From Betaproteobacteria bacterium (GTDB lineage Bacteria; Pseudomonadota; Gammaproteobacteria; Burkholderiales; SG8-41), in NCBI GenBank assembly GCA_021732605.1, contig JAKFUS010000023.1:1-64000 (forward strand): 64,000 bases of DNA, read 5' to 3'. Each line of letters begins with the position of its first letter. Position 1 is the first letter of the stretch. Below the pieces are notes generated by a model. The model was not told the DNA's origin and ran no database searches. It was given only the letters and a program-made list of their open reading frames with translations. Positions 1 through 64,000 of this stretch are shown piece after piece. Position numbers and translations under genes: made by a program.

Positions 1-67
1 CATCGGCCTGTTTGAGAAAACCGATGATCTGTTCTTCGCTGTATCTGCTCTTCTTCATGTCCGTCAT
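1..67 (-). CDS. IS3-family transposase OrfA, N-terminal fragment (runs off the window)
   Basis: The minus strand encodes MKKSRYSEEQIIGFLKQAD, the typical first residues of an IS3-family OrfA helix-turn-helix protein, which binds the element ends and is normally joined to OrfB by programmed frameshifting. Two in-frame ATG codons are possible, at 67 and at 58; the second gives the usual MKKSR start. Only about 20 codons are visible, so the subgroup cannot be named. Confidence 0.8.
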   Translation of the reverse strand, partial: MTDMKKSRYSEEQIIGFLKQAD

Positions 68-127
68 TCTCCATGATTTGACGGACTTCTCTACTTCAGA
101 TTGGTAGGGCTGGCGGGGAGAAGGTCA
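1..127 (-). mobile_element. IS3-family insertion sequence, 5' end only
   Basis: The left edge holds the start of an IS3-type element reading toward coordinate 1. The OrfA transposase start lies at 58-67. The likely terminus, beginning TGACC on the minus strand, is near 127, where similarity to the adjacent RidA-type gene stops. The boundary is inferred from where the RidA-like reading breaks off; the other end and any target duplication are outside the window. Confidence 0.7.
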
Positions 128-215
128 CCGGCACCATGCCTGCCAGGTACACCACACTGTTGAAAATGGCGGCTTCGCTGTAACGCGCCGCGACATGCAG
201 TCTTTGCAGACCCAT
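96..215 (-). pseudogene. RidA-family protein, 5' fragment cut by the insertion sequence
   Basis: Reading leftward from the ATG at 215, the first 29 residues (MGLQRLHVAARYSEA, then a VVYLAGMVP segment) match the N-terminus of RidA/YjgF-family proteins, small enamine/imine deaminases of about 115-130 residues. At about residue 30 the match stops and the frame runs into the insertion sequence, ending at a TGA at 96-98 after 39 codons. The active-site arginine region of the family is therefore lost. A ribosome binding site (CAGGAG) precedes the start, so the gene was functional before insertion. Whether the remainder lies beyond the other end of the element cannot be seen here. Confidence 0.75.
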
Positions 216-328
216 TGATTGCTCCTGTTGTTGAATCTGATTGTTTTTACACTGCTCCGGCAATTGTCGATGTTCACCGGCAGCCGTGCAACGGGCACGG
301 TGCCGCGTCCTGTGTTTTAATCCGGGCC

Positions 329-1171
329 ATGCTTTCCTACCGCCACCAGTTCCACGCCGGCAATGTCGCCGACGTGTTCAAACATGCCATGCTGACGCAA
401 TTGCTGGTCGCATTGGCCAAAAAAGACAAGCCGTTCGCCATGCTCGACACCCATGCCGGCATCGGCCGCTACGACCTGACACATGCCTGGTCGCAAAAAA
501 CCGAAGAATGGCGGCACGGCATCGGCCGTGTCTGGGCACGCACCGATGCACCGCCGGCGCTGACGCCCTACCTTGAAGCCGTACGGGCCGACAATCCTGA
601 CGGCCATCTAAAACACTATCCCGGTTCGCCGCGCATCGCACGCCGGCTGATGCGCAAGGACGACCGGCTGGTGTTGTGCGAACTGAACAAGGACGACTGC
701 GCAGCGCTGAAACTTTTGTTTGCCAGCGCGCGCCACACTGCCATCCATAATCAGGACGGGTTTCTGGCACTCAAGGGATTCCTGCCGCCGCCGGAGCGGC
801 GCGGCCTGACCTTCATCGATGCATCTTTCGACCAAGCCGATGAATTTGGCCGCATCACCCGCGCCATCAAGGAAGCACACACCCGTTTCGCCACCGGCAT
901 GATTGCCGTCTGGTATCCGCTGATGGCGTCCTCGGCGATGCAGGCATTCGCCCGCAGCCTGCAGGCCATGGGCCTGCCGAAAACGCTGCAACTGGAATTG
1001 TCTGTGTACCCGGAAGACTGGACCGAGCACATCCGCGGCAGCGGCATGATCGTGGTCAACCCGCCGTTCGGACTGGATCGGGAAGTGCCGCCACTACTCG
1101 ACTGGCTGTGGCGGGCGATGTCACCGGAAAATGCGGGCGGCACGCGCTGCGAGTGGCTGGTACCGGAATAA
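329..1171 (+). CDS. rlmJ: 23S rRNA (adenine(2030)-N6)-methyltransferase RlmJ
   Basis: RlmJ methylates N6 of A2030 in 23S rRNA using S-adenosylmethionine. The 280-residue product has the expected length and begins with the family's highly conserved MLSYRHQFHAGN segment. The SAM-binding motif I appears as DTHAGIG near residue 40 and the catalytic NPPF motif lies at residues 244-247. The open frame extends upstream to 215, but the conserved N-terminus fixes the start at the ATG at 329. It converges on efp and shares a bidirectional terminator with it. Confidence 0.95.
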   Translation: MLSYRHQFHAGNVADVFKHAMLTQLLVALAKKDKPFAMLDTHAGIGRYDLTHAWSQKTEEWRHGIGRVWARTDAPPALTPYLEAVRADNPDGHLKHYPGSPRIARRLMRKDDRLVLCELNKDDCAALKLLFASARHTAIHNQDGFLALKGFLPPPERRGLTFIDASFDQADEFGRITRAIKEAHTRFATGMIAVWYPLMASSAMQAFARSLQAMGLPKTLQLELSVYPEDWTEHIRGSGMIVVNPPFGLDREVPPLLDWLWRAMSPENAGGTRCEWLVPE

Positions 1172-1220
1172 CATCTGGAATAAATTCGCGGGAATAAACA
1201 CAGGAATAGATACAGGAAAT

Positions 1221-1252
1221 AAAAAACGCCGCAGGGGATCTGCGGCGTTTTG
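1221..1252. terminator. Bidirectional rho-independent terminator between rlmJ and efp
   Basis: A 7-bp perfect stem (CGCCGCA / TGCGGCG) is flanked by six A on the left and four T on the right, so it can end transcription of the convergent rlmJ and efp genes. Confidence 0.85.
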
Positions 1253-1268
1253 TCGACTGCGTGACGAT

Positions 1269-1829
1269 TTAGCCCTTGGTGCGGCTGCGGTATTCGCCGG
1301 TGCGGGTATCAATTTCGATCTTGTCGCCGGTGGCGCAGAACAGCGGCACCGGGATTTCATAGCCCGTAGCCAGTTTTGCCGGTTTCAGCACTTTGCCCGA
1401 GGTGTCGCCGCGCACCGCGGGTTCAGTGTAGATGATCTCGCGTACGATGGTCTGCGGAATCTCCACCGAAATCGTACGGCCTTCATACAAAGTGACTTCG
1501 CAAGCCATGCCGTCTTCGAGGTAATTCAGCGCGTCGCCCATGTTTTCCTTGTCGACCTCGAACTGGTTGAACTCGGCATCCATGAACACGTAAGACGGTT
1601 CCGCAAAGTAGGAATAGGTCACATCCTTGCGCTCGAGCTGTACCATGTCGAATTTTTCGTCAGCGCGATAGACGGTTTCCGTGCCGCCAGTCGACAGCAG
1701 GTTCCTCAACTTCATTTTGACCACTGACGCATTGCGGCCCGATTTGCTGAAATCGGCTTTCAGGACGACCATCGGGACATCACCGACCATGATCACGTTG
1801 CCTGCGCGGATTTCCTGTGCGATTTTCAT
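1269..1829 (-). CDS. efp: Elongation factor P (EarP/rhamnosyl-arginine type)
   Basis: EF-P relieves ribosome stalling at polyproline stretches. The 186-residue protein shows the standard three-domain EF-P organisation. The loop that reaches the peptidyl-transferase centre reads SKSGRNAS, with arginine at position 32 instead of the lysine used in EpmA-type EF-Ps. Arg32 is the residue rhamnosylated by EarP in Neisseria and Pseudomonas. The ATG at 1829 ([11 protein letters not shown]) is preferred over a TTG six bases upstream because it gives the family N-terminus and the Arg32 numbering. earP lies 36 bases upstream on the same strand. Confidence 0.96.
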
Positions 1830-1865
1830 ACCCAAATACCCTTGATTAGCCGGAGTAAAAAGGCG

Positions 1866-3020
1866 CTATTTTACCCTGTTGGCCACAAATCCGACCAGTT
1901 GCCCGGCCATGTCGGCATGGCTGGCCAAATCCCGGGCCCAGCGGCCCGCATGCAGCCTGATTTCCCCCTGCGCCGCACGCAATGCCGGCCACGCCGCCCC
2001 CAAACCTTTCGGGGCACCGTTCCAGCACCGCCAGAACTCACACAGGGCAGCGGACGCTGCCGGCGCCTGCTCAGCGCAATAACGATTAAGGTAAGCCTGC
2101 AGCTTGCGCTGATGCGCGCCATCGTCCTGGCGATAGGGTTGCCAGACCAGCGGCCGCGCCGCCCACTGCGCCCGCACAAACGAATCTTCGCCGCGGACAA
2201 AATTGAGGTCGCAGGCCCATAGCAGTTCGTCATATCGCGCCTGCGGCAGAAACGGCAATGCGCGCACCTCAAGCGCACCCCGTCGCCACGGCCCGCAATC
2301 ATCGGCCGCCACACCGAAAAACGACCGCACCGCCGGCAGCAACGTGTCGCCCGGCACCGCGACCAGCACGGGTTTCGCATCCTGCGCCATTACTGCCAGC
2401 AATCCGGCAATGGGTGCATCGTTATAGGCAAACAACGATACCGCCAAGGTGTTCTCCGCAATATCAGTCAAGCCCATGTCGCGCCAGAAAGCCTGTCGCA
2501 CTGCAGCGTCAAAAGCCGCCCTTCGCGATTGCAGCTCCGCCTCGCGCAGCAAACCGCCGGTGGCAGACGTGAATCCGGGAAAGAAAAAATAACGCGGCAA
2601 TGGCAATCGGGGGTGCGGCGATGATAGCCCGTGGTGTTCATCCACCCAGGATTCAGCGCTCAGGTATTCAAGCACGATCCACAGCGGCGGACGCGTGCCG
2701 GCTGCCATCGCAGTGACATAAGCCTCAGGCAAGCCGCAGCCAAAGGCTTCAACGACTACCGCCGCATCATCAGGCAGCGGCGTCGCATCCTGCCAGCGAC
2801 AAACGGTAATGCCATCAACCTGCTGCCGCTGAGCCGCCGCATCCAGCGCCGGATGCAATGCGCGCAAAGTGGCGAGATCATCGATCCACAGGCGAACCGG
2901 CAGGCCGTGTTCGCGATGCAGTATCCGCGCCAGGCGCCAGCAGACGCCGGCGTCGCCGAAGTTATCGACAACCTTGCAGAAAATATCCCAGGTCTTCGGA
3001 ATGGAATGTACAACGGCCAT
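1866..3020 (-). CDS. earP: EF-P arginine rhamnosyltransferase EarP
   Basis: EarP transfers rhamnose from dTDP-L-rhamnose to Arg32 of EF-P. The 384-residue product has the GT-B-like EarP (formerly DUF2331) pattern. The N-terminal VVDNFGDAGVCWRLAR segment contains the two catalytic aspartates (D19 and D23 here), and a C-terminal RGEDSFVRAQWA segment belongs to the nucleotide-sugar site. It lies directly upstream of efp in the same direction, so modifier and target are likely co-transcribed. Its start at 3020 follows the cold-shock gene terminator. Confidence 0.95.
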   Translation of the reverse strand: MAVVHSIPKTWDIFCKVVDNFGDAGVCWRLARILHREHGLPVRLWIDDLATLRALHPALDAAAQRQQVDGITVCRWQDATPLPDDAAVVVEAFGCGLPEAYVTAMAAGTRPPLWIVLEYLSAESWVDEHHGLSSPHPRLPLPRYFFFPGFTSATGGLLREAELQSRRAAFDAAVRQAFWRDMGLTDIAENTLAVSLFAYNDAPIAGLLAVMAQDAKPVLVAVPGDTLLPAVRSFFGVAADDCGPWRRGALEVRALPFLPQARYDELLWACDLNFVRGEDSFVRAQWAARPLVWQPYRQDDGAHQRKLQAYLNRYCAEQAPAASAALCEFWRCWNGAPKGLGAAWPALRAAQGEIRLHAGRWARDLASHADMAGQLVGFVANRVK

Positions 3021-3078
3021 AAGCGGATCCGATTATGCGATGCCGCGCAACGGCGGTGGCTTTACAGAAAATGCAGAC

Positions 3079-3107
3079 AAAAAAAACCGGGCTTGCGCCC
3101 GGTTTTT
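3079..3107. terminator. Terminator downstream of the cold-shock gene
   Basis: The hairpin ACCGGGC-ttgc-GCCCGGT, with an A-tract on one side and a T-tract on the other, lies between the cold-shock gene and earP. It can terminate the cold-shock transcript and separate it from earP-efp. Confidence 0.85.
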
Positions 3108-3121
3108 CTGGAGCGTCCGGC

Positions 3122-3328
3122 TTAGGCAGCCTGGATGTTGCTCGCTTGTTGCTTGCCCTTGTTGCCGGCGGTGATGTCAAACGTCACCTTCTGGCCTTCT
3201 TTGAGGGTTTTGAAACCGTTCATGTTGATGCCCGAGAAATGGGCAAAGAGGTCTTCGCCACCGCCGTCCGGGGTGATGAAGCCGAAACCTTTAGCGTCGT
3301 TGAACCACTTAACAGTACCTGTTGCCAT
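3122..3328 (-). CDS. CspA-family cold-shock protein
   Basis: This 68-residue single cold-shock-domain protein is an RNA/DNA-binding OB fold acting as an RNA chaperone. RNP1 reads KGFGFI (residues 13-18) and RNP2 reads DLFAHF (26-31). Length and sequence match beta-proteobacterial CspA paralogues. The open frame extends further upstream, but the [10 protein letters not shown] start at 3328 is fixed by homology and preceded by an AAGGA-type site. It is monocistronic, with its own terminator, and has a long gene-free region upstream where a structured 5' leader would be expected. The particular csp paralogue cannot be assigned. Confidence 0.95.
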
Positions 3329-3702
3329 GATGTTGTCTTCCTTTTGAGGATGGTTAATTTTCGGCTTGCGCCGAGCATCGTATTTAAATCTCACAGCCCC
3401 AAAAGCACGAACACCACATACTGCTAACGCGGGAACCGCTGACTTTCAAGCACTTGAAACCAAACACGCGTTGCCGTTATACGTAATGCTCGTGACAGCG
3501 TCAAGCGCATTGTGGAACCCAATTACGGTAAAAATAAATATCAATTAAATCAAATACTTAAAAACAACCCGGGAAGCACTCAGGCAATATCTTCTACGAT
3601 CTTTTTGATTCGCAGCGGCGCATCGCGTATGCCTTGAGCATGGATTCAGATGCTGGCAGCAATTCCCGGCGGCGCCCCAAGGATGGACGTCGCCCCCTCA
3701 AT
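3329..3702. other. Gene-free region: cold-shock leader/promoter and end of the soe operon
   Basis: There is no convincing gene. The part nearest 3329 should carry the promoter and 5' leader of the cold-shock gene and is locally A+T-rich (3520-3570), but no clean -10/-35 pair is visible. The frame of the upstream 108-residue protein continues here after its TGA, interrupted by another TGA, and was not accepted as coding. Confidence 0.5.
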
Positions 3703-4029
3703 TCAGTTCATGGGCGGTGCCGGCATGCGCTGGCGCATACGGCGGCGGTCCAGCCACCAGGCAAACACCGGCAGTATGAAAAATCCTCCGGGCATGACCA
3801 CCAGCACCAGGTAAGGACTCAGCCGTGACAACCGGGTGAGATGGTCGCGCAGCAGCGCACGGTCTTCGTTGGACCAGCTCTGGCCGTTACGCGGCTTCAT
3901 CAGGATGGGCACCACGCCGCGCGTCTGCTGCATTTCGGCCAGCAGCCGCTGCTTTTCACGTTGCGTCAGGTTGCTGACCGATTGAAAAGTCCGGCGGGCG
4001 TGACTGCGGATGATGTGGAGCGGCGGCAT
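3703..4029 (-). CDS. Small membrane protein of unknown function, downstream of soeC
   Basis: The function is not recognised. The 108-residue product has a basic N-terminal half (RRTFQ, REKQR), then one hydrophobic segment near residues 75-95 (YLVLVVMPGGFFILPVFAWW) followed by a basic DRRRMRQRM tail. The layout recalls short LETM1-like proteins of beta-proteobacteria, but I cannot confirm this. It starts at the ATG at 4029, 20 bases after the soeC stop, so it is probably the last gene of the soe operon. A longer in-frame upstream extension overlaps soeC and was rejected. Confidence 0.55.
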   Translation of the reverse strand: MPPLHIIRSHARRTFQSVSNLTQREKQRLLAEMQQTRGVVPILMKPRNGQSWSNEDRALLRDHLTRLSRLSPYLVLVVMPGGFFILPVFAWWLDRRRMRQRMPAPPMN

Positions 4030-4049
4030 CGAACTGCTGGAGCCAATGG

Positions 4050-4988
4050 TCAGGAGACCGTCTGATAATAAAGGTTTTGCGGATGATTGGCTTGGGCAAA
4101 AAAGAACCAGCGCTCGACAATCAGTCCGCCGAACTGCACCGCGCAGGCCAGCCACAGCAGGGCCAGCGCTGGCGCCGCCAGAGACGCGGACAGCAGCAAT
4201 ACCGGAATCACGAAGGCGCCAGCCAGGAATACCCATTGCACCGCGCGCAAGGCGCCCGGGCTGCGGCCGTGAAAAAATTCACGGGTATTGAACGAGCCGC
4301 CCATGAAGCCTTGGGATTTCTGCGCGATTTTCGGATGCTTGATGCCGATCGCCGTCTGCAGGCTGGAGCGCGGCTTCAACCGGGCATTGCGTTGCAACGA
4401 GATCACGCGAGTCAGCAGTCCGGCGACGGTCAGCGCAATCGCCCAGGCCACGATGCAAGCAGTGAATGTTTCGCCCCGCTGCCCGGCCAGCGCCGCCGCC
4501 AGCGTGACACCCGAAGCGCAGCCGAGGATGGTGAAGTTGACCAGCGTCAGCGGCGACGCCCATTCCTGCAGGAACTTGATGCAGGCGTAAATCATCCCCG
4601 TGCACAGGAACAGCCCCAGGCACAGCAGCACACCTGCAACCCCAAGCAGCAAGGTTGCGGAAACACCCTGCCAGTGCGCCCAGCCATAGGCCGCGACCAG
4701 CGTCATGAACGCCGGCAGCACGATGACCTCGCGTGACAGCCAGGACGTGCGCCACATCGCCGCCGAGCGCCACGCCCGCTCCGGATGCCCGAGGTGAAAA
4801 AACGAAGCCAGCAGTCCACCGGCCAACAGCAACAATGCCAGAACGCTGCCGGTCAAGTAAAACCCCGGCAACGGTGCTGCCGCAACGCCGGCAGCCACTA
4901 CTGCTTCAATAACAAACAGCGCGAGGAACAAACCCTGCCCCGCACCAATCAGCACAGTCAGCAGGATGACCGAGAGCGCCGGATTCAT
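4050..4988 (-). CDS. soeC: SoeC-type membrane anchor subunit (DmsC family)
   Basis: This 312-residue polytopic protein has about eight hydrophobic segments. Short motifs such as FHLGHPERAWRS place it in the DmsC/NrfD-like anchor group that passes electrons between an iron-sulfur subunit and the quinone pool. It follows the iron-sulfur subunit with a 13-base gap. By analogy with SoeABC of Allochromatium vinosum, it would anchor a cytoplasm-facing sulfite dehydrogenase. The anchor itself is not diagnostic; the substrate assignment rests on the A and B subunits. Confidence 0.75.
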   Translation of the reverse strand: MNPALSVILLTVLIGAGQGLFLALFVIEAVVAAGVAAAPLPGFYLTGSVLALLLLAGGLLASFFHLGHPERAWRSAAMWRTSWLSREVIVLPAFMTLVAAYGWAHWQGVSATLLLGVAGVLLCLGLFLCTGMIYACIKFLQEWASPLTLVNFTILGCASGVTLAAALAGQRGETFTACIVAWAIALTVAGLLTRVISLQRNARLKPRSSLQTAIGIKHPKIAQKSQGFMGGSFNTREFFHGRSPGALRAVQWVFLAGAFVIPVLLLSASLAAPALALLWLACAVQFGGLIVERWFFFAQANHPQNLYYQTVS

Positions 4989-5001
4989 GTCTTGCTCCCG
5001 C

Positions 5002-5733
5002 TTACCATGAAGTCACGTCATCCAGTGACGGATCCTTGACGCCAGGCCGTGGCAGTCTACCGTCGATCTTCAGCGGATTATCGGCGCGCTCGAGTTCGTC
5101 TTCATGAATGCGCATTTCCGTTCTGCGGCGCGGCAGATAATGATTGGCCGGCTGGGTGCCCCATTCCGGCATCAATGCATACCCCGAATTCTCGCGGATT
5201 GCTTTTGACACCACCGACTCTGCATCGTGTATGTCACCGTAGAGCCGCGCATTGGTCGGACAGGCCAGCACGCAGGCCGGCTTGCGCTCCGACTCCGGCA
5301 GTTTCGCGTCGTAAATGCGGTCCACACACAAAGTGCACTTCTTCATCACCTTCTGGTGCTCGTCGATCTCGCGCACGCCATACGGGCAGGCCCAGGCGCA
5401 GTACTTGCAGCCGATGCACTTGTCGTAATCAACCAGCACGATGCCGTCTTCCGGACGTTTGTAGCTGGCGCCCGTCGGACACACCGGCACACAGGGCGGA
5501 TCCTCGCAGTGCAGGCAGGATTTGGGGAAATGCACGGTCTGCGTATTCGGGAATTCACCGACCTCGAAGGTCTGCACGCGATTGAAAAACGTGCCGGTCG
5601 GATCCTTGTCGTACGGGTTGTCATCCGACAGGAAGCCGGCTTCGCCCGAGGTATTCCATTCCTTGCAACTGGTGACGCAGGCATGGCAGCCCACACAAAC
5701 GTTGAGGTCGATGACCAAAGCGAGCTGGGTCAT
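5002..5733 (-). CDS. soeB: SoeB-type iron-sulfur subunit, four [4Fe-4S] ferredoxin
   Basis: The 243-residue electron-transfer subunit has four cysteine clusters, the first being C13-x2-C16-x2-C19-x3-C23, followed by CLHCEDPPC, CIGCKYC and CTLCVD groups. The C-terminal SGYALMPEWGTQPANHYLP region resembles SoeB more than DmsB. The ATG at 5733 is chosen because AGGAG lies eight bases upstream; a GTG at 5742 falls too close to that site. The start codon and its ribosome site belong to a 32-bp unit repeated nearly three times, giving two further ATG-containing copies upstream. It sits between soeA and soeC. Confidence 0.85.
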   Translation of the reverse strand: MTQLALVIDLNVCVGCHACVTSCKEWNTSGEAGFLSDDNPYDKDPTGTFFNRVQTFEVGEFPNTQTVHFPKSCLHCEDPPCVPVCPTGASYKRPEDGIVLVDYDKCIGCKYCAWACPYGVREIDEHQKVMKKCTLCVDRIYDAKLPESERKPACVLACPTNARLYGDIHDAESVVSKAIRENSGYALMPEWGTQPANHYLPRRRTEMRIHEDELERADNPLKIDGRLPRPGVKDPSLDDVTSW

Positions 5734-5765
5734 CGCGAGCACTCCTGCTTATCGAGCTGGGTCAT
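5730..5765 (-). CDS. Mini-ORF 2 ahead of soeB (11 codons)
   Basis: The sequence MTQLDKQECSR is identical to mini-ORF 1. Its TGA overlaps the soeB ATG at 5733 in the arrangement ATGA, a geometry that usually gives translational coupling. Evidence is limited to the start, ribosome site and stop arrangement. Confidence 0.35.
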   Translation of the reverse strand: MTQLDKQECSR

Positions 5766-5797
5766 CGCGAGCACTCCTGCTTATCGAGCTGGGTCAT
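5762..5797 (-). CDS. Mini-ORF 1 ahead of soeB (11 codons)
   Basis: It reads MTQLDKQECSR and stops in a TGA that overlaps the ATG of mini-ORF 2. It has the same AGGAG site as soeB because it is a repeat copy. Translation is inferred only from the signals; it may act as a coupled leader or be an accident of the duplication. Confidence 0.35.
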   Translation of the reverse strand: MTQLDKQECSR

Positions 5798-5834
5798 CGC
5801 GAGCACTCCTCTGACCAAGGTATTTTTGATTTCA

Positions 5835-8726
5835 TCATTTGTAATCTCCTTTGCCTGCCACAAACGCCTGCCACAGTTTTCTCACCTTGTTGGTTCCGGG
5901 CGCCACAGGTACCGGCGCAAACTGCGGCGAAGTTTCCGCCGGCTCATCGGCACCGGCTTTGCGGATGCGCACACGCACGTCATACCAGCCGGCTTGTCCG
6001 GTCACCGGATCGGAGTTGGACATGCGCCGGCCAGCGGCCGCCGGCAGTTCATCGGCAATCACATGGTTCAGTAAAAAGCCGCGCTGCGCTTCATTGGCAT
6101 CCGGCGCGAGATGCCATGCACCCTGTGCTTTACCTATGGCGTTCCAGGTCCACACGGTGCCGGGCTCCACCGCCTCGCTGACCCGGCACATGCAGCGCAC
6201 GCGGCCATGCATCGATTCGACCCAGATCCAGTCGTCATCGGCGATGCCGTAGGATGTTGCTGTTTTTTCGTTTATAAACAAATAGTTATGCGCATGTATC
6301 TGGCGCAACCAGGCATTCTGCGAATCCCAGGAGTGGTACATGGCCATCGGCCGCTGGGTGATCGCCGCCAGTGGATACTGCACGGTATCTGTCGCCTGCA
6401 CTTCCAGCGGCGCGTAATAAAACGGCAGCGGATCGCAGTACATGGCAATACGCTCCCGCAGGTGCGCCGGAGGACGCCGCGCGGACTCGCCGCGCCCCTC
6501 CGCTGCCATGCGGAATTTCTGCAGCACCTCGGAATAGATCTGGATCACCACAGGATCGGTGTAGCGGCGCACCCGCGTGCGCTGCGCCCACTCGTGGTAG
6601 CCCTGGTTCCAGTTGCGCATGTACTGGTACGAACGCGGCAGACGATGGTGAAACACGCAGTTGTTCTTTTCGTACATCTCCCACTGTTTCGGGTTGGGCT
6701 CGCCGATCATGGTTTTCTCGCCACCGCGCCCCCGCCAGCCGGCGAGGAAACCAATGCCCGAGCCGGGCTCGGTTTCGTAATTGACGATGAAATCCGGGTA
6801 ATCGCGATATTTGCGCGCACCGTCCGCAGTCACAAAAGCCGGAAACTTCAGCCTTGATGCGAGTTCGATCAGCACTTCCTGGAACGGTTTGCATTCACCC
6901 TTCGGCGGCACCACCGGGATGCGCACCGAGTCCGCCGGTCCGTCGAATTCCGAGATCGGCCGGTCGAGCATGGACATCACGTCGTGGCGTTCGAGATAGG
7001 TGGTGTCCGGCAACACCAGGTCGGCGAATGCGGTCATCTCCGACTGGAAGGCATCACAGACGATCAGGAAGGGAATCTTGTATTCACCGTTCGCGTCGTG
7101 ATCATTGAGCATCTTGCGCACCTCGACGGTATTCATCGATGAGTTCCATGCCATGTTGGCCATGAAAATCATCAGCGTGTCGATGCCGTACGGATCGCCG
7201 CGCCAGGCGTTGGTGATCACGTTATGCATCATGCCGTGCACGGCCAGCGGATATTCCCAGGAGAAGGCCTTGTCGATGCGCACCGGCCCGCCGTCGGCAT
7301 CAACAAACAAATCATCAGGCCCCGCCGGCCAGCCCAGCGCAAGCCCGGCGAGCGGCGTATCCGGCTGCACCGCCTCCGGCCCCTTAGGTGGTTTGGCGAC
7401 CGGGGGAATCGCCCGCGGAAACGGCGCCTTGTGGCGGAAGCCACCGGGACGGTCGATGGTGCCGAGCAGCGACATCAGGATCGCCAGCGAACGCACCGTA
7501 TGAAAACCGTTGGAATGCGCCGCCAGGCCGCGCATCGCATGAAAGGCCACCGGATTGCCGGTGACGGTGTCGTGTTCCTGCCCCCAGGAATCGGTCCATG
7601 CGATCGGCAATTCGATTTTCTGATCGCGTGCGGTGATCCCCATTTCGTGCGCCAGCCGGCGGATGCGCGCCGCAGGAATGCCGGTGATGCCCTCCGCCCA
7701 CTCGGCCGTGTATTCCTTGACCCGCTCCAGCAACAGCTGGAATGCCGGCTTGACCGGAGTGCCGTCTTCAAGACGATAGTCGCCGAGCAGCGCGGGGTCC
7801 GCACCGGGGCTGTGATTGGGCACTGCGCGCCCTGTATGGCGATCCCACCATAACTGGTCATGGCGATGCTCGGGGTTGTCGCCTTTCGGCGGCTCACCCG
7901 AGCGCACCGGCATGCCCTGCTGCGCACTCGCCGGATCCATGTTGATCAGGTAGCCGGCATTGGTATAACGCGCGAGAAAATCGCGGTCATACAGTCCGGT
8001 ATTGATGATCTCGTGCGTCAGCGCCAGCAACAGCGCGCCGTCTGTACCGGGACGAATCGGCACCCACTCATCGGCAATCGCCGAATAGCCGGTGCGCACC
8101 GGGTTCACCGAAATGAAACGGCCGCCGCGGCGCTTGAATTTCGAGATCGCGATTTTCAGCGGATTGGAGTGGTGATCCTCCGCGGTGCCGATCATCACGA
8201 ACAGTTTGGCCCGGTCGAGGTCGGGACCGCCGAATTCCCAGAAACTGCCGCCGATGGTGTAGATCATGCCGGCGGCCATGTTCACCGAGCAGAAGCCGCC
8301 ATGCGCCGCGTAGTTCGGTGTGCCGAACTGGCGTGCAAACATGCCGGTCAGCGCCTGCATCTGGTCGCGCCCGGTGAACAGCGCGAATTTTTTCGGGTCG
8401 GTCGCGCGAATTTTGCGCAAGCGTTCTTCCATCAGCCTGAATACTTCGTCCCAGCTGATCGGCTCAAACTCGCCGGCGCCGCGCTCCGAACCGGCCTTGC
8501 GCCGCAGCGGCTGCGTCAGTCGTGCCGGCGAATACTGCTTCATGATGCCCGAGGCGCCCTTGGCGCAGATTACACCCTGATTCAGCGGATGCTCGGGATT
8601 GCCCTCGATGTAGCGCACCTCGCCGTTTTTCAGGTGTACGCGGATGCCGCAGCGGCAGGCGCACATGTAACAGGTGGTGTTTTTTGTTTCGACCTGGTCT
8701 GGCGTCGGCTGCAGGCGGGCATTCAT
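5835..8726 (-). CDS. soeA: SoeA-type molybdopterin sulfite dehydrogenase catalytic subunit
   Basis: This 963-residue member of the DMSO-reductase (Mo-bisMGD) family has an N-terminal [4Fe-4S] motif C19-x2-C22-x3-C26-x27-C54. A cysteine at 146 (HGGFCSVNMAAG) is the likely molybdenum ligand. No twin-arginine signal peptide precedes the cluster, so the enzyme should stay in the cytoplasm, as SoeA does and unlike DmsA or periplasmic SorA. Blocks such as TCYMCACRCGI, FTGRDQ and GTPNYAAHGGFC agree with SoeA as I know it. With SoeB and SoeC it would oxidise sulfite to sulfate and reduce quinone. A polysulfide or other DMSO-reductase-like substrate remains possible. Confidence 0.8.
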   Translation of the reverse strand: MNARLQPTPDQVETKNTTCYMCACRCGIRVHLKNGEVRYIEGNPEHPLNQGVICAKGASGIMKQYSPARLTQPLRRKAGSERGAGEFEPISWDEVFRLMEERLRKIRATDPKKFALFTGRDQMQALTGMFARQFGTPNYAAHGGFCSVNMAAGMIYTIGGSFWEFGGPDLDRAKLFVMIGTAEDHHSNPLKIAISKFKRRGGRFISVNPVRTGYSAIADEWVPIRPGTDGALLLALTHEIINTGLYDRDFLARYTNAGYLINMDPASAQQGMPVRSGEPPKGDNPEHRHDQLWWDRHTGRAVPNHSPGADPALLGDYRLEDGTPVKPAFQLLLERVKEYTAEWAEGITGIPAARIRRLAHEMGITARDQKIELPIAWTDSWGQEHDTVTGNPVAFHAMRGLAAHSNGFHTVRSLAILMSLLGTIDRPGGFRHKAPFPRAIPPVAKPPKGPEAVQPDTPLAGLALGWPAGPDDLFVDADGGPVRIDKAFSWEYPLAVHGMMHNVITNAWRGDPYGIDTLMIFMANMAWNSSMNTVEVRKMLNDHDANGEYKIPFLIVCDAFQSEMTAFADLVLPDTTYLERHDVMSMLDRPISEFDGPADSVRIPVVPPKGECKPFQEVLIELASRLKFPAFVTADGARKYRDYPDFIVNYETEPGSGIGFLAGWRGRGGEKTMIGEPNPKQWEMYEKNNCVFHHRLPRSYQYMRNWNQGYHEWAQRTRVRRYTDPVVIQIYSEVLQKFRMAAEGRGESARRPPAHLRERIAMYCDPLPFYYAPLEVQATDTVQYPLAAITQRPMAMYHSWDSQNAWLRQIHAHNYLFINEKTATSYGIADDDWIWVESMHGRVRCMCRVSEAVEPGTVWTWNAIGKAQGAWHLAPDANEAQRGFLLNHVIADELPAAAGRRMSNSDPVTGQAGWYDVRVRIRKAGADEPAETSPQFAPVPVAPGTNKVRKLWQAFVAGKGDYK

Positions 8727-8826
8727 GGGTGTTGATTACATTCGAAAAACGAAGTGCCCATTTTAGGTGCGGCGCCCTGCCCGCTGTGTCGAAATTACTT
8801 ATGAGGCCATTAAAGCAGACTTACTC

Positions 8827-9411
8827 TCAGGACTTAGGATCCATCCATTTGCTGACCTCAGGCATGGTCCAGTTCTGCAGGCCTTCGAGCAGTTGCAACG
8901 GATCGGACTCGACCAGGATCATGCCGCGATGTTCGGTTCGGATGAAGCGTTCAGCCACCGCGTGATCCAGAAAGTCCATCAATCGGTCGTAAAAACCGCC
9001 GACGTTGAGGAATCCACAGGCTTTGCGATGCATGCCCAACTGAGTCAGCGTCAAAGCCTCGAAAATTTCGTCCAGCGTCCCCATGCCGCCGGGCAGCGTG
9101 ATGAAGGCATCAGCCAACTGCAGCATCATCACCTTGCGTTCGTGCATCGACTCAACCACATGCAGTTCGGTCAGACCCCTGTGCACGACTTCACGCTCCA
9201 GCAGGCTACGCGGCGTGACGCCGATGACATGGGCTTTGGCAGCAAGTGCAGTTTCAGCCACCACACCCATCAGGCCGACCTTGCCACCGCCGAAAATGAT
9301 TTTGATGCCGGCTGTGCCCAGCGCGCGCACCAGCGTACGGGTGGCGTCGGCATAAACTTCGTCTTTGCCCCTGTTGGAACCACAAAAAATGCAAACACTT
9401 TTAATGGGCAT
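8827..9411 (-). CDS. LOG-family (TIGR00730) nucleoside 5'-monophosphate phosphoribohydrolase
   Basis: The 194-residue Rossmann-fold protein carries the LOG signature PGGMGTLDE at residues 107-115, with an MHERK segment at 89-93. The family cleaves the N-glycosidic bond of (cytokinin) riboside or purine 5'-monophosphates, releasing the base and ribose 5-phosphate. Bacterial members often act on AMP or similar nucleotides. The ATG at 9411 is preferred to one 24 bases upstream because a GAGGA site precedes it. It is divergent from the DUF4139 gene and appears monocistronic. Confidence 0.9.
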   Translation of the reverse strand: MPIKSVCIFCGSNRGKDEVYADATRTLVRALGTAGIKIIFGGGKVGLMGVVAETALAAKAHVIGVTPRSLLEREVVHRGLTELHVVESMHERKVMMLQLADAFITLPGGMGTLDEIFEALTLTQLGMHRKACGFLNVGGFYDRLMDFLDHAVAERFIRTEHRGMILVESDPLQLLEGLQNWTMPEVSKWMDPKS

Positions 9412-9532
9412 ACTGATTCCTCGGCAATAGGGCACCGATTTTAGACGATTGTTCGCTATTGCCGCCCCTGCTTAACCCCGATTGCGGATGCGGCACGTTT
9501 ATACCGCCTGACCGGCCTTTAGAGGAACCACC

Positions 9533-11047
9533 ATGAAACCGTTAACCATCTCCATGATCAGCGCCGCCGTCCTTGCCGCGCTACCCCAGATCACCGCCGC
9601 GCAGAATGACCCCGGCGGCAATGCCCTGACCATCTACAGCAACGCACGCCCCGGCGCCGTGCCGCCCGAGTTATACCGCGGCGGGGGCAACGGCCAGGCG
9701 GTGCCCGGATATGCCGTGGTGCGCCAGCAGCGCGACCTTGCGCTCAATCGCGGGCGCAACACCGTGCGGTTCAGCGACGTTGCAGCATTGATTGATCCAA
9801 CGACGGTCAGTTTCCAATCGCTGACCGACCCCGCAGGTACCAGCGTCATCGAACAAAACTTCCAGTTCGACCTGGTCAACACGCAAAAGCTGCTTGAGAA
9901 ATACATCGACCGCCGCATCAGCGTCGACCAGGTGCGCGGCAGCAGCGTCGAGTCCTTCGCCGGCACACTGCTGTCGACCAGTGGCGGCCTGGTATTGAAA
10001 CGCGATGACGGCGGCATCCAGACCCTGCCCAGCAACGCGGGAGTGCGTCTGCCCGAACTCCCCGGCGGCCTGATAACCCGCCCGACGCTGGTGTGGGACG
10101 TCAGCGCCAACCGTGCCGGCAACCACAGCACACAGGTGTCGTACCAGACCACCGGCATTACCTGGTGGACCGACTACAACCTGACCTACCAGGAAGGCGC
10201 CAACGCCAACAGCTGCAAACTCGACGTCGCCGCATGGGTCAGCATCATCAACCAGTCCGGCGCCAGTTATCCCGACGCCAAGCTGAAACTCGTCGCTGGC
10301 GACGTGCAACGCGCGCAACCGCAGGGTCGTGTATACGCAGCACCCCAACGCGCCGTTATGGCCAGCGAAATGAGTGCCAAGGGTTTCGAAGAAAAGGAAT
10401 TTTTCGAATACCACCTCTACACCCTGGGCCGGCCAACAACATTGCCCGACAACTCGACCAAACAGATCGAACTGTTCCCGGCTGCCCGCGCCGTGCCCTG
10501 CGAAAAAAACCTGGTCTATTACGGCGCCGCCGGCATGCGCCCCTACGGCAGCCCGGCCACCGACCGCAACTACGGCGTGCAGAGCAACAAGAAGGTTGAT
10601 GTCTACCTCGCCTTCAAAAACGCCAAGGAACAGAACATGGGCATGCCCCTGCCCGCAGGCCGTATCCGTGTATCCAAACTCGACGACACCGACAAAACCC
10701 TCGAATTCATCGGCGAAGACGTCATCGACCACACCCCACGCAACGAACAACTGCTGATCAAACTCGGCTCCGCCTTCGACGTCGTCGGCGAGCGGCGGCA
10801 GGTGAATTTTTCGGTCGATACTTCACGCAAGACCATGACCGAGGAGATCGAGGTCAAGGTACGCAACCAGAAAAAGGAATCGGTGGAAGTCATGGTCAAG
10901 GAAAACCTCTACCGCTGGACCAACTGGCAGATCACGAGCAAGAGTCACGACTATCGCAAGGACGATGCGCGGACGGTCACGTTTCCAGTGAAGATTGCCG
11001 AGGGGGCGGAGGCTGTAGTGCGGTACAGCGTGACTTACACGTGGTAA
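9533..11047 (+). CDS. Secreted DUF4139 protein
   Basis: This 504-residue protein has a cleavable signal peptide (about residues 1-23, ending ITAAQ) and a DUF4139-type domain covering most of the rest, recognisable from segments such as VSYQTTGITWWTDYNLTY and the GLDE-like beta-rich C-terminus. It should act in the periplasm or at the outer membrane; the biochemical role of DUF4139 proteins is unknown. The start at 9533 has AGAGG at a good distance. It stands alone between the LOG gene and the DUF4160/DUF2442 pair. Confidence 0.8.
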   Translation: MKPLTISMISAAVLAALPQITAAQNDPGGNALTIYSNARPGAVPPELYRGGGNGQAVPGYAVVRQQRDLALNRGRNTVRFSDVAALIDPTTVSFQSLTDPAGTSVIEQNFQFDLVNTQKLLEKYIDRRISVDQVRGSSVESFAGTLLSTSGGLVLKRDDGGIQTLPSNAGVRLPELPGGLITRPTLVWDVSANRAGNHSTQVSYQTTGITWWTDYNLTYQEGANANSCKLDVAAWVSIINQSGASYPDAKLKLVAGDVQRAQPQGRVYAAPQRAVMASEMSAKGFEEKEFFEYHLYTLGRPTTLPDNSTKQIELFPAARAVPCEKNLVYYGAAGMRPYGSPATDRNYGVQSNKKVDVYLAFKNAKEQNMGMPLPAGRIRVSKLDDTDKTLEFIGEDVIDHTPRNEQLLIKLGSAFDVVGERRQVNFSVDTSRKTMTEEIEVKVRNQKKESVEVMVKENLYRWTNWQITSKSHDYRKDDARTVTFPVKIAEGAEAVVRYSVTYTW

Positions 11048-11095
11048 GGTGAGCGCGGGACAAACACCGGCCACCAACAATCACGGGGACCTGCA

Positions 11096-11335
11096 TTGAG
11101 CCCGACCATCTTCCGCGAAGACGGATTCCGGTTCTTTTTCTTCTCCCGGGAGGAAACCCGGGTGCATGTCCACGTCCACCATGCCGATGGCGAAGCCAAA
11201 TTCTGGCTTGAGCCCGTCATTGAACTGGCGCAGAATTATGGTCTGGATGATCGGCAGTTACGCTCAACTGAAACACTGATCCGGAGACACGAAGATGACA
11301 TCCGCTCTGCATGGCGCAAGCATTTCGGACGTTGA
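11096..11335 (+). CDS. DUF4160 protein, upstream half of a DUF4160/DUF2442 pair
   Basis: This 79-residue protein begins SPTIFREDGFRFFFFSREE and contains the histidine-rich HVHVHHADGEAKFW stretch typical of DUF4160. The start is TTG at 11096, with GGGGAC upstream; no better codon lies in frame. It overlaps the following DUF2442 gene by 41 bases. DUF4160-DUF2442 pairs recur across bacteria and have the size and layout of a toxin-antitoxin module, but activity is not shown for this pair. Confidence 0.75.
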   Translation: MSPTIFREDGFRFFFFSREETRVHVHVHHADGEAKFWLEPVIELAQNYGLDDRQLRSTETLIRRHEDDIRSAWRKHFGR

Positions 11336-11564
11336 AGTCACCAACGTCTCGACCCACGGCTTCTGGCTGATGCTGGATGCCGAGGAACTGTTCGTCTCCT
11401 TTACCGAGTTTCCCTGGTTCAAGGAGGCGCCGATCGCCAAACTCACGCACGTCGAGCGCCCACAGCCCCATCATCTCTATTGGCCCGATCTCGATGTCGA
11501 CCTGGCCGTCGATTCCCTCCGGCATCCTGAACGGTTTCCGTTGATGGCCAAGCCTCGCGCGTAA
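11295..11564 (+). CDS. DUF2442 protein, downstream half of a DUF4160/DUF2442 pair
   Basis: This 89-residue protein has the DUF2442 pattern: an N-terminal strand (VEVTNVSTHGFWL), a central ELFVSFTEFPWFKEAP block and a conserved YWPDLDVDLAVDSLRHPE end. Its start lies inside the DUF4160 frame, implying translational coupling. DUF2442 proteins are thought to bind DNA or the partner protein, by analogy with small two-gene modules; this is inference. Confidence 0.8.
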   Translation: MTSALHGASISDVEVTNVSTHGFWLMLDAEELFVSFTEFPWFKEAPIAKLTHVERPQPHHLYWPDLDVDLAVDSLRHPERFPLMAKPRA

Positions 11565-11650
11565 TTTACGGTCAGCATTCAGTGAGCCATGTGTGAGCGG
11601 CGCGTGTTTGTATGACCGATGGAACAAACCGCGCACCATTCAGGTGCAGA

Positions 11651-11712
11651 ATATCAACTAAAATTGGCGCCTAAATTTGATAACTAAAAATGTCAACTAC
11701 TATGCGTTAGAC
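11651..11712 (+). other. Upstream boundary of the integron-like cassette island
   Basis: GTTAGAC at 11706-11712 fits the core-site consensus GTTRRRY. Upstream lie three similar A+T-rich words (TCAACTAAAAT, TAACTAAAAAT, TCAACTACTAT) at 11654, 11681 and 11693, which recall the direct repeats of an attI site. No folded partner arm is seen, so this is either an attI-like site or a decayed attC. Confidence 0.4.
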
Positions 11713-11717
11713 CTCGA

Positions 11718-12158
11718 ATGCAAAGCGCATCACCCATCACGATATGCCCTTTCGCTGCGGGCGACATCGCAAGAGCTATCAAGCTTTGGTCTGGGATCGA
11801 AGGTCTCGGCCTAACTGAATCTGATACCGATGTGGCAATTGATTTGTTCTTAAAGCGCAATCCCGGTTTCAGCGCGATTGCCACTACAGCGGAGAATGAC
11901 GTTATCGGCGCAGTTCTTTGTGGTCACAACGGCCGCGCTGGCTTCCTCTATCACCTCGCTGTTGCTGAATCTCATCGTGGTCGTGGCATCGGTACGCGGC
12001 TTGTTGATTACTGTTTTGCCAGGTTAGCCGAAGCCGCAATTCCAAGGTGTAACATTTTTGTCTACACTGCAAACCATTCTGGCAACCAATTCTGGCTTCG
12101 AAGCGGCTGGAATGATCCAACAACGTGGAAAGTGTTGCAAAAACATGTCGAGGACTAA
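11718..12158 (+). CDS. GNAT N-acetyltransferase (cassette gene 1)
   Basis: The 146-residue GNAT-fold protein has the acetyl-CoA pyrophosphate-binding motif RGRGIG at residues 87-92, preceded by the beta-strand FLYHLAVAESH. It resembles YpeA-like acetyltransferases, whose substrates are mostly unknown. It starts a few bases after a GTTAGAC core site, and its stop codon lies inside the next attC, the compact layout of an integron cassette. The gene is visibly less G+C-rich than its neighbours, in keeping with transfer. Confidence 0.85.
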   Translation: MQSASPITICPFAAGDIARAIKLWSGIEGLGLTESDTDVAIDLFLKRNPGFSAIATTAENDVIGAVLCGHNGRAGFLYHLAVAESHRGRGIGTRLVDYCFARLAEAAIPRCNIFVYTANHSGNQFWLRSGWNDPTTWKVLQKHVED

Positions 12159-12222
12159 CTCCGGCGTCCAGTCGACGATCGCAAGCTACGCTTGCTCGCG
12201 CGGCTGACGCCGAACGTTATGT
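12153..12222 (+). repeat. Integron attC recombination site
   Basis: A 70-base imperfect palindrome runs from GACTAAC (12153) to GTTATGT (12216-12222). Outer arms CGGCGTC/GACGCCG pair and an inner hairpin CGCAAGC-tac-GCTTGC closes the tip, matching the R''-L''-loop-L'-R' design of attC sites. It overlaps the GNAT stop codon and ends 12 bases before the DUF3024 start. Confidence 0.75.
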
Positions 12223-12234
12223 GGCAAGAAAAAC

Positions 12235-12582
12235 ATGGCGCTGAATGACCTCGAACGGAAACGGGTCGAGAACACCGTCGCTGCGTTTGTTCAGAAGCAT
12301 CGGCCCGCGCCGCATATCCGATCAGAGTTGGACATAGGTTTTCGCGTCTCAGGTCAAAGCGTCGAGATTTTCGAGATTCGGCCTCGGTGGAAAGAACCGA
12401 AGGTGAAGATGGAACATCCGATTGCGAAGGCGACCTTTGTTCGGAGCACGGCTCTGTGGAAGATATTCTGGATGCGCTCCGACCTCAAATGGCACGGCTA
12501 TGAGCCATTGCCGGTTGTCGGCTCAATTGAGAAGTTTCTGGCCACTGTCGAGAAGGACGAGTATGCGTGCTTCTGGGGCTAG
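12235..12582 (+). CDS. DUF3024 protein (cassette gene 2)
   Basis: This 115-residue protein carries the DUF3024 hallmarks: an N-terminal MALNDLERKRVENTVAAF helix, the SVEIFEIRPRW strand pair and a C-terminal EKDEYACFWG. The function is unknown. Such genes are frequent in integron cassettes, and this one directly follows the attC site. After its stop a GATAAC word at 12590 could be the start of a second attC, but the sequence that follows is a dispersed repeat, so the downstream site is lost or replaced. Confidence 0.85.
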   Translation: MALNDLERKRVENTVAAFVQKHRPAPHIRSELDIGFRVSGQSVEIFEIRPRWKEPKVKMEHPIAKATFVRSTALWKIFWMRSDLKWHGYEPLPVVGSIEKFLATVEKDEYACFWG

Positions 12583-12599
12583 CCTTGCCAGATAACAAA

Positions 12600-12636
12600 G
12601 CCCGTAGGCGGAATAGCGCAGCGTATTGCGCCGGAT
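12600..12636 (+). repeat. Dispersed palindromic repeat (GTAGGCGG...GCCGGATG type), copy 1
   Basis: It begins CCCGTAGGCGGAATAGCGCA and ends in GCCGGATGCG, a pattern widespread in intergenic regions of beta-proteobacteria. A diverged inverted copy lies at 12779-12831. Confidence 0.65.
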
Positions 12637-12735
12637 GCGAAGCAGGCTTAACCAAAACAACAAGAACATAAACATCAAAACCGCCGGGGGCAGCCCGGCG
12701 ATCTTGAAGCACGGAAACCGGACTGGTAGCAACAC

Positions 12736-12764
12736 GCCCTTCGACAGGCTCAGGGCGAACGGTG
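12736..12764 (+). repeat. Dispersed repeat of the CCCTTCGACAGGCTCAGGGCG type
   Basis: This short imperfect palindrome (GCCCT...AGGGC arms around TTCGACAGGCTC) is a very common intergenic repeat in proteobacterial genomes. It marks an accumulation point of repeats next to the cassette island. Confidence 0.7.
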
Positions 12765-12778
12765 GTTTGCCTTGATGC

Positions 12779-12831
12779 ATTGCATCCGGCGGATGGCGCC
12801 GCTGCGCGGCTTATCCGCCCTACGCCCCCCC
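12779..12831 (-). repeat. Dispersed palindromic repeat (GTAGGGCGGAT...CCGCCGGATGC type), copy 2
   Basis: Read on the minus strand it starts GTAGGGCGGATAAGCCGCG and ends CATCCGCCGGATGCA, the same type as 12600-12636 in opposite orientation. Confidence 0.65.
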
Positions 12832-12893
12832 TCTGTCCCCCTGCCCCTGCTATACAATCCAGCCAGCATCCAAAAAAGCAAAGGGAGATCACC

Positions 12894-13469
12894 ATGGGCA
12901 TCGGCACCATAATCACCATCGGCATCCTGATCGTAATCGCCGTCTACGGCGTCACCATCTACAACAGCCTCGTCCAGATCAAGCACAACGTCACCAAGGC
13001 CTGGGCCAATATCGATGTACTGCTGAAACAGCGCCACGACGAACTGCCCAAACTGATCGAGACCTGCAAGCAGTACATGAAATTCGAGCAGGACACGCTG
13101 ACCCGGGTCATCGAGGCGCGGTCCAAGGTGTTCACCGCACGCGAGGCGCAGAACGTACCGGCACTGGGCCAGGCCGAAGGTGGCTTGCGTGCAGCACTGG
13201 GCAGCCTGTTCGCGCTGGCTGAATCCTATCCCGACCTGAAAGCCAACCAGACGTTCCAGCAACTGCAGACGCGCATCTCCAGCCTCGAAAACGCCATTGC
13301 CGACCGCCGCGAGTTCTACAACGAGTCAGTGAACGTCAACAATGTGCGCATCGAGCAGTTCCCGGATGTGATCATCGCGCGGCTGCTTAATTTCAAAGAG
13401 GCACAGCTGCTGGAGTTTTCGGAAGAAGAGAAAAAAGACGTCGACGTCAAACAGCTGTTCGGCTCCTGA
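12894..13469 (+). CDS. lemA: LemA family membrane protein
   Basis: This 191-residue protein has one N-terminal membrane helix (residues 2-22) followed by a long helical domain with the LemA segments VQIKHNVTKAWANIDVLLKQRHDELPKL and YNESVNVNNVRIEQFPD (given here as landmarks). LemA proteins are membrane-anchored with a helical bundle; the molecular role is unsettled. The ATG at 12894 follows AGGGAGATCACC, a clear ribosome site. The next gene encodes a GIDE-type membrane protein, a pairing seen repeatedly in bacteria. Confidence 0.92.
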   Translation: MGIGTIITIGILIVIAVYGVTIYNSLVQIKHNVTKAWANIDVLLKQRHDELPKLIETCKQYMKFEQDTLTRVIEARSKVFTAREAQNVPALGQAEGGLRAALGSLFALAESYPDLKANQTFQQLQTRISSLENAIADRREFYNESVNVNNVRIEQFPDVIIARLLNFKEAQLLEFSEEEKKDVDVKQLFGS

Positions 13470-13498
13470 AACCGCACTGAAGCGCCGCAACGCGCGAC

Positions 13499-14404
13499 AT
13501 GTTTGGTAAAACCCGTATGCACGGCCCGTGGTGGCTCTCGGGTGCGGCGCATTTCATCATCATTGTCGTTGCCGTCGAGTCGGAAACAGCCGCAGCATGG
13601 CCTTGGGCGCTACTGGCAATGTGCGGCGTCAGCTTCTTCGCCTGGCTCGGCAATTACCGCCGTTATCGCCAGATCCACGACCTGCCTACTTCCAAGGTCG
13701 CCTCCGCGGCGCAGGGATATGTCGAACTGCTGGGGCGCGGCGAACTGCTGGATGGCACCCCCGTCATCAGCCGGCTGGGTGGGCGACACTGCTGCTGGTA
13801 TCACTATCAGATCGAAGAGGAAAAATCCGACAACAAATGGGAAACCATCGATAAAGGCAGCAGCCTCGATCATTTTCTGCTGGTGGATGATACCGGTCAG
13901 TGCGTAATCTCGCCCGAAGGCGCGGAGGTCGTCACCAGCGAACACAAATCCTGGCGCGAAGGCCGCTATCGCTACAACGAGTGGCTGGTGCTGCCATCAA
14001 CCGTGCTCTACGCACTGGGCGAATTCGTCACCCGCAGCGGCAATGTTTCGGGGCACGCCGATGAGCGGGAAGAAATCCGCCTGCTGATCGACGATTGGAA
14101 ACGCGACCAGAAAACGCTGATTGAACGCTTCGACCTGAACCGCGACGGCACCATCGACATCAAGGAATGGGAGTTGGCACGCCTGCAGGCCGCGCGCGAG
14201 ATTCGCAAACAACAAGCCGCACAAATGAACAACAAGGTCGAAGGCGTGCACCTGCTGCGCAAGCCCCGCGACAAACGCCTGTTTCTGCTCGCCAATGAAA
14301 TGCCCGATGCACTGGGCCGACGTTATCTGCTGTGGAGCGTTTTCCATCTGGCTGTCATGATCGGTACCGGTGTCGGCAGTCTTATTTTATTCGGTGTAAA
14401 ATAA
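13499..14404 (+). CDS. GIDE-domain-type membrane protein with an EF-hand
   Basis: The 301-residue protein has hydrophobic segments near residues 13-45 and at the C-terminus (about 278-300). The domain between them resembles the GIDE/BAM domain of the mitochondrial E3 ligase MULAN and its bacterial relatives, though no RING finger is present. Residues 212-223 (DLNRDGTIDIKE) form a canonical calcium-binding EF-hand loop with D212, N214, D216, D220 and E223 in place. It starts 29 bases after lemA, so the two are probably co-transcribed. Bacterial GIDE proteins have no established biochemical function. Confidence 0.72.
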   Translation: MFGKTRMHGPWWLSGAAHFIIIVVAVESETAAAWPWALLAMCGVSFFAWLGNYRRYRQIHDLPTSKVASAAQGYVELLGRGELLDGTPVISRLGGRHCCWYHYQIEEEKSDNKWETIDKGSSLDHFLLVDDTGQCVISPEGAEVVTSEHKSWREGRYRYNEWLVLPSTVLYALGEFVTRSGNVSGHADEREEIRLLIDDWKRDQKTLIERFDLNRDGTIDIKEWELARLQAAREIRKQQAAQMNNKVEGVHLLRKPRDKRLFLLANEMPDALGRRYLLWSVFHLAVMIGTGVGSLILFGVK

Positions 14405-14423
14405 TACAATAAATCAATTACTT

Positions 14424-15311
14424 ATGATGAAAGAACAATACATCCAGGGTTTGAACAGCCGCGGATTTCACCAACTGCATTACACCGAATGGGGTGATGC
14501 AGAAAATCCGCGCGTGGTGATCTGCGTGCACGGCTTGACGCGCAACTGCCGCGATTTCGATGCGCTGGCCACTGAGCTGCAAAACGATTTGCGTGTCATC
14601 AGCGTCAGCATTGCCGGTCGCGGCAAAAGTAGCTGGCTGGCCAACCCCGACGATTACAGTTATCCGCAATACATGGCCGACATGACGACGCTGATCGGGC
14701 GCATCACCGCCACCGGCAGCAACGACATTTCCTGGGTCGGCACCTCCATGGGCGGCATGCTCGGCATGCTGCTCGCATCGCGCCCCGACACCCCCATCCG
14801 GCGCCTGGTGCTGAACGACATCGGCGCCACCGTCCCGAAAGAATCCATGGCACGCATCGGTGCCTATGTCAGCAAGATTCTGCGCTTCAAGAGCTGCGAG
14901 GAAACCGAGGCCTGGCTGCGCGTGACCCTCGCGCCGTTCGGGCCGCTGACCGATGCGCAATGGCGGCATTTGACCGTACACAATTCAAAACAGCACGACG
15001 ACGGCAGCTGGAGCATGAACTACGATCCGAACATTGCGCTACCTTTCCAAAAAGCGCAGACCCGTGACATCGAGCTATGGAATTACTACGACGCGATCCG
15101 CTGTCCGACGCTGCTGCTGCGCGGTGTGTCATCCGATGTACTGCCAAAAGACATTGCCGTGCAAATGACGCAACGCGGCCCGCAGCCTGAGCTGATTGAA
15201 TTTGAAGGCATCGGCCACGCGCCGGCGCTGATGAGCGATGACCAGATCCGGGTGGTGCAGAATTTTCTGCTGCAGGGTCCGGCTGCAACGGCCTTGCCGA
15301 CAAAGGGATGA
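14424..15311 (+). CDS. Alpha/beta-fold hydrolase
   Basis: The 295-residue protein has the classical hydrolase signature: oxyanion-loop VHGLTRN near residue 36, nucleophile elbow GTSMGG with Ser108, an acid in the SSDVLP segment near residue 240 and the histidine in GIGHAP near 264. The substrate is unknown; close relatives are annotated as generic esterases or as homoserine-acetyltransferase-like hydrolases. It lies between the GIDE gene and the acyltransferase gene, whose start is 22 bases downstream, so it may act in lipid or ester metabolism. That link is inference from position only. Confidence 0.88.
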   Translation: MMKEQYIQGLNSRGFHQLHYTEWGDAENPRVVICVHGLTRNCRDFDALATELQNDLRVISVSIAGRGKSSWLANPDDYSYPQYMADMTTLIGRITATGSNDISWVGTSMGGMLGMLLASRPDTPIRRLVLNDIGATVPKESMARIGAYVSKILRFKSCEETEAWLRVTLAPFGPLTDAQWRHLTVHNSKQHDDGSWSMNYDPNIALPFQKAQTRDIELWNYYDAIRCPTLLLRGVSSDVLPKDIAVQMTQRGPQPELIEFEGIGHAPALMSDDQIRVVQNFLLQGPAATALPTKG

Positions 15312-15333
15312 AGGAATAAAGGGGATAAACGGG

Positions 15334-16077
15334 ATGTTGCTGCTGCTGCGATGGCTGCGGAAATTCCTCGGCTGGGTGGATTTCATCCTGGTCAGCCTGC
15401 TGGTTTATCTGCTGGCCTGGCTGCCGTGGCCGGGCAAGCATCCGGTGGCGCACCTCTTTCCCTTCTGGTGCAGGGCTTTCGTGCGCGCACTCGACGTCGA
15501 CATCCGCGTCCATCAAAAAAATCGCCGGCGCCTGCCGCAACACTACATTCTCATCGCCAATCATCCATCGGCTTTCGAGGATATCGGCATCCCGGCGGTA
15601 TTCAACGTGGTGTCCCTTGCCAAGCTCCAGGTACAGGACTGGTTCATCGCAGGACGGATCGCCAGGACGGCGGGTACGCTGTTCGTGGATCGCGATAATC
15701 CCGAATCGCGGCAGCAGGTCATCCAGACCATGGTGGATGCCGTCAACGCCGGTCGCAACATCGCGCTCTACCCTGAAGGCGGCTGCAAGGGACGGCGCCT
15801 GTTCAAGGCGTTCAAATCCGGAGCCTTCGACGTCTCCATCCGGACAGGCGTTCCGATCCTGCCGGTGTTCCTGCACTATGAAGCGCAGGACGATTTCGAG
15901 TGGCAGCCCCCGTACACACTGCCGGACAAAATCCGGCACTTCATGTCCGCGGCAAATAACCGCGCCAATTACTATGTGTACGACCCGCTCGATCCCAAAG
16001 ACTACGCCGACAAATATGCCATGAAGGCGGCGGCGTATGCCTTGTACGTCCGCTGGAATGCCCATTACCTGGAGTAA
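15334..16077 (+). CDS. PlsC-family lysophospholipid acyltransferase, variant active site
   Basis: This 247-residue membrane protein has an N-terminal hydrophobic region (about 10-35) and the PlsC acyltransferase blocks: NHPSAFED (76-83), LFVDR (116-120), YPEGG (146-150) and VPILPV (173-178). The usual catalytic H(X)4D reads H77-(X)4-E82 here, with an aspartate at 83, and the FPEGTR block is YPEGGCKGR. It should transfer an acyl group to a lysophospholipid or related acceptor at the inner membrane. The ATG at 15334 follows the hydrolase stop closely. Confidence 0.85.
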   Translation: MLLLLRWLRKFLGWVDFILVSLLVYLLAWLPWPGKHPVAHLFPFWCRAFVRALDVDIRVHQKNRRRLPQHYILIANHPSAFEDIGIPAVFNVVSLAKLQVQDWFIAGRIARTAGTLFVDRDNPESRQQVIQTMVDAVNAGRNIALYPEGGCKGRRLFKAFKSGAFDVSIRTGVPILPVFLHYEAQDDFEWQPPYTLPDKIRHFMSAANNRANYYVYDPLDPKDYADKYAMKAAAYALYVRWNAHYLE

Positions 16078-16165
16078 CGCGCGGGCAGCTGTAAAACACC
16101 TGCCCATGCGCGGGAGATGCTTTGGCGCGATGATCGACATCCCTTTTGCAAACCGGACTGTCCGC

Positions 16166-17632
16166 TCAGCGCGGCGCTCCCGGACGCCGCCCCTCCTGCT
16201 GCATGCGCCGCAATGCACTGAATTCTTCCGGTGATATGCGCCGGTCACCGTCGCGATCGACCCGGCCGAATTCCCGGGCAATGAACGGAAACCGCCCTTC
16301 CACTTCCGTCGGCGACAGATAACCGTCGCCATCACGGTCAGCGCCGCGAAACTCCGCGCCGCTGCTGTCGCGCACGCGATCCGGCACCAGTTCCGGTCGT
16401 GGCGGCCGCTCGCGTGGATCGGCATCAGGCGTCACCTCACGCGACTGCACGGCATCGGCGGCACGCGACGAAGCTGGCTCCGTGGTTGGGACAGCTTCCT
16501 GAGCCGGTGCCGCGGTTGCTGGTAGCGTGGCTACGGGCGCCGTTTGGGGCGGCTGCGGATGGCGCTTGTACAGGTCGATCCCCACCAGCAGGGCCAGCAG
16601 CAACAGCAGCCCAAGGCCTGCATGACCCCAGCCCACCCCCGAATCCGCGCGCACCGGCGTGCGCGGCGGCCGGGGGAACATGGATGCTGTCGCTGCCGTG
16701 GCAGCGCCCGCCGCGTTACGTGGCGCACCCGGCGAGCTTGCCAGTGGCTGCAATTGCGCCTGCGCCTCGAACACCGCACGCCATTCGGCTACGCTTTGCG
16801 GACGCAATTCCGGCTGCACCTTCAATCCCCACTCGATGGCACGCAACAACGGTTCGCTGTAACGGCCGCGTGCTTCCGCGAGCGCCTGCGCCACGGTGTC
16901 GCCCTGAAGGCGGCTGACGGCATCCGGCGGATTTCTGTCGGTCACCACGCGGAACAACACCCCGGCCAGCGCATAGAGATCGGTCCACGGTCCCTGCCTG
17001 CCGTCGGCCGCGTACTGTTCCAGCGGCGCGAATCCCGGAGTCAGCACGGCGGTCATGCCGAGGGTGCCGCCAGTGTTGGCGCGCGCCGCGCCGAAATCCA
17101 GCAGCACCGGGCTGCCGTTGGCGCGGATGAAAATATTGCCGGGCTTGATGTCGCGGTGCAGGAATTGCGCGGCATGCACTGCCGCCAGTCCGTCGAGCAG
17201 CGGCAGCAGGATGCGCCGTAAATCGGCCTCGGGCGGCTGCGGTGCGCGCTTCAGCAACTGGTTCAGTGATTCCCCTTCCTCGTAGTCCATCACCATGTAG
17301 CCGGTACCGTTGGACTCGAAGTAGCGGTTGACGCGCACGATGTGCGGATGGCTGAAACGCGCCAGTGTGCGCGCTTCCAGAATGAATCGTTCAAGGCCCC
17401 ACTGGTAGTCGTGCCGGTGATCGGTGGACACCGGCACCACGCTGCCGTCGAGCGCGCGTACCGCGAGGTCGCCGGGCAGGTATTCCTTGATCGCGACCTG
17501 CTTCTCGAGATGGCTGTCCCGGGCAAGATAGGTGATGCCGAAACCACCAATGCCGAGCACCGACTCGAGCCGGTATTCGCCCAGCGTCGAACTCAGGTCA
17601 AGCGCATTGCGGTAAACGGTCGCGTCGCTCAT
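16166..17632 (-). CDS. Membrane Ser/Thr protein kinase with two C-terminal EF-hands
   Basis: In this 488-residue protein the kinase domain (about 18-295) carries GIGGFG, the ATP-binding Lys49 (VAIKEY), catalytic HRDIKPGN (Asp161) and DFGAAR (Asp179), so it should be active. A Pro/Ala-rich linker, one membrane helix (about 339-355) and a second low-complexity linker follow. The outer C-terminus carries two EF-hand loops, DRDGDGYLSPTE (432-443) and DRDGDRRISPEE (459-470). A cytoplasmic kinase joined to a periplasmic calcium-binding pair suggests calcium sensing; this is inference. The second loop has Arg in place of the usual Gly at position 6. Confidence 0.9.
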   Translation of the reverse strand: MSDATVYRNALDLSSTLGEYRLESVLGIGGFGITYLARDSHLEKQVAIKEYLPGDLAVRALDGSVVPVSTDHRHDYQWGLERFILEARTLARFSHPHIVRVNRYFESNGTGYMVMDYEEGESLNQLLKRAPQPPEADLRRILLPLLDGLAAVHAAQFLHRDIKPGNIFIRANGSPVLLDFGAARANTGGTLGMTAVLTPGFAPLEQYAADGRQGPWTDLYALAGVLFRVVTDRNPPDAVSRLQGDTVAQALAEARGRYSEPLLRAIEWGLKVQPELRPQSVAEWRAVFEAQAQLQPLASSPGAPRNAAGAATAATASMFPRPPRTPVRADSGVGWGHAGLGLLLLLALLVGIDLYKRHPQPPQTAPVATLPATAAPAQEAVPTTEPASSRAADAVQSREVTPDADPRERPPRPELVPDRVRDSSGAEFRGADRDGDGYLSPTEVEGRFPFIAREFGRVDRDGDRRISPEEFSALRRMQQEGRRPGAPR

Positions 17633-17673
17633 GGCTGCCCGATATCACCACCATGTTGTTCGTTCCTTCAGCA

Positions 17674-18333
17674 CTATGCGTCCCGGACTGTATCACGCGC
17701 CTGCTGCATGGCCTGCAGCAGGACTTCCGGATCCTGCGCACCGGACATGCCGATGGTCCGGTTGAAAATGAAAAACGGCACGCCGTTGACACCTGCATTG
17801 CGCGCTTCGATGTCAGCCTTGCCAATCACGTCGGCATCCGCGTCGCTCTCCAGGTACTTCAGCGTCATCTCCCGATTGAGTCCGGCCTGCGTCGCGTAAT
17901 CGGCGAGCACGGCGCTGTCGGTCAGGTTCGCGCCCTCGATGAAATAAGCGCGGAACAGTGCTTCCGCCATCGCATCCTGTTTGCCGAGTTCGCCGGCATG
18001 ATGCAGTAGCCGATGCGCCTTGATGGTGTTCGGTTGCACGGAAATTTTTTCGAACTGCATGTCGAGACCGACGGTCTTGCCAACATCGGCGACACGCTGG
18101 TACTTGGCATGGCCACCGCCGCCAAACTTGCGCTGGATGTAGTCGAGACGGCCAATGCCGGACTCCGGCAGATCGGGGTTCAACTGGAACGGCAGCCAGC
18201 GCACGGCCGGCGGTTCTTCATCGGGATACAGTTCGGCGAACTGTTTCAGCGCGATTTCCAGCTTGCGCTTGCCGATGAAGCACCAGGGTCAAACCACGTC
18301 GGATACGATGTCGATGCTGATGCGTTTGTTCAT
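17674..18333 (-). CDS. DsbA/FrnE-family oxidoreductase, predicted selenoprotein (UPWC)
   Basis: The full frame from the ATG at 18333 (ribosome site GGAG, five bases spacing) gives 219 residues, with one in-frame TGA at 18289-18291. That TGA is codon 15, at the first cysteine of the thioredoxin-type CPWC motif: DVV-TGA-PWCFIGK. The rest is intact, including FQLNPDLPESG and the cis-proline segment GVNGVPFFIF, and fits cytoplasmic DsbA-family/FrnE thiol oxidoreductases. A gene start at the internal ATG at 18204 would delete the whole active site. I infer selenocysteine at residue 15; a nonsense mutation at that cysteine is the alternative. It is the last gene of the carboxylate operon. Confidence 0.8.
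18248..18283 (-). promoter_or_regulatory. Possible SECIS hairpin after the DsbA-family TGA (weak)
   Basis: Two alternative stems lie downstream of the TGA: GTGCTT/AAGCGC, loop starting 11 bases after it, and AGCGC/GCGCT, loop starting 24 bases after it. Neither has the GU-containing loop seen at the other two loci, so support is modest. Confidence 0.35.
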
Positions 18334-18407
18334 GATTACTCCATGAGTGTAGTAGTGAGTCAGTTTACAGCAGAATAATAACTATTTGATTTTATTGGTA
18401 ATTTAAA

Positions 18408-19781
18408 TCAAGAGCGCAGGTGGCTCAAATCGAGCCGGCCGGCAAAAAATCCCGGCACTGACTGCAGAAAACCGCCGCTTTGTTTTTCGCTCCAGCCGCC
18501 GAATGCCGCGTTGAGGCGGAACTTGTCCTCGATGTCGGCGCGCGACAGCGGCTCCTGCACCCCACCGCGGATATGCGGCTGGCGCTCTTCGACCACGCGC
18601 CCATCTTTTAACGTCATCCGCACATGACCTGTGTAGGCTTTCGGATAGGGATTGTTCGGGTCGACCACGTAGCGCACCTTGGCCGCCAGTGCGAGGATGC
18701 GCGGATCGCGGACCGTCTCTTCGGTAAACGCCGCCAGCCCCGCACCGCCGGTGACAAACGCCACCGCAATGTTGAACGGCGCGCTGAATTTCGCCGCGTA
18801 TTCGTTGGCCGGGCGGTGCTTGGACGGCAGCGGATCCCACAGACGGTGCACATATCCTTCCGCGGTTTCGCACAACACGTCGGTCACGTCTTCCGCGACA
18901 AAACCTTTTTTCGCCAGACGCAGCGCGCAATCGACGTAGGGCTGGTTCATGGTGCCGGTGGCATAGGGCTTGAAGGTGATGCGCGAGGTATACCAGTCGC
19001 GGCCGAAGTCACGGGTCAGCACATCGTAATTGCCTTCAGTGGCGCGGGCAAAACCATTGAACAAACCGTGCGTACCCTCGAACACCGTGCGCGGACCGAG
19101 AAAACCCTGCGCACCCAGACGCGCCGCCTGGATGCCCGCCTGCGCAGCCCAGCCGGCGTGCAGGCGTTTGGTCCACGCGCCTTCGGCCAGATATTCGATG
19201 ATGCCGCTGGCCATGCTGCCAGCGATGCCCAGTGCATCGACGGTCTGCTGCTTGTTCAGTTTCAGCGTGCGCGCCACCGCCAGCGTCGCCGCCATCGCAC
19301 CGAGCACGGCAGTCGGATGAAATCCGGATTTGTGGATTGCTTTCGGAATCACCATCGACATCCGGCACAGGGTTTCAACACCGACGACAAAACCCGCCAG
19401 CGCATCGCGCCCGTCGCAGCCAAACCGTTCGGCCGCCGCCAGCACCGCGGGCCCAATGACCGTGCTTGAATGCACCGGCCCACCCTCGAAGGTGTCGTCG
19501 AAATCCTCGCCATGGGTGGCCGTGCCGTTGATCAGTGCCGCGGCCTCCGCCGAGAATGTCTTCTCGTGCCCGATGGCCGTGCAGGGTCCGCCAGCATCGA
19601 CACCGGCGATCACTGCTTTCACATAGTCGGTGTCACGCGCCGCCACGCACAGGCCGACAACATCAATCAGCAACTCCTCGGCGCGGGCGCGCACGGCTTC
19701 GGGCAATTTCTCGGCGGTCAGTGCAATGGCTTGGTCGGCTAGTTTTTCGGCTATTGCTACTGTGGGCAGTTTTGCGGTCAT
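18408..19781 (-). CDS. MmgE/PrpD-family protein (carboxylate dehydratase-like)
   Basis: This 457-residue protein matches the all-helical MmgE/PrpD fold, with the segments HGEDFDDTFEGGPVHSS near residue 95 and GFHPTAVLGAMAA near 160. The family includes 2-methylcitrate dehydratase and cis-aconitate decarboxylase. Beside TTT transporter genes it probably dehydrates or isomerises the imported carboxylate. The ATG at 19781 (MTAKLPTVAIAEKLA) is chosen over a longer frame that reaches 19922. It follows the receptor gene on the same strand and precedes the Sec-type DsbA gene by 74 bases. Confidence 0.9.
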   Translation of the reverse strand: MTAKLPTVAIAEKLADQAIALTAEKLPEAVRARAEELLIDVVGLCVAARDTDYVKAVIAGVDAGGPCTAIGHEKTFSAEAAALINGTATHGEDFDDTFEGGPVHSSTVIGPAVLAAAERFGCDGRDALAGFVVGVETLCRMSMVIPKAIHKSGFHPTAVLGAMAATLAVARTLKLNKQQTVDALGIAGSMASGIIEYLAEGAWTKRLHAGWAAQAGIQAARLGAQGFLGPRTVFEGTHGLFNGFARATEGNYDVLTRDFGRDWYTSRITFKPYATGTMNQPYVDCALRLAKKGFVAEDVTDVLCETAEGYVHRLWDPLPSKHRPANEYAAKFSAPFNIAVAFVTGGAGLAAFTEETVRDPRILALAAKVRYVVDPNNPYPKAYTGHVRMTLKDGRVVEERQPHIRGGVQEPLSRADIEDKFRLNAAFGGWSEKQSGGFLQSVPGFFAGRLDLSHLRS

Positions 19782-19907
19782 CGATTCATCACTATTCACA
19801 TAAAGTAACGGGGGCCAGCGGTCGTTGAAAAAGCGATGGGCGAGCGCGTTGGGAGAGTAGCGACCCAGCGCACACGCCTTTAAATCTTCGCAAAAAGAGA
19901 CTTGAAG

Positions 19908-19940
19908 AACCGCCAATTGCATCCATCACAACTGGCGGTT
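19908..19940 (-). terminator. Hairpin downstream of the tctC-type gene
   Basis: The 8-bp stem AACCGCCA/TGGCGGTT with a 17-base loop lies in the 223-base gap between the receptor gene and the MmgE/PrpD gene. It lacks a strong T-tract, so it may stabilise or attenuate the operon transcript rather than end it. Confidence 0.4.
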
Positions 19941-20004
19941 GCCTTTCAACTACGGCCGCACACCCCGTTGTCATGCTCGTTGTTGTCAGGAAATTCACGG
20001 GAGC

Positions 20005-20979
20005 TTAGCGCACAACCTTGGCACCGGCTTCCTTCAGGATATCGCGCATCTGATTGGTGTAGGTATCGAAGAACCTGGACAGTTCGGCAGACTTCTGGAA
20101 ACCGTCCTCGAACTGCTGCTCTTCAAGGTATTTGCGCCAGGTTGCTGTTTTCGAGAGGCGCAGGAACAGGTCTTCGTAATAAGCCACCACATCCGGCGCC
20201 ACGCCGGGAGGCATCAGGATACCCCGCACCTGCGGCACGTTCGGGATATCAAACCCGGATTCCTTGATGGTCGGTATGTTTGGGAAACCGGCCAGGCGTT
20301 TGTCGGAAACCTGGGCAATCACCCGCATGCCGCCGGCCTTGATGTGCTCACCGGCTTCCTGCGGCTCGATGATCATCATGTTGACATGGCCGCCGAGCAG
20401 CGCGGCAATACGCTCACCACCGCCGGGGAAGGAAATATAGGCCCAGCTGGAATTGGTTTCTTTCATCAGCAGCTGGCGCACCACGTTGTCGCGGCTGGTG
20501 ATCGAACCGCCCGACTGTTTCATCGTGCCTGGAGCTTTTTTTGCAGCGTCAATGAAATCCTTCAGGGTTTTGTACGGGGCGTCAGCCTTCACTGCCACCA
20601 ACGCCGGCTCCAGCACCAGACGCACGATCGGAGTCATGTCCTTGACCGTGTGCTGTGCCTCGGCGCGGGTCAGCGGATTGGTCAGCCAGTTGCCGGTAAA
20701 CACGGCGATGGCGTGGGTGTCGCCTTTTTTCTCTGCCACATAAGCCATGGCGCGCAAGCCGCCACCGCCATCGCGGTTGTTGACCTGAAAACGCACGGGG
20801 GCGAGGTTTTCCTTCTCGATGACCTGAGAGATGAACCGCGCCAGCACGTCGGCGCCGCCGCCGGGTCCCGTGTGTACGATGAACTCGACCGGCTTGGTCG
20901 GCTTGAACTGGGCCCAGGCAGGGGCAGCAGCCAGTGCGGCAGCACAGGCGGCGATGATGATGCGGTTACAGAATTTCAT
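20005..20979 (-). CDS. TctC/Bug-type receptor of a tripartite tricarboxylate transporter
   Basis: This 324-residue periplasmic binding protein has a signal peptide ending AAPAWAQ (about residue 23). The Bug signature is present as KPVEFIVHTGPGGGADVLAR, with the second lobe around FPGGGERIAALLGGHVNMM. The ligand is unknown; the family binds carboxylates. Its gene follows tctB and tctA, so it is the cognate receptor of this TTT system. A GAGGAGG site precedes the ATG at 20979. The first glycine-rich loop is less canonical than in the three Bug proteins further along. Confidence 0.9.
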   Translation of the reverse strand: MKFCNRIIIAACAAALAAAPAWAQFKPTKPVEFIVHTGPGGGADVLARFISQVIEKENLAPVRFQVNNRDGGGGLRAMAYVAEKKGDTHAIAVFTGNWLTNPLTRAEAQHTVKDMTPIVRLVLEPALVAVKADAPYKTLKDFIDAAKKAPGTMKQSGGSITSRDNVVRQLLMKETNSSWAYISFPGGGERIAALLGGHVNMMIIEPQEAGEHIKAGGMRVIAQVSDKRLAGFPNIPTIKESGFDIPNVPQVRGILMPPGVAPDVVAYYEDLFLRLSKTATWRKYLEEQQFEDGFQKSAELSRFFDTYTNQMRDILKEAGAKVVR

Positions 20980-21094
20980 TTTTTAATCCTCCTCGTTTGG
21001 CAGACTTATGTAATTAACTCGGGTAACAAAACCAGTTACCCGTATGGACTGAGGCGAACCGCAAAGGTTCAGCGGCTTAGTTTAGCCACTTATT

Positions 21095-22606
21095 TCAGCC
21101 GTTTTCTTCGAGCGCCTTGACCCGCCAGGCATTGGCGCGGCGAAACAGCGGCAGACACAGCAGGATGACAGCCAGAACCAGCATCGTGGCCGAGATCGGT
21201 CTGGACACCAGAATACTGAGATCACCCTGCGACATCATCAGCGACTGGCGCAGCGCGCGCTCCATCGAGTCGCCGAGCACCAGTCCGAGGATCAGCGGCG
21301 CCGAGGGATAATCCAGTCGCCGAACTGCGTAACCGAGCAGTCCAAAGACCACCAGCATCCAGCAGTCGAACAGGCTGCTCGACACGGCATAAACGCCGAT
21401 GATGGAAATGCCGAAAATGATCGGATACAGGATGTACTCGCGCAGCTTCAAGATTTGCGCAAACAGCGGGATCAGCGGCAGGTTCAGCACCAGCAACATC
21501 ACGTTACCCACGTACATGCTGGCAACCAGACCCCAGAACAGATCCGGGTTCTCCTGGATCATCAGCGGTCCGGGACGCAATCCCCACAGGATGAATGCCG
21601 CAAGCAGGATCGCCGTGGTGCCCGAGCCGGGTATGCCCAGCGTCAGCAAGGGCACCATGGCGCCGCCGGTTTCCGAATTGTTGGCGCCTTCAGGCGCGGC
21701 AACACCCTCTGGCACGCCGGTGCCGAATTTCTCGGGATGTTTCGACACCGCTTTTTCAATGCCGTAGGAAATAAAAGATGCAATCGTTGAGCCAGCGCCC
21801 GGCAGCACACCGATAATGAAACCGACGATTGAACCGTTGAGGAAAGCAAAACGACAGGCCTTGAGTTCTGCCATTGTCGGCAGCAGGTTGCGCAGTCCCT
21901 TGGGCACCGGCAGCATGACGCCCTCCTCGCGTTTTTCCATGTTGCCGAACACTTCACCCAGCGCAAACACGCCAATGGCGACAATCACGAAATCCACACC
22001 GTCGAGCATCTCGGAGCGGCCGAAAGTAAAACGCGATGCATCGCTGAACAGGTCAATACCCATGCTGGCGATCCACAGTCCCACCAGCATCGCCAGCAGT
22101 GCCTTGATCATCGACTCGCCCGCGAGCAGCACCACCATCGCCAACCCCATGAACATCAGCGCAAAATATTCCGGTGAACTGAAGGACAGCCCGAATTTCG
22201 CCAGCGGCGGCGCCAGCAGCATCAGGCCGACCACACCCACCGTCCCGGCAATGAATGAAGAAATCGCGGCTATGCCCAGCGCCGCACCGGCGCGACCCTT
22301 GCGTGCCATCTGGTAACCATCAAGACAGGTCACCACCGACGCCGATTCGCCGGGCACGTTGAGCAGAATTGCAGTGGTCGAACCGCCGTACTTGGCGCCG
22401 TAATAAATGCCGGCGAGCATGATCACTGCGGTGGTCGGCGGCATGTTGAAAGTCAGCGGCAACAGCATCGCAATGGTCGCCGCGGGCCCGAGGCCCGGCA
22501 TCACACCCACCGCCGTGCCGAGGAACACACCGACAAAACACCAGAACAGGTTCAGCGGCTCCAGGGCAACCGCAAAACCATGGCCAAGGCTGGTCAGAAT
22601 TTCCAT
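21095..22606 (-). CDS. TctA large membrane subunit of a tripartite tricarboxylate transporter
   Basis: The 503-residue polytopic protein with about 10-12 membrane segments carries the TctA hallmarks GVMPGLGPAATIAMLLP and GIPGSGTTAILLAAFILWGL, the two glycine-rich loops of the permease. It imports the carboxylate delivered by the periplasmic receptor, driven by an ion gradient. The ATG at 22606 begins one base after the tctB stop, showing tight coupling. The frame extends further upstream inside tctB, which was rejected. Confidence 0.95.
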   Translation of the reverse strand: MEILTSLGHGFAVALEPLNLFWCFVGVFLGTAVGVMPGLGPAATIAMLLPLTFNMPPTTAVIMLAGIYYGAKYGGSTTAILLNVPGESASVVTCLDGYQMARKGRAGAALGIAAISSFIAGTVGVVGLMLLAPPLAKFGLSFSSPEYFALMFMGLAMVVLLAGESMIKALLAMLVGLWIASMGIDLFSDASRFTFGRSEMLDGVDFVIVAIGVFALGEVFGNMEKREEGVMLPVPKGLRNLLPTMAELKACRFAFLNGSIVGFIIGVLPGAGSTIASFISYGIEKAVSKHPEKFGTGVPEGVAAPEGANNSETGGAMVPLLTLGIPGSGTTAILLAAFILWGLRPGPLMIQENPDLFWGLVASMYVGNVMLLVLNLPLIPLFAQILKLREYILYPIIFGISIIGVYAVSSSLFDCWMLVVFGLLGYAVRRLDYPSAPLILGLVLGDSMERALRQSLMMSQGDLSILVSRPISATMLVLAVILLCLPLFRRANAWRVKALEENG

Positions 22607-22607
22607 G

Positions 22608-23072
22608 TCAGAAGCCCAGCGGGCCGGCAGGCAGGCTGAGCTGCAGCGCCAGTCCGAACACCAGATAAAAACCGACGGTATTGCCGACGGCAACCGCCAG
22701 CGCCACTTTCAGCGGCTGGCCATACATCACCGCCACCACAAACAGCGTCAGCAGCGCCAGAGCGAGCAGGAAACCGAGGGGTTTGATCAATGCGACACAG
22801 ACGGCGAACGCCGCCCATACGATCAGCGCGCGCCCGATGCCAGTCCAGTCCACCACTTTTTCCGCAGTGTTTGCGGAAAGCCCAGAACGCAGCACCAGGA
22901 TCAACGACAGCACCACCATGGCCAGGCCGTACCACATAGGGAAAAACCCGGGGCCCGGGCCTTCCGCGGTGCTGTAGTCCCAGCGCCAGGCTTGGCTGAC
23001 GATGTATGCGCCCAGCGCGGCCAGCACTGCGCCGGACACGACATCACCCTTGATCCATTTCGATTGCGTCAC
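22608..23072 (-). CDS. TctB small membrane subunit of a tripartite tricarboxylate transporter
   Basis: The 154-residue protein has four hydrophobic helices and the TctB-like motif GPGPGFFPMWYGLAMVVLS near residue 40. It partners the large subunit encoded immediately downstream. The start is GTG at 23072, with AGGAG eight bases upstream. Function is inferred from the gene order B-A-C and the fold; small TctB subunits are poorly conserved. Confidence 0.9.
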   Translation of the reverse strand: MTQSKWIKGDVVSGAVLAALGAYIVSQAWRWDYSTAEGPGPGFFPMWYGLAMVVLSLILVLRSGLSANTAEKVVDWTGIGRALIVWAAFAVCVALIKPLGFLLALALLTLFVVAVMYGQPLKVALAVAVGNTVGFYLVFGLALQLSLPAGPLGF

Positions 23073-23131
23073 ACTGCTGCTCCTGCTTTACCCAGTACTT
23101 GTAACAAACGGGACTTGATCGCTTTTTGGAA

Positions 23132-23524
23132 CTAAGCGCGTTTGGTTCGTTTGTAACGACCCACCGGCACGATTTCCGCAGTGGTGCCGCCGGGCGCACG
23201 AAATTTCACCGGTATCACACCCGGATCACTGATGATGGTGCAGCCGTATTTCTTGATTTCATCGGTGTACTTCTCGATGTCTTCGACTTCGATGGCGAAA
23301 TGGTGAATACACGGCCCGGCGCCCGATGCCTTGGATTCGGCAGATTGCGTGCCGGCGTCGTATTTGATCAGCGTGAAGTCCATGTCGCCGTCGGTCAGAT
23401 GGCAGGAAATATGATCCCGCGTTTTTTTAGTCACGACCTCCTCAAAGCCGAACACTTTTTGGTAAAACTCGGTGGTCTTTTCAAGATCATCGACTTTCAG
23501 CGCCAGATGCACGATGCGATTCAT
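23132..23524 (-). CDS. VOC-superfamily (glyoxalase-like) protein
   Basis: This 130-residue protein has two beta-alpha-beta-beta-beta modules, starting RIVHLALKVDDLEKT and CIHHFAIEVEDIEKY. The metal ligands expected of a vicinal-oxygen-chelate enzyme are visible as histidines at the module starts and a glutamate near the end (TTAEIVP). Possible activities include epimerase, isomerase, dioxygenase or lyase; which one cannot be told. It sits between the ModA-like gene and tctB and probably takes part in breakdown of the imported compound. Confidence 0.88.
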   Translation of the reverse strand: MNRIVHLALKVDDLEKTTEFYQKVFGFEEVVTKKTRDHISCHLTDGDMDFTLIKYDAGTQSAESKASGAGPCIHHFAIEVEDIEKYTDEIKKYGCTIISDPGVIPVKFRAPGGTTAEIVPVGRYKRTKRA

Positions 23525-23558
23525 GGATACCCCCTCGGTTCAAACGTAAATTGTCGAC

Positions 23559-24260
23559 TCAATTATCAATCTCGTAACCCGCAACGCGCAGGCTGGGCCG
23601 GAATTCCGCAGCCGTCAGGCGGCGCACGAACTCGCGCGCCAGTTCGGGTTGTGCTGCGCGGGCGGCGAGGCCCGCGGTGTAGACCGTTTTCATCTGGAAC
23701 TCGTCGGGCAGCGCTCCGACATAAGTCACACCCTCAATCGGCAGGATCTCGGTGTTCTGGGTGATGCCCAGTTCGAAATTGCCGCTGCTCGCCGCCAGCC
23801 AGTTCATTGCTGCATTGCCATTGGGGAAAAACTGCATGCGGTCCTCGACCTGCGAAGCCACGCCCAAGCGCTCCATCAATTTCATCACGATCTTGCCGGC
23901 GGTTGCCGTTGCCGGATCCGGGCAAACAATGACCGAAGCAGCGAGGATATTGCCGCGCAGCGCTTCGCGGGTCCGCACTTCGGGCAGGGGCGTGCCGGCA
24001 CGTACAGCAACACCAGTGCCGACCTTGCCGATATCGGTCACTGATGACACTGCGACCATGCCGCCGGATACCAGGTCCTGAATCAGTTGTGCGCTGAGGA
24101 TAATGACATCGGTGGGCTCGCCGCCGACCATGCGCGCCTTCATCGCACCGACGGCGCCGTATGCGGCCTCAACCTCATGTCCGTCGCGCCGCAATCCTGC
24201 GATCACCTGCTCACACACAGCCTGTGCCGCCCCGGCGCTCAGCAAGCGCAATACCGCCAT
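23559..24260 (-). CDS. ModA-like substrate-binding-domain protein without a signal peptide
   Basis: This 233-residue protein has the type-2 periplasmic-binding fold of molybdate-binding ModA proteins: LRLLSAGAAQAV at the start, PTDVIILSAQLIQDL, and LGITQNTEILPIEGV in the second lobe. No signal peptide precedes the domain, so it should act in the cytoplasm unless the start is wrong; GGAG lies eight bases before the ATG at 24260. Similar signal-less proteins occur beside carboxylate catabolic genes, and their role is unknown. It is the first gene of the minus-strand operon. Confidence 0.8.
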   Translation of the reverse strand: MAVLRLLSAGAAQAVCEQVIAGLRRDGHEVEAAYGAVGAMKARMVGGEPTDVIILSAQLIQDLVSGGMVAVSSVTDIGKVGTGVAVRAGTPLPEVRTREALRGNILAASVIVCPDPATATAGKIVMKLMERLGVASQVEDRMQFFPNGNAAMNWLAASSGNFELGITQNTEILPIEGVTYVGALPDEFQMKTVYTAGLAARAAQPELAREFVRRLTAAEFRPSLRVAGYEIDN

Positions 24261-24395
24261 GACTTTGCTCCCCGCGGATGAATTAAACTTCCGATGTTAC
24301 CAGCAGCCCCTGCTAACTCCTACCCCTTGGAGTCCGCATAATCCACGCATACAGGGTTGCTGCAGTGCAGTGTCTGGCATAGGCTTCGTCAGATT

Positions 24396-24719
24396 ATGAA
24401 ACGCGTCCACAATGCCCGACACATGACCGAGGCCCACCTGATCCGCGGCTTCCTCGAGTCGCACGGAATAGACGCCCTGGTCCGCGGTGATTTCCTCACC
24501 GGGGGCTGGGGCGAGTTGCCGGTAGACGTCTGCGCGGTCTGGATTACCGACGATAGCCGGTATGAGGATGCCGACCAGTTGCTGCGGGATTTCCTCAGCG
24601 GCTCACTGGCACGCATTCACGGCGGCAAAACCTGGTCATGTCCGCATTGCAATGAAACCATCGAAGGCCAGTTCACTGCCTGCTGGCGATGCGGGGGGCA
24701 AGGGCCGCTGCCTGACTGA
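24396..24719 (+). CDS. DUF2007-type protein with a zinc ribbon
   Basis: The 107-residue protein has an N-terminal signal-transducing-protein-like DUF2007 domain (MKRVHNARHMTEAHLIRGFL and WGELPVDVCAVWI segments) and a C-terminal zinc ribbon with CPHC near residue 84 and CWRC near 98. DUF2007 proteins are presumed PII-like or signalling modules of unknown ligand. It is transcribed away from the carboxylate operon and appears monocistronic. Confidence 0.85.
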   Translation: MKRVHNARHMTEAHLIRGFLESHGIDALVRGDFLTGGWGELPVDVCAVWITDDSRYEDADQLLRDFLSGSLARIHGGKTWSCPHCNETIEGQFTACWRCGGQGPLPD

Positions 24720-24813
24720 TAACCGGCAAAGGGCCGCTTAATGGGCTAGCGAAGCGATCACGACCGCCAAACACCGGCACATCCGGTTTCAATAATCATT
24801 AAATAACAAATTG

Positions 24814-25557
24814 TCATGACTGTGACACGACGTTCGCCCGGTCGCTGGCAATGCGGCCATCCACCAGTTCAACGATGCGATCGCAGCGCTCTGCCAGTCG
24901 CGGATCATGGGTAACGATCAGCAATGCGGTACCGAATTCGCGGTTAAAACGACGCAACAACGCAAAAATACTGTCGCTGGTGGCCGTGTCGAGGTTGCCG
25001 GTGGGCTCGTCAGCCAGCACTAGCTGGGGTTCCTGCACCAGGGCTCGCGCAATGGCCACGCGCTGCTGCATGCCCCCGGACAGCTCCTGTGGCTTCTTGT
25101 CATAGGCTTTGCTCAAACCCACAGCGTCCAGCAGCGTCGTGGCGCGGGCACGCAAGTCGGTGGCCGGCCGCCGGCCGCCATCAATACCGGCGCCGCGCCG
25201 CTGGCCGATCAACCCCGGCATCATCACGTTTTCCAGCGCCGTGAATGCGGGCAGCAGGTGGTGAAACTGGAAAATGAAACCCAGCACCGCATGACGGGCG
25301 TAGGTTCGCTCATCGTCATTAAAACCGGTCACGTCACGACCTGAAAGGTGGTAACTGCCCGCGGAAGCGGCTTCAAGCAAGCCGATGTTGTTCAGCAGCG
25401 TGCTTTTACCCGACCCCGAAGGGCCGATCAACGCAGTAAATTCACCCGGCTGGATGCTGAGGTCAATGCCATGCAGTACTTCCTCCTCGTTAGGCAGGCC
25501 CGCGTTGTAGGTTTTACGCAAACCCTGCAGCCATATCAGTGGTTCGCCGCCTCCCAT
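24814..25557 (-). CDS. ABC transporter ATP-binding protein (MacB/LolD-like)
   Basis: The 247-residue nucleotide-binding subunit has Walker [10 protein letters not shown] (45-53), signature [15 protein letters not shown] (about 157) and Walker B LVLADEP (about 178). It matches the MacB/LolD group that powers mechanotransmission or efflux. The start could be the ATG at 25557 or the GTG immediately before it, which abuts the permease stop codon; the ATG is chosen for its seven-base spacing from AGAGG. It is the last gene of a three-gene export operon. Confidence 0.92.
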
Positions 25558-25560
25558 CAC

Positions 25561-26787
25561 TCAGCCTCTGATGGCCTGCGCGGGATCCAGCCGTGCGGCA
25601 TTGCGGGCCGGCAAAGCCGCAGAGAGCAGGCCGAGCGCAGCGGCAGCGAGGACAACGATACCGATCAGCTGAACGTCATAAACAAGCGAAAAAAGTGCCT
25701 GCCCTTCAGCATCGCGCAAAACATGGCTGAACACCACGATCAGCAGGTATCCAAGCACCGAACCCAGCAGCGCGCCCGCTACACCGACCATGATCCCCTG
25801 CCACAGGAACACGCGCAGCATCTGCTGTCGCGTCGCGCCTACCGCACGCAGGATGCCGATTTCCTTGCGCTTCTGCACGACCGACACCACCAGTACGCTG
25901 GCGATGCCCAGTACCACGACGATCGAAATAAACACCTTGATCAGCGTGGTCATGATGTTCTGGTTATTGATCGCGGAAAAAATGAAAGTATTGGTCTGGA
26001 TCCAGTCCTCGATCAGCTGGCCGGACTGCGTCCGCAGCCGGTCCGCCACTTCTTCTGCCTTCATCATCTCCAGCACCGAGACATCAAGGTTGGTCACCCG
26101 GCCCGGGATGCCCAACAGACTCTGGGCGGAGCGCAAATCGGTATAGACGTAGCGGCGGTTCAGCTCCCGCGAACCGAGATCAAGCAACGCGCGGATACGG
26201 AACACTTCGCTGACTCCTTGTGCCGACTGCACACGAAACCGGTCGCCGAGCACAGCGCCCAGATCCTTGGCCAGCTCGATACCGATCAGGGCATCGCCCG
26301 GACCGAGTTGCAGCACGCCGGCACTGATCTTGTCATCAAGGCGCACCACCCGCAGATAACGCTCCAGCTCCGTGCCCAGCAGCAGCACCGAGCGCGAAGC
26401 GTCGCCCTTGATGCCCAGCGCTGAACCTGATGCGACCGGCGCCACTGCCCTGACCCCCGGTGTCTGCTCCACGGTCTGCAGCAGCGACTGCCAGCCGTCG
26501 ATGGTGGTCAGCCGTTGCGGCCGCGCCTGTAGTGAAAAGATGCGCGGCAGCCCGACGCCGCCTGCGATCAGGGGCGCCACCGTTTCTTCCGGCGGTTTGA
26601 CCACGATATGCGGCTGCGCGCCGGTCACCCGGCTGATCAGGTCCGCCTGCACTCCGGCGAGAACCGCTGTAATGAAAAAAATGACCGCAACGCCGATGCC
26701 GGCGCCACCTACAGTCAACGCGGTCTGCATGCGGCCCTCGCGCAGGAAGCGCAAGGCCACCGTCAGCTCAAAACCCAGGGCGGTCAT
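25561..26787 (-). CDS. ABC transporter permease (FtsX/MacB-like)
   Basis: The 408-residue protein has one N-terminal membrane helix (about 23-45), a large periplasmic domain and three C-terminal helices, the FtsX/MacB topology. The cytoplasmic coupling segment KRKEIGILRAVGATRQQ near residue 307 is typical. With the adaptor and ATPase it would form a MacAB-like tripartite exporter, possibly working with an outer-membrane TolC-type channel encoded elsewhere. It overlaps the adaptor gene by four bases. Confidence 0.92.
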   Translation of the reverse strand: MTALGFELTVALRFLREGRMQTALTVGGAGIGVAVIFFITAVLAGVQADLISRVTGAQPHIVVKPPEETVAPLIAGGVGLPRIFSLQARPQRLTTIDGWQSLLQTVEQTPGVRAVAPVASGSALGIKGDASRSVLLLGTELERYLRVVRLDDKISAGVLQLGPGDALIGIELAKDLGAVLGDRFRVQSAQGVSEVFRIRALLDLGSRELNRRYVYTDLRSAQSLLGIPGRVTNLDVSVLEMMKAEEVADRLRTQSGQLIEDWIQTNTFIFSAINNQNIMTTLIKVFISIVVVLGIASVLVVSVVQKRKEIGILRAVGATRQQMLRVFLWQGIMVGVAGALLGSVLGYLLIVVFSHVLRDAEGQALFSLVYDVQLIGIVVLAAAALGLLSAALPARNAARLDPAQAIRG

Positions 26788-27971
26788 CGCTGGTCGCGGA
26801 CGCGGGCGCCGGCCTCCACGTCGCGATTGATGATCACGCGTTCGCCGGCTTTGAGTCCATCGATGATGGCAACACGCCCCCGGGACTGCAAGCCGGTGCG
26901 CACCGCCACCCGGACTGCAACGCCGTCACGCTCGACCAGCACCCAGGGCGCATCGGTCTGCAGCTGCCGCACGCTGTCGGCCGGCAGCATGATGGCCTGC
27001 TTCAACAGGGGCCCCTGCAGATCCATGGCAATGGACATGTCGGACTTCAGCAGCGCCGGCGGTTTGGGCACATCGAGTCGCAGTTCCACCGTGCCGCGCG
27101 CAGCATCTATGCCCGGCGACACATAATTCACCACCGCCTCGAAACGCTCGTTCGGAAACGCATCAGCGGCAGCCGTTGCTACGGCCCCCGTCCTGATCAG
27201 AGGCAGGTTTTTCTCATCGACCTGTACGATCAGCCGCACCGGCCCGTCAAGCGCCAGAGTCATCATTTTCCCTCCCGGCTGGGCAATGTCGCCGGGCTCG
27301 ATCAATCGCTCCAGCACCACGCCGGCGGCAGGCGCGCGGATCAGCGTTTGCGACAGCCGCGCCTGCGCAAACAGAAGTGCAGCCTCGGCCTCGACCAGCA
27401 GACTTTGCGCCTGTTGCGATTCGGCGCCTGCGGCGGACTGCGCACCCGTCTGCGCGCGTGCACTTTCGAGCTGGCTTCGCGCCACATCAAGCTGCCGTTC
27501 CGCATCGTCCAAACGCGAGCGGCTGACAAACCCCTTCGCCACCAGGTCACGTGCGCGCTGCGCTTCGCGTTCGGCCAGTGTGAGATTGGCCTGGGCCTGT
27601 TGCTGTGCAGCCTGTGCCATCGGCAAGGCCAGGGTTTTTACCGAGGACAGCCGCGCCCGCGCCCTTGTCACTGCAGCCTCAGACTGGGCCACAGCAGCTT
27701 TAAGTTCACGCGGGTCGAGTTCAACCAGGATTTCATCGGCAGCCACGCGCGCACCCTCGCGTACCCGCACGGTCTGCACCCTGCCAATAATCGTCGCGCC
27801 GATGTCGACCCGTGACGGCGCCAGCACCCGGCCGCTCGCCACCACGCTGGTCTGGATATCGGCAGGCGCTGCGCTGACCAGTTGCACAGCCACGCCTGCC
27901 GGCCGCAACATGAACAGGATCAGCGCCGCCAGCAGCAGCACGACGACAAGGATGAAGATATTGCGGCGCAT
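26784..27971 (-). CDS. Periplasmic adaptor (HlyD/MacA-like membrane-fusion protein)
   Basis: The product of about 395 residues has one N-terminal membrane anchor (MRRNIFILVVVLLLAALILF) and a biotinyl-lipoyl-like half (VVASGRVLAPSRVDIGATI). A long alpha-helical hairpin rich in Ala and Gln spans about residues 90-190, followed by the returning lipoyl half (TLIRAPAAGVVLERL) and beta-barrel domains. A GTG at 27995, which overlaps the stop of the upstream MmgE/PrpD gene as TAGTG, would add eight residues; the ATG at 27971 gives the usual basic-then-hydrophobic start. Neither has a strong ribosome site. Confidence 0.9.
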   Translation of the reverse strand: MRRNIFILVVVLLLAALILFMLRPAGVAVQLVSAAPADIQTSVVASGRVLAPSRVDIGATIIGRVQTVRVREGARVAADEILVELDPRELKAAVAQSEAAVTRARARLSSVKTLALPMAQAAQQQAQANLTLAEREAQRARDLVAKGFVSRSRLDDAERQLDVARSQLESARAQTGAQSAAGAESQQAQSLLVEAEAALLFAQARLSQTLIRAPAAGVVLERLIEPGDIAQPGGKMMTLALDGPVRLIVQVDEKNLPLIRTGAVATAAADAFPNERFEAVVNYVSPGIDAARGTVELRLDVPKPPALLKSDMSIAMDLQGPLLKQAIMLPADSVRQLQTDAPWVLVERDGVAVRVAVRTGLQSRGRVAIIDGLKAGERVIINRDVEAGARVRDQR

Positions 27972-27994
27972 GGGCAGCCGCGGGTTAACTGCCA

Positions 27995-29386
27995 CTATCG
28001 CGCCAGGAAATCACGCACAGAAGCTTCGTCGTGCAAATTCCAGATGCGTGCAATGACTTCATTCATTTCAGCTGCTGTCGCGGCGCCGGAATAAGCCACC
28101 AGCCGCTGCGCCTTGTCTTCGAGTTCGGCACGCGACAGCGTGTTGCCGGGGTCCCCCTTCGGAGTCTCGACGCGGCATTCCAGGCTGCGGCCGTCAACAG
28201 TCTGCACGGTCACCCGACCGATCCAGCGTCGCGGATAGGCGGCATCGATGTCTTTATCAAGAACCATGCTCACGCGATCATGGAATTTACGTAACTCATT
28301 GTTTTTAATTGATTTTTCAGTAAAGTCCGCAAGCGAGGCGCGACCCAGCGTGGCGATCATCGCGAGCACAAAACCCATCGAGAACTTGGATTGGTGCACG
28401 GTCTGCGGATCGGTCACCGGGCCCAGCACGTCGATAGCCCCCTGATGCACATGCGCAGTCACCTTGACGATGTCATCCGCCTTGAGCAGGTGCTGCCGCA
28501 TCAAGGTCTGCAGGGCATCCGCCGCGGGATGGGTGTGACGGCAGGACGCGTGGAACTTGAACGAAGTCTCCGCCGTCGCCCAGCGCGTACCCAGTCCGTC
28601 GGTCAGCCAGCGTACATCGGCATCGCTGGACATGCCCGCGGCCATGCCCTGCTTGCCTTCGAAGATATCGCGGGCGCCGGTAAAACCATCGCGGGCAATA
28701 TAGGCCGCCATCAAACCGTCGGCCGCCGCTTTCGAGGTGTGCAGTTGTTTCGAATCCGCGGCGTCACGCAGGAATTCCCACAGGCCAGCCGCCATGGTGC
28801 CCGCCGAACCCAGGCAATGTTGCATTTTGTCGGCGTCGAGTTTCAGCACATGCGCAACACCAGCGGCAGCCGCGAGTTTGCCTGCGGTGCCGGTGGTGTG
28901 AAAGATTTTGTAATGCGAACGGCCGAGGAATTCGCCGACGCGCACGCCGCATTCATAACCAGCAACCGACGCCGCGATCAGTTCCTTGCCGGTCGCACCG
29001 ACATCCTGCGCCGCAGCCAGTACGGCGGGAAACACCACCGTGCCCGGATGCAGCACCGAGCTGTTGTGCAGATCATCCTGTTCGACAAAATGAGAAGCAG
29101 CACCATTGACCAATGCCGCAAAAAGCGGAGACGTGCGTTTGCGCGTCAGCAGATTCTCGGCGCTGCCGTCTTTGGGGCCCATCGCCGCAGCAAACGCATC
29201 AATCGCGGATACCGGCCGTGCGCCCTTCCCCGCCAGTGCCGACGCCAACCAGTCGAGGAACAGATCCTCGGTACGTGCAACCACGGCCTGCGGCAGGTCT
29301 TCGTAGCGGATTGCCGCAAGAAAAGTGCTGAGAGTCTGCGACGGACTGACGGCAGGTGCCGGTTGTTTCTTGACGGGCATTTGCAT
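27995..29386 (-). CDS. MmgE/PrpD-family protein, second copy
   Basis: This 463-residue protein of the MmgE/PrpD fold has the segments HFVEQDDLHNSSVLHPGTVV near residue 98 and FKFHASCRHTHPAADAL near 283. It is only distantly similar to the copies at 18408 and to prpD at 56173. It is divergent from a citrate-synthase-like lyase gene with a 90-base shared promoter region, suggesting that both handle one branched or citrate-like carboxylate. The reaction (dehydration, isomerisation or decarboxylation) cannot be assigned. Confidence 0.9.
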   Translation of the reverse strand: MQMPVKKQPAPAVSPSQTLSTFLAAIRYEDLPQAVVARTEDLFLDWLASALAGKGARPVSAIDAFAAAMGPKDGSAENLLTRKRTSPLFAALVNGAASHFVEQDDLHNSSVLHPGTVVFPAVLAAAQDVGATGKELIAASVAGYECGVRVGEFLGRSHYKIFHTTGTAGKLAAAAGVAHVLKLDADKMQHCLGSAGTMAAGLWEFLRDAADSKQLHTSKAAADGLMAAYIARDGFTGARDIFEGKQGMAAGMSSDADVRWLTDGLGTRWATAETSFKFHASCRHTHPAADALQTLMRQHLLKADDIVKVTAHVHQGAIDVLGPVTDPQTVHQSKFSMGFVLAMIATLGRASLADFTEKSIKNNELRKFHDRVSMVLDKDIDAAYPRRWIGRVTVQTVDGRSLECRVETPKGDPGNTLSRAELEDKAQRLVAYSGAATAAEMNEVIARIWNLHDEASVRDFLAR

Positions 29387-29476
29387 GTTGGGCTCCGGTA
29401 TATGCGGTATTTTAAAACAAACCCCCGTTTTACCTGGGGTAAGCTTCCATCGATCAAATTATCAACGGGGAACCAC

Positions 29477-30256
29477 ATGGCAAAACGCAAATCCATCCGC
29501 ACCGACATCGCCTGGAGCGCGATCGACCGCATTACCGTCAAGGGACACGATCTGTGCAGCGAAATCCTCGGCAAGCTGTCGCTGGGCGACATGGCGTTTC
29601 TTGAAATCACCGACCGCCTGCCCACACCACGCGAATCGGTGATGTTCAATGCCATCGCAGTGACACTGGTCGAACACGGCCTGACGCCGAGTTCGATTGC
29701 CGCACGCATGACCTACACCGGCGCGCCCGAAGCCATGCAGGCCGCCGTTGCCGCCGGGCTGTGCGGGCTGGGCAGCGTGTTTGTCGGCAGCATGGAAACG
29801 GCAGCGCACATGCTGCAGGAAGCCCTGCCCGATCCAACCGTCGCTGCCGACCTCGACCAGCTCGCCATCCAGATCGTTGAACGTTTTCGATCGCGCAAAC
29901 AAATAGTCCCCGGCATCGGCCACACGCTGCACAAACCGGTGGATCCCCGTGCACCGCGGCTGTTCGCCATCGCCGCCGAACAGGGTTACGACGGCCCTTA
30001 TGTCCGGTTGATGCAAAAAATCGGCGCGCAGGCGGAAAAGGTTTACGGCAAATCACTGCCGGTCAACGCCACCGGCGCCATCGGCGCGATTGCCAGTGAG
30101 CTCCGGCTGCCGTGGAAAATCGTCCGCGGCATCGGCGTGATGGCGCGTGCCATCGGCCTCGTCGGCCACATCCTCGAGGAAATGAAAAACCCGATGGCTT
30201 ATGAAATCAAGCAGCGGGCGGAAGAAGAAGCCACGGCGCACTTACGCAATGATTGA
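29477..30256 (+). CDS. Citrate-synthase-like protein (citryl-CoA lyase type)
   Basis: At 259 residues this protein is clearly shorter than citrate synthases (about 430). It keeps the C-terminal catalytic segment PGIGHTLHKPVDPRAPRL, with the histidine and aspartate expected for CoA-ester condensation or cleavage, and the family N-terminus RTDIAWSAIDRITVKGHDL. Short members of this group are annotated citryl-CoA lyase or citrate/methylcitrate synthase-like. The open frame runs far upstream, antisense to the neighbouring gene; the ATG at 29477 with GGGGAACC before it marks the real start. Confidence 0.85.
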   Translation: MAKRKSIRTDIAWSAIDRITVKGHDLCSEILGKLSLGDMAFLEITDRLPTPRESVMFNAIAVTLVEHGLTPSSIAARMTYTGAPEAMQAAVAAGLCGLGSVFVGSMETAAHMLQEALPDPTVAADLDQLAIQIVERFRSRKQIVPGIGHTLHKPVDPRAPRLFAIAAEQGYDGPYVRLMQKIGAQAEKVYGKSLPVNATGAIGAIASELRLPWKIVRGIGVMARAIGLVGHILEEMKNPMAYEIKQRAEEEATAHLRND

Positions 30257-30435
30257 TTCTTTCCAAAAACACGACAGCCTCGCCAGAAGCCTGTTTTTGT
30301 CATTATTTATGCAATTTTTAATAAAGCAATTCCTGCAGCGCAGCATATTTACAACGGTTGACAACGTCATGCAGCAGCGCAAAATCGCCATTCCTGACGA
30401 TCGTCCGATCGCCGGAAATTCGGGAGGAGTTAAAA

Positions 30436-31044
30436 ATGAAACGACTGTACGCGATTGCACTGGTCGCCGCGGCACTGCTGGTGGCCGGCTGCGCCCATAC
30501 GCCTTCACAAGGCTGGATCACGCTGATCGACGGCGAAAAAGGTCTTGAAAATTTCAATCGTACCGGTGACGCCAACTGGCGTGCAGAGGGCGGCGCCATT
30601 GTGGCCGACAAGGCCAAGGGCTCATCGCATCTTGTTACCAAGAACTCTTACCGGAATTTTGAAATCTATGCCGAGTTCTGGGCAGACACCACAACCAACA
30701 GCGGCATTTTCATGCGCGCTGCTGATCCCCTGAAGATTGGCGCCAACAATTCGTACGAGGTGAACATCTACGACCAGCGCCCCGGCCAGGAATACAGCAC
30801 CGGCGCCATCGTCGATTTCGCCCAGGTCAAGGCACCGCTGCCCAAAGCCGGCGGCAAATGGAATACCTTTCTGATTTATGCCAATGGCCCGGAATTGACG
30901 GTTAAATTCAATGGCGAGGTGACCGTCAGCACCATGAACAGCCAGTTCAAGGAGGGACCGTTCTCGCTGCAGTTCGCCAATGGTCCTAAGGATGCCCCGG
31001 GCGGCCCCATCAAGTGGCGCAAGGTGATGGTCAGGCCGCTGTAA
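30436..31044 (+). CDS. DUF1080 (3-keto-disaccharide hydrolase-like) lipoprotein
   Basis: The 202-residue lipoprotein has signal sequence MKRLYAIALVAAALLVAGC with the lipobox cysteine at about residue 19, then a concanavalin-like DUF1080 domain (GWITLIDGEKGLENFN, NFEIYAEFW, NSGIFMRA and WNTFLIYANGPELTVKFNG). Members bind or cleave 3-keto-glycosides; many are uncharacterised. A GGAGG site precedes the ATG at 30436. It ends in a strong terminator and faces the UGSC gene. Confidence 0.88.
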   Translation: MKRLYAIALVAAALLVAGCAHTPSQGWITLIDGEKGLENFNRTGDANWRAEGGAIVADKAKGSSHLVTKNSYRNFEIYAEFWADTTTNSGIFMRAADPLKIGANNSYEVNIYDQRPGQEYSTGAIVDFAQVKAPLPKAGGKWNTFLIYANGPELTVKFNGEVTVSTMNSQFKEGPFSLQFANGPKDAPGGPIKWRKVMVRPL

Positions 31045-31072
31045 TACCGTCCACCGGAGGCACTCCGGCAAC

Positions 31073-31105
31073 GAAACAAAGTGGGCGCAAGCCCCCTTTG
31101 TTTTC
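31073..31105. terminator. Bidirectional terminator between the DUF1080 and UGSC genes
   Basis: The hairpin AACAAAG-tg-GGGC-gcaa-GCCC-cc-CTTTGTT, with A and T tracts on its two sides, lies between two convergent genes. Confidence 0.8.
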
Positions 31106-31123
31106 AAGCCTTACCGCAGCAGC

Positions 31124-32854
31124 CTAGATCCGGCACTCCTCGGAGCTGCATCCCAGATCGCGATCCGACTCTGCCAGCAGACGATCGAAAGTTTCCGGCA
31201 CACGCATCACGCGGCCAATGACGGCCGGTGAATGCGCCTGCAGCCACTGGCTGTGTGTCGGGTGATCACCGCCGGCAACGATCAGGATGATGTTGTCGGG
31301 GTTTTTCGCAATCGGCCACGGGTCGAGCTTGATGCTGTCGCGCACTGCCGGGCTTGGATCAATTTCGATCCATGCCGGTCCACCCGCGCGTTTCAGCTGT
31401 GACATCGGAATTTTCGAGTTTTCCCACAGAAATTCGCGCAGCTTCTGCGGCGTCCAGCCGAGTTTGGCCATCATCCCGGCCACCACTGGCGACACCAGCA
31501 TCGCACCCGGTGTGCCTTGATCCCAACCCGCCAGTGCTGCCATGTTGGGAGTGCGCATGAAATCCGCCATGCGGTGCAGGCCCTGCGTCACGTCCTCTTC
31601 CGGCGTTTCCTTTTTTGCGCCACGGCGGCGGATGTTGCTGACGCCGCTGGCAAACATTACCGATACCGAGTTGGTCCCCGGTGTGTAACCGTGGCGTTGC
31701 GTGGCATGCGGCAGCCAGCCCGCGGGCAGACTGGCTTCGTCCTCAGCGAACACTGCGTTGGTGTAACGCATGGCGCCATAAATCGCCATCGTGCCGATGC
31801 CCGGCAATGCACCGCCGACGTTTTGCTGCAGCAGGCGCAGCGCGCGGCCGATGCTTGCGCCCGCCGGACGCTGCGGATCGGGCCCGAGACAGCCGAAACC
31901 GGAATTGAGGCGGATCTCCTTTGCAATAGGACCATTGACGATGACCACCGGAAACGGACCGCCCGATGTCGCCTGCAACTGATCAAACAAGGCCGATGGA
32001 TCCAGGCAGGCCTCCACCGCGGCCAGCAGCACCGGCAGATATTCCGGCCGGCCACCGGCCATCGCCAGTGCTATGGCGCAGGTCTCCACTGTGGTGATGC
32101 CGCCGCGGGACGGGAATTTGCCGAGCACCTGGGTACGCGGCAATGCTGAACCGCGCAGCATCCAGTCCACCCGTTCGCGCGTCGCCGGCCATATCGGCAG
32201 ACCGTCGCCCCACAGGTTGGTCAGCAGCAGGTTGTTCGCCTTCTGCAGTGCATCCTCATAAGACGATCCCTCGACCGCCAGCAATGGCGCTTCCCCAACT
32301 GCGGACTGCGCGAACTCCGACTGCCATCCAGTCAGCCCATGGTAGAACTCGCGGTGGCGCGCCTCCAGCGCGGACAGGTCGCTGCCCGGCAGGAACATGT
32401 CGATCGGAAACGTGACCATCGCTGCATCCGGGGCGAGCCCCAGCCCGGATACGGCATTCTTCATGACACCGACAAAATCCGTACGCGTCAGCGTGACGGT
32501 GGGGATACCGAGGATTTCAATTTGTGCGGCTGCACGGCCGCACGCAGTGGCGCAGGACCCTCAGGACGCGTTGCCGACGATAACCGCATCCACCCCGCTT
32601 TTTTTGACCAGCCTCGCGGTTTCTTCCGTAGGGATCAGCACGTTGCCCTGGGGATAAGCATCAATCGGCAGCAACTCAGCAGTCGGGAAATCCTTTTGCA
32701 GCAAATCGCGCAGCAAGGGCAGCGTACGAAACGCCTGCCATTGCTCATTGCTGACAAAACCGATCTTCTTGCCGTCAAGACTTTTCAGACGTGCTGCAAA
32801 CGAATGCGTGACTTCCAGCGTTCCCGAGGGATCGTAAAATTCGAGTCTGGTCAT
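31124..32854 (-). CDS. UGSC-family protein, predicted selenoprotein (UGSC)
   Basis: The full frame from the ATG at 32854 is 576 residues, with one in-frame TGA at 32561-32563. It reads IVGNAS-TGA-GGG-TCC-TGC, that is U98-G99-S100-C101, the exact UGSC motif that names a bacterial (seleno)protein family. Residues 1-130 form the small alpha/beta domain holding the motif; the long remainder includes GDGLPIWPATRERV and GPIAKEIRLNSGFGCLGP segments and is intact to the stop. A 7-bp hairpin follows the TGA. The function of UGSC proteins is unknown. Ordinary gene calling would split it into a 97-codon piece and a 446-codon piece. A Bug receptor gene lies 43 bases upstream on the same strand. Confidence 0.88.
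32524..32543 (-). promoter_or_regulatory. SECIS-like hairpin after the UGSC-gene TGA
   Basis: On the transcript a perfect 7-bp stem GUGCGGC/GCCGCAC encloses the 6-base loop CGUGCA, the loop beginning 24 bases after the TGA. The distance, small loop and early loop G fit bacterial SECIS elements read by SelB. The loop shares CGUG with the hairpin at 34586-34602. Confidence 0.7.
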
Positions 32855-32897
32855 GATTATTCTCCGTCCATGGTTTAACGTTAAATCGCAAAAACCG

Positions 32898-33884
32898 TCA
32901 ATTCGCTTTCATCCCGGTGGCCACCACCACCCTGGACCATTTCTCGCCTTCGCTTTTGACAAAAGCCGTGAACTCATCCTGCGCCAGCGGCGAAGGTTCG
33001 GCGCCGTTGGCATTAAACTGCTTCACTACCTGCGGCAAACGCACGATACGAATCGCCTCATTGCCCAGCTTTTCCGTGATCACCCGCGATGTCCCGGCCG
33101 GCGCAAATAAGCCCAGCCAGTTCAGCATCTCGTATCCCCGCAGACCGGCCTCGGCAATGGTCGGCAGCTCCGGCAATACAGCGGAACGTTGACCCGAGGT
33201 GACCGCCAGCGCCCGCAACCGGCCGCTTTTGGCATGCGGCGTAACCGAGGTCGCAGTACCAAAGGTCATCGGCACTTCCCCGGACACCACGGCCACCAGC
33301 GCCGGTCCACCACCCTTATACGGCACATGAACGAACTTCGCCTTCGCAAGATATTCGAACAACGCCGCCGCGAGGTGCGTGGATGTTCCGGCACCGGCAG
33401 ACGCGTAGTTGATCTGCCCAGGACGCGTACTTCCCAGCGCCACCAGATCTTTGACTGAGCGCACCGGCAGTGATGGATGTATGGCCAGAATGCCCGGCGC
33501 ATCAGCGAGCCGGGCAATCGGCTGAAAATCGCGCAGTATGTTGTAAGACAGATCGGGATACAGGCTCTGGTTCACGGCATGAGTCCCGAGGCTGCCGATG
33601 ACCAGCGTATAGCCGTCTGGCGCGGATCGCGCGGCCAGCTCAGAGCCTAGGACGCCCCCGGCGCCACTGCGATTATCGACAATAACCTGCTGGCCGAATG
33701 CCGAGCCCATCGGTACGGAGATCAATCGAGCGGTAAAATCGACGAAGCCGCCGGGCGCAAACGGCACGATGATGCGTATCGATTTGACAGGATAGCTTTC
33801 AGCAGCGGCAGCCTGACCGGCATAAAACAATCCACTCACATTGAGCCAAAGCCACAGCCGCAGATGGTTGCCCAACACTCTCAT
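32898..33884 (-). CDS. Bug-family periplasmic receptor (TTT type), beside the UGSC gene
   Basis: The 328-residue binding protein has a signal peptide ending YAGQAAAAE and the Bug motif SIRIIVPFAPGGFVDFTAR, with a second-lobe VPYKGGGPALVAVVSGEVPMTFG. No tctA or tctB accompanies it, which is normal for the many orphan Bug receptors of Burkholderiales. The ATG at 33884 follows GGAGAAGCC; a longer frame was rejected. It is flanked by two selenoprotein genes: UGSC downstream on the same strand and a GrdB/PrdB-like gene divergent on the other side. Confidence 0.9.
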   Translation of the reverse strand: MRVLGNHLRLWLWLNVSGLFYAGQAAAAESYPVKSIRIIVPFAPGGFVDFTARLISVPMGSAFGQQVIVDNRSGAGGVLGSELAARSAPDGYTLVIGSLGTHAVNQSLYPDLSYNILRDFQPIARLADAPGILAIHPSLPVRSVKDLVALGSTRPGQINYASAGAGTSTHLAAALFEYLAKAKFVHVPYKGGGPALVAVVSGEVPMTFGTATSVTPHAKSGRLRALAVTSGQRSAVLPELPTIAEAGLRGYEMLNWLGLFAPAGTSRVITEKLGNEAIRIVRLPQVVKQFNANGAEPSPLAQDEFTAFVKSEGEKWSRVVVATGMKAN

Positions 33885-34106
33885 GGCTTCTCCAGAAATT
33901 GCAGGGCTATTGTTGCCTTCTCTGCCCATGGTCAGGGAATATCTTTTAAGCGATGAAGCATGGCAAGCCATGGCCCGCATTATGATCGACTGCGGGTCAA
34001 TCATTGTAAGGAAAAACTGTTAACCCCGACTCATCGGTGAAGGATATCGACAAGTTGATGATCGAACGTATTTTTCCGATTTAATCACTGCAATCAGGAG
34101 AATAAC

Positions 34107-35342
34107 TTGGTAAGAATGGCTGATATACCCGAATGGGAACGGCACCACCACCTGGACAAAATCGGTGAATTGCCGGATTTCGGCATAACCCCATTTGTTG
34201 CCGGTCCCCCACTCCGTCAACGGCGTGTCGCCATCGTCACCACGGCAGGCCTGCATGTACGCAACGACCGGGCCTTCGACCCGGGCGCTGCGGATTACCG
34301 GATCATCCCGGGTGACACCCCGCCGGCAGATCTGGTGATGAGCCACACCTCTGTCAACTTTGACCGCAGCGGTTTCCAGGAGGACGTCAACGTCGTGTTC
34401 CCGCTGGAACGATTGCGGGAGCTAGCCGCCGGAAAACAGGTGGGATCGGTTTCCGATTACCACTACTCGTTCATGGGCGCCGCGCCCATCCTCGCACTCG
34501 AACCCAAGGCCCGCGAACTCGCCAGTCTGCTGAAAAAAGACGGTGTGGACGCCGTCCTGCTGAGTCCCGTCTGACCCAACTGCACGTGCGCCGTGGGCGC
34601 ACTGGGCCACTTCCTCGAACGCGAGGGCATCGCAACGTCGCAGATCAGCCTGATCCGCGAACAGACGGCGGCATTAAAACCACCGCGCGCGTTATGGGTG
34701 CCGTTCATGCTGGGCCGACCCTTCGGCGCCCCCGACGAACCAGATTTCCAGCGCAGGGTGCTGCACGCGTTGCTGATGCTGTTTGAACGACCCACCGGGC
34801 CGGTGCTCGAGGACTTCCCCGAAGACGCGCCCGAGGGGGCCAGCCACGAAGCGGAAACCACCTTCGCCTGTCCGGTCAGTTTCGCCAAAGCAGCCGTAGA
34901 CGATGGCAAGCTGGACGCAGCCTTGAAGCGCGAAATCGCGCAGCTTGCCCCGTGGTACGACCTCGCCAAAAAGCGGCGTAGGCGCAGCACAGTCGGCATT
35001 TCGGGGCTGGGCATCGAAGGCGCAGCAAGCCACGCCGCGTCCTATCTCGATTCGACACCAGCCGCGCCTTATGCCGGACTGTCGGCCGGTGTTGCTCTGA
35101 AGCGCGCCTGCGATGACCTGAAAGCGTATTACTACGAAGCCGTCGCCGCCCAGCCGGGGAACCTCAAGGCCGGGGACATCGAGCACTGGTTCTGGCACGA
35201 AACAACCGCGGCAAGGGTTTTCCTGGCAATCCAGCAGGTCTGCCTGAACAGCCCCGACAAGTCGTTGCTGCCCTTGGGCAGGATCAGCCTGGTGCCGCGT
35301 TCTGTGCAACACGCGCTGACGGAAGCAAAACGGCAGTCATGA
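34107..35342 (+). CDS. GrdB/PrdB-like reductase family protein, predicted selenoprotein (UPNC)
   Basis: The full frame is 411 residues, with one in-frame TGA at 34572-34574 (codon 156): AVLLSPV-TGA-PNCTCAVGAL. In glycine/sarcosine/betaine reductase subunit B and D-proline reductase PrdB, a selenocysteine stands at this place in a UxxC motif after a hydrophobic strand. The following VGALGHFLEREGIATSQI and LWVPFMLGRPFGAPDEP segments match the family. The start is taken as TTG at 34107 because AGGAG lies six bases upstream; an ATG at 34116 is possible. A perfect hairpin follows the TGA. Substrate unknown: this aerobic-looking context has no grdA or prdA, so it is a family relative and not a Stickland reductase. 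Confidence 0.85.
34586..34602 (+). promoter_or_regulatory. SECIS-like hairpin after the GrdB/PrdB-like TGA
   Basis: The perfect 6-bp stem GUGCGC/GCGCAC has a 5-base loop CGUGG that starts 17 bases after the TGA, about the same distance as in the E. coli fdhF SECIS. Stem and loop resemble those at 32524-32543. Confidence 0.7.
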
Positions 35343-35360
35343 AAGCCTGAACTCCGGGAT

Positions 35361-35396
35361 CAAAACAAAAGGGGGCGACAAGCCCCCTTTTGTTTA
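35361..35396. terminator. Bidirectional terminator between the GrdB/PrdB-like and lipoprotein genes
   Basis: The GGGGGC-gacaa-GCCCCC stem is extended by AAACAAAA/TTTTGTTT, giving a long symmetrical terminator between convergent genes. Confidence 0.88.
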
Positions 35397-35422
35397 TGCC
35401 AACACGGACAACAAATGCACTT

Positions 35423-35620
35423 TTACTTATTGGCTTCCTTGGCGGCATCCTGAATTTTTTCGCCGGCCTTCTCGATTTTCTCACCGGCCTTCTGCACGGC
35501 ATTGTCGAGGGACTTGCCAGCGCGTTCTGCGGGGCCCTCTTCCTTCTTGCAGCCCGACAAACCCGCCATCAGGACCCCCATCACCAACACAAGCGCAGCA
35601 CTCTTTTTAAAATTCATCAT
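35423..35620 (-). CDS. Small charged lipoprotein
   Basis: The 65-residue product has a lipoprotein signal peptide with lipobox LSGC (Cys24), followed by a short, highly charged helix of repeated Gly-Glu-Lys-Ile units (KAGEKIEKAGEKIQDAAKE), probably an amphipathic or coiled-coil segment. Small lipoproteins of this kind are common in beta-proteobacteria and usually unannotated. It may work at the outer membrane or in stress protection; nothing in the context decides this. Confidence 0.75.
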   Translation of the reverse strand: MMNFKKSAALVLVMGVLMAGLSGCKKEEGPAERAGKSLDNAVQKAGEKIEKAGEKIQDAAKEANK

Positions 35621-35691
35621 TTTGATCTCCGGTTATGGTCAGCAGCAATGCGTTCTGAATTTTATCCGAACGACATAAATCATTAACCATC

Positions 35692-36186
35692 TTAACCGGT
35701 CTTCAGTATGAAATACGGAATAATCCCCAGCTTTCGATACCGGCGCAGCGTCGCTGCCGGCAGCTTGCTGAAACTGCGGACCACTTTCCGGCAGATGACT
35801 TCGCCACAATTGCATTTCATTGTCCACACGTCGTCCGCACCAAGCAGCGTAGTGTAGTCGTGCGTGATTTCAGCGCCGGCGGCTATCGGCCGGATGGCCT
35901 GCAACAGCAACCGGATGCCGGTTTTGACGATGCCGGCATTGGGATTGCAGGAATGATTGGCGTAAGCGCCGATTTCACCTTCGGGATCGAGATAATGATC
36001 GGCGTCGTAACGGAAGCAGTTCTCACCACGCCGGGGATCGGTATCCCAGTACCGCCACACGGTTTCTCCGGTGACGACTCTGCCCTTGATCTGACAAAGG
36101 GTGACGCCCGGCGCAAAGGCTTTCAAGGCAACGATGCCCAGACCATTGCGCACCGAGTTTACTTTAAGGCTGCTGGAGTAGCGCAT
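35692..36186 (-). CDS. SET-domain protein methyltransferase
   Basis: This 164-residue protein carries a compact SET domain: NGLGIVALKAFAPG at residues 14-27, the active-site NHSCNPN at 77-83, the catalytic tyrosine in THDYTTL (Tyr111), and a post-SET-like cysteine group (Cys125, Cys127, Cys132 in KCNCGEVICR). It should transfer a methyl group from SAM to a protein lysine; bacterial targets are mostly unknown. The ATG at 36186 is taken; a GTG at 36198 lies inside the heptamer repeat. Confidence 0.85.
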   Translation of the reverse strand: MRYSSSLKVNSVRNGLGIVALKAFAPGVTLCQIKGRVVTGETVWRYWDTDPRRGENCFRYDADHYLDPEGEIGAYANHSCNPNAGIVKTGIRLLLQAIRPIAAGAEITHDYTTLLGADDVWTMKCNCGEVICRKVVRSFSKLPAATLRRYRKLGIIPYFILKTG

Positions 36187-36190
36187 GTTG

Positions 36191-36319
36191 TTGGTCACTG
36201 GTCACTGGTCACTGGTAACTGGTAACTGGCAACTGGTGAACGGCGGCGCGCAGCACGGGCTTCCCAATCACCAGTCACCAGTCACCAGTCACCAATTACC
36301 GATCACTAATCACCGATCA
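36191..36319. repeat. Heptamer tandem repeats in inverted arms, locus A
   Basis: The left arm (36191-36239) has about seven units of the CTGGTCA/CTGGTAA type. The right arm (36264-36316) has about eight units of the CCAGTCA/CCAATTA type, so the arms can pair into a long imperfect hairpin around a 24-base core. It fills the gap between the SET gene and the next Bug gene, up to that gene's stop codon. Confidence 0.9.
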
Positions 36320-37306
36320 TTCGACCTGGATATTCGCGTCCTTCACTACTTTTTTCCATTTGATGATTTCCGCTTTGATATAGCGACCAAACTCTTCCGG
36401 AGAAATGCCGCCGATTTCGGAGCCCTCGGCGTTAAGCCGCCCGCTGATCTCCGGCGAATTCAGCGCCTTGACGATTTCAGCGTGCAGGCGGTCAATGATG
36501 GGCTTGGGGGTTTTGGCCGGGGCCAGCACGCCCTGCCACGATGACGCCTCATAACCCGGGACGGCCTCTCCAATGGGTGGCGCGTCTTTCCACGATGCCA
36601 GACGATTTCTACCGGTCACCCCCAACACCTTGAGTTTTCCGGCTTTGGCGTGGCTGATGGTGATCGAGGGCTGGATGAACGTCATCTGCACCTGCCCCGC
36701 CAGCACTTCGGTCACTGACTGACCTGAGCCTTTATAGGGAATGTGCACCATGTCGAGTTTGGCCATGGTGCGGAACATTTCCATCGCCATGTGCGAGCCG
36801 CCACCGGTACCCGAAGAAGCGTAGTTGAGCTGCCCCGGTTTTGCCCTGGCGAGTGCGATGAATTCCTTGACCGAATTCGCAGGTACGGCGGGATGCACCA
36901 CCATGAAATACGGATTCGACGACGTCAGCGTGATTGGCGCGTAGTCCTTGGTGGGGTCGTAAGGCAGTTTTTTGCTGGTCGCGACGTTGGTGGCCAGCGT
37001 GCTGATGGTGCCAAAGAAAATGGTGTAACCGTCGGCCGGCGCTTCCTTGGCCATGGTCGCAGCGATCACGCCTCCGCCACCCGCCCGATTATCGATGATC
37101 ACCTGCTTGCCGAAAGCCATGCTCAGCTTCTGGCCCAGCGCCCGCGCCATGATGTCGGTCGGTCCGCCGGCGACAAAGGGAACGATGGCGCGTATGGGTT
37201 TATCAGGATAACCCTGCGCGTACGCTGCGCCGGCAACAACTGAAAGGACACACAACATCAACAGTACATGAAAACTTTTTACGACTTTCTTCTGCATCAC
37301 TTGCAT
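36317..37306 (-). CDS. Bug-family periplasmic receptor (TTT type)
   Basis: The 329-residue protein has a signal peptide (cleavage near AAYAQ, residue 31) and the Bug signature KPIRAIVPFVAGGPTDIMAR. The second-lobe motif VHIPYKGSGQSVTEVLAGQVQ and the linker NRAGGGGVIAATMAKEAPADGYT (given as landmarks) are typical. The ligand is unknown. It is an orphan receptor, separated from a neighbouring Bug gene by 187 bases. Its stop codon lies at the edge of heptamer repeat locus A. Confidence 0.92.
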   Translation of the reverse strand: MQVMQKKVVKSFHVLLMLCVLSVVAGAAYAQGYPDKPIRAIVPFVAGGPTDIMARALGQKLSMAFGKQVIIDNRAGGGGVIAATMAKEAPADGYTIFFGTISTLATNVATSKKLPYDPTKDYAPITLTSSNPYFMVVHPAVPANSVKEFIALARAKPGQLNYASSGTGGGSHMAMEMFRTMAKLDMVHIPYKGSGQSVTEVLAGQVQMTFIQPSITISHAKAGKLKVLGVTGRNRLASWKDAPPIGEAVPGYEASSWQGVLAPAKTPKPIIDRLHAEIVKALNSPEISGRLNAEGSEIGGISPEEFGRYIKAEIIKWKKVVKDANIQVE

Positions 37307-37493
37307 TACCTTGGCCTCGAATGAAATCTTGAATGAAATGATTGATAACGCCCAAAAGCTAACTCTTCGATTCTAAACCAGAACCTGCGGCATTCTTCGC
37401 TGGCACGCTTATGGTGCGCAGAACCTCATATTGGTGCGGATGTGATGATGTCGCGCTGAAATTATTTTTTGGTAAGGCGAGCACTGAGAAAAT

Positions 37494-38444
37494 TTAATCC
37501 GCCCTTATATTTCCCGCCTTTGCTATTTTCGTCCAGTTGCCGATTTCCGTCGCCACGAACTGCGCGAAATCACCGGGCGCACTGCCGACCACTTCACCCT
37601 GCTGCGCGTCAATGCGCTCACGCACGTCGGACATCATCACGACTTTGGCGATCTCGCCGGCCAACCGCGCCTGAATAGCCTTGGGCACGCGCGCCGGCGC
37701 CACCAGCCCGAACCAGGACGTCGCATTGACTGCCGGATAACCCGCCTCCTGGATCGTCGGCGTATCCGGCAGAGACGCCACGCGTTTGGCATTGGTCACC
37801 GCCAGCACGCGCAGCTTCCCCGATTTGACCTGCGGCACCGCCAGCGTCAGCGTCGGAAACACCATGGTGATCTGGCCGCCGAGCAGACTGGCCATCGCCG
37901 GCGCAGCGCCCTTGTGCGGCACATGCAGCATGTTGATACCGGCTGCAACCTTCAATTGCTCTCCGGCCATGTGCAGCGGTGTGCCCACACCACCGGAGCC
38001 GTAGGTCAGTTGCCCCGGCTTTGCCCTGGCCAGATCAACGATATCGCGCACGCTGCGCGCCGCCACCGAAGGATGCACCACCAGCGCATTGCCCACGCTC
38101 ATGATCTGCGCAATGGTCGCGAAATCCTTCAGTGCATTGAATGGCAGCTTGTCGTAAATCGCCGGCGTGATGCCGAACGCAGTGTCGGCCATCAATAGTG
38201 TGTAGCCATCAGGCGCACCTTTCGCCACCAGGTCGGTGCCGAGGATGGAACCGGCGCCGGGACGGTTGTCGACAACGACCGTTTGGCCCAGGAGTTCCCC
38301 GAGTTTCGGCGCTGTGACGCGCGCTGCGAAGTCTGTGGTGCCGCCGGGCGCATACGCCACGACCAAGCGTATCGGCCGTGTCGGGTAATCCGCCGCCCCT
38401 GTGTGGAATGAAATAAATGTTATTAAAAACAGATACTTATGCAT
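37494..38444 (-). CDS. Bug-family periplasmic receptor (TTT type), upstream of prpE
   Basis: The 316-residue protein has a short signal peptide (FLITFISFHTGA), then PTRPIRLVVAYAPGGTTDFAAR and HVPHKGAAPAMASLLGGQITMVF, the canonical Bug ligand loops. It is an orphan receptor 35 bases downstream of the prpE stop codon on the same strand, so it may be co-transcribed with the propionyl-CoA synthetase gene. That would hint at a short-chain organic acid as ligand, but this is inference from position. Confidence 0.92.
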   Translation of the reverse strand: MHKYLFLITFISFHTGAADYPTRPIRLVVAYAPGGTTDFAARVTAPKLGELLGQTVVVDNRPGAGSILGTDLVAKGAPDGYTLLMADTAFGITPAIYDKLPFNALKDFATIAQIMSVGNALVVHPSVAARSVRDIVDLARAKPGQLTYGSGGVGTPLHMAGEQLKVAAGINMLHVPHKGAAPAMASLLGGQITMVFPTLTLAVPQVKSGKLRVLAVTNAKRVASLPDTPTIQEAGYPAVNATSWFGLVAPARVPKAIQARLAGEIAKVVMMSDVRERIDAQQGEVVGSAPGDFAQFVATEIGNWTKIAKAGNIRAD

Positions 38445-38479
38445 AAATCTCCTTTTAACTTTGTTGCTTCGCTGTCAGC

Positions 38480-40375
38480 TCAGGTGCTCAGCGCGTGACG
38501 AATCTGCTCCAGTGCCGCCGGATCTTCAATCGTGGTGAGGTCCCCCGGATCGCGCCCCTCGGCCAGTGCCTGCAATGAACGACGCAACAGTTTTCCCGAA
38601 CGCGTTTTCGGCAGCAAGGTTACGAACAGCACGCGACTCGGCCGAGCGATACCGCCGAGCTGACGATCCACAGCCGCCATGATTTCCTGTTCCTGCGTCG
38701 CGCGACCCGCCTCCGTTTCGATTTTCGATACGTCCTTCACCACCGCAAACGCCAGCGGCATCTGCCCCTTCAAAGAATCGGCAACGCCAACCACAGCGAC
38801 CTCGGCAATGTTGGCATGTGACTGCACGGCCTCCTCAATCTCACGGGTGCCGATGCGATGACCGGCGACGTTGATCACATCGTCGGTGCGTCCCAGGATG
38901 AAGGTATAACCGTCGGCGTCGCGCACGCCCCAGTCGAAGGTTGAATACAACAATCTGCCGGGAAAGGTGCGGAAATAGGTGTCGACAAAACGCGCATCAT
39001 CCCCCCAAACCGTAGTCATGCATCCCGGCGGCAAAGGGGGCGCGATGATCACCACCCCTTTTTCATTCGGAGCGGCCTCGCTGGCATCGGACTCGCGCAG
39101 CAGCTTCAGGTCATAGCCGTACACCGGAAAACCGGGACTGCCGTATTTGACCTGCGCTGGCTCCACGCCCGGCGCCAGCGACAGGATCGGCCAGCCGGTT
39201 TCGGTCTGCCAGTAATGGTCGATCACCGGTTTGCCCAGCGCATCATGCAGCCAGCGGTGCGTGGGTTCATCCAGCGGTTCGCCGGCGAGGAACAAATGGC
39301 GCAACGATGACAGGTCGTATTTTTTCAGGTACGCCGGATCCTGCTTTTTCAGCACCCGCGCTGCAGTCGGTGAAGAAAACATCACACTGACTTTTTTATC
39401 AGCAACAATTTTCCACCAGATGCCGGCATCGGGCCGGATCGGCAGGCCTTCATACAAAATCGTCGTCATGCCGTGAATCAGCGGGCCATAGACGATGTAC
39501 GAATGGCCCACCACCCAGCCGACGTCCGAGGTGGTGAACATGGTTTCACCGGGCTTGCCGCCGTAGATGCGTTCCATCGAACTGGCCAGCGCCACCGCGT
39601 AACCGCCGGTATCGCGCTGCACGCCCTTCGGCTTGCCGGTGGTGCCGGAGGTATAGAGGATGTACGACGGCTCGCTGGATTCCAGCCAGGTCACCGGTAC
39701 CTGCGCACCGGCGTGTTCACGAGCCAGCGTCGCGTAATCAAGGTCCCGCCCTGCCACCGGTTTGAACCCGGCATCAATGCCGCGGTTGACCACCAGCACG
39801 CGCTGCGGTGGATATTGCGCCAGCCGTAGTGCTTCATCGACCAGCGGCTTGTAATGGATTGCGCGACCGGCGCGCAGCCCGGCGTCTGCGGTAATCAGCA
39901 GTTTCGGTTTGGCATCGTCAATGCGGGTCGCGCAACTCGCCGCGGCAAAACCGCCGAACACCACCGAATGCACTGCGCCCAGCCGCGCGCAGGCCAGCAT
40001 TGCGATTACCGCCTCGGGAATCATCGGCATGTAGAGCAGCACGCGGTCGCCGCGGCTCACGCCCTGCGCGGCGATCAACGCCGCCATCACATTGACCACG
40101 GTATGCAATTCGCGGTACGTGTAGGTTACTTCGCTGTCGGTTTCGGTGGAGATGTAGACCAATGCCGGCTGGTCACCGCGCGCCGCCAGATGTCGGTCCA
40201 GCGCGTTGTAACAGAGGTTGGTCAGGCCGCCGACAAACCAGCGCGCAAACGGCGGCCGGCTGTAATCGAGCACCTGGTCAAAGCGCCGCTGCCAGTGGAT
40301 GCGCCGCGCCTCTTCGATCCAGAATGACTCGCGGTCGGTGATCGACCGGCGATGCAGATCCGCGTATGCGCCCAT
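38480..40375 (-). CDS. prpE: Propionyl-CoA synthetase PrpE
   Basis: This 631-residue acyl-CoA synthetase of the ANL superfamily has the adenylation motif YILYTSGTTGKPKGVQRD, the WVVGHSYIVYGPL and HYWQTETGWP segments and the C-terminal lysine region TRSGKLLRR typical of acetyl/propionyl-CoA synthetases. Residues such as DVGWVVGHSYIVYGPLI fit PrpE better than Acs. It activates propionate to propionyl-CoA, feeding the methylcitrate genes on the other side of the TCA cluster. The ribosome site GGAGGAG precedes the ATG at 40375. Confidence 0.92.
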   Translation of the reverse strand: MGAYADLHRRSITDRESFWIEEARRIHWQRRFDQVLDYSRPPFARWFVGGLTNLCYNALDRHLAARGDQPALVYISTETDSEVTYTYRELHTVVNVMAALIAAQGVSRGDRVLLYMPMIPEAVIAMLACARLGAVHSVVFGGFAAASCATRIDDAKPKLLITADAGLRAGRAIHYKPLVDEALRLAQYPPQRVLVVNRGIDAGFKPVAGRDLDYATLAREHAGAQVPVTWLESSEPSYILYTSGTTGKPKGVQRDTGGYAVALASSMERIYGGKPGETMFTTSDVGWVVGHSYIVYGPLIHGMTTILYEGLPIRPDAGIWWKIVADKKVSVMFSSPTAARVLKKQDPAYLKKYDLSSLRHLFLAGEPLDEPTHRWLHDALGKPVIDHYWQTETGWPILSLAPGVEPAQVKYGSPGFPVYGYDLKLLRESDASEAAPNEKGVVIIAPPLPPGCMTTVWGDDARFVDTYFRTFPGRLLYSTFDWGVRDADGYTFILGRTDDVINVAGHRIGTREIEEAVQSHANIAEVAVVGVADSLKGQMPLAFAVVKDVSKIETEAGRATQEQEIMAAVDRQLGGIARPSRVLFVTLLPKTRSGKLLRRSLQALAEGRDPGDLTTIEDPAALEQIRHALST

Positions 40376-40455
40376 GACTCCTCCAGTGATGGCAATCCCC
40401 GTTTCTGGGCAGGGTATCGCGCGCAGGCATTATCGCCTGCCGGAACTTGCTTTGC

Positions 40456-41445
40456 TTACGACAACCTGACCACCACCCGGCCGCGGATACCGCCCTTGAC
40501 CATGCGGGCGAAATAATCCGGCAGGTCGGTGAGCCCGATGACTTGTGCGATGTCGGCCAGGTGGCGTGGCTTCAAGTCACTCGCGAGCCGCGCCCACACG
40601 CGCTTACGTAGCGGCATCGGCGTAACCGCTGAATCGACGCCGATCAGGCGCACGCCGCGCAGGATGAACGGCAGCACGCTGGTTTTGAGTTCAATGCCGC
40701 CGGCGTTGCCGAAACTGGCAATCAGCCCCTGCGGCTGCATGGTGCGCGTCAGCCATGCCAGTTGATCGCCGCCAACCGAATCAAAAGCGGCAGCCCACAA
40801 CGGTTTTTCCAGCGGCCGGGTGCCCAAATCAATCGATGCACGATCCAGGATTTCTGCGGCGCCCAGTTTGCGCAGGAAATCATGCTCCGCCGCCTTGCCG
40901 GTCACCGCGGTCACCGAGTAACCCAGCGCCGCCAGCATGTCGATGGCGAGGCTGCCCACGCCGCCGGTGGCGCCGTTGACCAGCACGCGGCCCTTGTTTG
41001 ATGCCATGCCGTTCAATTCCAGCAGCTCCACCGCCAAGCCTGCGGTATAACCCGCAGTGCCCAAGGCCATCGCATCAAACAGCGTGAGCCCCTTGGGCAG
41101 CGGCACCACCCAATCCGCAGGCACGCGGCACACTTCAGAAAAACCGCCGTCATGCGCGACACCCATGTCATAACTGGTGCAGATGATCTCGTCACCAATC
41201 TTGAACCGAGCATCGCTGGAACTGAGCACTGTGCCCGCGGCATCAATGCCGCCGATCAGCGGATAGTTACGTATGATTTTGCCGCCGACACCGGTAGCGG
41301 CCAGCGCATCCTTGAAGTTGACGCTGGAATAAGCCGTTTTGAACACCACTTCGCCATGGCCGATATCGCCCACTGGAACGTCGCTGATGAGACCTTCTAT
41401 CTTATTGTTTTCATTGAATATTCTGTAGGCTTTAGCGGTTGTCAT
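40456..41445 (-). CDS. acuI: Acrylyl-CoA reductase (AcuI/YhdH family)
   Basis: The 329-residue medium-chain dehydrogenase/reductase has the NADPH-binding loop NGATGGVGSLAI near residue 152, the N-terminal SSVNFKDALAATG and the YhdH/AcuI-specific NYPLIGGIDAAGTV. The group reduces acrylyl-CoA to propionyl-CoA, part of 3-hydroxypropionate or DMSP-derived acrylate assimilation. It lies 80 bases upstream of prpE and six bases after zapE, so acrylate and propionate handling are genetically linked here. It lacks the structural zinc site of alcohol dehydrogenases. Confidence 0.88.
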   Translation of the reverse strand: MTTAKAYRIFNENNKIEGLISDVPVGDIGHGEVVFKTAYSSVNFKDALAATGVGGKIIRNYPLIGGIDAAGTVLSSSDARFKIGDEIICTSYDMGVAHDGGFSEVCRVPADWVVPLPKGLTLFDAMALGTAGYTAGLAVELLELNGMASNKGRVLVNGATGGVGSLAIDMLAALGYSVTAVTGKAAEHDFLRKLGAAEILDRASIDLGTRPLEKPLWAAAFDSVGGDQLAWLTRTMQPQGLIASFGNAGGIELKTSVLPFILRGVRLIGVDSAVTPMPLRKRVWARLASDLKPRHLADIAQVIGLTDLPDYFARMVKGGIRGRVVVRLS

Positions 41446-41451
41446 GGGGCC

Positions 41452-42570
41452 TCAGGGTAAATGGGGTTGAGACAGGTACTGCCGCGTCTGCATTTCAGTG
41501 AGGCGGCTCACCAGCCGCTCCTTCAGCGAGGCGTTGAGATGCGCCTGGAAACCGTTGCTGTCGGCGGCATCGGCCACCAGTTCATCGACGGGTACCGCAG
41601 CCGCCAGCATCAGCTTCACCCGCCGATCATAGAACTCATCGACCAGCCACACAAACCGCCGCAACTGGTCGCCATCGGCTTCGGTGAATCTCGGCACGCC
41701 GGACAGCAGAATGGTGTGATAACGCCGTGCAAGTTCGATGTAATCGGGCTTGCCGCGCGGCCCCGCACACAGTTCGGGAAAATCGAACCAGGCAATGCCC
41801 GGCGCCTGGCGCCGCACACGGATCAGCCGGTCTTCGATGTCCAGCGGCGCATTATCATCGGCACCACCAGCAATATGACTGAAAGCGTCGTCAATGCGGC
41901 GTTCGGCATCGGCTCCGATGTGATAAGTCCCGGCCTTTTCCAGTTCGCGCAGCCGGTAATCGGTGCCGGCATCGACATTGACCACGGTCATGCGCTCGAC
42001 AATCAGGTCGATCGCCGGCATGAACTGCTTGCGCTGCAAGCCGTGCAGATAGAGTTCCTGCGGCGCGAAATTGGACGTTGTCAGCAACACCACCCCTTCG
42101 GCCATCAGGCCTTCGAGCAGACGCCGCATCAGCATCGCATCGGTGATGTCGGTGACATGGAATTCATCGAGGCACAGCAACCGCACCTCCGCCGCGATGT
42201 CGCGGGCCACCAGCGCCATCGGCTCCTCGTTGCCCTGGTGGGCAAACAGCGACTTGTGGATTTCCTGCATGAAACGGTGGAAATGCACGCGCTTTTTGCT
42301 GACGTCCGGCACGTAGGCAAAAAAATGGTCCATCAAAAAACTTTTTCCGCGGCCGACCCCGCCCCACAGATAAACACCGCGGATGATACGGTTGCGTGTC
42401 AGAAAACTGAACAACCCGCGATGGCTTAGGCTGTGCAGATTAGCATGAACCCGCTGCAGTTCGCGGGCAGCTTCGAGTTGCGCGGCATCGGGTGTAAAAC
42501 CATGCTCGGCGGCGCGCTGCCGCAGGAAGGTGGTGAAATCAGCGGCAGCAGGCAACGGCATTACCGGCAT
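41452..42570 (-). CDS. zapE: Cell division ATPase ZapE (AFG1 family)
   Basis: The 372-residue AFG1/ZapE ATPase has Walker A GGVGRGKS (residues 70-77) and Walker B CLDEFHVTD, with the sensor-like LLTTSNFAP. ZapE binds FtsZ and acts at the late division ring, especially in oxygen-poor or stressed cells. The position after lpdA is the usual one in beta-proteobacterial TCA clusters. Two starts nine bases apart are possible (42570 and 42561). Confidence 0.93.
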   Translation of the reverse strand: MPVMPLPAAADFTTFLRQRAAEHGFTPDAAQLEAARELQRVHANLHSLSHRGLFSFLTRNRIIRGVYLWGGVGRGKSFLMDHFFAYVPDVSKKRVHFHRFMQEIHKSLFAHQGNEEPMALVARDIAAEVRLLCLDEFHVTDITDAMLMRRLLEGLMAEGVVLLTTSNFAPQELYLHGLQRKQFMPAIDLIVERMTVVNVDAGTDYRLRELEKAGTYHIGADAERRIDDAFSHIAGGADDNAPLDIEDRLIRVRRQAPGIAWFDFPELCAGPRGKPDYIELARRYHTILLSGVPRFTEADGDQLRRFVWLVDEFYDRRVKLMLAAAVPVDELVADAADSNGFQAHLNASLKERLVSRLTEMQTRQYLSQPHLP

Positions 42571-42579
42571 GAAGCCGGA

Positions 42580-44004
42580 TTACAGGTTCAACGTCCGGTT
42601 GTCGACGGCCAGTGCCGCTTCCTTCATTGCCTCGGACAGCGAAGGATGGGCATGGCAGATCATCGCGATGTCTTCGGATGACGCGCCGAACTCCATTGCC
42701 ACCACGGCCTCGGCAATCAACTCGGAAGCCATCGGTCCGATGATGTGCACGCCGAGGATGCGGTCAGTGCGTTCATCAGCGAGGAATTTGACGAAACCGG
42801 TGGTGTCACCCAGCGCACGGGCGCGGCCATTGGCCATGAACGGGAATGAACCCGCCCGATATTTGACGCCGTCCTGCTTCAGCTGCTGTTCGGTCTTGCC
42901 AACCCAGGCGATTTCCGGTGAGGTGTAGATCACCCAAGGCACGGTGTTGAAATCGACGTGGCCGTGTTTGCCGGCAATGCGCTCGGCCACCGCCACACCC
43001 TCTTCCTCGGCCTTGTGCGCCAGCATCGGCCCGCGCACCACGTCGCCCACCGCCCACACACCGGGAAGGTTGGTTTTGCAGTCGCCGTCGACCGCGACAA
43101 AACCGCGCTCGTCGATTTTGAGCCCCACTGAATTGCCGTTCAGGCCATTGGTATTCGGCACGCGGCCGATGGAGACGATTAATTTGTCAACGACCAGCGT
43201 CTGCGCGGCACCGGCGTTGTCGGTGTATTCGACAGTAACGTTTTTCTTGGCGGTGATCTTGCCGACCTTGACCCCGGTCTTGATATCCAGCCCTTGCTTG
43301 GTGAACACTTTCAAAGCTTCATTCGCCACCTGCTCATCCACCGCGCCGAGGAAAGCCGGCAACGCTTCAAGCACGGTGACTTCCGCGCCCAGCCGCCGCC
43401 ACACGCTGCCCATTTCGAGGCCGATGACACCGGCGCCGATAACGCCGAGCTTTTTCGGCGTCTCGGCAATTGCAAGTGCACCGGCATTGTCGAGCACCAG
43501 CTTATTGTCGAAAGGCATGTCGGGCAACGCCCGCGGATTCGAACCCGTGGCGATGATCACATGTTTGGCGGTCAGCACTTCCGCGCTTTTACCCGACACC
43601 TGGATCTGCCATGCACCGGATCCGCCGCCGGCAAAAGCACCTTTGCCGTGGAAAAACGTGACCTTGTTTTTCTTGAACAGGTAGAGGATGCCGTCATTAT
43701 TTTGTTTTACAACTTTATCCTTGCGCGCCAGCATCTGCCCGACATCGATCGACAGGCCTTTGACCGATATGCCATGGTCGGCAAAGGTATGACCAGCATG
43801 ATCGAAGTTTTCCGAGGACTGCAGCAGCGCTTTCGACGGGATGCAGCCGACGTTGGTACAGGTGCCGCCGGGGGCGGGTTTGCCTTCCGGCGTGCTCCAC
43901 TCGTCGATGCAGGCGACCTGCAGGCCGAGTTGCGCGGCGCGGATCGCCGCAATGTATCCGCCGGGACCGGCGCCGATTACCACTACGTCGAAGTTTTTAG
44001 CCAT
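42580..44004 (-). CDS. lpdA: Dihydrolipoyl dehydrogenase (E3 of 2-oxoglutarate dehydrogenase)
   Basis: The 474-residue flavoprotein has FAD-binding GAGPGG at residues 11-16, the redox disulfide in [15 protein letters not shown] (Cys49 and Cys54), an NAD-binding [13 protein letters not shown] segment and the C-terminal [15 protein letters not shown] containing the catalytic His-Glu pair. It reoxidises dihydrolipoamide of the E2 component encoded upstream. The 126-base gap before it holds heptamer repeat locus B. Confidence 0.96.
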
Positions 44005-44013
44005 TTTTTGAAA

Positions 44014-44125
44014 CCGGTAATTGGTGACTGGTGACTGGTGATCAGCAATGGAGGATTAAACACGTGTCGATGTCATGCCACGCCACGGGTTTTACCAATC
44101 ACCAATTACCAATCACCAGTCACCG
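44014..44125. repeat. Heptamer tandem repeats in inverted arms, locus B (odhB-lpdA gap)
   Basis: The left arm (44014-44045) reads CCGGTAA-TTGGTGA-CTGGTGA-CTGGTGA in 7-base units. The right arm (44092-44125) carries ACCAATC/ACCAATT/ACCAGTC units. The arms can pair over a 46-base core. Same type as loci A and C. Confidence 0.88.
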
Positions 44126-44129
44126 AACT

Positions 44130-45374
44130 TTAAATGTCGAGCAACAAACGCGCCGGGTCTTCCAGCGCCTCTTTCATCGCCACCAGCGACAGCACCGCTT
44201 CGCGGCCGTCGATGATGCGATGGTCGTAAGACAATGCGAAGTAATTCATCGGCCGGATCACGATCTGGCCGTCTTCCACCACCGCACGGTCCTTGGTGGC
44301 ATGCACGCCGAGGATCGCACTCTGCGGCGGATTGATGATCGGCGTCGACAGCATCGAACCGAACACCCCGCCGTTGGAAATCGAGAACGTGCCGCCGGTG
44401 AGTTCTTCAATGGTCAGCTTGCCGTCCTGCGCGCGCTTGCCGAATTCAGCAATCTGCTTCTCGATGTCGGCCAGGCTCAGTTGGTCACAGTTGCGCAGGA
44501 TCGGCACCACCAGGCCGCGCGGGCCGCCCACCGCGATACCGATGTCCTGATAACCGTGATACACGATATCGTTGCCGTCGATCGAGGCGTTGACCAGCGG
44601 ATATTTCTTCAGCGCGTGCACCACAGCCTTGACGAAAAAGGACATGAAGCCCAACTTCACGCCATGCTCTTTCTCGAACTTGTCTTTGTATTTGCTGCGC
44701 AGCGCCATCACCGGCTGCATGTTGACCTCGTTGAACGTGGTCAGGATCGCTGCGGTGGATTGGGATTGCACCAGGCGCTCGGCGATACGCGCGCGCAGCC
44801 GCGACATCGGCACGCGCTGCTCAGGCCGCTCACCCAGATCGCCGAGGTCTACGGTAGGCATCACGCGTGACGGCACTGCCGCTGCAGACGCCGGTGCTGT
44901 CGTTACTCCCGTTTTTGCACCACCACCCTCCGCAGCCTGCAATACATCGCCTTTGGTGACACGACCACCGCGACCAGTGCCGCTCAAGGCGCCGGTATCG
45001 ATATTTTTCTCTGCAGCCAGTTTTTGCGCTGCGGGCATCGCCGGTGTGCCGGCTGCCGGCGCTTTGGCCGCAGCGGGCGCCGGAGCGGCCGGTGCTGCAG
45101 CCGTTGCTGGCGCTGCCGCGCCCGCTTCGGGTTTCGCATCGGTATCGATGGTGGCAATGATTTCGTTGCTGGTGACCAGACCACCGTCGGCTTTGACGAT
45201 TTTCACCAGCACACCGGCCTGCGGCGCCGGCGTCTCGAGCACGACCTTGTCGGTCTCGATGTCCACCAGATTCTCGTCACGCTTGACGTATTCGCCGGTT
45301 TTTTTGTGCCACGACACCAGGGTCGCCTCGGCCACTGATTCCGAGAGTTGGGGCACTTTCACATCGACGAGCAT
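44130..45374 (-). CDS. odhB: 2-oxoglutarate dehydrogenase E2, dihydrolipoamide succinyltransferase
   Basis: In this 414-residue protein the N-terminal lipoyl domain carries the modified Lys43 (ETDKVVLE). An Ala/Pro linker, the peripheral subunit-binding domain ([19 protein letters not shown]) and the catalytic CAT domain ending in [13 protein letters not shown] with the active-site His follow. It is the core of the 2-oxoglutarate dehydrogenase complex. It is also called sucB. Confidence 0.97.
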
Positions 45375-45423
45375 GATGACTCCATAACTAATTGATTTAA
45401 TTGAATAATTTAACAGTGTTTAA

Positions 45424-48303
45424 TCAGAACTCTTCGCCTTCGGCGAGCGGCCGCGGCTTGAAGGCCCGCGGCTGGCTGCCACCGGCCAGAGTCAATGCCT
45501 GGTCGACGAGTTCCTTCTGCTGTTTTTCGTGCAACGACTTGTAGCCGGCCGCCGGCGACGCCGATGAATCGCGCCCGGCGTAATACAGCGTCTGGTGCGG
45601 CAGCAGGTGACGCATCAGGTAATGCTGAATATGACGCCACGAACCCTGGTTGCGCGGCTCTTCCTGGCACCAGACGATTTCCTTGGCGTTCTTATAACGC
45701 ACGATCTGGGCGCGGAAATCCTCATGCGCAAAGGGATAAATCTGCGCAATGCGCACCAGCGGCAGGTTGGCGGTGCCGCGCGCGCGGCGCTCGGCGCGGA
45801 GGTCGTAGTACACCTTGCCGCTGCAAAAAATCACGCGCTCGACTTTTTCCGGATCGATTTCGCGCGAATCCCAGTCTTCGTTGACCGGCTTGAACTTGTC
45901 GTTGGCGAATTCCTCCAGCGGCGACACCGATTCCTTGTGGCGCAGCAGGCTTTTCGGCGAAAAAATGATCAACGGCTTGCGATGCGGCCGTATCATCTGC
46001 CGCCGCAGCAGGTAATACATCTGCACCGGTGTCGCCGGTACGCAGACCTGCATGTTGTAGTCCGCGCACAGCTGCAGGAAACGCTCGATGCGCCCCGAGG
46101 AGTGTTCGGGACCCGCGCCTTCGTAGCCGTGCGGGAGCATCATGGTCAGTCCGCACATACGGCCCCACTTCACCTCACCCGAGGCAATGAACTGGTCAAT
46201 GACCACCTGGGCGCCGTTGACGAAGTCGCCGTACTGCGCCTCCCAGATCACCAGCTCTTTCGGACCGGAGGTGGCGTAGCCGTACTCAAAACCGATCACC
46301 GCCTCTTCCGACAGCACCGAATCGATGACCACAAAATCGCTCTGGTCCGGCGCCAGGTGCTGCAGGGGCACATAAGTACCCTGGTCCCAGCGCTCGCGGT
46401 TCTGGTCGTGCAGCACGGCATGGCGATGGAAAAAAGTGCCGCGGCCGGAGTCCTGGCCGCACAGCCGCACCGAATAACCTTCGGTCAGCAGCGTCGCGTA
46501 CGCCAGCGTCTCCGCCATGCCCCAGTCCAGCGGCAGTTTGCCTTCGGCCATCAAGCGGCGGTCCTGCATGATTTTCTCAACCCGCGGGTGCACCTTGATA
46601 TGGGCCGGCACTTCGCAGACCTTGCGCGCCAGTGCCTGCAGTTTCTCCAGCGGCATCCGGGTGTCGTCGTTCTCGTTCCACTTGGTGCCCTTGTACGGAC
46701 TCCAGTCGGCCTCGAACGGCGGCTTGTAGTTGGACAGGATGGTCTTGTTGGTGTGGTAACCGCGGTCCAGCGCATCGCGGAACACGGCAACCATCTGATC
46801 GGCTTCGGCTTCTGTCACCACGCCCTCGGCAATCAGCCGGTCAGCGTAGACCTTGCGTGGCGTCGGGTGGGTATGGATGCGCCGGTACATCAGCGGCTGC
46901 GTCACCATCGGTTCGTCCTGCTCGTTATGGCCGAGGCGGCGGTAACACATCATGTCGATCACCACGTCCTTGCGGAACTTCATGCGGTAATCGAGTGCGA
47001 TCTCGGTGACAAAGGCGATGGCTTCGGGATCGTCACCATTGACATGGAAAATCGGCACTTCAAGCATTTTCACCACGTCCGAGCAATACAGCGACGAGCG
47101 CGAATCACGCGGATCGGAAGTGGTAAAACCGATCTGATTGTTGATGATGATGTGCACCGTGCCACCGGTGCCGAAGCCGCGGGTTTCCGCGAAATTAAGC
47201 ACTTCCTGTATCACCCCCTGCCCGGCAAAAGCGGCGTCGCCATGGATCAATACCGGCATCACCTGCGCACCGGTGTGATCCTTGCGGCGGTGCTGGCGTG
47301 CACGCACCGAGCCTTCGACCACTGGGTTGACGATTTCAAGGTGGGACGGGTTGAACGCGACGGTGACGTGCATCGGACCGCCCGGCGTCATCACGTTCGA
47401 CGAAAACCCGTCGTGGTATTTGACGTCGCCGGCGAGCACGTCGGCCTGCTGCTTGCCCTCAAACGACGAGAACAGGTCGGCAGGCATTTTGCCCAGCGTA
47501 TTGACCAGCACATTCAACCGGCCGCGATGCGCCATGCCGATCACCATTTCCTGCACACCGTTGGCGCCGGCATGCTGCAGCAGGTGATCGAGCATCGGGA
47601 TCAGGCCATCGCCGCCTTCCAGCGAAAACCGCGTCTGGCCGACGTATTTGGCATTGAGGTATTTCTCCAGCGTATCCGCCGCCGTCAGCCGGTCGAGCAG
47701 ATGCTTCTTGTAGGCAGCATCGTAATTCGGCCGGCCATGCGTCGGCTCCAGCCGCTCCGACATCCAGCGCTTCTGCGGGATATCGGACATGTACATGTAT
47801 TCGACACCGATGCTGCGGCAGTAGGTGTCGTGCAAGGCCTTGAGGATGTCGCGCAGCGGAGCCTTGGCCGGGCCGTGCAGCGTGCCGGTGTCAAACACCG
47901 TGTTCATGTCCTGTTCGCTGAGGCCGTAATGGGCGGGATCCAGTTCGGCAATCACCGGCGCCTCGATGATGCGCTTCAGCGGATCAATGTCGGCAACCCG
48001 GTTGCCCTGGAAACGGTACGCCGAAATCAGCTGCATGACCGCAAACTGCTTCTGCATGTTCTGCGTCGTCGCCGCCCCGCCGCTGACCGCACGCCGGTTG
48101 CGGGCCAAATCGACAAAACGCTGCTGCACTTCCGAATGCGCGACGTCGGCCGGGCCGTCGTCCAGCTTTTGCAGTTCGTCGAAATAACCGCGCCAGCGTG
48201 CCTCCACCGATTGCGGATCCTTCAGGTACTGCTCGTAGAGGCCCTCGACAAACGGCGCGTTGGCACCGAAGAGCAAAGAGGTACCGCGGGATTCCTTCAT
48301 CAT
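45424..48303 (-). CDS. odhA: 2-oxoglutarate dehydrogenase E1 component
   Basis: This 959-residue thiamin-diphosphate enzyme decarboxylates 2-oxoglutarate and passes succinyl to the E2 lipoyl group. The ThDP motif GDAAFAGQG and the segments GMAHRGRLNVLVNTLGK and LPHGYEGAGPEHSS are all present at normal spacing. Two adjacent ATG codons are possible starts (48303 and 48300). Also called sucA. The opposite strand has an exceptionally long open frame (906 codons) that is a codon-usage shadow. Confidence 0.97.
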   Translation of the reverse strand: MMKESRGTSLLFGANAPFVEGLYEQYLKDPQSVEARWRGYFDELQKLDDGPADVAHSEVQQRFVDLARNRRAVSGGAATTQNMQKQFAVMQLISAYRFQGNRVADIDPLKRIIEAPVIAELDPAHYGLSEQDMNTVFDTGTLHGPAKAPLRDILKALHDTYCRSIGVEYMYMSDIPQKRWMSERLEPTHGRPNYDAAYKKHLLDRLTAADTLEKYLNAKYVGQTRFSLEGGDGLIPMLDHLLQHAGANGVQEMVIGMAHRGRLNVLVNTLGKMPADLFSSFEGKQQADVLAGDVKYHDGFSSNVMTPGGPMHVTVAFNPSHLEIVNPVVEGSVRARQHRRKDHTGAQVMPVLIHGDAAFAGQGVIQEVLNFAETRGFGTGGTVHIIINNQIGFTTSDPRDSRSSLYCSDVVKMLEVPIFHVNGDDPEAIAFVTEIALDYRMKFRKDVVIDMMCYRRLGHNEQDEPMVTQPLMYRRIHTHPTPRKVYADRLIAEGVVTEAEADQMVAVFRDALDRGYHTNKTILSNYKPPFEADWSPYKGTKWNENDDTRMPLEKLQALARKVCEVPAHIKVHPRVEKIMQDRRLMAEGKLPLDWGMAETLAYATLLTEGYSVRLCGQDSGRGTFFHRHAVLHDQNRERWDQGTYVPLQHLAPDQSDFVVIDSVLSEEAVIGFEYGYATSGPKELVIWEAQYGDFVNGAQVVIDQFIASGEVKWGRMCGLTMMLPHGYEGAGPEHSSGRIERFLQLCADYNMQVCVPATPVQMYYLLRRQMIRPHRKPLIIFSPKSLLRHKESVSPLEEFANDKFKPVNEDWDSREIDPEKVERVIFCSGKVYYDLRAERRARGTANLPLVRIAQIYPFAHEDFRAQIVRYKNAKEIVWCQEEPRNQGSWRHIQHYLMRHLLPHQTLYYAGRDSSASPAAGYKSLHEKQQKELVDQALTLAGGSQPRAFKPRPLAEGEEF

Positions 48304-48349
48304 GTCTGCACCTGAATCATTTCTGCACCTGAAAACCGAAAAGGTTGCG

Positions 48350-48386
48350 GCCGGTCAAGCGGCGCTGGAACGGGCGCCTGACCGGC
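48350..48386 (-). terminator. Hairpin directly after gltA
   Basis: The stem GCCGGTCA/TGACCGGC with inner GGCGCC pairing starts right after the gltA stop codon. It has no T-tract, so partial termination or protection of the upstream message before odhA is more likely than full termination. Confidence 0.45.
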
Positions 48387-49685
48387 TTATTTACGTTTAC
48401 CGGTCGGCACGAACTCGCGCTGCTTGGCGCCGGTGAATAACTGCCGCGGCCGGCTGAGTTTCTGTTCGGGGTCCGAAATCAGTTCATTCCACTGCGCAAT
48501 CCAGCCCACGGTGCGCGCCAGCGCAAAAATCGCGGTGTACATGCTGACGGGAATACCCAGCGCCTTGTAAACAATGCCGGAATAGAAGTCGACGTTCGGG
48601 TAAAGCTTGCGCTTGATGAAATACTCATCTTCCAGCGCAATTTTCTCAAGAGCCATCGCCAGCTTGATCAGCTTGTTGTCCTTCATGTCGAGTTCTTCCA
48701 GCACTTCGTGGCAGGTGCGCTGGATGATCTTGGCGCGCGGATCGTAGTTCTTGTAGACACGGTGACCGAAGCCCATCAGCACGGCTTGACCGTCTTTCTC
48801 CTTGACGCGCTTGATGAATGCCGGAATGTTCTTCACATCACCGATTTCATCAAGCATTTTCAGCACGGCCTCATTGGCGCCGCCGTGTGCAGGACCCCAC
48901 AGGCTGGCAATGCCCGCAGAAATACAGGCAAAGGGATTGGCTCCGGTCGAACCGGCGAGACGCACCGTAGAAGTCGAGGCATTCTGCTCATGGTCGGCGT
49001 GCAGGATCAGGATGCGGTCGATCGCGCGGGAAATCACCGGATTGGGCACGTATTCCTCGCACGGCGTGCCGAACATCATGTAGAGGAAGTTATCGGTGTA
49101 GCTCAGCTTGTTCTTCGGATACATGAACGGCTGTCCCATGCTGTACTTGTAGGTCATCGCGGTGATCGTCGGCAGCTTGGCGATCAGTCGGAACGCCGAT
49201 ATTTCACGGCTGCGCTCATCATGAATGTTGATCGAATCGTGGTAAAACGCCGACAGCGCGCCGACCACACCGCACATCACCGCCATCGGGTGTGCATCAC
49301 GACGGAAACCGCTGTAAAAGCGGGACAACTGCTCATGCACCATCGAGTGATAAGTGACCGTGGTGTCGAATTCAACCTTTTGCTGCTTGTTGGGCAGTTC
49401 ACCATTCAGGATCAGGTAGGCGACTTCGAGGAAATCGCATTTCTCTGCCAGTTGCTCGATCGGATAACCGCGATACAGCAGGATGCCTTTGTCACCGTCG
49501 ATGTAGGTGATGTTGGAACGACAACTCGCAGTAGACATGAAGCCGGGGTCATAAGTGAACTTGCCCGTCTTGGCGTACAGGCTCCGCACGTCAATCACGT
49601 CGGGGCCGATAGTGCCGCCGAATATCGGGAAGTCTATCGATGGGCTACCATCACTGAACGACAGGGTTGCGAGCTTTTCCTTCAT
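48387..49685 (-). CDS. gltA: Citrate synthase (type II, hexameric)
   Basis: The 432-residue protein begins with the type-II N-terminal beta domain ([19 protein letters not shown]) and contains the catalytic histidines in [11 protein letters not shown] and [14 protein letters not shown], the latter with the catalytic aspartate region. It condenses acetyl-CoA and oxaloacetate. It lies between sdhE and odhA in the standard beta-proteobacterial order, followed at once by a hairpin. It differs clearly from the shorter prpC product at 54976. Confidence 0.97.
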
Positions 49686-49784
49686 GACAATCTCCGTATG
49701 ATCAACCTGCTTGTTGGTTCCAGAAAAATTATGGATGTTGTTGTGTCTGTTACCGCTACCTGCACTGCCGTGAACCTGTAACCG

Positions 49785-50015
49785 TCACACCTGTCGCAGA
49801 CGCCGGATCAGAAAATCATAACGTCCGGGCACCTCCTCCTGCTCCATCACCCAGGCCAGCAGCATGGGGTCCTGCTCGTTCAGCAACTCTTTGAACAACT
49901 GCAACTGGCCGGGGGTCAGACCGTCCAGTTCCTGCTCCACAAACCGGCTCAGTACCAGGTCCAGTTCCAGCATGCCGCGCCGGCACTGCCAACGGATACG
50001 GTCGAGTTCAGACAT
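49785..50015 (-). CDS. sdhE: Succinate dehydrogenase assembly factor SdhE
   Basis: This 76-residue protein has the RGxxE motif (RGMLELD, residues 13-19) of the SdhE/Sdh5 family, which promotes covalent flavinylation of SdhA. It starts only seven bases after sdhB, and the usual LLNEQDPMLLAWVM segment is present. The position between sdhB and gltA is conserved in relatives. Confidence 0.93.
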   Translation of the reverse strand: MSELDRIRWQCRRGMLELDLVLSRFVEQELDGLTPGQLQLFKELLNEQDPMLLAWVMEQEEVPGRYDFLIRRLRQV

Positions 50016-50022
50016 GCCCCTC

Positions 50023-50718
50023 TCAAACAGTACGCTTGACTAGGAGATCCTTGATCTTGCCGATCGCCTTGGTCGGGTTCAGCCCCTTCGGACAGACATC
50101 AACGCAATTCATGATCGAGTGGCAACGGAACAAACGGTACGGATCCTCAAGGTTGTCGAGGCGCTCATTAGTCGCCTGGTCGCGCGTATCGGCGATGAAA
50201 CGGTAAGCCTGCAGCAGTCCCGCAGGGCCGACGAACTTGTCCGGATTCCACCAGAACGACGGGCACGCGGTCGAGCAGCACGCGCAAAGAATGCACTCGT
50301 AGAGCCCGTTCAGCTCTTCGCGGTCTTCCGGCGACTGCAGGCGCTCGGTTTCGGGGCGCGGCGTGTCGTTGACCACGTACGGCGTCACCGAGTGGTACTG
50401 CTTGAAAAACTGCGACATGTCGACGATCAGGTCGCGGATCACCGGCAATCCCGGCAAGGGCCGAATCACTACCGGCTCCTTCAGGTCGGTAATCTTGGTA
50501 ATGCATGCCAGGCCGTTCTTGCCGTTGATATTCATCGCGTCAGAGCCGCAGACGCCCTCGCGGCAGGAACGGCGGAAGGAAAAGGTGTCATCCACCGATT
50601 TAAGGCGGATCAGCGCATCCAGCAGCATGCGGTCGGTCGGCTCCAGCGCAAGGTCGTAATCCTGCATGTACGGCTTGGCATCGACATCGGGGTTGTAACG
50701 GTATATCTGCAAGCGCAT
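50023..50718 (-). CDS. sdhB: Succinate dehydrogenase iron-sulfur subunit
   Basis: The 231-residue protein holds three clusters: [2Fe-2S] ligands in [21 protein letters not shown], [4Fe-4S] in [12 protein letters not shown] and [3Fe-4S] around [17 protein letters not shown]. It carries electrons from SdhA flavin to the quinone site. The ATG at 50718 ([11 protein letters not shown]) matches homologues; a GTG 15 bases upstream is possible. The gap from sdhA contains heptamer repeat locus C. Confidence 0.97.
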
Positions 50719-50748
50719 TTTTAAGGATTCCACTTTAAAAATTCAAAA

Positions 50749-50857
50749 CCGGTAATCGGTGACTGGTGACTGGTAAACCCTGGAACCCACCCAAAGACCA
50801 GTCACCATTTGCCAATTACCAATTACCATTTACCAGTCACCAGTCACCAATCACCCT
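50749..50857. repeat. Heptamer tandem repeats in inverted arms, locus C (sdhA-sdhB gap)
   Basis: The left arm (50749-50775) carries CCGGTAA-TCGGTGA-CTGGTGA-CTGGTAA. The right arm (50796-50857) carries eight or so ACCAGTC/ACCAATT/ACCATTT units, some imperfect. It has the same type and orientation as loci A and B and lies inside an operon between two essential subunit genes. Confidence 0.88.
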
Positions 50858-52616
50858 AATAAACCCTGGCCTTCGGCTCGAACGACTCCACGGTCAGCGG
50901 TTTAAGCTGGACCGGACGGTACTCGAGGCGGTTGCCATCCTTGTACCAGAACGTATGCTTCATCCACTGGGCATCATCACGATTCGGGAAGTCACTTCGG
51001 TCATGGGCTCCGCGCGATTCCTGCCGGGCATGCGCCGAAACCATCGTCGACATCGCCACTTCGACAAGATTTTCCAGTTCCAGGGCTTCGACGCGGGCAG
51101 TGTTGAACACCTTGCTCTTGTCCTTGAAAAACAACTGTCCGGCGCGCTGCGAAACCTCGTCCATCTTGCGCACACCTTCAGCAAGGCTGTCGGGGAAACG
51201 GAATACGCCGCAATGCAGCTGCATCGTTCGCCGCATCTCTGCACCCACTTCGAAAACATCCTCACCAGACTTGGCGGAATCCAGCCTCGCCAGTCTTGCG
51301 AGCGGGCGGTCGGCGGCATCTTTCGGCAGATCCTGATGGGACAGCGCCTCGCTGGCCAGGTCCTTGACCACCTGCTCGCCCGACGCCTTGCCGAACACCA
51401 ACAGATCAAGCAGCGAATTGGTGCCCAGGCGATTCGCACCGTGCACGGATACGCAGGCGCATTCACCCGCGGCGTACAGGCCTTTGACAGTCGCGCCGCC
51501 GTTGTGACCGGCGAGCACCTGGCCGTGCATGTTGGTGGGAATTCCGCCCATTTGATAATGGCAGGTGGGCACCACCGGTATCGGATCCTTGGCGGGATCG
51601 ACGTTGGCGAATTTTATGGCGATCTCGCGGATGCCCGGCAGGCGCTTGTCGATCACGTCGGCGCCGAGATGGTCGAGTTTGAGCAGGATGTAATCCGCAT
51701 CCTTGCCGGCGCCGCGGCCTTCCTTGATTTCGGTGGCCATCGCGCGCGACACGACGTCGCGGCTCGCCAGATCTTTCACGGTCGGCGCATAACGTTCCAT
51801 GAAACGTTCGCCGTTCTTGTTCAGCAGGAATCCGCCCTCGCCGCGCACGCCTTCGGTGATCAGTACGCCGGCGCCGGCAACACCCGTGGGGTGGAACTGC
51901 CAGAACTCCATGTCTTCCAGCGGAATGCCGGCACGAGCGGCCATGCCGAGGCCGTCGCCGGTATTGATGAAGGCATTGGTGCTGGCCGCATAAATGCGCC
52001 CCGCGCCGCCTGTGGCGAGCAATGTCGCTTTGGATTGCAGCAGCATCACTTCGCCGGTTTCCATTTCCATCGCCACCACGCCCAGCACATCACCGGCCTG
52101 GTTGCGGATCAGGTCGAGCGCCATCCACTCGACGAAAAACTGGGTATTGGCGCGGACGTTGCGCTGATACAGCGTGTGCAGCATCGCGTGGCCGGTGCGG
52201 TCAGCAGCAGCACAGGCACGCTTCACGGCGCGCTCGCCGTAATTGCTGGTGTGGCCGCCGAAGGGGCGCTGGTAAATCTTGCCGTTGTCGAGGCGGTCAA
52301 AGGGCATGCCATAGTGCTCAAGCTCGATCACCGCTTCGCTGGCCTTGCGGCACATGAACTCAATCGCATCCTGGTCACCGAGGTAATCAGAGCCCTTGAC
52401 AGTGTCGTACATATGCCAGTGCCAGTTGTCCGGCTCTTCATTGCCGAGCGACGCTGAAACCCCGCCTTGCGCCGCCACGGTGTGCGAACGCGTCGGAAAC
52501 ACCTTGGACAACACGGCCACCTGCAGATTGGCCTCGGCCAGTTGCAGTGCTGCGCGCAGCCCTGAACCGCCAGCGCCGACGACCACTGCATCAAATTTTC
52601 TGGTTGTAATTGCCAT
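50856..52616 (-). CDS. sdhA: Succinate dehydrogenase flavoprotein subunit
   Basis: The 586-residue flavoprotein has FAD-binding VVVGAGGSGLRAAL near residue 11, the FAD-linked histidine in RSHTVAAQGG, and the active-site arginine in HGANRLGTNSLLDL. It oxidises succinate to fumarate. The open frame runs upstream into sdhD; the ATG at 52616 (MAITTRKFDAVVV) fits homologues. The C-terminal stop at 50856 lies within the right arm of a heptamer repeat. Confidence 0.97.
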   Translation of the reverse strand: MAITTRKFDAVVVGAGGSGLRAALQLAEANLQVAVLSKVFPTRSHTVAAQGGVSASLGNEEPDNWHWHMYDTVKGSDYLGDQDAIEFMCRKASEAVIELEHYGMPFDRLDNGKIYQRPFGGHTSNYGERAVKRACAAADRTGHAMLHTLYQRNVRANTQFFVEWMALDLIRNQAGDVLGVVAMEMETGEVMLLQSKATLLATGGAGRIYAASTNAFINTGDGLGMAARAGIPLEDMEFWQFHPTGVAGAGVLITEGVRGEGGFLLNKNGERFMERYAPTVKDLASRDVVSRAMATEIKEGRGAGKDADYILLKLDHLGADVIDKRLPGIREIAIKFANVDPAKDPIPVVPTCHYQMGGIPTNMHGQVLAGHNGGATVKGLYAAGECACVSVHGANRLGTNSLLDLLVFGKASGEQVVKDLASEALSHQDLPKDAADRPLARLARLDSAKSGEDVFEVGAEMRRTMQLHCGVFRFPDSLAEGVRKMDEVSQRAGQLFFKDKSKVFNTARVEALELENLVEVAMSTMVSAHARQESRGAHDRSDFPNRDDAQWMKHTFWYKDGNRLEYRPVQLKPLTVESFEPKARVY

Positions 52617-52633
52617 TTCTCTTATTGCCCCAC

Positions 52634-52981
52634 TCATTTCGTCCAAAGTATCTGTATTGCCCACGCGCCATAAGCGATCAGCGCGAGGATTACCACCACG
52701 TATAACGTCAGACGCACGCCGGCGTCCTTGATGTAATCCATGAATATATTGCGCACGCCGATCCAGGCATGAAACAGCAATGCGACGACGAACAACACCG
52801 TTGCGTAACGCATCAGCGGCAGCTGCCACAATGCCTTCCAGCTCCAATAGTCGAACTTCGGCAGCATCACCAATGCCATCAGCACCAGCAGCGTGTAGAC
52901 CAGCATGACCACAGCAGTCACGCGCTGCGCCAGCCAGTCGCGCAGGCCGTAGTGGGCGCCTACGACTTCGCGGTTCACCAT
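52634..52981 (-). CDS. sdhD: Succinate dehydrogenase membrane anchor SdhD
   Basis: This 115-residue protein has three transmembrane helices and the segment HAWIGVRNIFMDYIKD carrying the quinone/heme region of SdhD. Its ATG overlaps the end of sdhC, so the two anchors are translationally coupled. The sdhA start follows 17 bases downstream. Confidence 0.93.
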   Translation of the reverse strand: MVNREVVGAHYGLRDWLAQRVTAVVMLVYTLLVLMALVMLPKFDYWSWKALWQLPLMRYATVLFVVALLFHAWIGVRNIFMDYIKDAGVRLTLYVVVILALIAYGAWAIQILWTK

Positions 52982-53361
52982 AACGCCACCCCTACTGCGA
53001 GAACCAGCCCGATGCCGGCAAACAGGACGATGAAACTGGTCAGGCGCGCGGTCTCAAGTTCAACGCCGATGTGCAGGTCGAGAAACAGATGGCGCAGCCC
53101 CGCCAGCAGGTGATGCAGGTAACCCCACAACAGGCCGAGCAGCACCAGCTTCATCAGTGGATGCGCGACAACGCTGCGGAACTCGGCAAAGGATGCCGCG
53201 GACTCCAGACTTGCCTGAAACAGCCACAGCAACAAGGGGATCAAGAGGAATAAAACAGCACCACTGATGCGGTGCATGATTGAAATGATTCCCGGCACAG
53301 GCAACCGGATCTGCATCAGATTCAGATGCTTGGGCCTGGATTTGGCGACTGTCGACGACAC
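52975..53361 (-). CDS. sdhC: Succinate dehydrogenase cytochrome b556 subunit SdhC
   Basis: This 128-residue protein has three transmembrane helices, the SdhC signature RPKHLNLMQIRLPVPGI leading to SIMHRISG, and the heme ligand histidine in LLWGYLHHLLAGLRHL. The start is GTG at 53361 with AAGGAG upstream; an internal ATG at residue 16 is less likely because it would remove the conserved RPKHLNL. It is the first gene of the minus-strand TCA operon. Confidence 0.93.
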   Translation of the reverse strand: MSSTVAKSRPKHLNLMQIRLPVPGIISIMHRISGAVLFLLIPLLLWLFQASLESAASFAEFRSVVAHPLMKLVLLGLLWGYLHHLLAGLRHLFLDLHIGVELETARLTSFIVLFAGIGLVLAVGVALW

Positions 53362-53892
53362 GCGCTCTCCTTGGTTACGAAATCGGGCTCAACTTGCCAG
53401 CGCACCGGCGGAAGCCTGGAAACAATAGCAATTGTGTTGTTGCATGGTCCACTGAAACGAAATTGATGCGGCGGTGCAAACGCTGCATCAGTTGAGAGTT
53501 TTTAGCACTCATGAAAATCGTTGAAAAACTACAGGTAACTGCAAATAAACGCATGAAATACTACCAGCTTTCAGCGGCTCAATAAACGCAAAAATATGCT
53601 TGTCATGTGCAAAAAGAGTTCATGCGACGCGCCTGCGTTGACGCGCGCGTAAAGCCTCTGCAACATGTTTTCCACAATCCGTTAAGGCCTGTCGGTTGGC
53701 GACAAACCGTTGGCGCGCGACGTCCACTGTGCATGACATGCGCATGATGTCCACCTAGCGGGCATTCTGTTGACCGTAATTCCCTGCGTTCGCTATCATT
53801 CCGCAGTTATCGGTATGCGCGATGCCATTGAAATTCCGCTCCGCAGCATCGTCGTATTCCCCCAAAAACCAAGGAAATTCAGGAGCTTCCAG
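53362..53892. other. Divergent promoter region between sdhC and mdh
   Basis: 531 bases without a gene. It is A+T-richer than the surroundings around 53500-53620 and must hold the start sites of the sdh operon and of mdh. A good sigma70 promoter for mdh is seen at 53770-53799; the sdh promoter was not identified. Near 53725-53755 lie overlapping CATG-containing half-sites (GCATGACATGCGCATGATG) that could be an operator. No regulator gene is present in the gap. Confidence 0.6.
53770..53799 (+). promoter_or_regulatory. Sigma70-type promoter of mdh
   Basis: TTGACC at 53770-53775 and TATCAT at 53794-53799 are separated by 18 bases, about 95 bases before the mdh start. Confidence 0.55.
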
Positions 53893-54882
53893 ATGAAACG
53901 ACCCATGCGCGTGGCAGTAACAGGCGCCGCCGGACAAATCGGCTACAGCCTGCTGTTCCGCATCGCCAGCGGCGAAATGCTCGGCAAAGACCAGCCGGTG
54001 ATCCTGCAATTGCTGGAAATCCCGGATGAGCGCGCGCAAAAAGCGCTGAAGGGCGTGATGATGGAACTCGACGACTGCGCCTTTCCCCTGCTGCAGGGAA
54101 TGGTTGCGGCCTCAGACCCGATGGTTGCCTTCGCTGACGCTGACGTCGCCCTGCTGGTCGGCGCCCGCCCCCGCGGCCCGGGCATGGAGCGCAAGGATCT
54201 GCTCGAAGCCAACGGCCGCATTTTCGCGCCGCAGGGCAAAGCGCTGTCCGAGGTCGCCAAACGCAGCGTCAAGGTGCTGGTGGTCGGCAATCCGGCCAAC
54301 ACCAACTGCCTGATCACGATGAACAACGCGCCCAAGCTCAAACCATCGAACTTCTCGGCAATGATGCGCCTCGACCACAACCGCGCACTGACCCAGGTTG
54401 CACAGAAAATCGGCAAGCCGATCACCGACATCAAAAAACTCGCGGTCTGGGGCAACCACTCCGCCACGCAGTATCCGGATCTGTTCCATGCCACCGCCGG
54501 CGGCAAAAAAATCTGGCCGATGATCAACGACCAGGCCTGGCTCGAAAACAATTTCATCCCGACCATCCAGAAACGCGGCGCGGCGATCATCGAAGCCCGC
54601 GGCCTGTCTTCCGCGGCAAGCGCCGCCAATGCCGCGATCGACCACATCCGCGACTGGGTCAAGGGCACCAAGGCCGGCACCTGGGTCAGCATGGGCATCC
54701 CCTCCGACGGCAGCTACGGCATCCCCAAAGGCATCATTTATGGCTTCCCGGTGACCTGCAAGAACGGCAAGATCACCATCGTCAAAGGCCTGGTGCAAAG
54801 CGAATTCAGCAAGGCACGCATGAAAGCCACGCTGCAGGAACTCCAGGAAGAACGCGACTCCGTCCTCGGACTACTCGGCTGA
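53893..54882 (+). CDS. mdh: Malate dehydrogenase
   Basis: The 329-residue NAD-dependent enzyme has the nucleotide loop [11 protein letters not shown] (residues 10-20), the substrate arginines in [14 protein letters not shown] and the catalytic histidine in [11 protein letters not shown]. It interconverts malate and oxaloacetate. Length and sequence fit the type found in Burkholderiales. AGGAG lies seven bases before the ATG at 53893; a longer frame from 53770 overlaps the promoter and is rejected. A terminator follows the gene. Confidence 0.97.
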
Positions 54883-54906
54883 TCTGGCCCCTGCATGCCA
54901 AAATCA

Positions 54907-54944
54907 AAGCGGACCCTGCAACCCTGCAGCGTCCGCTTTTTTAT
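54907..54944 (+). terminator. Rho-independent terminator after mdh
   Basis: The 8-bp stem AAGCGGAC/GTCCGCTT with inner CTGCA/TGCAG pairing is followed by six T and TATTTG. It lies between mdh and prpC and separates them at least partly. Confidence 0.88.
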
Positions 54945-54975
54945 TTGGAATTGAGTAGCCACTGAGGAATCACCC

Positions 54976-56148
54976 ATGAGCGAAAAATCCGCCCCCGCCG
55001 GCTTCAAGCCGAAAAAGTCCGTCGCACTGTCGGGCGTACCCGCTGGCAATACCGCCCTGTGCACGGTCGGTCGCAGCGGCAATGACCTGCATTACCGCGG
55101 CTACGACATCCTCGACATCGCCGAAACCTGCGAATTCGAGGAAATCGCCTATCTGCTGGTGCACGGCAAGCTGCCCGATGCTGCTGAACTGCGTGGCTAT
55201 AAAACCAAACTCCAGCCGCTGCGCGGCCTGCCCGCCGTGGTGCGCAAGGTGCTCGAACAACTGCCGCCGTCTGCGCACCCGATGGATGTCATGCGCACCG
55301 GCTGCTCCGCCATGGGCGCGGCACAGCCCGAGCGCGAAGACCACAACCTGCCGGGCGCGCGCGACATCGCCGACCGGCTGATGGCCTGCTTTGGTTCGAT
55401 GCTGCTCTACTGGTACCACTACAGCCAGAACGGCCGGCGCATCGACGTCGAGACCGACGACGATTCCATCGGTGGCCATTTCCTGCACCTGCTGCACGGC
55501 AAACCGGCGAAACCGCTGTGGGTGCGCGCGATGCACACTTCACTCAATCTTTATGCCGAGCATGAATACAACGCGTCGACGTTCACCGCGCGTGTCATCG
55601 CCGGCACCGGCTCCGACATCCACTCGGCGATCACCGGCGGCATCGGCGCGCTGCGCGGCCCCAAGCACGGGGGAGCCAACGAAGTCGGCTTCGAGGTGAT
55701 GAACCGCTACGAAACGCCGGATGCCGCCGAAAGCGACATCGTCACCCGCATCGCCAACAAGGAAGTGGTCATCGGTTTCGGCCATCCGGTCTATACCATC
55801 GCCGATCCGCGCAACAAGGTCATCAAGTCAGTCGCGCGCGAGCTGTCGAAGGACGTCGGCGACCTCAAAATGTTCGACGTCGCCGAACGCATCGAGTCCG
55901 TGATGATGCGCGAGAAAAAAATGTTCGCGAATCTCGACTGGTTCTCGGCCGTGTCATACCACAGGATGGGTATACCGACGGCGATGTTCACACCGATCTT
56001 TATCATCTCGCGCACCAGCGGCTGGTCGGCGCATGTCATCGAGCAGCGCATCGACAACAAGATCATCCGTCCGACCGCGGTTTACACCGGCCCGGAAAAC
56101 CGCAAGTTCGTGCCGCTGGCACAGCGCGGCGGCAAAAAAACGAAATAA
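54976..56148 (+). CDS. prpC: 2-methylcitrate synthase
   Basis: The 390-residue citrate-synthase-family enzyme is shorter than gltA and has the PrpC-like N-terminus [20 protein letters not shown]. The catalytic residues lie in [12 protein letters not shown] and [14 protein letters not shown]. It condenses propionyl-CoA with oxaloacetate. The start follows GAGGAATCACCC. prpD comes 25 bases later, giving a two-gene methylcitrate unit without prpB. Confidence 0.95.
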
Positions 56149-56172
56149 AACGTACCATCACCAGGAATACCC

Positions 56173-57615
56173 ATGTCAGCCCACATCTCCAACGTCCGCC
56201 CCAAACCCGACAAAGTCATCACCGACATCGCCGATTACGCCGCCAAGGCGAAAATCAGCAGCGTCGAGGCCTACAACACTGCCCGGCTGTGCCTGATGGA
56301 CACCTTGGGCTGCGGTTTTGAGGCTCTGTCCTACCCCGCCTGCACCAAGCTGATGGGGCCGGTGGTGCCGGGTGCGACCATGGTCAACGGCGCCAAGGTG
56401 CCGGGCACTTCGTTCCAGCTTGATCCGGTGATGGCCGCGTTCAATATCGGCTGCATGATTCGCTGGCTCGACTTTAACGACACCTGGCTGGCCGCGGAAT
56501 GGGGCCATCCCTCCGACAATCTCGGCGGCATTCTCGCCATGGCCGATTACCTGTCACGCCAGGCCGTGGCCAGCGGCAACAAGCCGCTGACCATGCGCGA
56601 TGTGCTGACCGGCATGATCAAGGCCCACGAAATCCAGGGCGTGATCGCGCTGGAAAACAGTTTCAACCGCGTCGGCCTCGATCATGTGCTGCTGGTCAAA
56701 GTCGCCTCCACGGCAGTGGTGTCCAGCCTGATGGGGCTGACCCGCGACGAAACCATCAACGCGGTATCCAATGCCTGGATCGACGGCCAGTCGCTGCGCA
56801 CCTACCGCCACGCACCGAACACCGGTTCACGCAAATCCTGGGCTGCGGGTGACGCCACCAGCCGCGCGGTGCGCCTGGCACTGATTGCTGCCAAGGGCGA
56901 GATGGGCTACCCGTCGGGACTGTCGGCCAAGGGCTGGGGCTTCTACGACGTGCTGTTCAAGGGCAAACCGTTCCAGTTCACCCGCAGCTACGGCTCGTAC
57001 GTGATGGAGAACGTGCTGTTCAAGATTTCCTTCCCGGCGGAATTTCACGCGCAGACCGCGGTGGAATGCGCAGTGCAACTGCATCCGCAGGTGAAAGATC
57101 GCCTCGCCGACATCAAAAAAATCGTCATCACTACCCACGAGTCGGCGATCCGCATCATTGACAAAAAAGGCCCGCTGAACAATCCGGCCGACCGCGACCA
57201 CTGCATCCAGTACATGTCGGCGATCGGCTTGCTGAAAGGTAACCTGACTGCAGCGGATTACGAGGATGACGTTGCCCACGACCCGCGCATCGACGCACTG
57301 CGTGACAAGATGGAATGCGTCGAGCACAAACCGTGGAGCAAGGACTACCTCGATCCGCAGAAACGCTCGATTGCCAACGCCATCCAGGTGTTTTTCAAGG
57401 ACGGCAGCAAGACGGCCAATGTCGTCGTCGAATATCCGGTTGGCCATCGCCGCCGGCGCAAGGAAGGCGTGCCGCTGCTGGAAGCCAAGTTCCACACCAA
57501 CCTCGCCCGTCGCTTCCCGGAAAAACAGCGCGCCGCCATAGACGTGCTGTGCCGCGACCAGAAAAAACTGGAAGCCACACCGGTGCATGAATTCGTCGAT
57601 CTATTCGTTATTTGA
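56173..57615 (+). CDS. prpD: 2-methylcitrate dehydratase PrpD
   Basis: The 480-residue MmgE/PrpD protein has the PrpD-specific segments [20 protein letters not shown] and [18 protein letters not shown]. It dehydrates 2-methylcitrate to 2-methylaconitate. It belongs to the PrpD type proper, unlike the two other MmgE/PrpD proteins in the window. The aconitases downstream can complete the hydration step. No prpB (methylisocitrate lyase) is in the window. Confidence 0.95.
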
Positions 57616-57986
57616 AGATAAAACATAAATAATTGATTTTATTGATAAATTTACCGGGACTTGGGATCACCTGTTGTCCGCCCTGAAGCAGGCGATGGTG
57701 CTGCCGGCAAAAAAATGGCAGTGGAATGCTGGTGCGGGGAAATGCCCTGCCTGCCTGCGCATGAAACAGAACATGCTCAACCGCTTCGATGTGTAATGGC
57801 TCTGTCGCCGGTAATTCGCCATCGACCCGTTCGGCGCCGTGCATGATGTCCAGGAATGCCAGCTGCTGGCGGAATTCGTGGCGAGCGGCGCCTGCCTGAT
57901 GCGGCCTTTCGCCGGGCACTGCCGGCTGTATCTGAAAAAAGCGCTTGATTCCGCATCGCGAACGTCATCAGCACGCGCCATACTGA

Positions 57987-58015
57987 TTTATTCCTGCCCT
58001 GCAACACTCTATAAT
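57987..58015 (+). promoter_or_regulatory. Candidate promoter of the first aconitase gene
   Basis: A perfect TATAAT at 58010-58015 lies 78 bases before the acnA start. The -35 region (TTTATT at 57987) is weak at the 17-base spacing. Confidence 0.45.
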
Positions 58016-58038
58016 TTAGGGCTTTCCGGCACCATCCT

Positions 58039-58074
58039 CAGGCACCCACATCAGGCACCCACATCAGGCACCCA
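58039..58074 (+). repeat. 13-bp tandem repeat in the acnA leader
   Basis: Two full copies and most of a third of CAGGCACCCACAT lie directly before the AAGGAGC ribosome site of acnA. It may be slippage-prone and could alter leader length or structure. Confidence 0.85.
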
Positions 58075-58092
58075 CTTTCAAGGAGCATCCGC

Positions 58093-60780
58093 GTGGCCAA
58101 CAATGCGTTCAACTCGTTAAAAGAATTCAAGCTCAAGTCCGGCAAGACCGGCAAATATTACTCGCTGGCTGCTCTTGAACAAGCCGGTCTCGGCAAGGTA
58201 TCGCGCCTGCCGGTGAGTCTGCGCGTGGTGTTGGAGTCCGTATTGCGCAACTGCGATGGCGCGCGCATTTCCGAAGACCGGGTGCGGGAACTGGCGGGAT
58301 GGCAGCCAAATGCTGAGCGCACCCAGGAAATCCCCTTCGTGCTCGCGCGCATCATGCTGCAGGACATGGCGGGTTTCCCGGCACTGAACGACTTCGCCGC
58401 GATGCGCGCGGAAGCCAAGCGCCAGAATTTCGAACCGACCCGGATTGAGCCGCTGGTTCCTGTGGATCTGGTTGTCGACCATTCCGTTGTTGTCGACGTC
58501 AGCAACTCGAAAGACGCCCTGCGCAAGAACATGGAAATCGAATTCGAACGCAACGGCGAGCGTTACACCTTCCTCAAATGGGCCAAGCAGGCCTTCAACG
58601 GCATCCGCGTCGTGCCTCCCGGCAACGGCATCTGCCACCAGGTCAACCTCGAATACCTGTCGCGCGGCGTCTGGGAAAAAGACGGCATCTATTACCCCGA
58701 CTCCACCGTCGGCACCGACTCGCACACCACCATGGTCAACGGTATCGGCATCCTGGCCTGGGGCGTGGGCGGCATCGAAGCCGAAGCGGGGATGCTCGGC
58801 CAGCCCTATTACTTCCTGACACCGGATGTCGTCGGCGTGCACATGACCGGCAGGCTGCGCGAAGGCGTTACCGCGACCGACCTCGTGCTGACCGTTACCG
58901 AGCTGCTGCGCAAGACCAAGGTCGTCAACAAGTTCGTCGAATACTTTGGTGAAGGCGCATCGTCATTGTCAGCGACAGACCGCGCCACAGTTGCCAACAT
59001 GTCGCCGGACTACGGCGCGACTTGTGGCTTCTTCGCCATTGACGAGACAGCCCTTGAGTATTACCGCATGACCGGCCGCGAACAGCATTGCGATGCCATC
59101 GAGTCGTACCTCAAGGCGCAGGGCATGTTCGGTATTCCGAAAAAAGGCGAAATCGATTATTCGCAAGTCGTCGAACTCGATCTGTCCACCGTGCGCCCCA
59201 GCGTTTCCGGTCCGAAACAGCCGGAAGATCGCATCAACCTGGAGAACATCAGGAGCCGCTTCACCGAGCTGTTCTCGAAACCGGTCGCGGAAAGCGGCTA
59301 CAACAAACCTGCCGCCGACCTGGCCAAGCGTTTCCCGGTGGCCAACGCGGCCATCGGTGACGTCGGCCACGGCGACATCGGCATTGCTGCCATCACCTCC
59401 TGTACCAACACCTCCAACCCCTGGGTGCTGCTCGCCGCCGGCCTGCTCGCGAAGAAGGCCGTCGAAAAAGGCATGAAGCCGCATCCGCGCGTGAAAACCT
59501 CGCTGGCGCCCGGATCCAAGGTCGTGACCGCCTACCTGAAGGACTCCGGTCTGCTGCCGTACCTGGAGCAACTCGGCTTCTACGTGGTCGCCTACGGCTG
59601 CACCACCTGCATGGGCCTGGCCGGCCCGCTGGACAAGGACCTCGAAGATGCCATCGTGAAAAACGACGTCATCTCCGCAGCAGTGCTCTCCGGCAATCGC
59701 AACTTCGAAGCGCGCATCCATCAAAGCCTGAAAGCCAACTTCCTGATGAGCCCGCCACTGGTCGTCGCGTTTGCCCTGGCCGGCACCATTCTGAAAAACG
59801 TTGAAACCGATCCGCTCGGCAACGACAAAAACGGCAAACCGGTGTTCCTGAGAGACCTCTGGCCCTCCGCTGCCGAGGTGGATGCAGTGATGAAGTTCGC
59901 CACCAACAGCGAGAATTTCAAGCGCGAATACACCAACCTCGACGGCGCAAAAGACCTGTGGGATGCCATTCCTGAAGCCCGCGGCGCACTGTTCCAATGG
60001 GACCCGAAATCGACCTACATGCTCGAACCGCCGCTGTTTGATGGATTCAAGAAGGAACTGCCCAAAGTCACCGATATCAAAGGCGGTCGCGCGCTTGGCA
60101 TTTACGGCAACAAGCTGACCACCGACCACATCAGCCCGGTGGCCCCCATCCGCAAGGGCACACTGGCCGGTGACTGGCTGGTTGCAGCGGGCAGCACCGA
60201 TCTCTCGAGCTTCGGTTCGCGCCGCACCAACCACGAAGTGATGGTGCGTGGCGCGTTCGCCAATCCGCGCATCAAAAATCTGCTGGTACCCGGCTCTGAG
60301 GGCAGCGTCACGTTGCACCAGCCCAGCGGCGACAAGATGACGATGTACGAAGCCTCGATGCGCTACCAGAAGGACAAGGTGCCCCTGTTCGTCTTCGGCG
60401 GCGAAGAATACGGCACGGGTTCATCGCGTGACTGGGCAGCCAAGGGCACGCAAATGCTCGGCATCAAAGTTGTTGTTGCGCGTGGTTACGAGCGCATCCA
60501 CCGCTCCAACCTGGTCGGCATGGGCGTGCTGCCCTGCCAGTTCAAGGGTGCGGACAGCATACAGTCGCTCGGCATCACCGGCGACGACACCTACGACCTG
60601 ATCGGTGTCGAGGGCGGCAACATCAAGCCCATGCAGGATGTGACCCTGGTCATCCATCGCAAGGACGGCAGCAGCAAAAACGTCACCGTCACACTGCGCG
60701 TCGATTCGCCCATTGAAGTGGAATACCTCAAACACGGCGGTATCCTTCCATTCGTTCTGCGCGAACTGATGGCCGCTTAA
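58093..60780 (+). CDS. acnA: Aconitate hydratase, AcnA type (first copy)
   Basis: The 895-residue monomeric aconitase binds its [4Fe-4S] cluster through Cys437 (SCTNTSNP) and Cys503/Cys506 (GCTTCMG). The domain order is that of AcnA/IRP1, with the swivel domain ([15 protein letters not shown]) at the C-terminus. It converts citrate to isocitrate. The start is GTG at 58093, nine bases after AAGGAG. It is followed, 163 bases on, by a second gene of the same type. AcnD (Fe-S methylcitrate dehydratase) is excluded by its different N-terminus. Confidence 0.95.
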
Positions 60781-60850
60781 AAGCCTCCCTCATCCCCACC
60801 CTTCTGCTCCGCTTCCAGTGTTCCCTGGTCCCTGAGAAGAAGGGATTTCT

Positions 60851-60886
60851 TCCCTCTCCCTCCGGGAGAGGGACCGAGGGTGAGGG
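60851..60886 (+). repeat. Dispersed repeat (CTCCCTCCGGGAG hairpin) between the aconitase genes
   Basis: CCCTCTCCCTCCGGGAGAGGG followed by ACCGAGGGTGAGGG is a widespread intergenic repeat of beta- and gamma-proteobacteria, here in the 163-base gap between the two aconitase genes. Confidence 0.75.
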
Positions 60887-60943
60887 AAATACCGCAATCA
60901 GGACAATCCATCGTCAACAGTTATTCAGAATTCGGAGTCCAAC

Positions 60944-63640
60944 ATGCCCCAAGACACTTTTAAAACCCTGAAGGAATTCACCCCTTCCCCCGGCAAAACA
61001 GCGAAGTACCACAGTCTTGCCGCCCTTGAAGCGGCAGGTCTGGGCAAGATTTCCCGTTTGCCGCGCTCGATCCGCGTGGTGCTGGAAGCGCTGGTACGCC
61101 ACTGCGACGGCAAACGCGTCAACGAAGAGCACGTCAAAGCCCTCGCTGCCTGGCAGCCCAAAGGCGCGCGCACCATGGAAATTCCGTTTATCGTCGTGCG
61201 CATCGTGCTGCAGGATCTGATCGGCTTCGGCACACTGAACGACCTGTCCGCAATGCGCGCGGCAGCGGCGCGCCTCGGTGTGCCGCCGGGCAACATCGAG
61301 CCGCTGGTGCCGGTCGATGTGGTTGTCGACCACTCGGTGGAAATCGACGTCTACAACCGGCCCGACGCCGTGCAGGTCAACCAGGAAATCGAATTCAAGC
61401 GCAATGCCGAGCGTTACCGCTTCGTCAAATGGGCGCAGGGTGCTTTCAAAACCGTGCGCGTGGTGCCGCCCGGCAACGGCATCATCCACCAGATCAACAT
61501 GGAGCATCTGTCACGCGGCGTCTGGGAAAAAGACGGCGTGTGGTTTCCCGACACCGTGTTCGGCACTGATTCCCACACCACCATGGTCAACGGCATCGGC
61601 ATCGTGGCCTGGGGCGTCGGCGGCATTGAAGCCGAAGCGGGCATGCTCGGCCAGCCGAATGCTTTCCTGACGCCGGATGTGGTCGGCTGCCACATGACCG
61701 GCAAGTTGCGCGAAGGCGTCACTGCGACCGATCTGGCGCTCACCGTCACCGAGTTGATGCGCAAAGCCAAAGTCGTCGGCAAGTTCGTCGAGTTCTTCGG
61801 CCCGGGCGCCACCGCCCTGACCGCCGCCGACCGCTGCACCGTGGCCAACATGGCGCCGGAATACGGCGCGACCATGGGTTACTTCCCGGTCGATGAAAAA
61901 ACCGTCGATTATTTCCGCACCACCGGCCGCGAGCCGGAACTCGTATCCGCAATTGAGGCTTACTACAAAGCGCAGGACATGTTCGGCATGCCGAAGTCGG
62001 GCGACATCGATTACACCGAAGTCATCAACCTTGATCTCGACAGCATCGTGCCCAGCCTGTCCGGCCCGAAACGGCCGCAGGACCGCGTCAACCTGCCCGA
62101 CCTCGGCCGTGGTTTTGACGCGCTGTTCTCGGCACCCACCGACAAAAACGGTTACGCCCGCCCCGCCGCCGATCTGACGCGCCGCGTGCCCTCGGGCCAT
62201 GCGGAGTTCGACGTCGGCCACGGCGACGTGCTGATCGCCTCGATCACCTCCTGCACCAATACCTCCAACCCGGCGCTGCTGCTCGCCGCCGGCCTGCTGG
62301 CGAAACGTGCGAACGAACGCGGACTCAAGGTCAACGCGCGGGTAAAAACCTCACTCGCGCCGGGCTCCAAAGTGGCCACGGCTTATTTGCGTGATGCCGG
62401 CCTGCTGTCGCACCTCGAGCAGCTCGGTTTTGGCGTGGTCGCCTACGGCTGCACCACCTGCATGGGGGCCGCCGGCCCGCTGGATGCCAGGATCGAAGAA
62501 GCGGTGGTGTCGCAGGATCTGGTGACCTGTGCCGTGCTCTCCGGCAACCGCAACTTCGAAGCCCGCGTTCATCCCAACCTGCGCGCCAACTACCTGGCCA
62601 GTCCCGCACTGGTGGTGGCTTACGCGCTGGCCGGCACCGTGCGCACCGATCTGACCAAAGACCCGCTGGGCACGGACAAAGCCGGCAAACCGGTGTTCCT
62701 GAAAGACCTGTGGCCCAGCGATGCTGAAGTCGCAGCACTGTTGAAATTTGCGTCGAATGCCGAACACTTCCGTCGCGAATACGGTGATCTGTCCGGCAAC
62801 AAAAAACTGTGGGAAGCGATCCCCACCATCAAGGGCGCGGTGTACGAGTGGGATGCACAATCCACCTTCATCAAGGAGCCGCCGTTTTTCGACGGCGTCA
62901 CCCGCACCCCGGGCAAGGTCAGCGATATCCAGGGCGCCCGCGCGCTGGCCATCCTCGGTGACTCGATCACCACCGACCACATCAGCCCGTCGACCAAGAT
63001 CAAACCGGGCACACCGGCCGGAAAATGGCTCGAACCCTACGGCACCCCGCCTGCAGAATGGGGCCACTTCGGCGTGCGCCGCTGCAACCATGAACTGATG
63101 GTACGCGGCACCTTCGCCAATGTGCGCCTGCGGAATGCTGTGGCCCCCGGCACCGAAGGCCCGATCACCAGGGTGCAGCCCAGCGGCGAACAGATGACCA
63201 TATTTGAAGCCTCGGAAATCTATCGTGCCAAAAACACGCCACTGGTGATTTTCGGCGGCGATGACTATGGCATGGGTTCGTCGCGCGACTGGGCCGCCAA
63301 GGGTGTGCAATTGCTCGGCGTCCGGGCCGTCATCGTCAAAAGCTTCGAGCGTATCCACCGCGCCAACCTGATCGGCATGGGCGTACTGCCCCTGCAGTTC
63401 AAGCCGGGCGAAAGCGTGCAGTCGCTGAAAATCGATGGCACCGAGTCGTTCACCATCGAAGGCATGAACGGCGGCAACGTCAAACCGCTGCAGGATGTGG
63501 TCATGGTGATCACCCGCGCCGACAGCAGCACCCAGCGCGTGACACTGACGCTGCGCATCGACACCGGCATCGAGGTCGATTACCTGAAGCACGGCGGCAT
63601 ATTGCCTTACGTGTTGAGGGAACTGCTCGCAGCTGCCTGA
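60944..63640 (+). CDS. Aconitate hydratase, AcnA type (second copy)
   Basis: The 898-residue protein is clearly paralogous to the preceding acnA over its whole length. The cluster cysteines are conserved at identical positions (437, 503, 506), as is the [14 protein letters not shown] swivel motif. Visible differences include DRPDAVQVNQEIEFKR and PYGTPPAEWGHFGVRR where the first copy has other residues. It may be a second housekeeping aconitase, one with different stability, or one that hydrates 2-methylaconitate for the methylcitrate cycle; the prp context favours testing the last. Confidence 0.93.
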   Translation: MPQDTFKTLKEFTPSPGKTAKYHSLAALEAAGLGKISRLPRSIRVVLEALVRHCDGKRVNEEHVKALAAWQPKGARTMEIPFIVVRIVLQDLIGFGTLNDLSAMRAAAARLGVPPGNIEPLVPVDVVVDHSVEIDVYNRPDAVQVNQEIEFKRNAERYRFVKWAQGAFKTVRVVPPGNGIIHQINMEHLSRGVWEKDGVWFPDTVFGTDSHTTMVNGIGIVAWGVGGIEAEAGMLGQPNAFLTPDVVGCHMTGKLREGVTATDLALTVTELMRKAKVVGKFVEFFGPGATALTAADRCTVANMAPEYGATMGYFPVDEKTVDYFRTTGREPELVSAIEAYYKAQDMFGMPKSGDIDYTEVINLDLDSIVPSLSGPKRPQDRVNLPDLGRGFDALFSAPTDKNGYARPAADLTRRVPSGHAEFDVGHGDVLIASITSCTNTSNPALLLAAGLLAKRANERGLKVNARVKTSLAPGSKVATAYLRDAGLLSHLEQLGFGVVAYGCTTCMGAAGPLDARIEEAVVSQDLVTCAVLSGNRNFEARVHPNLRANYLASPALVVAYALAGTVRTDLTKDPLGTDKAGKPVFLKDLWPSDAEVAALLKFASNAEHFRREYGDLSGNKKLWEAIPTIKGAVYEWDAQSTFIKEPPFFDGVTRTPGKVSDIQGARALAILGDSITTDHISPSTKIKPGTPAGKWLEPYGTPPAEWGHFGVRRCNHELMVRGTFANVRLRNAVAPGTEGPITRVQPSGEQMTIFEASEIYRAKNTPLVIFGGDDYGMGSSRDWAAKGVQLLGVRAVIVKSFERIHRANLIGMGVLPLQFKPGESVQSLKIDGTESFTIEGMNGGNVKPLQDVVMVITRADSSTQRVTLTLRIDTGIEVDYLKHGGILPYVLRELLAAA

Positions 63641-63660
63641 ATCTTCAAGCACCAACACCA

Positions 63661-63692
63661 AAAACCGGGATGACATTCATCCCGGTTTTTTT
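63661..63692 (+). terminator. Rho-independent terminator after the second aconitase
   Basis: The 12-bp stem AAACCGGGATGA/TCATCCCGGTTT with a three-base loop is followed by further T residues. Confidence 0.93.
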
Positions 63693-64000
63693 ACGTCTGC
63701 AAGCCACCTCATCCCTTGGTCAATCACGGCAGCATCCTGGTTTTGTTGTTCTGTAACGACACTCCGCCACCTTGGGTAAACACCCGCCACGCCGCTTTGC
63801 TGTACCCGGACGGCAACAGATCGCAGTCCGGCACCACATCTCAGAATAATATTAAGTATTTGATTTTAAAGTAATAATTTAAAGCTGGCCTGTTCTGTGC
63901 ACCAGTCCTGGAGCCGTCCGCATTTCCCGTTCCCCGGCATCCGGGACGACCGGGCAACCCACCCGGCACACACGGGACATCGCGGCAACGACGCGGCAAG
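63693..64000. other. Right end of the window; no gene recognised
   Basis: About 300 bases with no supported gene on either strand. It contains an A+T-rich stretch (63843-63885, AATAATATTAAG and AATAATTTAAAG) that may be a promoter for a gene beyond the window. Confidence 0.5.

Follow-up and report, generated by a model that had tools for sequence, protein, structure and literature searches.

The window considered here, the whole 64,000-nucleotide stretch that was analysed, contains three reading frames that are each interrupted by one in-frame TGA, placed where the U of a UxxC motif would stand: a DsbA-like and a UGSC frame on the minus strand, and a PrdB-like frame on the plus strand. The first-pass annotation had reported this pattern, and both the interruptions and the coordinates proved correct. 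The standard code splits all three genes into pieces, so the enzymes are easily missed by annotation and by models of organic-acid use in these uncultured bacteria. The features discussed are:

17674..18333, minus strand: predicted Sec-containing DsbA/FrnE-like oxidoreductase, 219 aa, V-U-PWC (PF01323, E 9.8e-37)
18289..18291, minus strand: predicted Sec codon TGA of the DsbA gene, codon 15, its sole in-frame TGA
18408..19922, minus strand: MmgE/PrpD dehydratase-like gene (Pfam), 74 bp upstream of the DsbA gene
31124..32854, minus strand: predicted two-domain UGSC selenoprotein, 576 aa, UGSC at about residues 1-165 and Unknown_1 at about 190-576 (PF24696 at residues 7-151)
32524..32543, minus strand: candidate SECIS hairpin of the UGSC gene, GUGCGGCCGUGCAGCCGCAC, predicted, of unexceptional energy
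32561..32563, minus strand: predicted Sec codon TGA of the UGSC gene, codon 98 of 576, S-U-GSC
32898..34004, minus strand: periplasmic receptor for carboxylates of the TctC (Bug) type, its gene 43 bp upstream of UGSC (PF03401, E 2.3e-65)
34107..35342, plus strand: predicted PrdB/GrdB-like selenoprotein, 411 aa, TTG start, V-U-PNCTC (TIGR04483, E 7.5e-27, below cut-off; PF07355, above cut-off)
34572..34574, plus strand: predicted Sec codon TGA of the PrdB-like gene, codon 156
34586..34602, plus strand: predicted SECIS hairpin of the PrdB-like gene, GUGCGCC-GUG-GGCGCAC (synonymous minimum and recoding test, below)

The first-pass annotation read the three codons as selenocysteine, placed the necessary sel genes outside the window, and made the reading depend on their presence in the genome. 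All four components do lie elsewhere in the host genome (75 contigs, 96.5% complete): selA (571 bits), selB (423 bits), selD (421 bits) and a tRNA-Sec with anticodon tca (75.9 bits). The host SelD gene itself carries a TGA, in the motif GGGUGCK; Rfam at gathering thresholds gave no matches in the window. In the same family, selA scores above cut-off in 65 of 72 genomes, and the three genomes with UGSC-protein matches among 48 outside the family all have selA. The organism's own SelA, SelB, SelD and tRNA-Sec would thus be expected to read these UGAs as selenocysteine, presumably with the help of a downstream hairpin.

Conservation of the codons points the same way. The UGSC column is TGA in all 43 loci examined (44 were fetched, one, L062, being too short) and Cys in the divergent homologues L160, L204 and L205; the exception to a Cys-or-Sec column is a pair of UGSC paralogues in one relative (G021), which have Ala. 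For DsbA the column is TGA in 32 loci, namely the 30 best matches (L163-L192, not a random draw, with L163 the window itself) plus L207 and L209, and Cys (TGC/TGT) in 11/11 loci that had been picked for having no stop in an earlier scan, eight of them outside the family and three paralogues. The PrdB column has UGA only, in 24 of 24 aligned rows including the window; that gene has one internal TGA, and its terminator is also TGA. Could these codons simply be ordinary stops, in pseudogenes or through assembly errors? Draft genomes often have single in-frame stops, and an assembly in 75 contigs is a draft; against this, the same codon is TGA in all 43 UGSC loci, all 24 PrdB rows and the 30 top-ranked DsbA loci (counts from related genomes, which are not independent events), the protein is conserved on both sides of it, and the Sec machinery is complete, leaving this explanation a negligible probability. 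Because the machinery is present, the TGA is fixed in relatives and Cys occupies the same column in other homologues, the DsbA, UGSC and PrdB-like genes are very probably genuine selenoprotein genes. The pairing of UGSC with Unknown_1, described below, is held with the same confidence.

For UGSC and PrdB, the two genes covered by a scan of synonymous variation, the assignment also draws on the position of the synonymous minimum, which sits at the TGA in both. The UGSC codon alignment comprised 39 of 44 loci plus the window (L051, L057, L059 and L062 were partial, L027 was omitted inadvertently); its least variable segment, codons 90-109, spans the TGA and overlaps the candidate hairpin, but starts before the TGA, and the segment that starts just past the TGA ranks 84 of 556. 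The 24 PrdB rows were 21 of the 25 loci L118-L142 together with the window, L148 and L155 (L127, L139 and L141 were left out for extra stops, and L118 is the window itself); here codons 155-174 rank 1 of 391. Both minima are consistent with SECIS elements. Hairpin energy, considered as proof of SECIS, fails for UGSC, is weak for DsbA and is suggestive only for PrdB: 0/40 UGSC sequences were better than 95% of synonymous recodings (median z +1.88, less stable than the recodings), 2/30 for DsbA (median z -0.72, scarcely above chance) and 5/24 for PrdB (median z -1.4), where the hairpin of the window's own gene was equalled or beaten by 1 of 100 recodings. The synonymous-constraint test was the more informative of the two.

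The DsbA protein falls clearly within its family (127 bits against a PF01323 cut-off of 25.6, active site UPWC) and is presumably a dithiol/selenol oxidoreductase. An MmgE/PrpD homologue adjoins 17 of 32 Sec-DsbA loci, the window included.

The PrdB-like protein is harder to place. It exceeds the cut-off for the GrdB domain PF07355 (30.2 bits, cut-off 22), which together with its TIGR04483 E-value could mark it as a true subunit of D-proline or glycine reductase; however, its score on TIGR04483 (D-proline reductase PrdB) is 94.3 bits against a threshold of 300, and PF09338 (GrdE/PrdA type) had no matches in the host genome (G000) and was not found in the relatives G005, G014, G047 and G076. 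G021 does have one PF09338, which follows at 50 bp a separate GrdB-like match with 24% identity to the window protein. A true reductase subunit is therefore very improbable; by analogy, the protein may act like a GrdB/PrdB selenolate subunit lacking a GrdE/PrdA partner. Residues beyond about 224 of 411 matched none of the models used, and a PDB sequence search gave no matches at E<=0.1. Homology between UGSC and PrdB was also considered: a first profile comparison gave E 2.5e-5 with the Sec columns in register, but a broader set gave 1.7e-3 and a control pair, PrdB versus DsbA, did better (4.4e-4), and homology is not claimed.

The UGSC protein scores 72.4 bits against PF24696 (cut-off 25). 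No Pfam model matched its C-terminal part, which is probably the Unknown_1 of Zhang and Gladyshev (2008), who described fusion of UGSC with a conserved domain as “UGSC/Unknown_1” (PMC2398784). Unknown_1 is a near-obligate partner of UGSC, fused or adjacent: in four partly overlapping groups, 46/46, 6/6, 22/22 and 30/32 UGSC domains have it no more than 500 bp away on the same strand. The predicted structure of the two-domain protein (pLDDT 86.6) has a UGSC domain that looks Rossmann/flavodoxin-like, with the Sec at a helix start. Its best PDB match, a weak one, is a B12-binding domain; a Foldseek search of PDB had no matches at E<=0.001 with the UGSC or the PrdB-like model, Unknown_1 had no convincing PDB match, and the one match in a PDB sequence search with the UGSC protein was weak (E 0.87, a spore protein).

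Do the three selenoproteins form a functional unit, concentrated around carboxylate-uptake genes as the first-pass annotation proposed? That proposal stands in part for UGSC: a TctC gene lies no more than 400 bp from 4 of 6 modules of the host genome (binomial 0.003 under an assumed 13%), from 12/20 in relatives and from 13/38 at orthologous loci. This adjacency is weak evidence because the host genome abounds in TctC genes (at least 150), and the proposal fits PrdB poorly, with TctC in the flanks (up to 1.5 kb) of only 4 of 25 loci, the window among them. Other recurrent UGSC neighbours are MmgE/PrpD, CoA-transferase and LysR genes; MmgE/PrpD-type genes occur in 9 of 19 UGSC loci, six of these within 2.2 kb, and same-genus orthologues show the row MmgE/PrpD, UGSC, four-fold rhodanese, HMG-CoA-lyase-like, CoA-transferase III, of which the rhodanese is absent from the window. 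A functional three-gene cluster was mostly rejected, PrdB-UGSC linkage being rare in relatives: the flanking sequence retrieved for 46 UGSC domains (L019-L061) contained no PrdB, and linkage occurs in 2 of 25 PrdB loci, one being the window. At two loci picked for such linkage, PrdB, UGSC and TctC are consecutive (G047, L159) and PrdB is close to two UGSC genes (G021, L155). The grouping in the window is probably mostly a local coincidence in a selenoprotein-rich genome.

UGSC is amplified in this Burkholderiales family. The host genome has six modules and one relative 51-53 Sec UGSC copies, no pair of them more than 77% identical; the relative's Sec total from just three families (UGSC, PrdB, DsbA) approaches the largest bacterial selenoproteomes in print, 57 and 63. 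The most selenoprotein-rich bacteria are mainly anaerobes, among them Thermodesulfobacteriota, Synergistota and Clostridia, according to a 2026 review that describes the function of UGSC as still open (PMC13188914). A betaproteobacterial clade here nears that size by way of one family, UGSC, and the amplification suggests a large, unexplored set of selenium enzymes tied to organic-acid use.

What might these proteins do? From the model, the enzyme would consist of two parts, with UGSC as the Rossmann/flavodoxin-like Sec domain and Unknown_1 as its counterpart. We infer a role in carboxylate chemistry. Each UGSC-Unknown_1 pair may be a cytoplasmic enzyme for one organic acid, in many cases the acid bound by the adjoining TctC receptor, a proposal whose chances we put a little below even. 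A more speculative step, and on balance doubtful, is that the selenolate would cleave a bond between carbon and a heteroatom (C-S, C-N or C-halogen) beside the carboxylate, by analogy with GrdB, PrdB and FarB. The full scenario is likewise rather unlikely as a whole: the family would have built one of the largest selenoproteomes from amplified UGSC-Unknown_1 instead of the usual anaerobic reductases, dozens of divergent copies each being tuned to a different organic acid, often with their own TctC, and forming a new Sec-dependent class that cleaves carbon-heteroatom bonds beside a carboxylate, perhaps C-S in view of the multi-rhodanese neighbour in relatives.

A general thiol/peroxide oxidoreductase is on the unlikely side but a serious competitor. 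A 2008 survey proposed such a redox role for a Trx-like UGSC domain, and homologues of thiol oxidoreductases or proteins with a Trx-like fold made up most of its families (PMC2398784); UxxC motifs are also typical of redox proteins. The Rossmann/flavodoxin-like model, with its weak B12-binding match, argues against this, and the existence of dozens of diverged paralogues, a good number of them next to carboxylate genes, fits substrate specificity better than a broad redox defence. Handling of metals or organometals, with Sec as a ligand and the neighbours incidental, would parallel the heavy-metal detoxification proposed for some other bacterial selenoproteins (PMC13188914), but is improbable: none of 18 neighbour representatives run against Pfam was named as metal-related (two were unnamed), and the recurrent neighbours are those listed above. 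With its near-obligate partner, its neighbouring receptor genes and its operon-like gene rows, UGSC has a function that is directly testable.

Among known systems, the DsbA-like protein resembles the “DsbA 1” pfam01323 selenoproteins of marine metagenomes (PMC2398784); from that description, only lineage and the MmgE/PrpD neighbour could be shown to differ. PrdB of D-proline reductase and GrdB (glycine reductase protein B) share the Sec-xx-C motif and the GRDB Pfam match with the PrdB-like protein, which differs in its low PrdB-model score and in the lack of a GrdE/PrdA-type partner found in the genome. FarB, the fluoroacetate reductase of Cloacibacillus, is a GrdB-type Sec subunit from an anaerobe, where it belongs to a two-component GrdB/GrdE system; the comparison with UGSC-Unknown_1 is one of analogy, and its points are a small-carboxylate substrate, a transporter in the operon and eight Sec grdB genes in one genome (PMC10838667). 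UGSC/Unknown_1 of the 2008 survey has Sec at UxxC and the same domain (PMC2398784). Compared with the UGSC family as modelled (PF24696 and the equivalog NF041046, against which the protein here scores only 45.5 of 125 bits), the present proteins are set apart by their near-obligate partner, the 51-53 Sec copies in one relative, and linkage to TctC and MmgE/PrpD genes.

All three frames lie where the first-pass annotation had placed them, each interrupted by a single internal TGA:

17674-18333, minus strand, DsbA-like protein with V-U-PWC, 219 aa (Pfam DSBA, E 9.8e-37)
31124-32854, minus strand, two-domain UGSC protein with S-U-GSC, 576 aa (Pfam UGSC, 6.4e-20, residues 7-151 only)
34107-35342, plus strand, PrdB-like protein with V-U-PNC, 411 aa (Pfam GRDB, 3.7e-7)

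Conservation of the TGA, together with the machinery to decode it, establishes at the level of sequence that these are selenocysteine (Sec) genes. The Sec column is TGA in all 43 UGSC loci examined (44 were fetched), in 24/24 PrdB rows, and in the 30 best DsbA loci, the window among them, plus L207 and L209. Cys codons (TGC/TGT) occupy the DsbA column in 11/11 loci (L193-L203; eight from other families of the order, three paralogues) that were picked since an earlier scan saw no stop. Three UGSC homologues (L160, L204, L205) have Cys for Sec, in the motif CGTS; their second Cys is also gone, leaving them without a CxxC pair. Two UGSC paralogues in a relative's genome, G021 (L206, L266), have Ala in this column and are perhaps non-catalytic copies. 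In the window's own genome (3.48 Mb, 75 contigs, completeness 96.5%), contig C44 holds tRNA-Sec with anticodon tca (75.9 bits) as well as selA (571 bits) and selB (423 bits); selD (421 bits) lies on contig C6 and has an in-frame TGA of its own at GGGUGCK. All four genes being present, the genome search proposed in the first-pass annotation does not refute its reading of the frames as selenoprotein genes.

Of the 20-codon windows scored for synonymous variation, the least variable span codons 90-109 for UGSC (Sec at 98; first of 556) and codons 155-174 for PrdB (Sec at 156; first of 391), both straddling the TGA. Windows beginning directly after the TGA rank 84/556 and 7/391 respectively, and the SECIS signal is therefore cleaner in PrdB, where a conserved hairpin (GUGCGCC-GUG-GGCGCAC) lies 3' of the TGA. 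The candidate UGSC hairpin is conserved but of unremarkable stability, the region being at the median less stable than recodings; that of DsbA is weak. Adjoining the DsbA gene, 16166-17632 (minus strand) has protein kinase domain and EF-hand matches, with homologues in 12 of 43 DsbA loci, the window counted.

The UGSC domain forms a two-part module with Unknown_1, its C-terminal partner domain, which is fused or adjacent (same strand, within 500 bp) for 46/46, 6/6, 22/22 and 30/32 domains in four partly overlapping groups. The AlphaFold model of the UGSC protein is confident (pLDDT 86.6, pTM 0.85) and has a Rossmann-like domain in which strand 90-96 is followed by Sec 98 and helix 99-114; its top structural match, B12-binding domain 2yxb, is weak (E 6.5e-3), and structure comparison gave no convincing match for Unknown_1. 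In the PrdB-like model (pLDDT 79.3) a strand, Sec and a helix are locally arranged in a similar way, and B12-binding photoreceptors are weak matches; homology between the two proteins is unproven.

Genes for TctC (Bug) carboxylate receptors lie at four places in the window:

20005-20979, TctC
32898-34004, TctC
36317-37306, TctC
37494-38444, TctC

Counting only UGSC loci with long enough flanks, TctC is within 400 bp in 4/6 of the window's own genome, 12/20 of relatives and 13/38 orthologous loci. As a functional link this adjacency is suggestive only, because the genome holds at least 150 TctC genes (212 candidates) in its 3.48 Mb. That receptor set is very large for the genome size. MmgE/PrpD-type genes (one cluster, named from its representative) occur in 9/19 UGSC loci, within 2.2 kb in six. 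Among 43 loci, with members grouped by BLAST and one representative each named by Pfam, same-genus orthologues of the window UGSC have an operon-like row of MmgE/PrpD (6 loci), UGSC, a four-rhodanese-domain protein (6), an HMG-CoA-lyase-like gene (7) and CoA-transferase III (8, one from another genus). It is found at L019-L022, L026, L027 and L055, not every locus being complete, and is absent from the window; the row is a hint that some organic acid undergoes sulfur chemistry.

The UGSC protein would be cytoplasmic, judging by eye from the absence of a signal peptide. UGSC-Unknown_1 may act on carboxylates and, by analogy with GrdB and the fluoroacetate reductase FarB of Cloacibacillus (excerpts of PMC10838667), may cleave a C-X bond; the PrdB-like protein could plausibly run the same chemistry. 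No GrdE/PrdA partner for the latter was found in the window's own genome. In G021, a GrdB-like match (L208; G021:C148:4000-9000) has a GrdE-type gene (PF09338) 50 bp downstream.

Within the window's family 65/72 genomes have selA above cut-off, versus 15 of 48 genomes drawn from elsewhere in the order; the two-domain UGSC protein has matches, some covering only its C-terminal part, in 72/72 versus 3/48, those three all with selA. Named relatives are mostly Betaproteobacteria/Burkholderiales MAGs, with a few Rokuibacteriota MAGs. At L020, L042, L044, L056 and L061, the UGSC gene, one of uncultured Burkholderiales, sits on MAG contigs in public databases whose titles name Bordetella parapertussis or Chitinophaga pinensis and look like mislabels.

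Across the four families counted, the window's own genome has six UGSC, two PrdB-like, one DsbA and one SelD Sec genes. Of 57 UGSC loci read in G021 (98% complete, 2% contamination), 53 carry TGA in the Sec column with the rest of the matched domain free of stops, a few of them being partial; the others are one with Sec plus a stop, two with Ala and one fragment. In two of these the genome-wide search had marked an additional TAG or TAA, so a fair count of UGSC Sec copies is 51-53. No copy shares more than 76% identity over the domain with its nearest paralogue (median 65%), and this speaks against strain mixtures.

UGSC is treated alongside selenoproteins or selenocysteine in excerpts of PMC13188914, PMC2398784, PMC5029168, PMC9312934 and PMC9402790, which hold no description of UGSC amplification or a TctC link, and the terms also co-occur in PMC7539508, PMC5330540 and PMC7435645; a study by Haft and Tolstoy (2025) of the neighbourhoods of selenoproteins, which PMC13188914 cites, may bear on the point. 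The largest bacterial selenoproteomes are given as 57 and 63 in the excerpted 2026 review (PMC13188914). With one or two PrdB-like genes (one flagged with TAA) and one DsbA, G021 reaches about 53-56 Sec genes from three families alone. The figure of 63, reportedly from Deng et al. 2026, belongs to a MAG of Methylomirabilota that may have this biology too.
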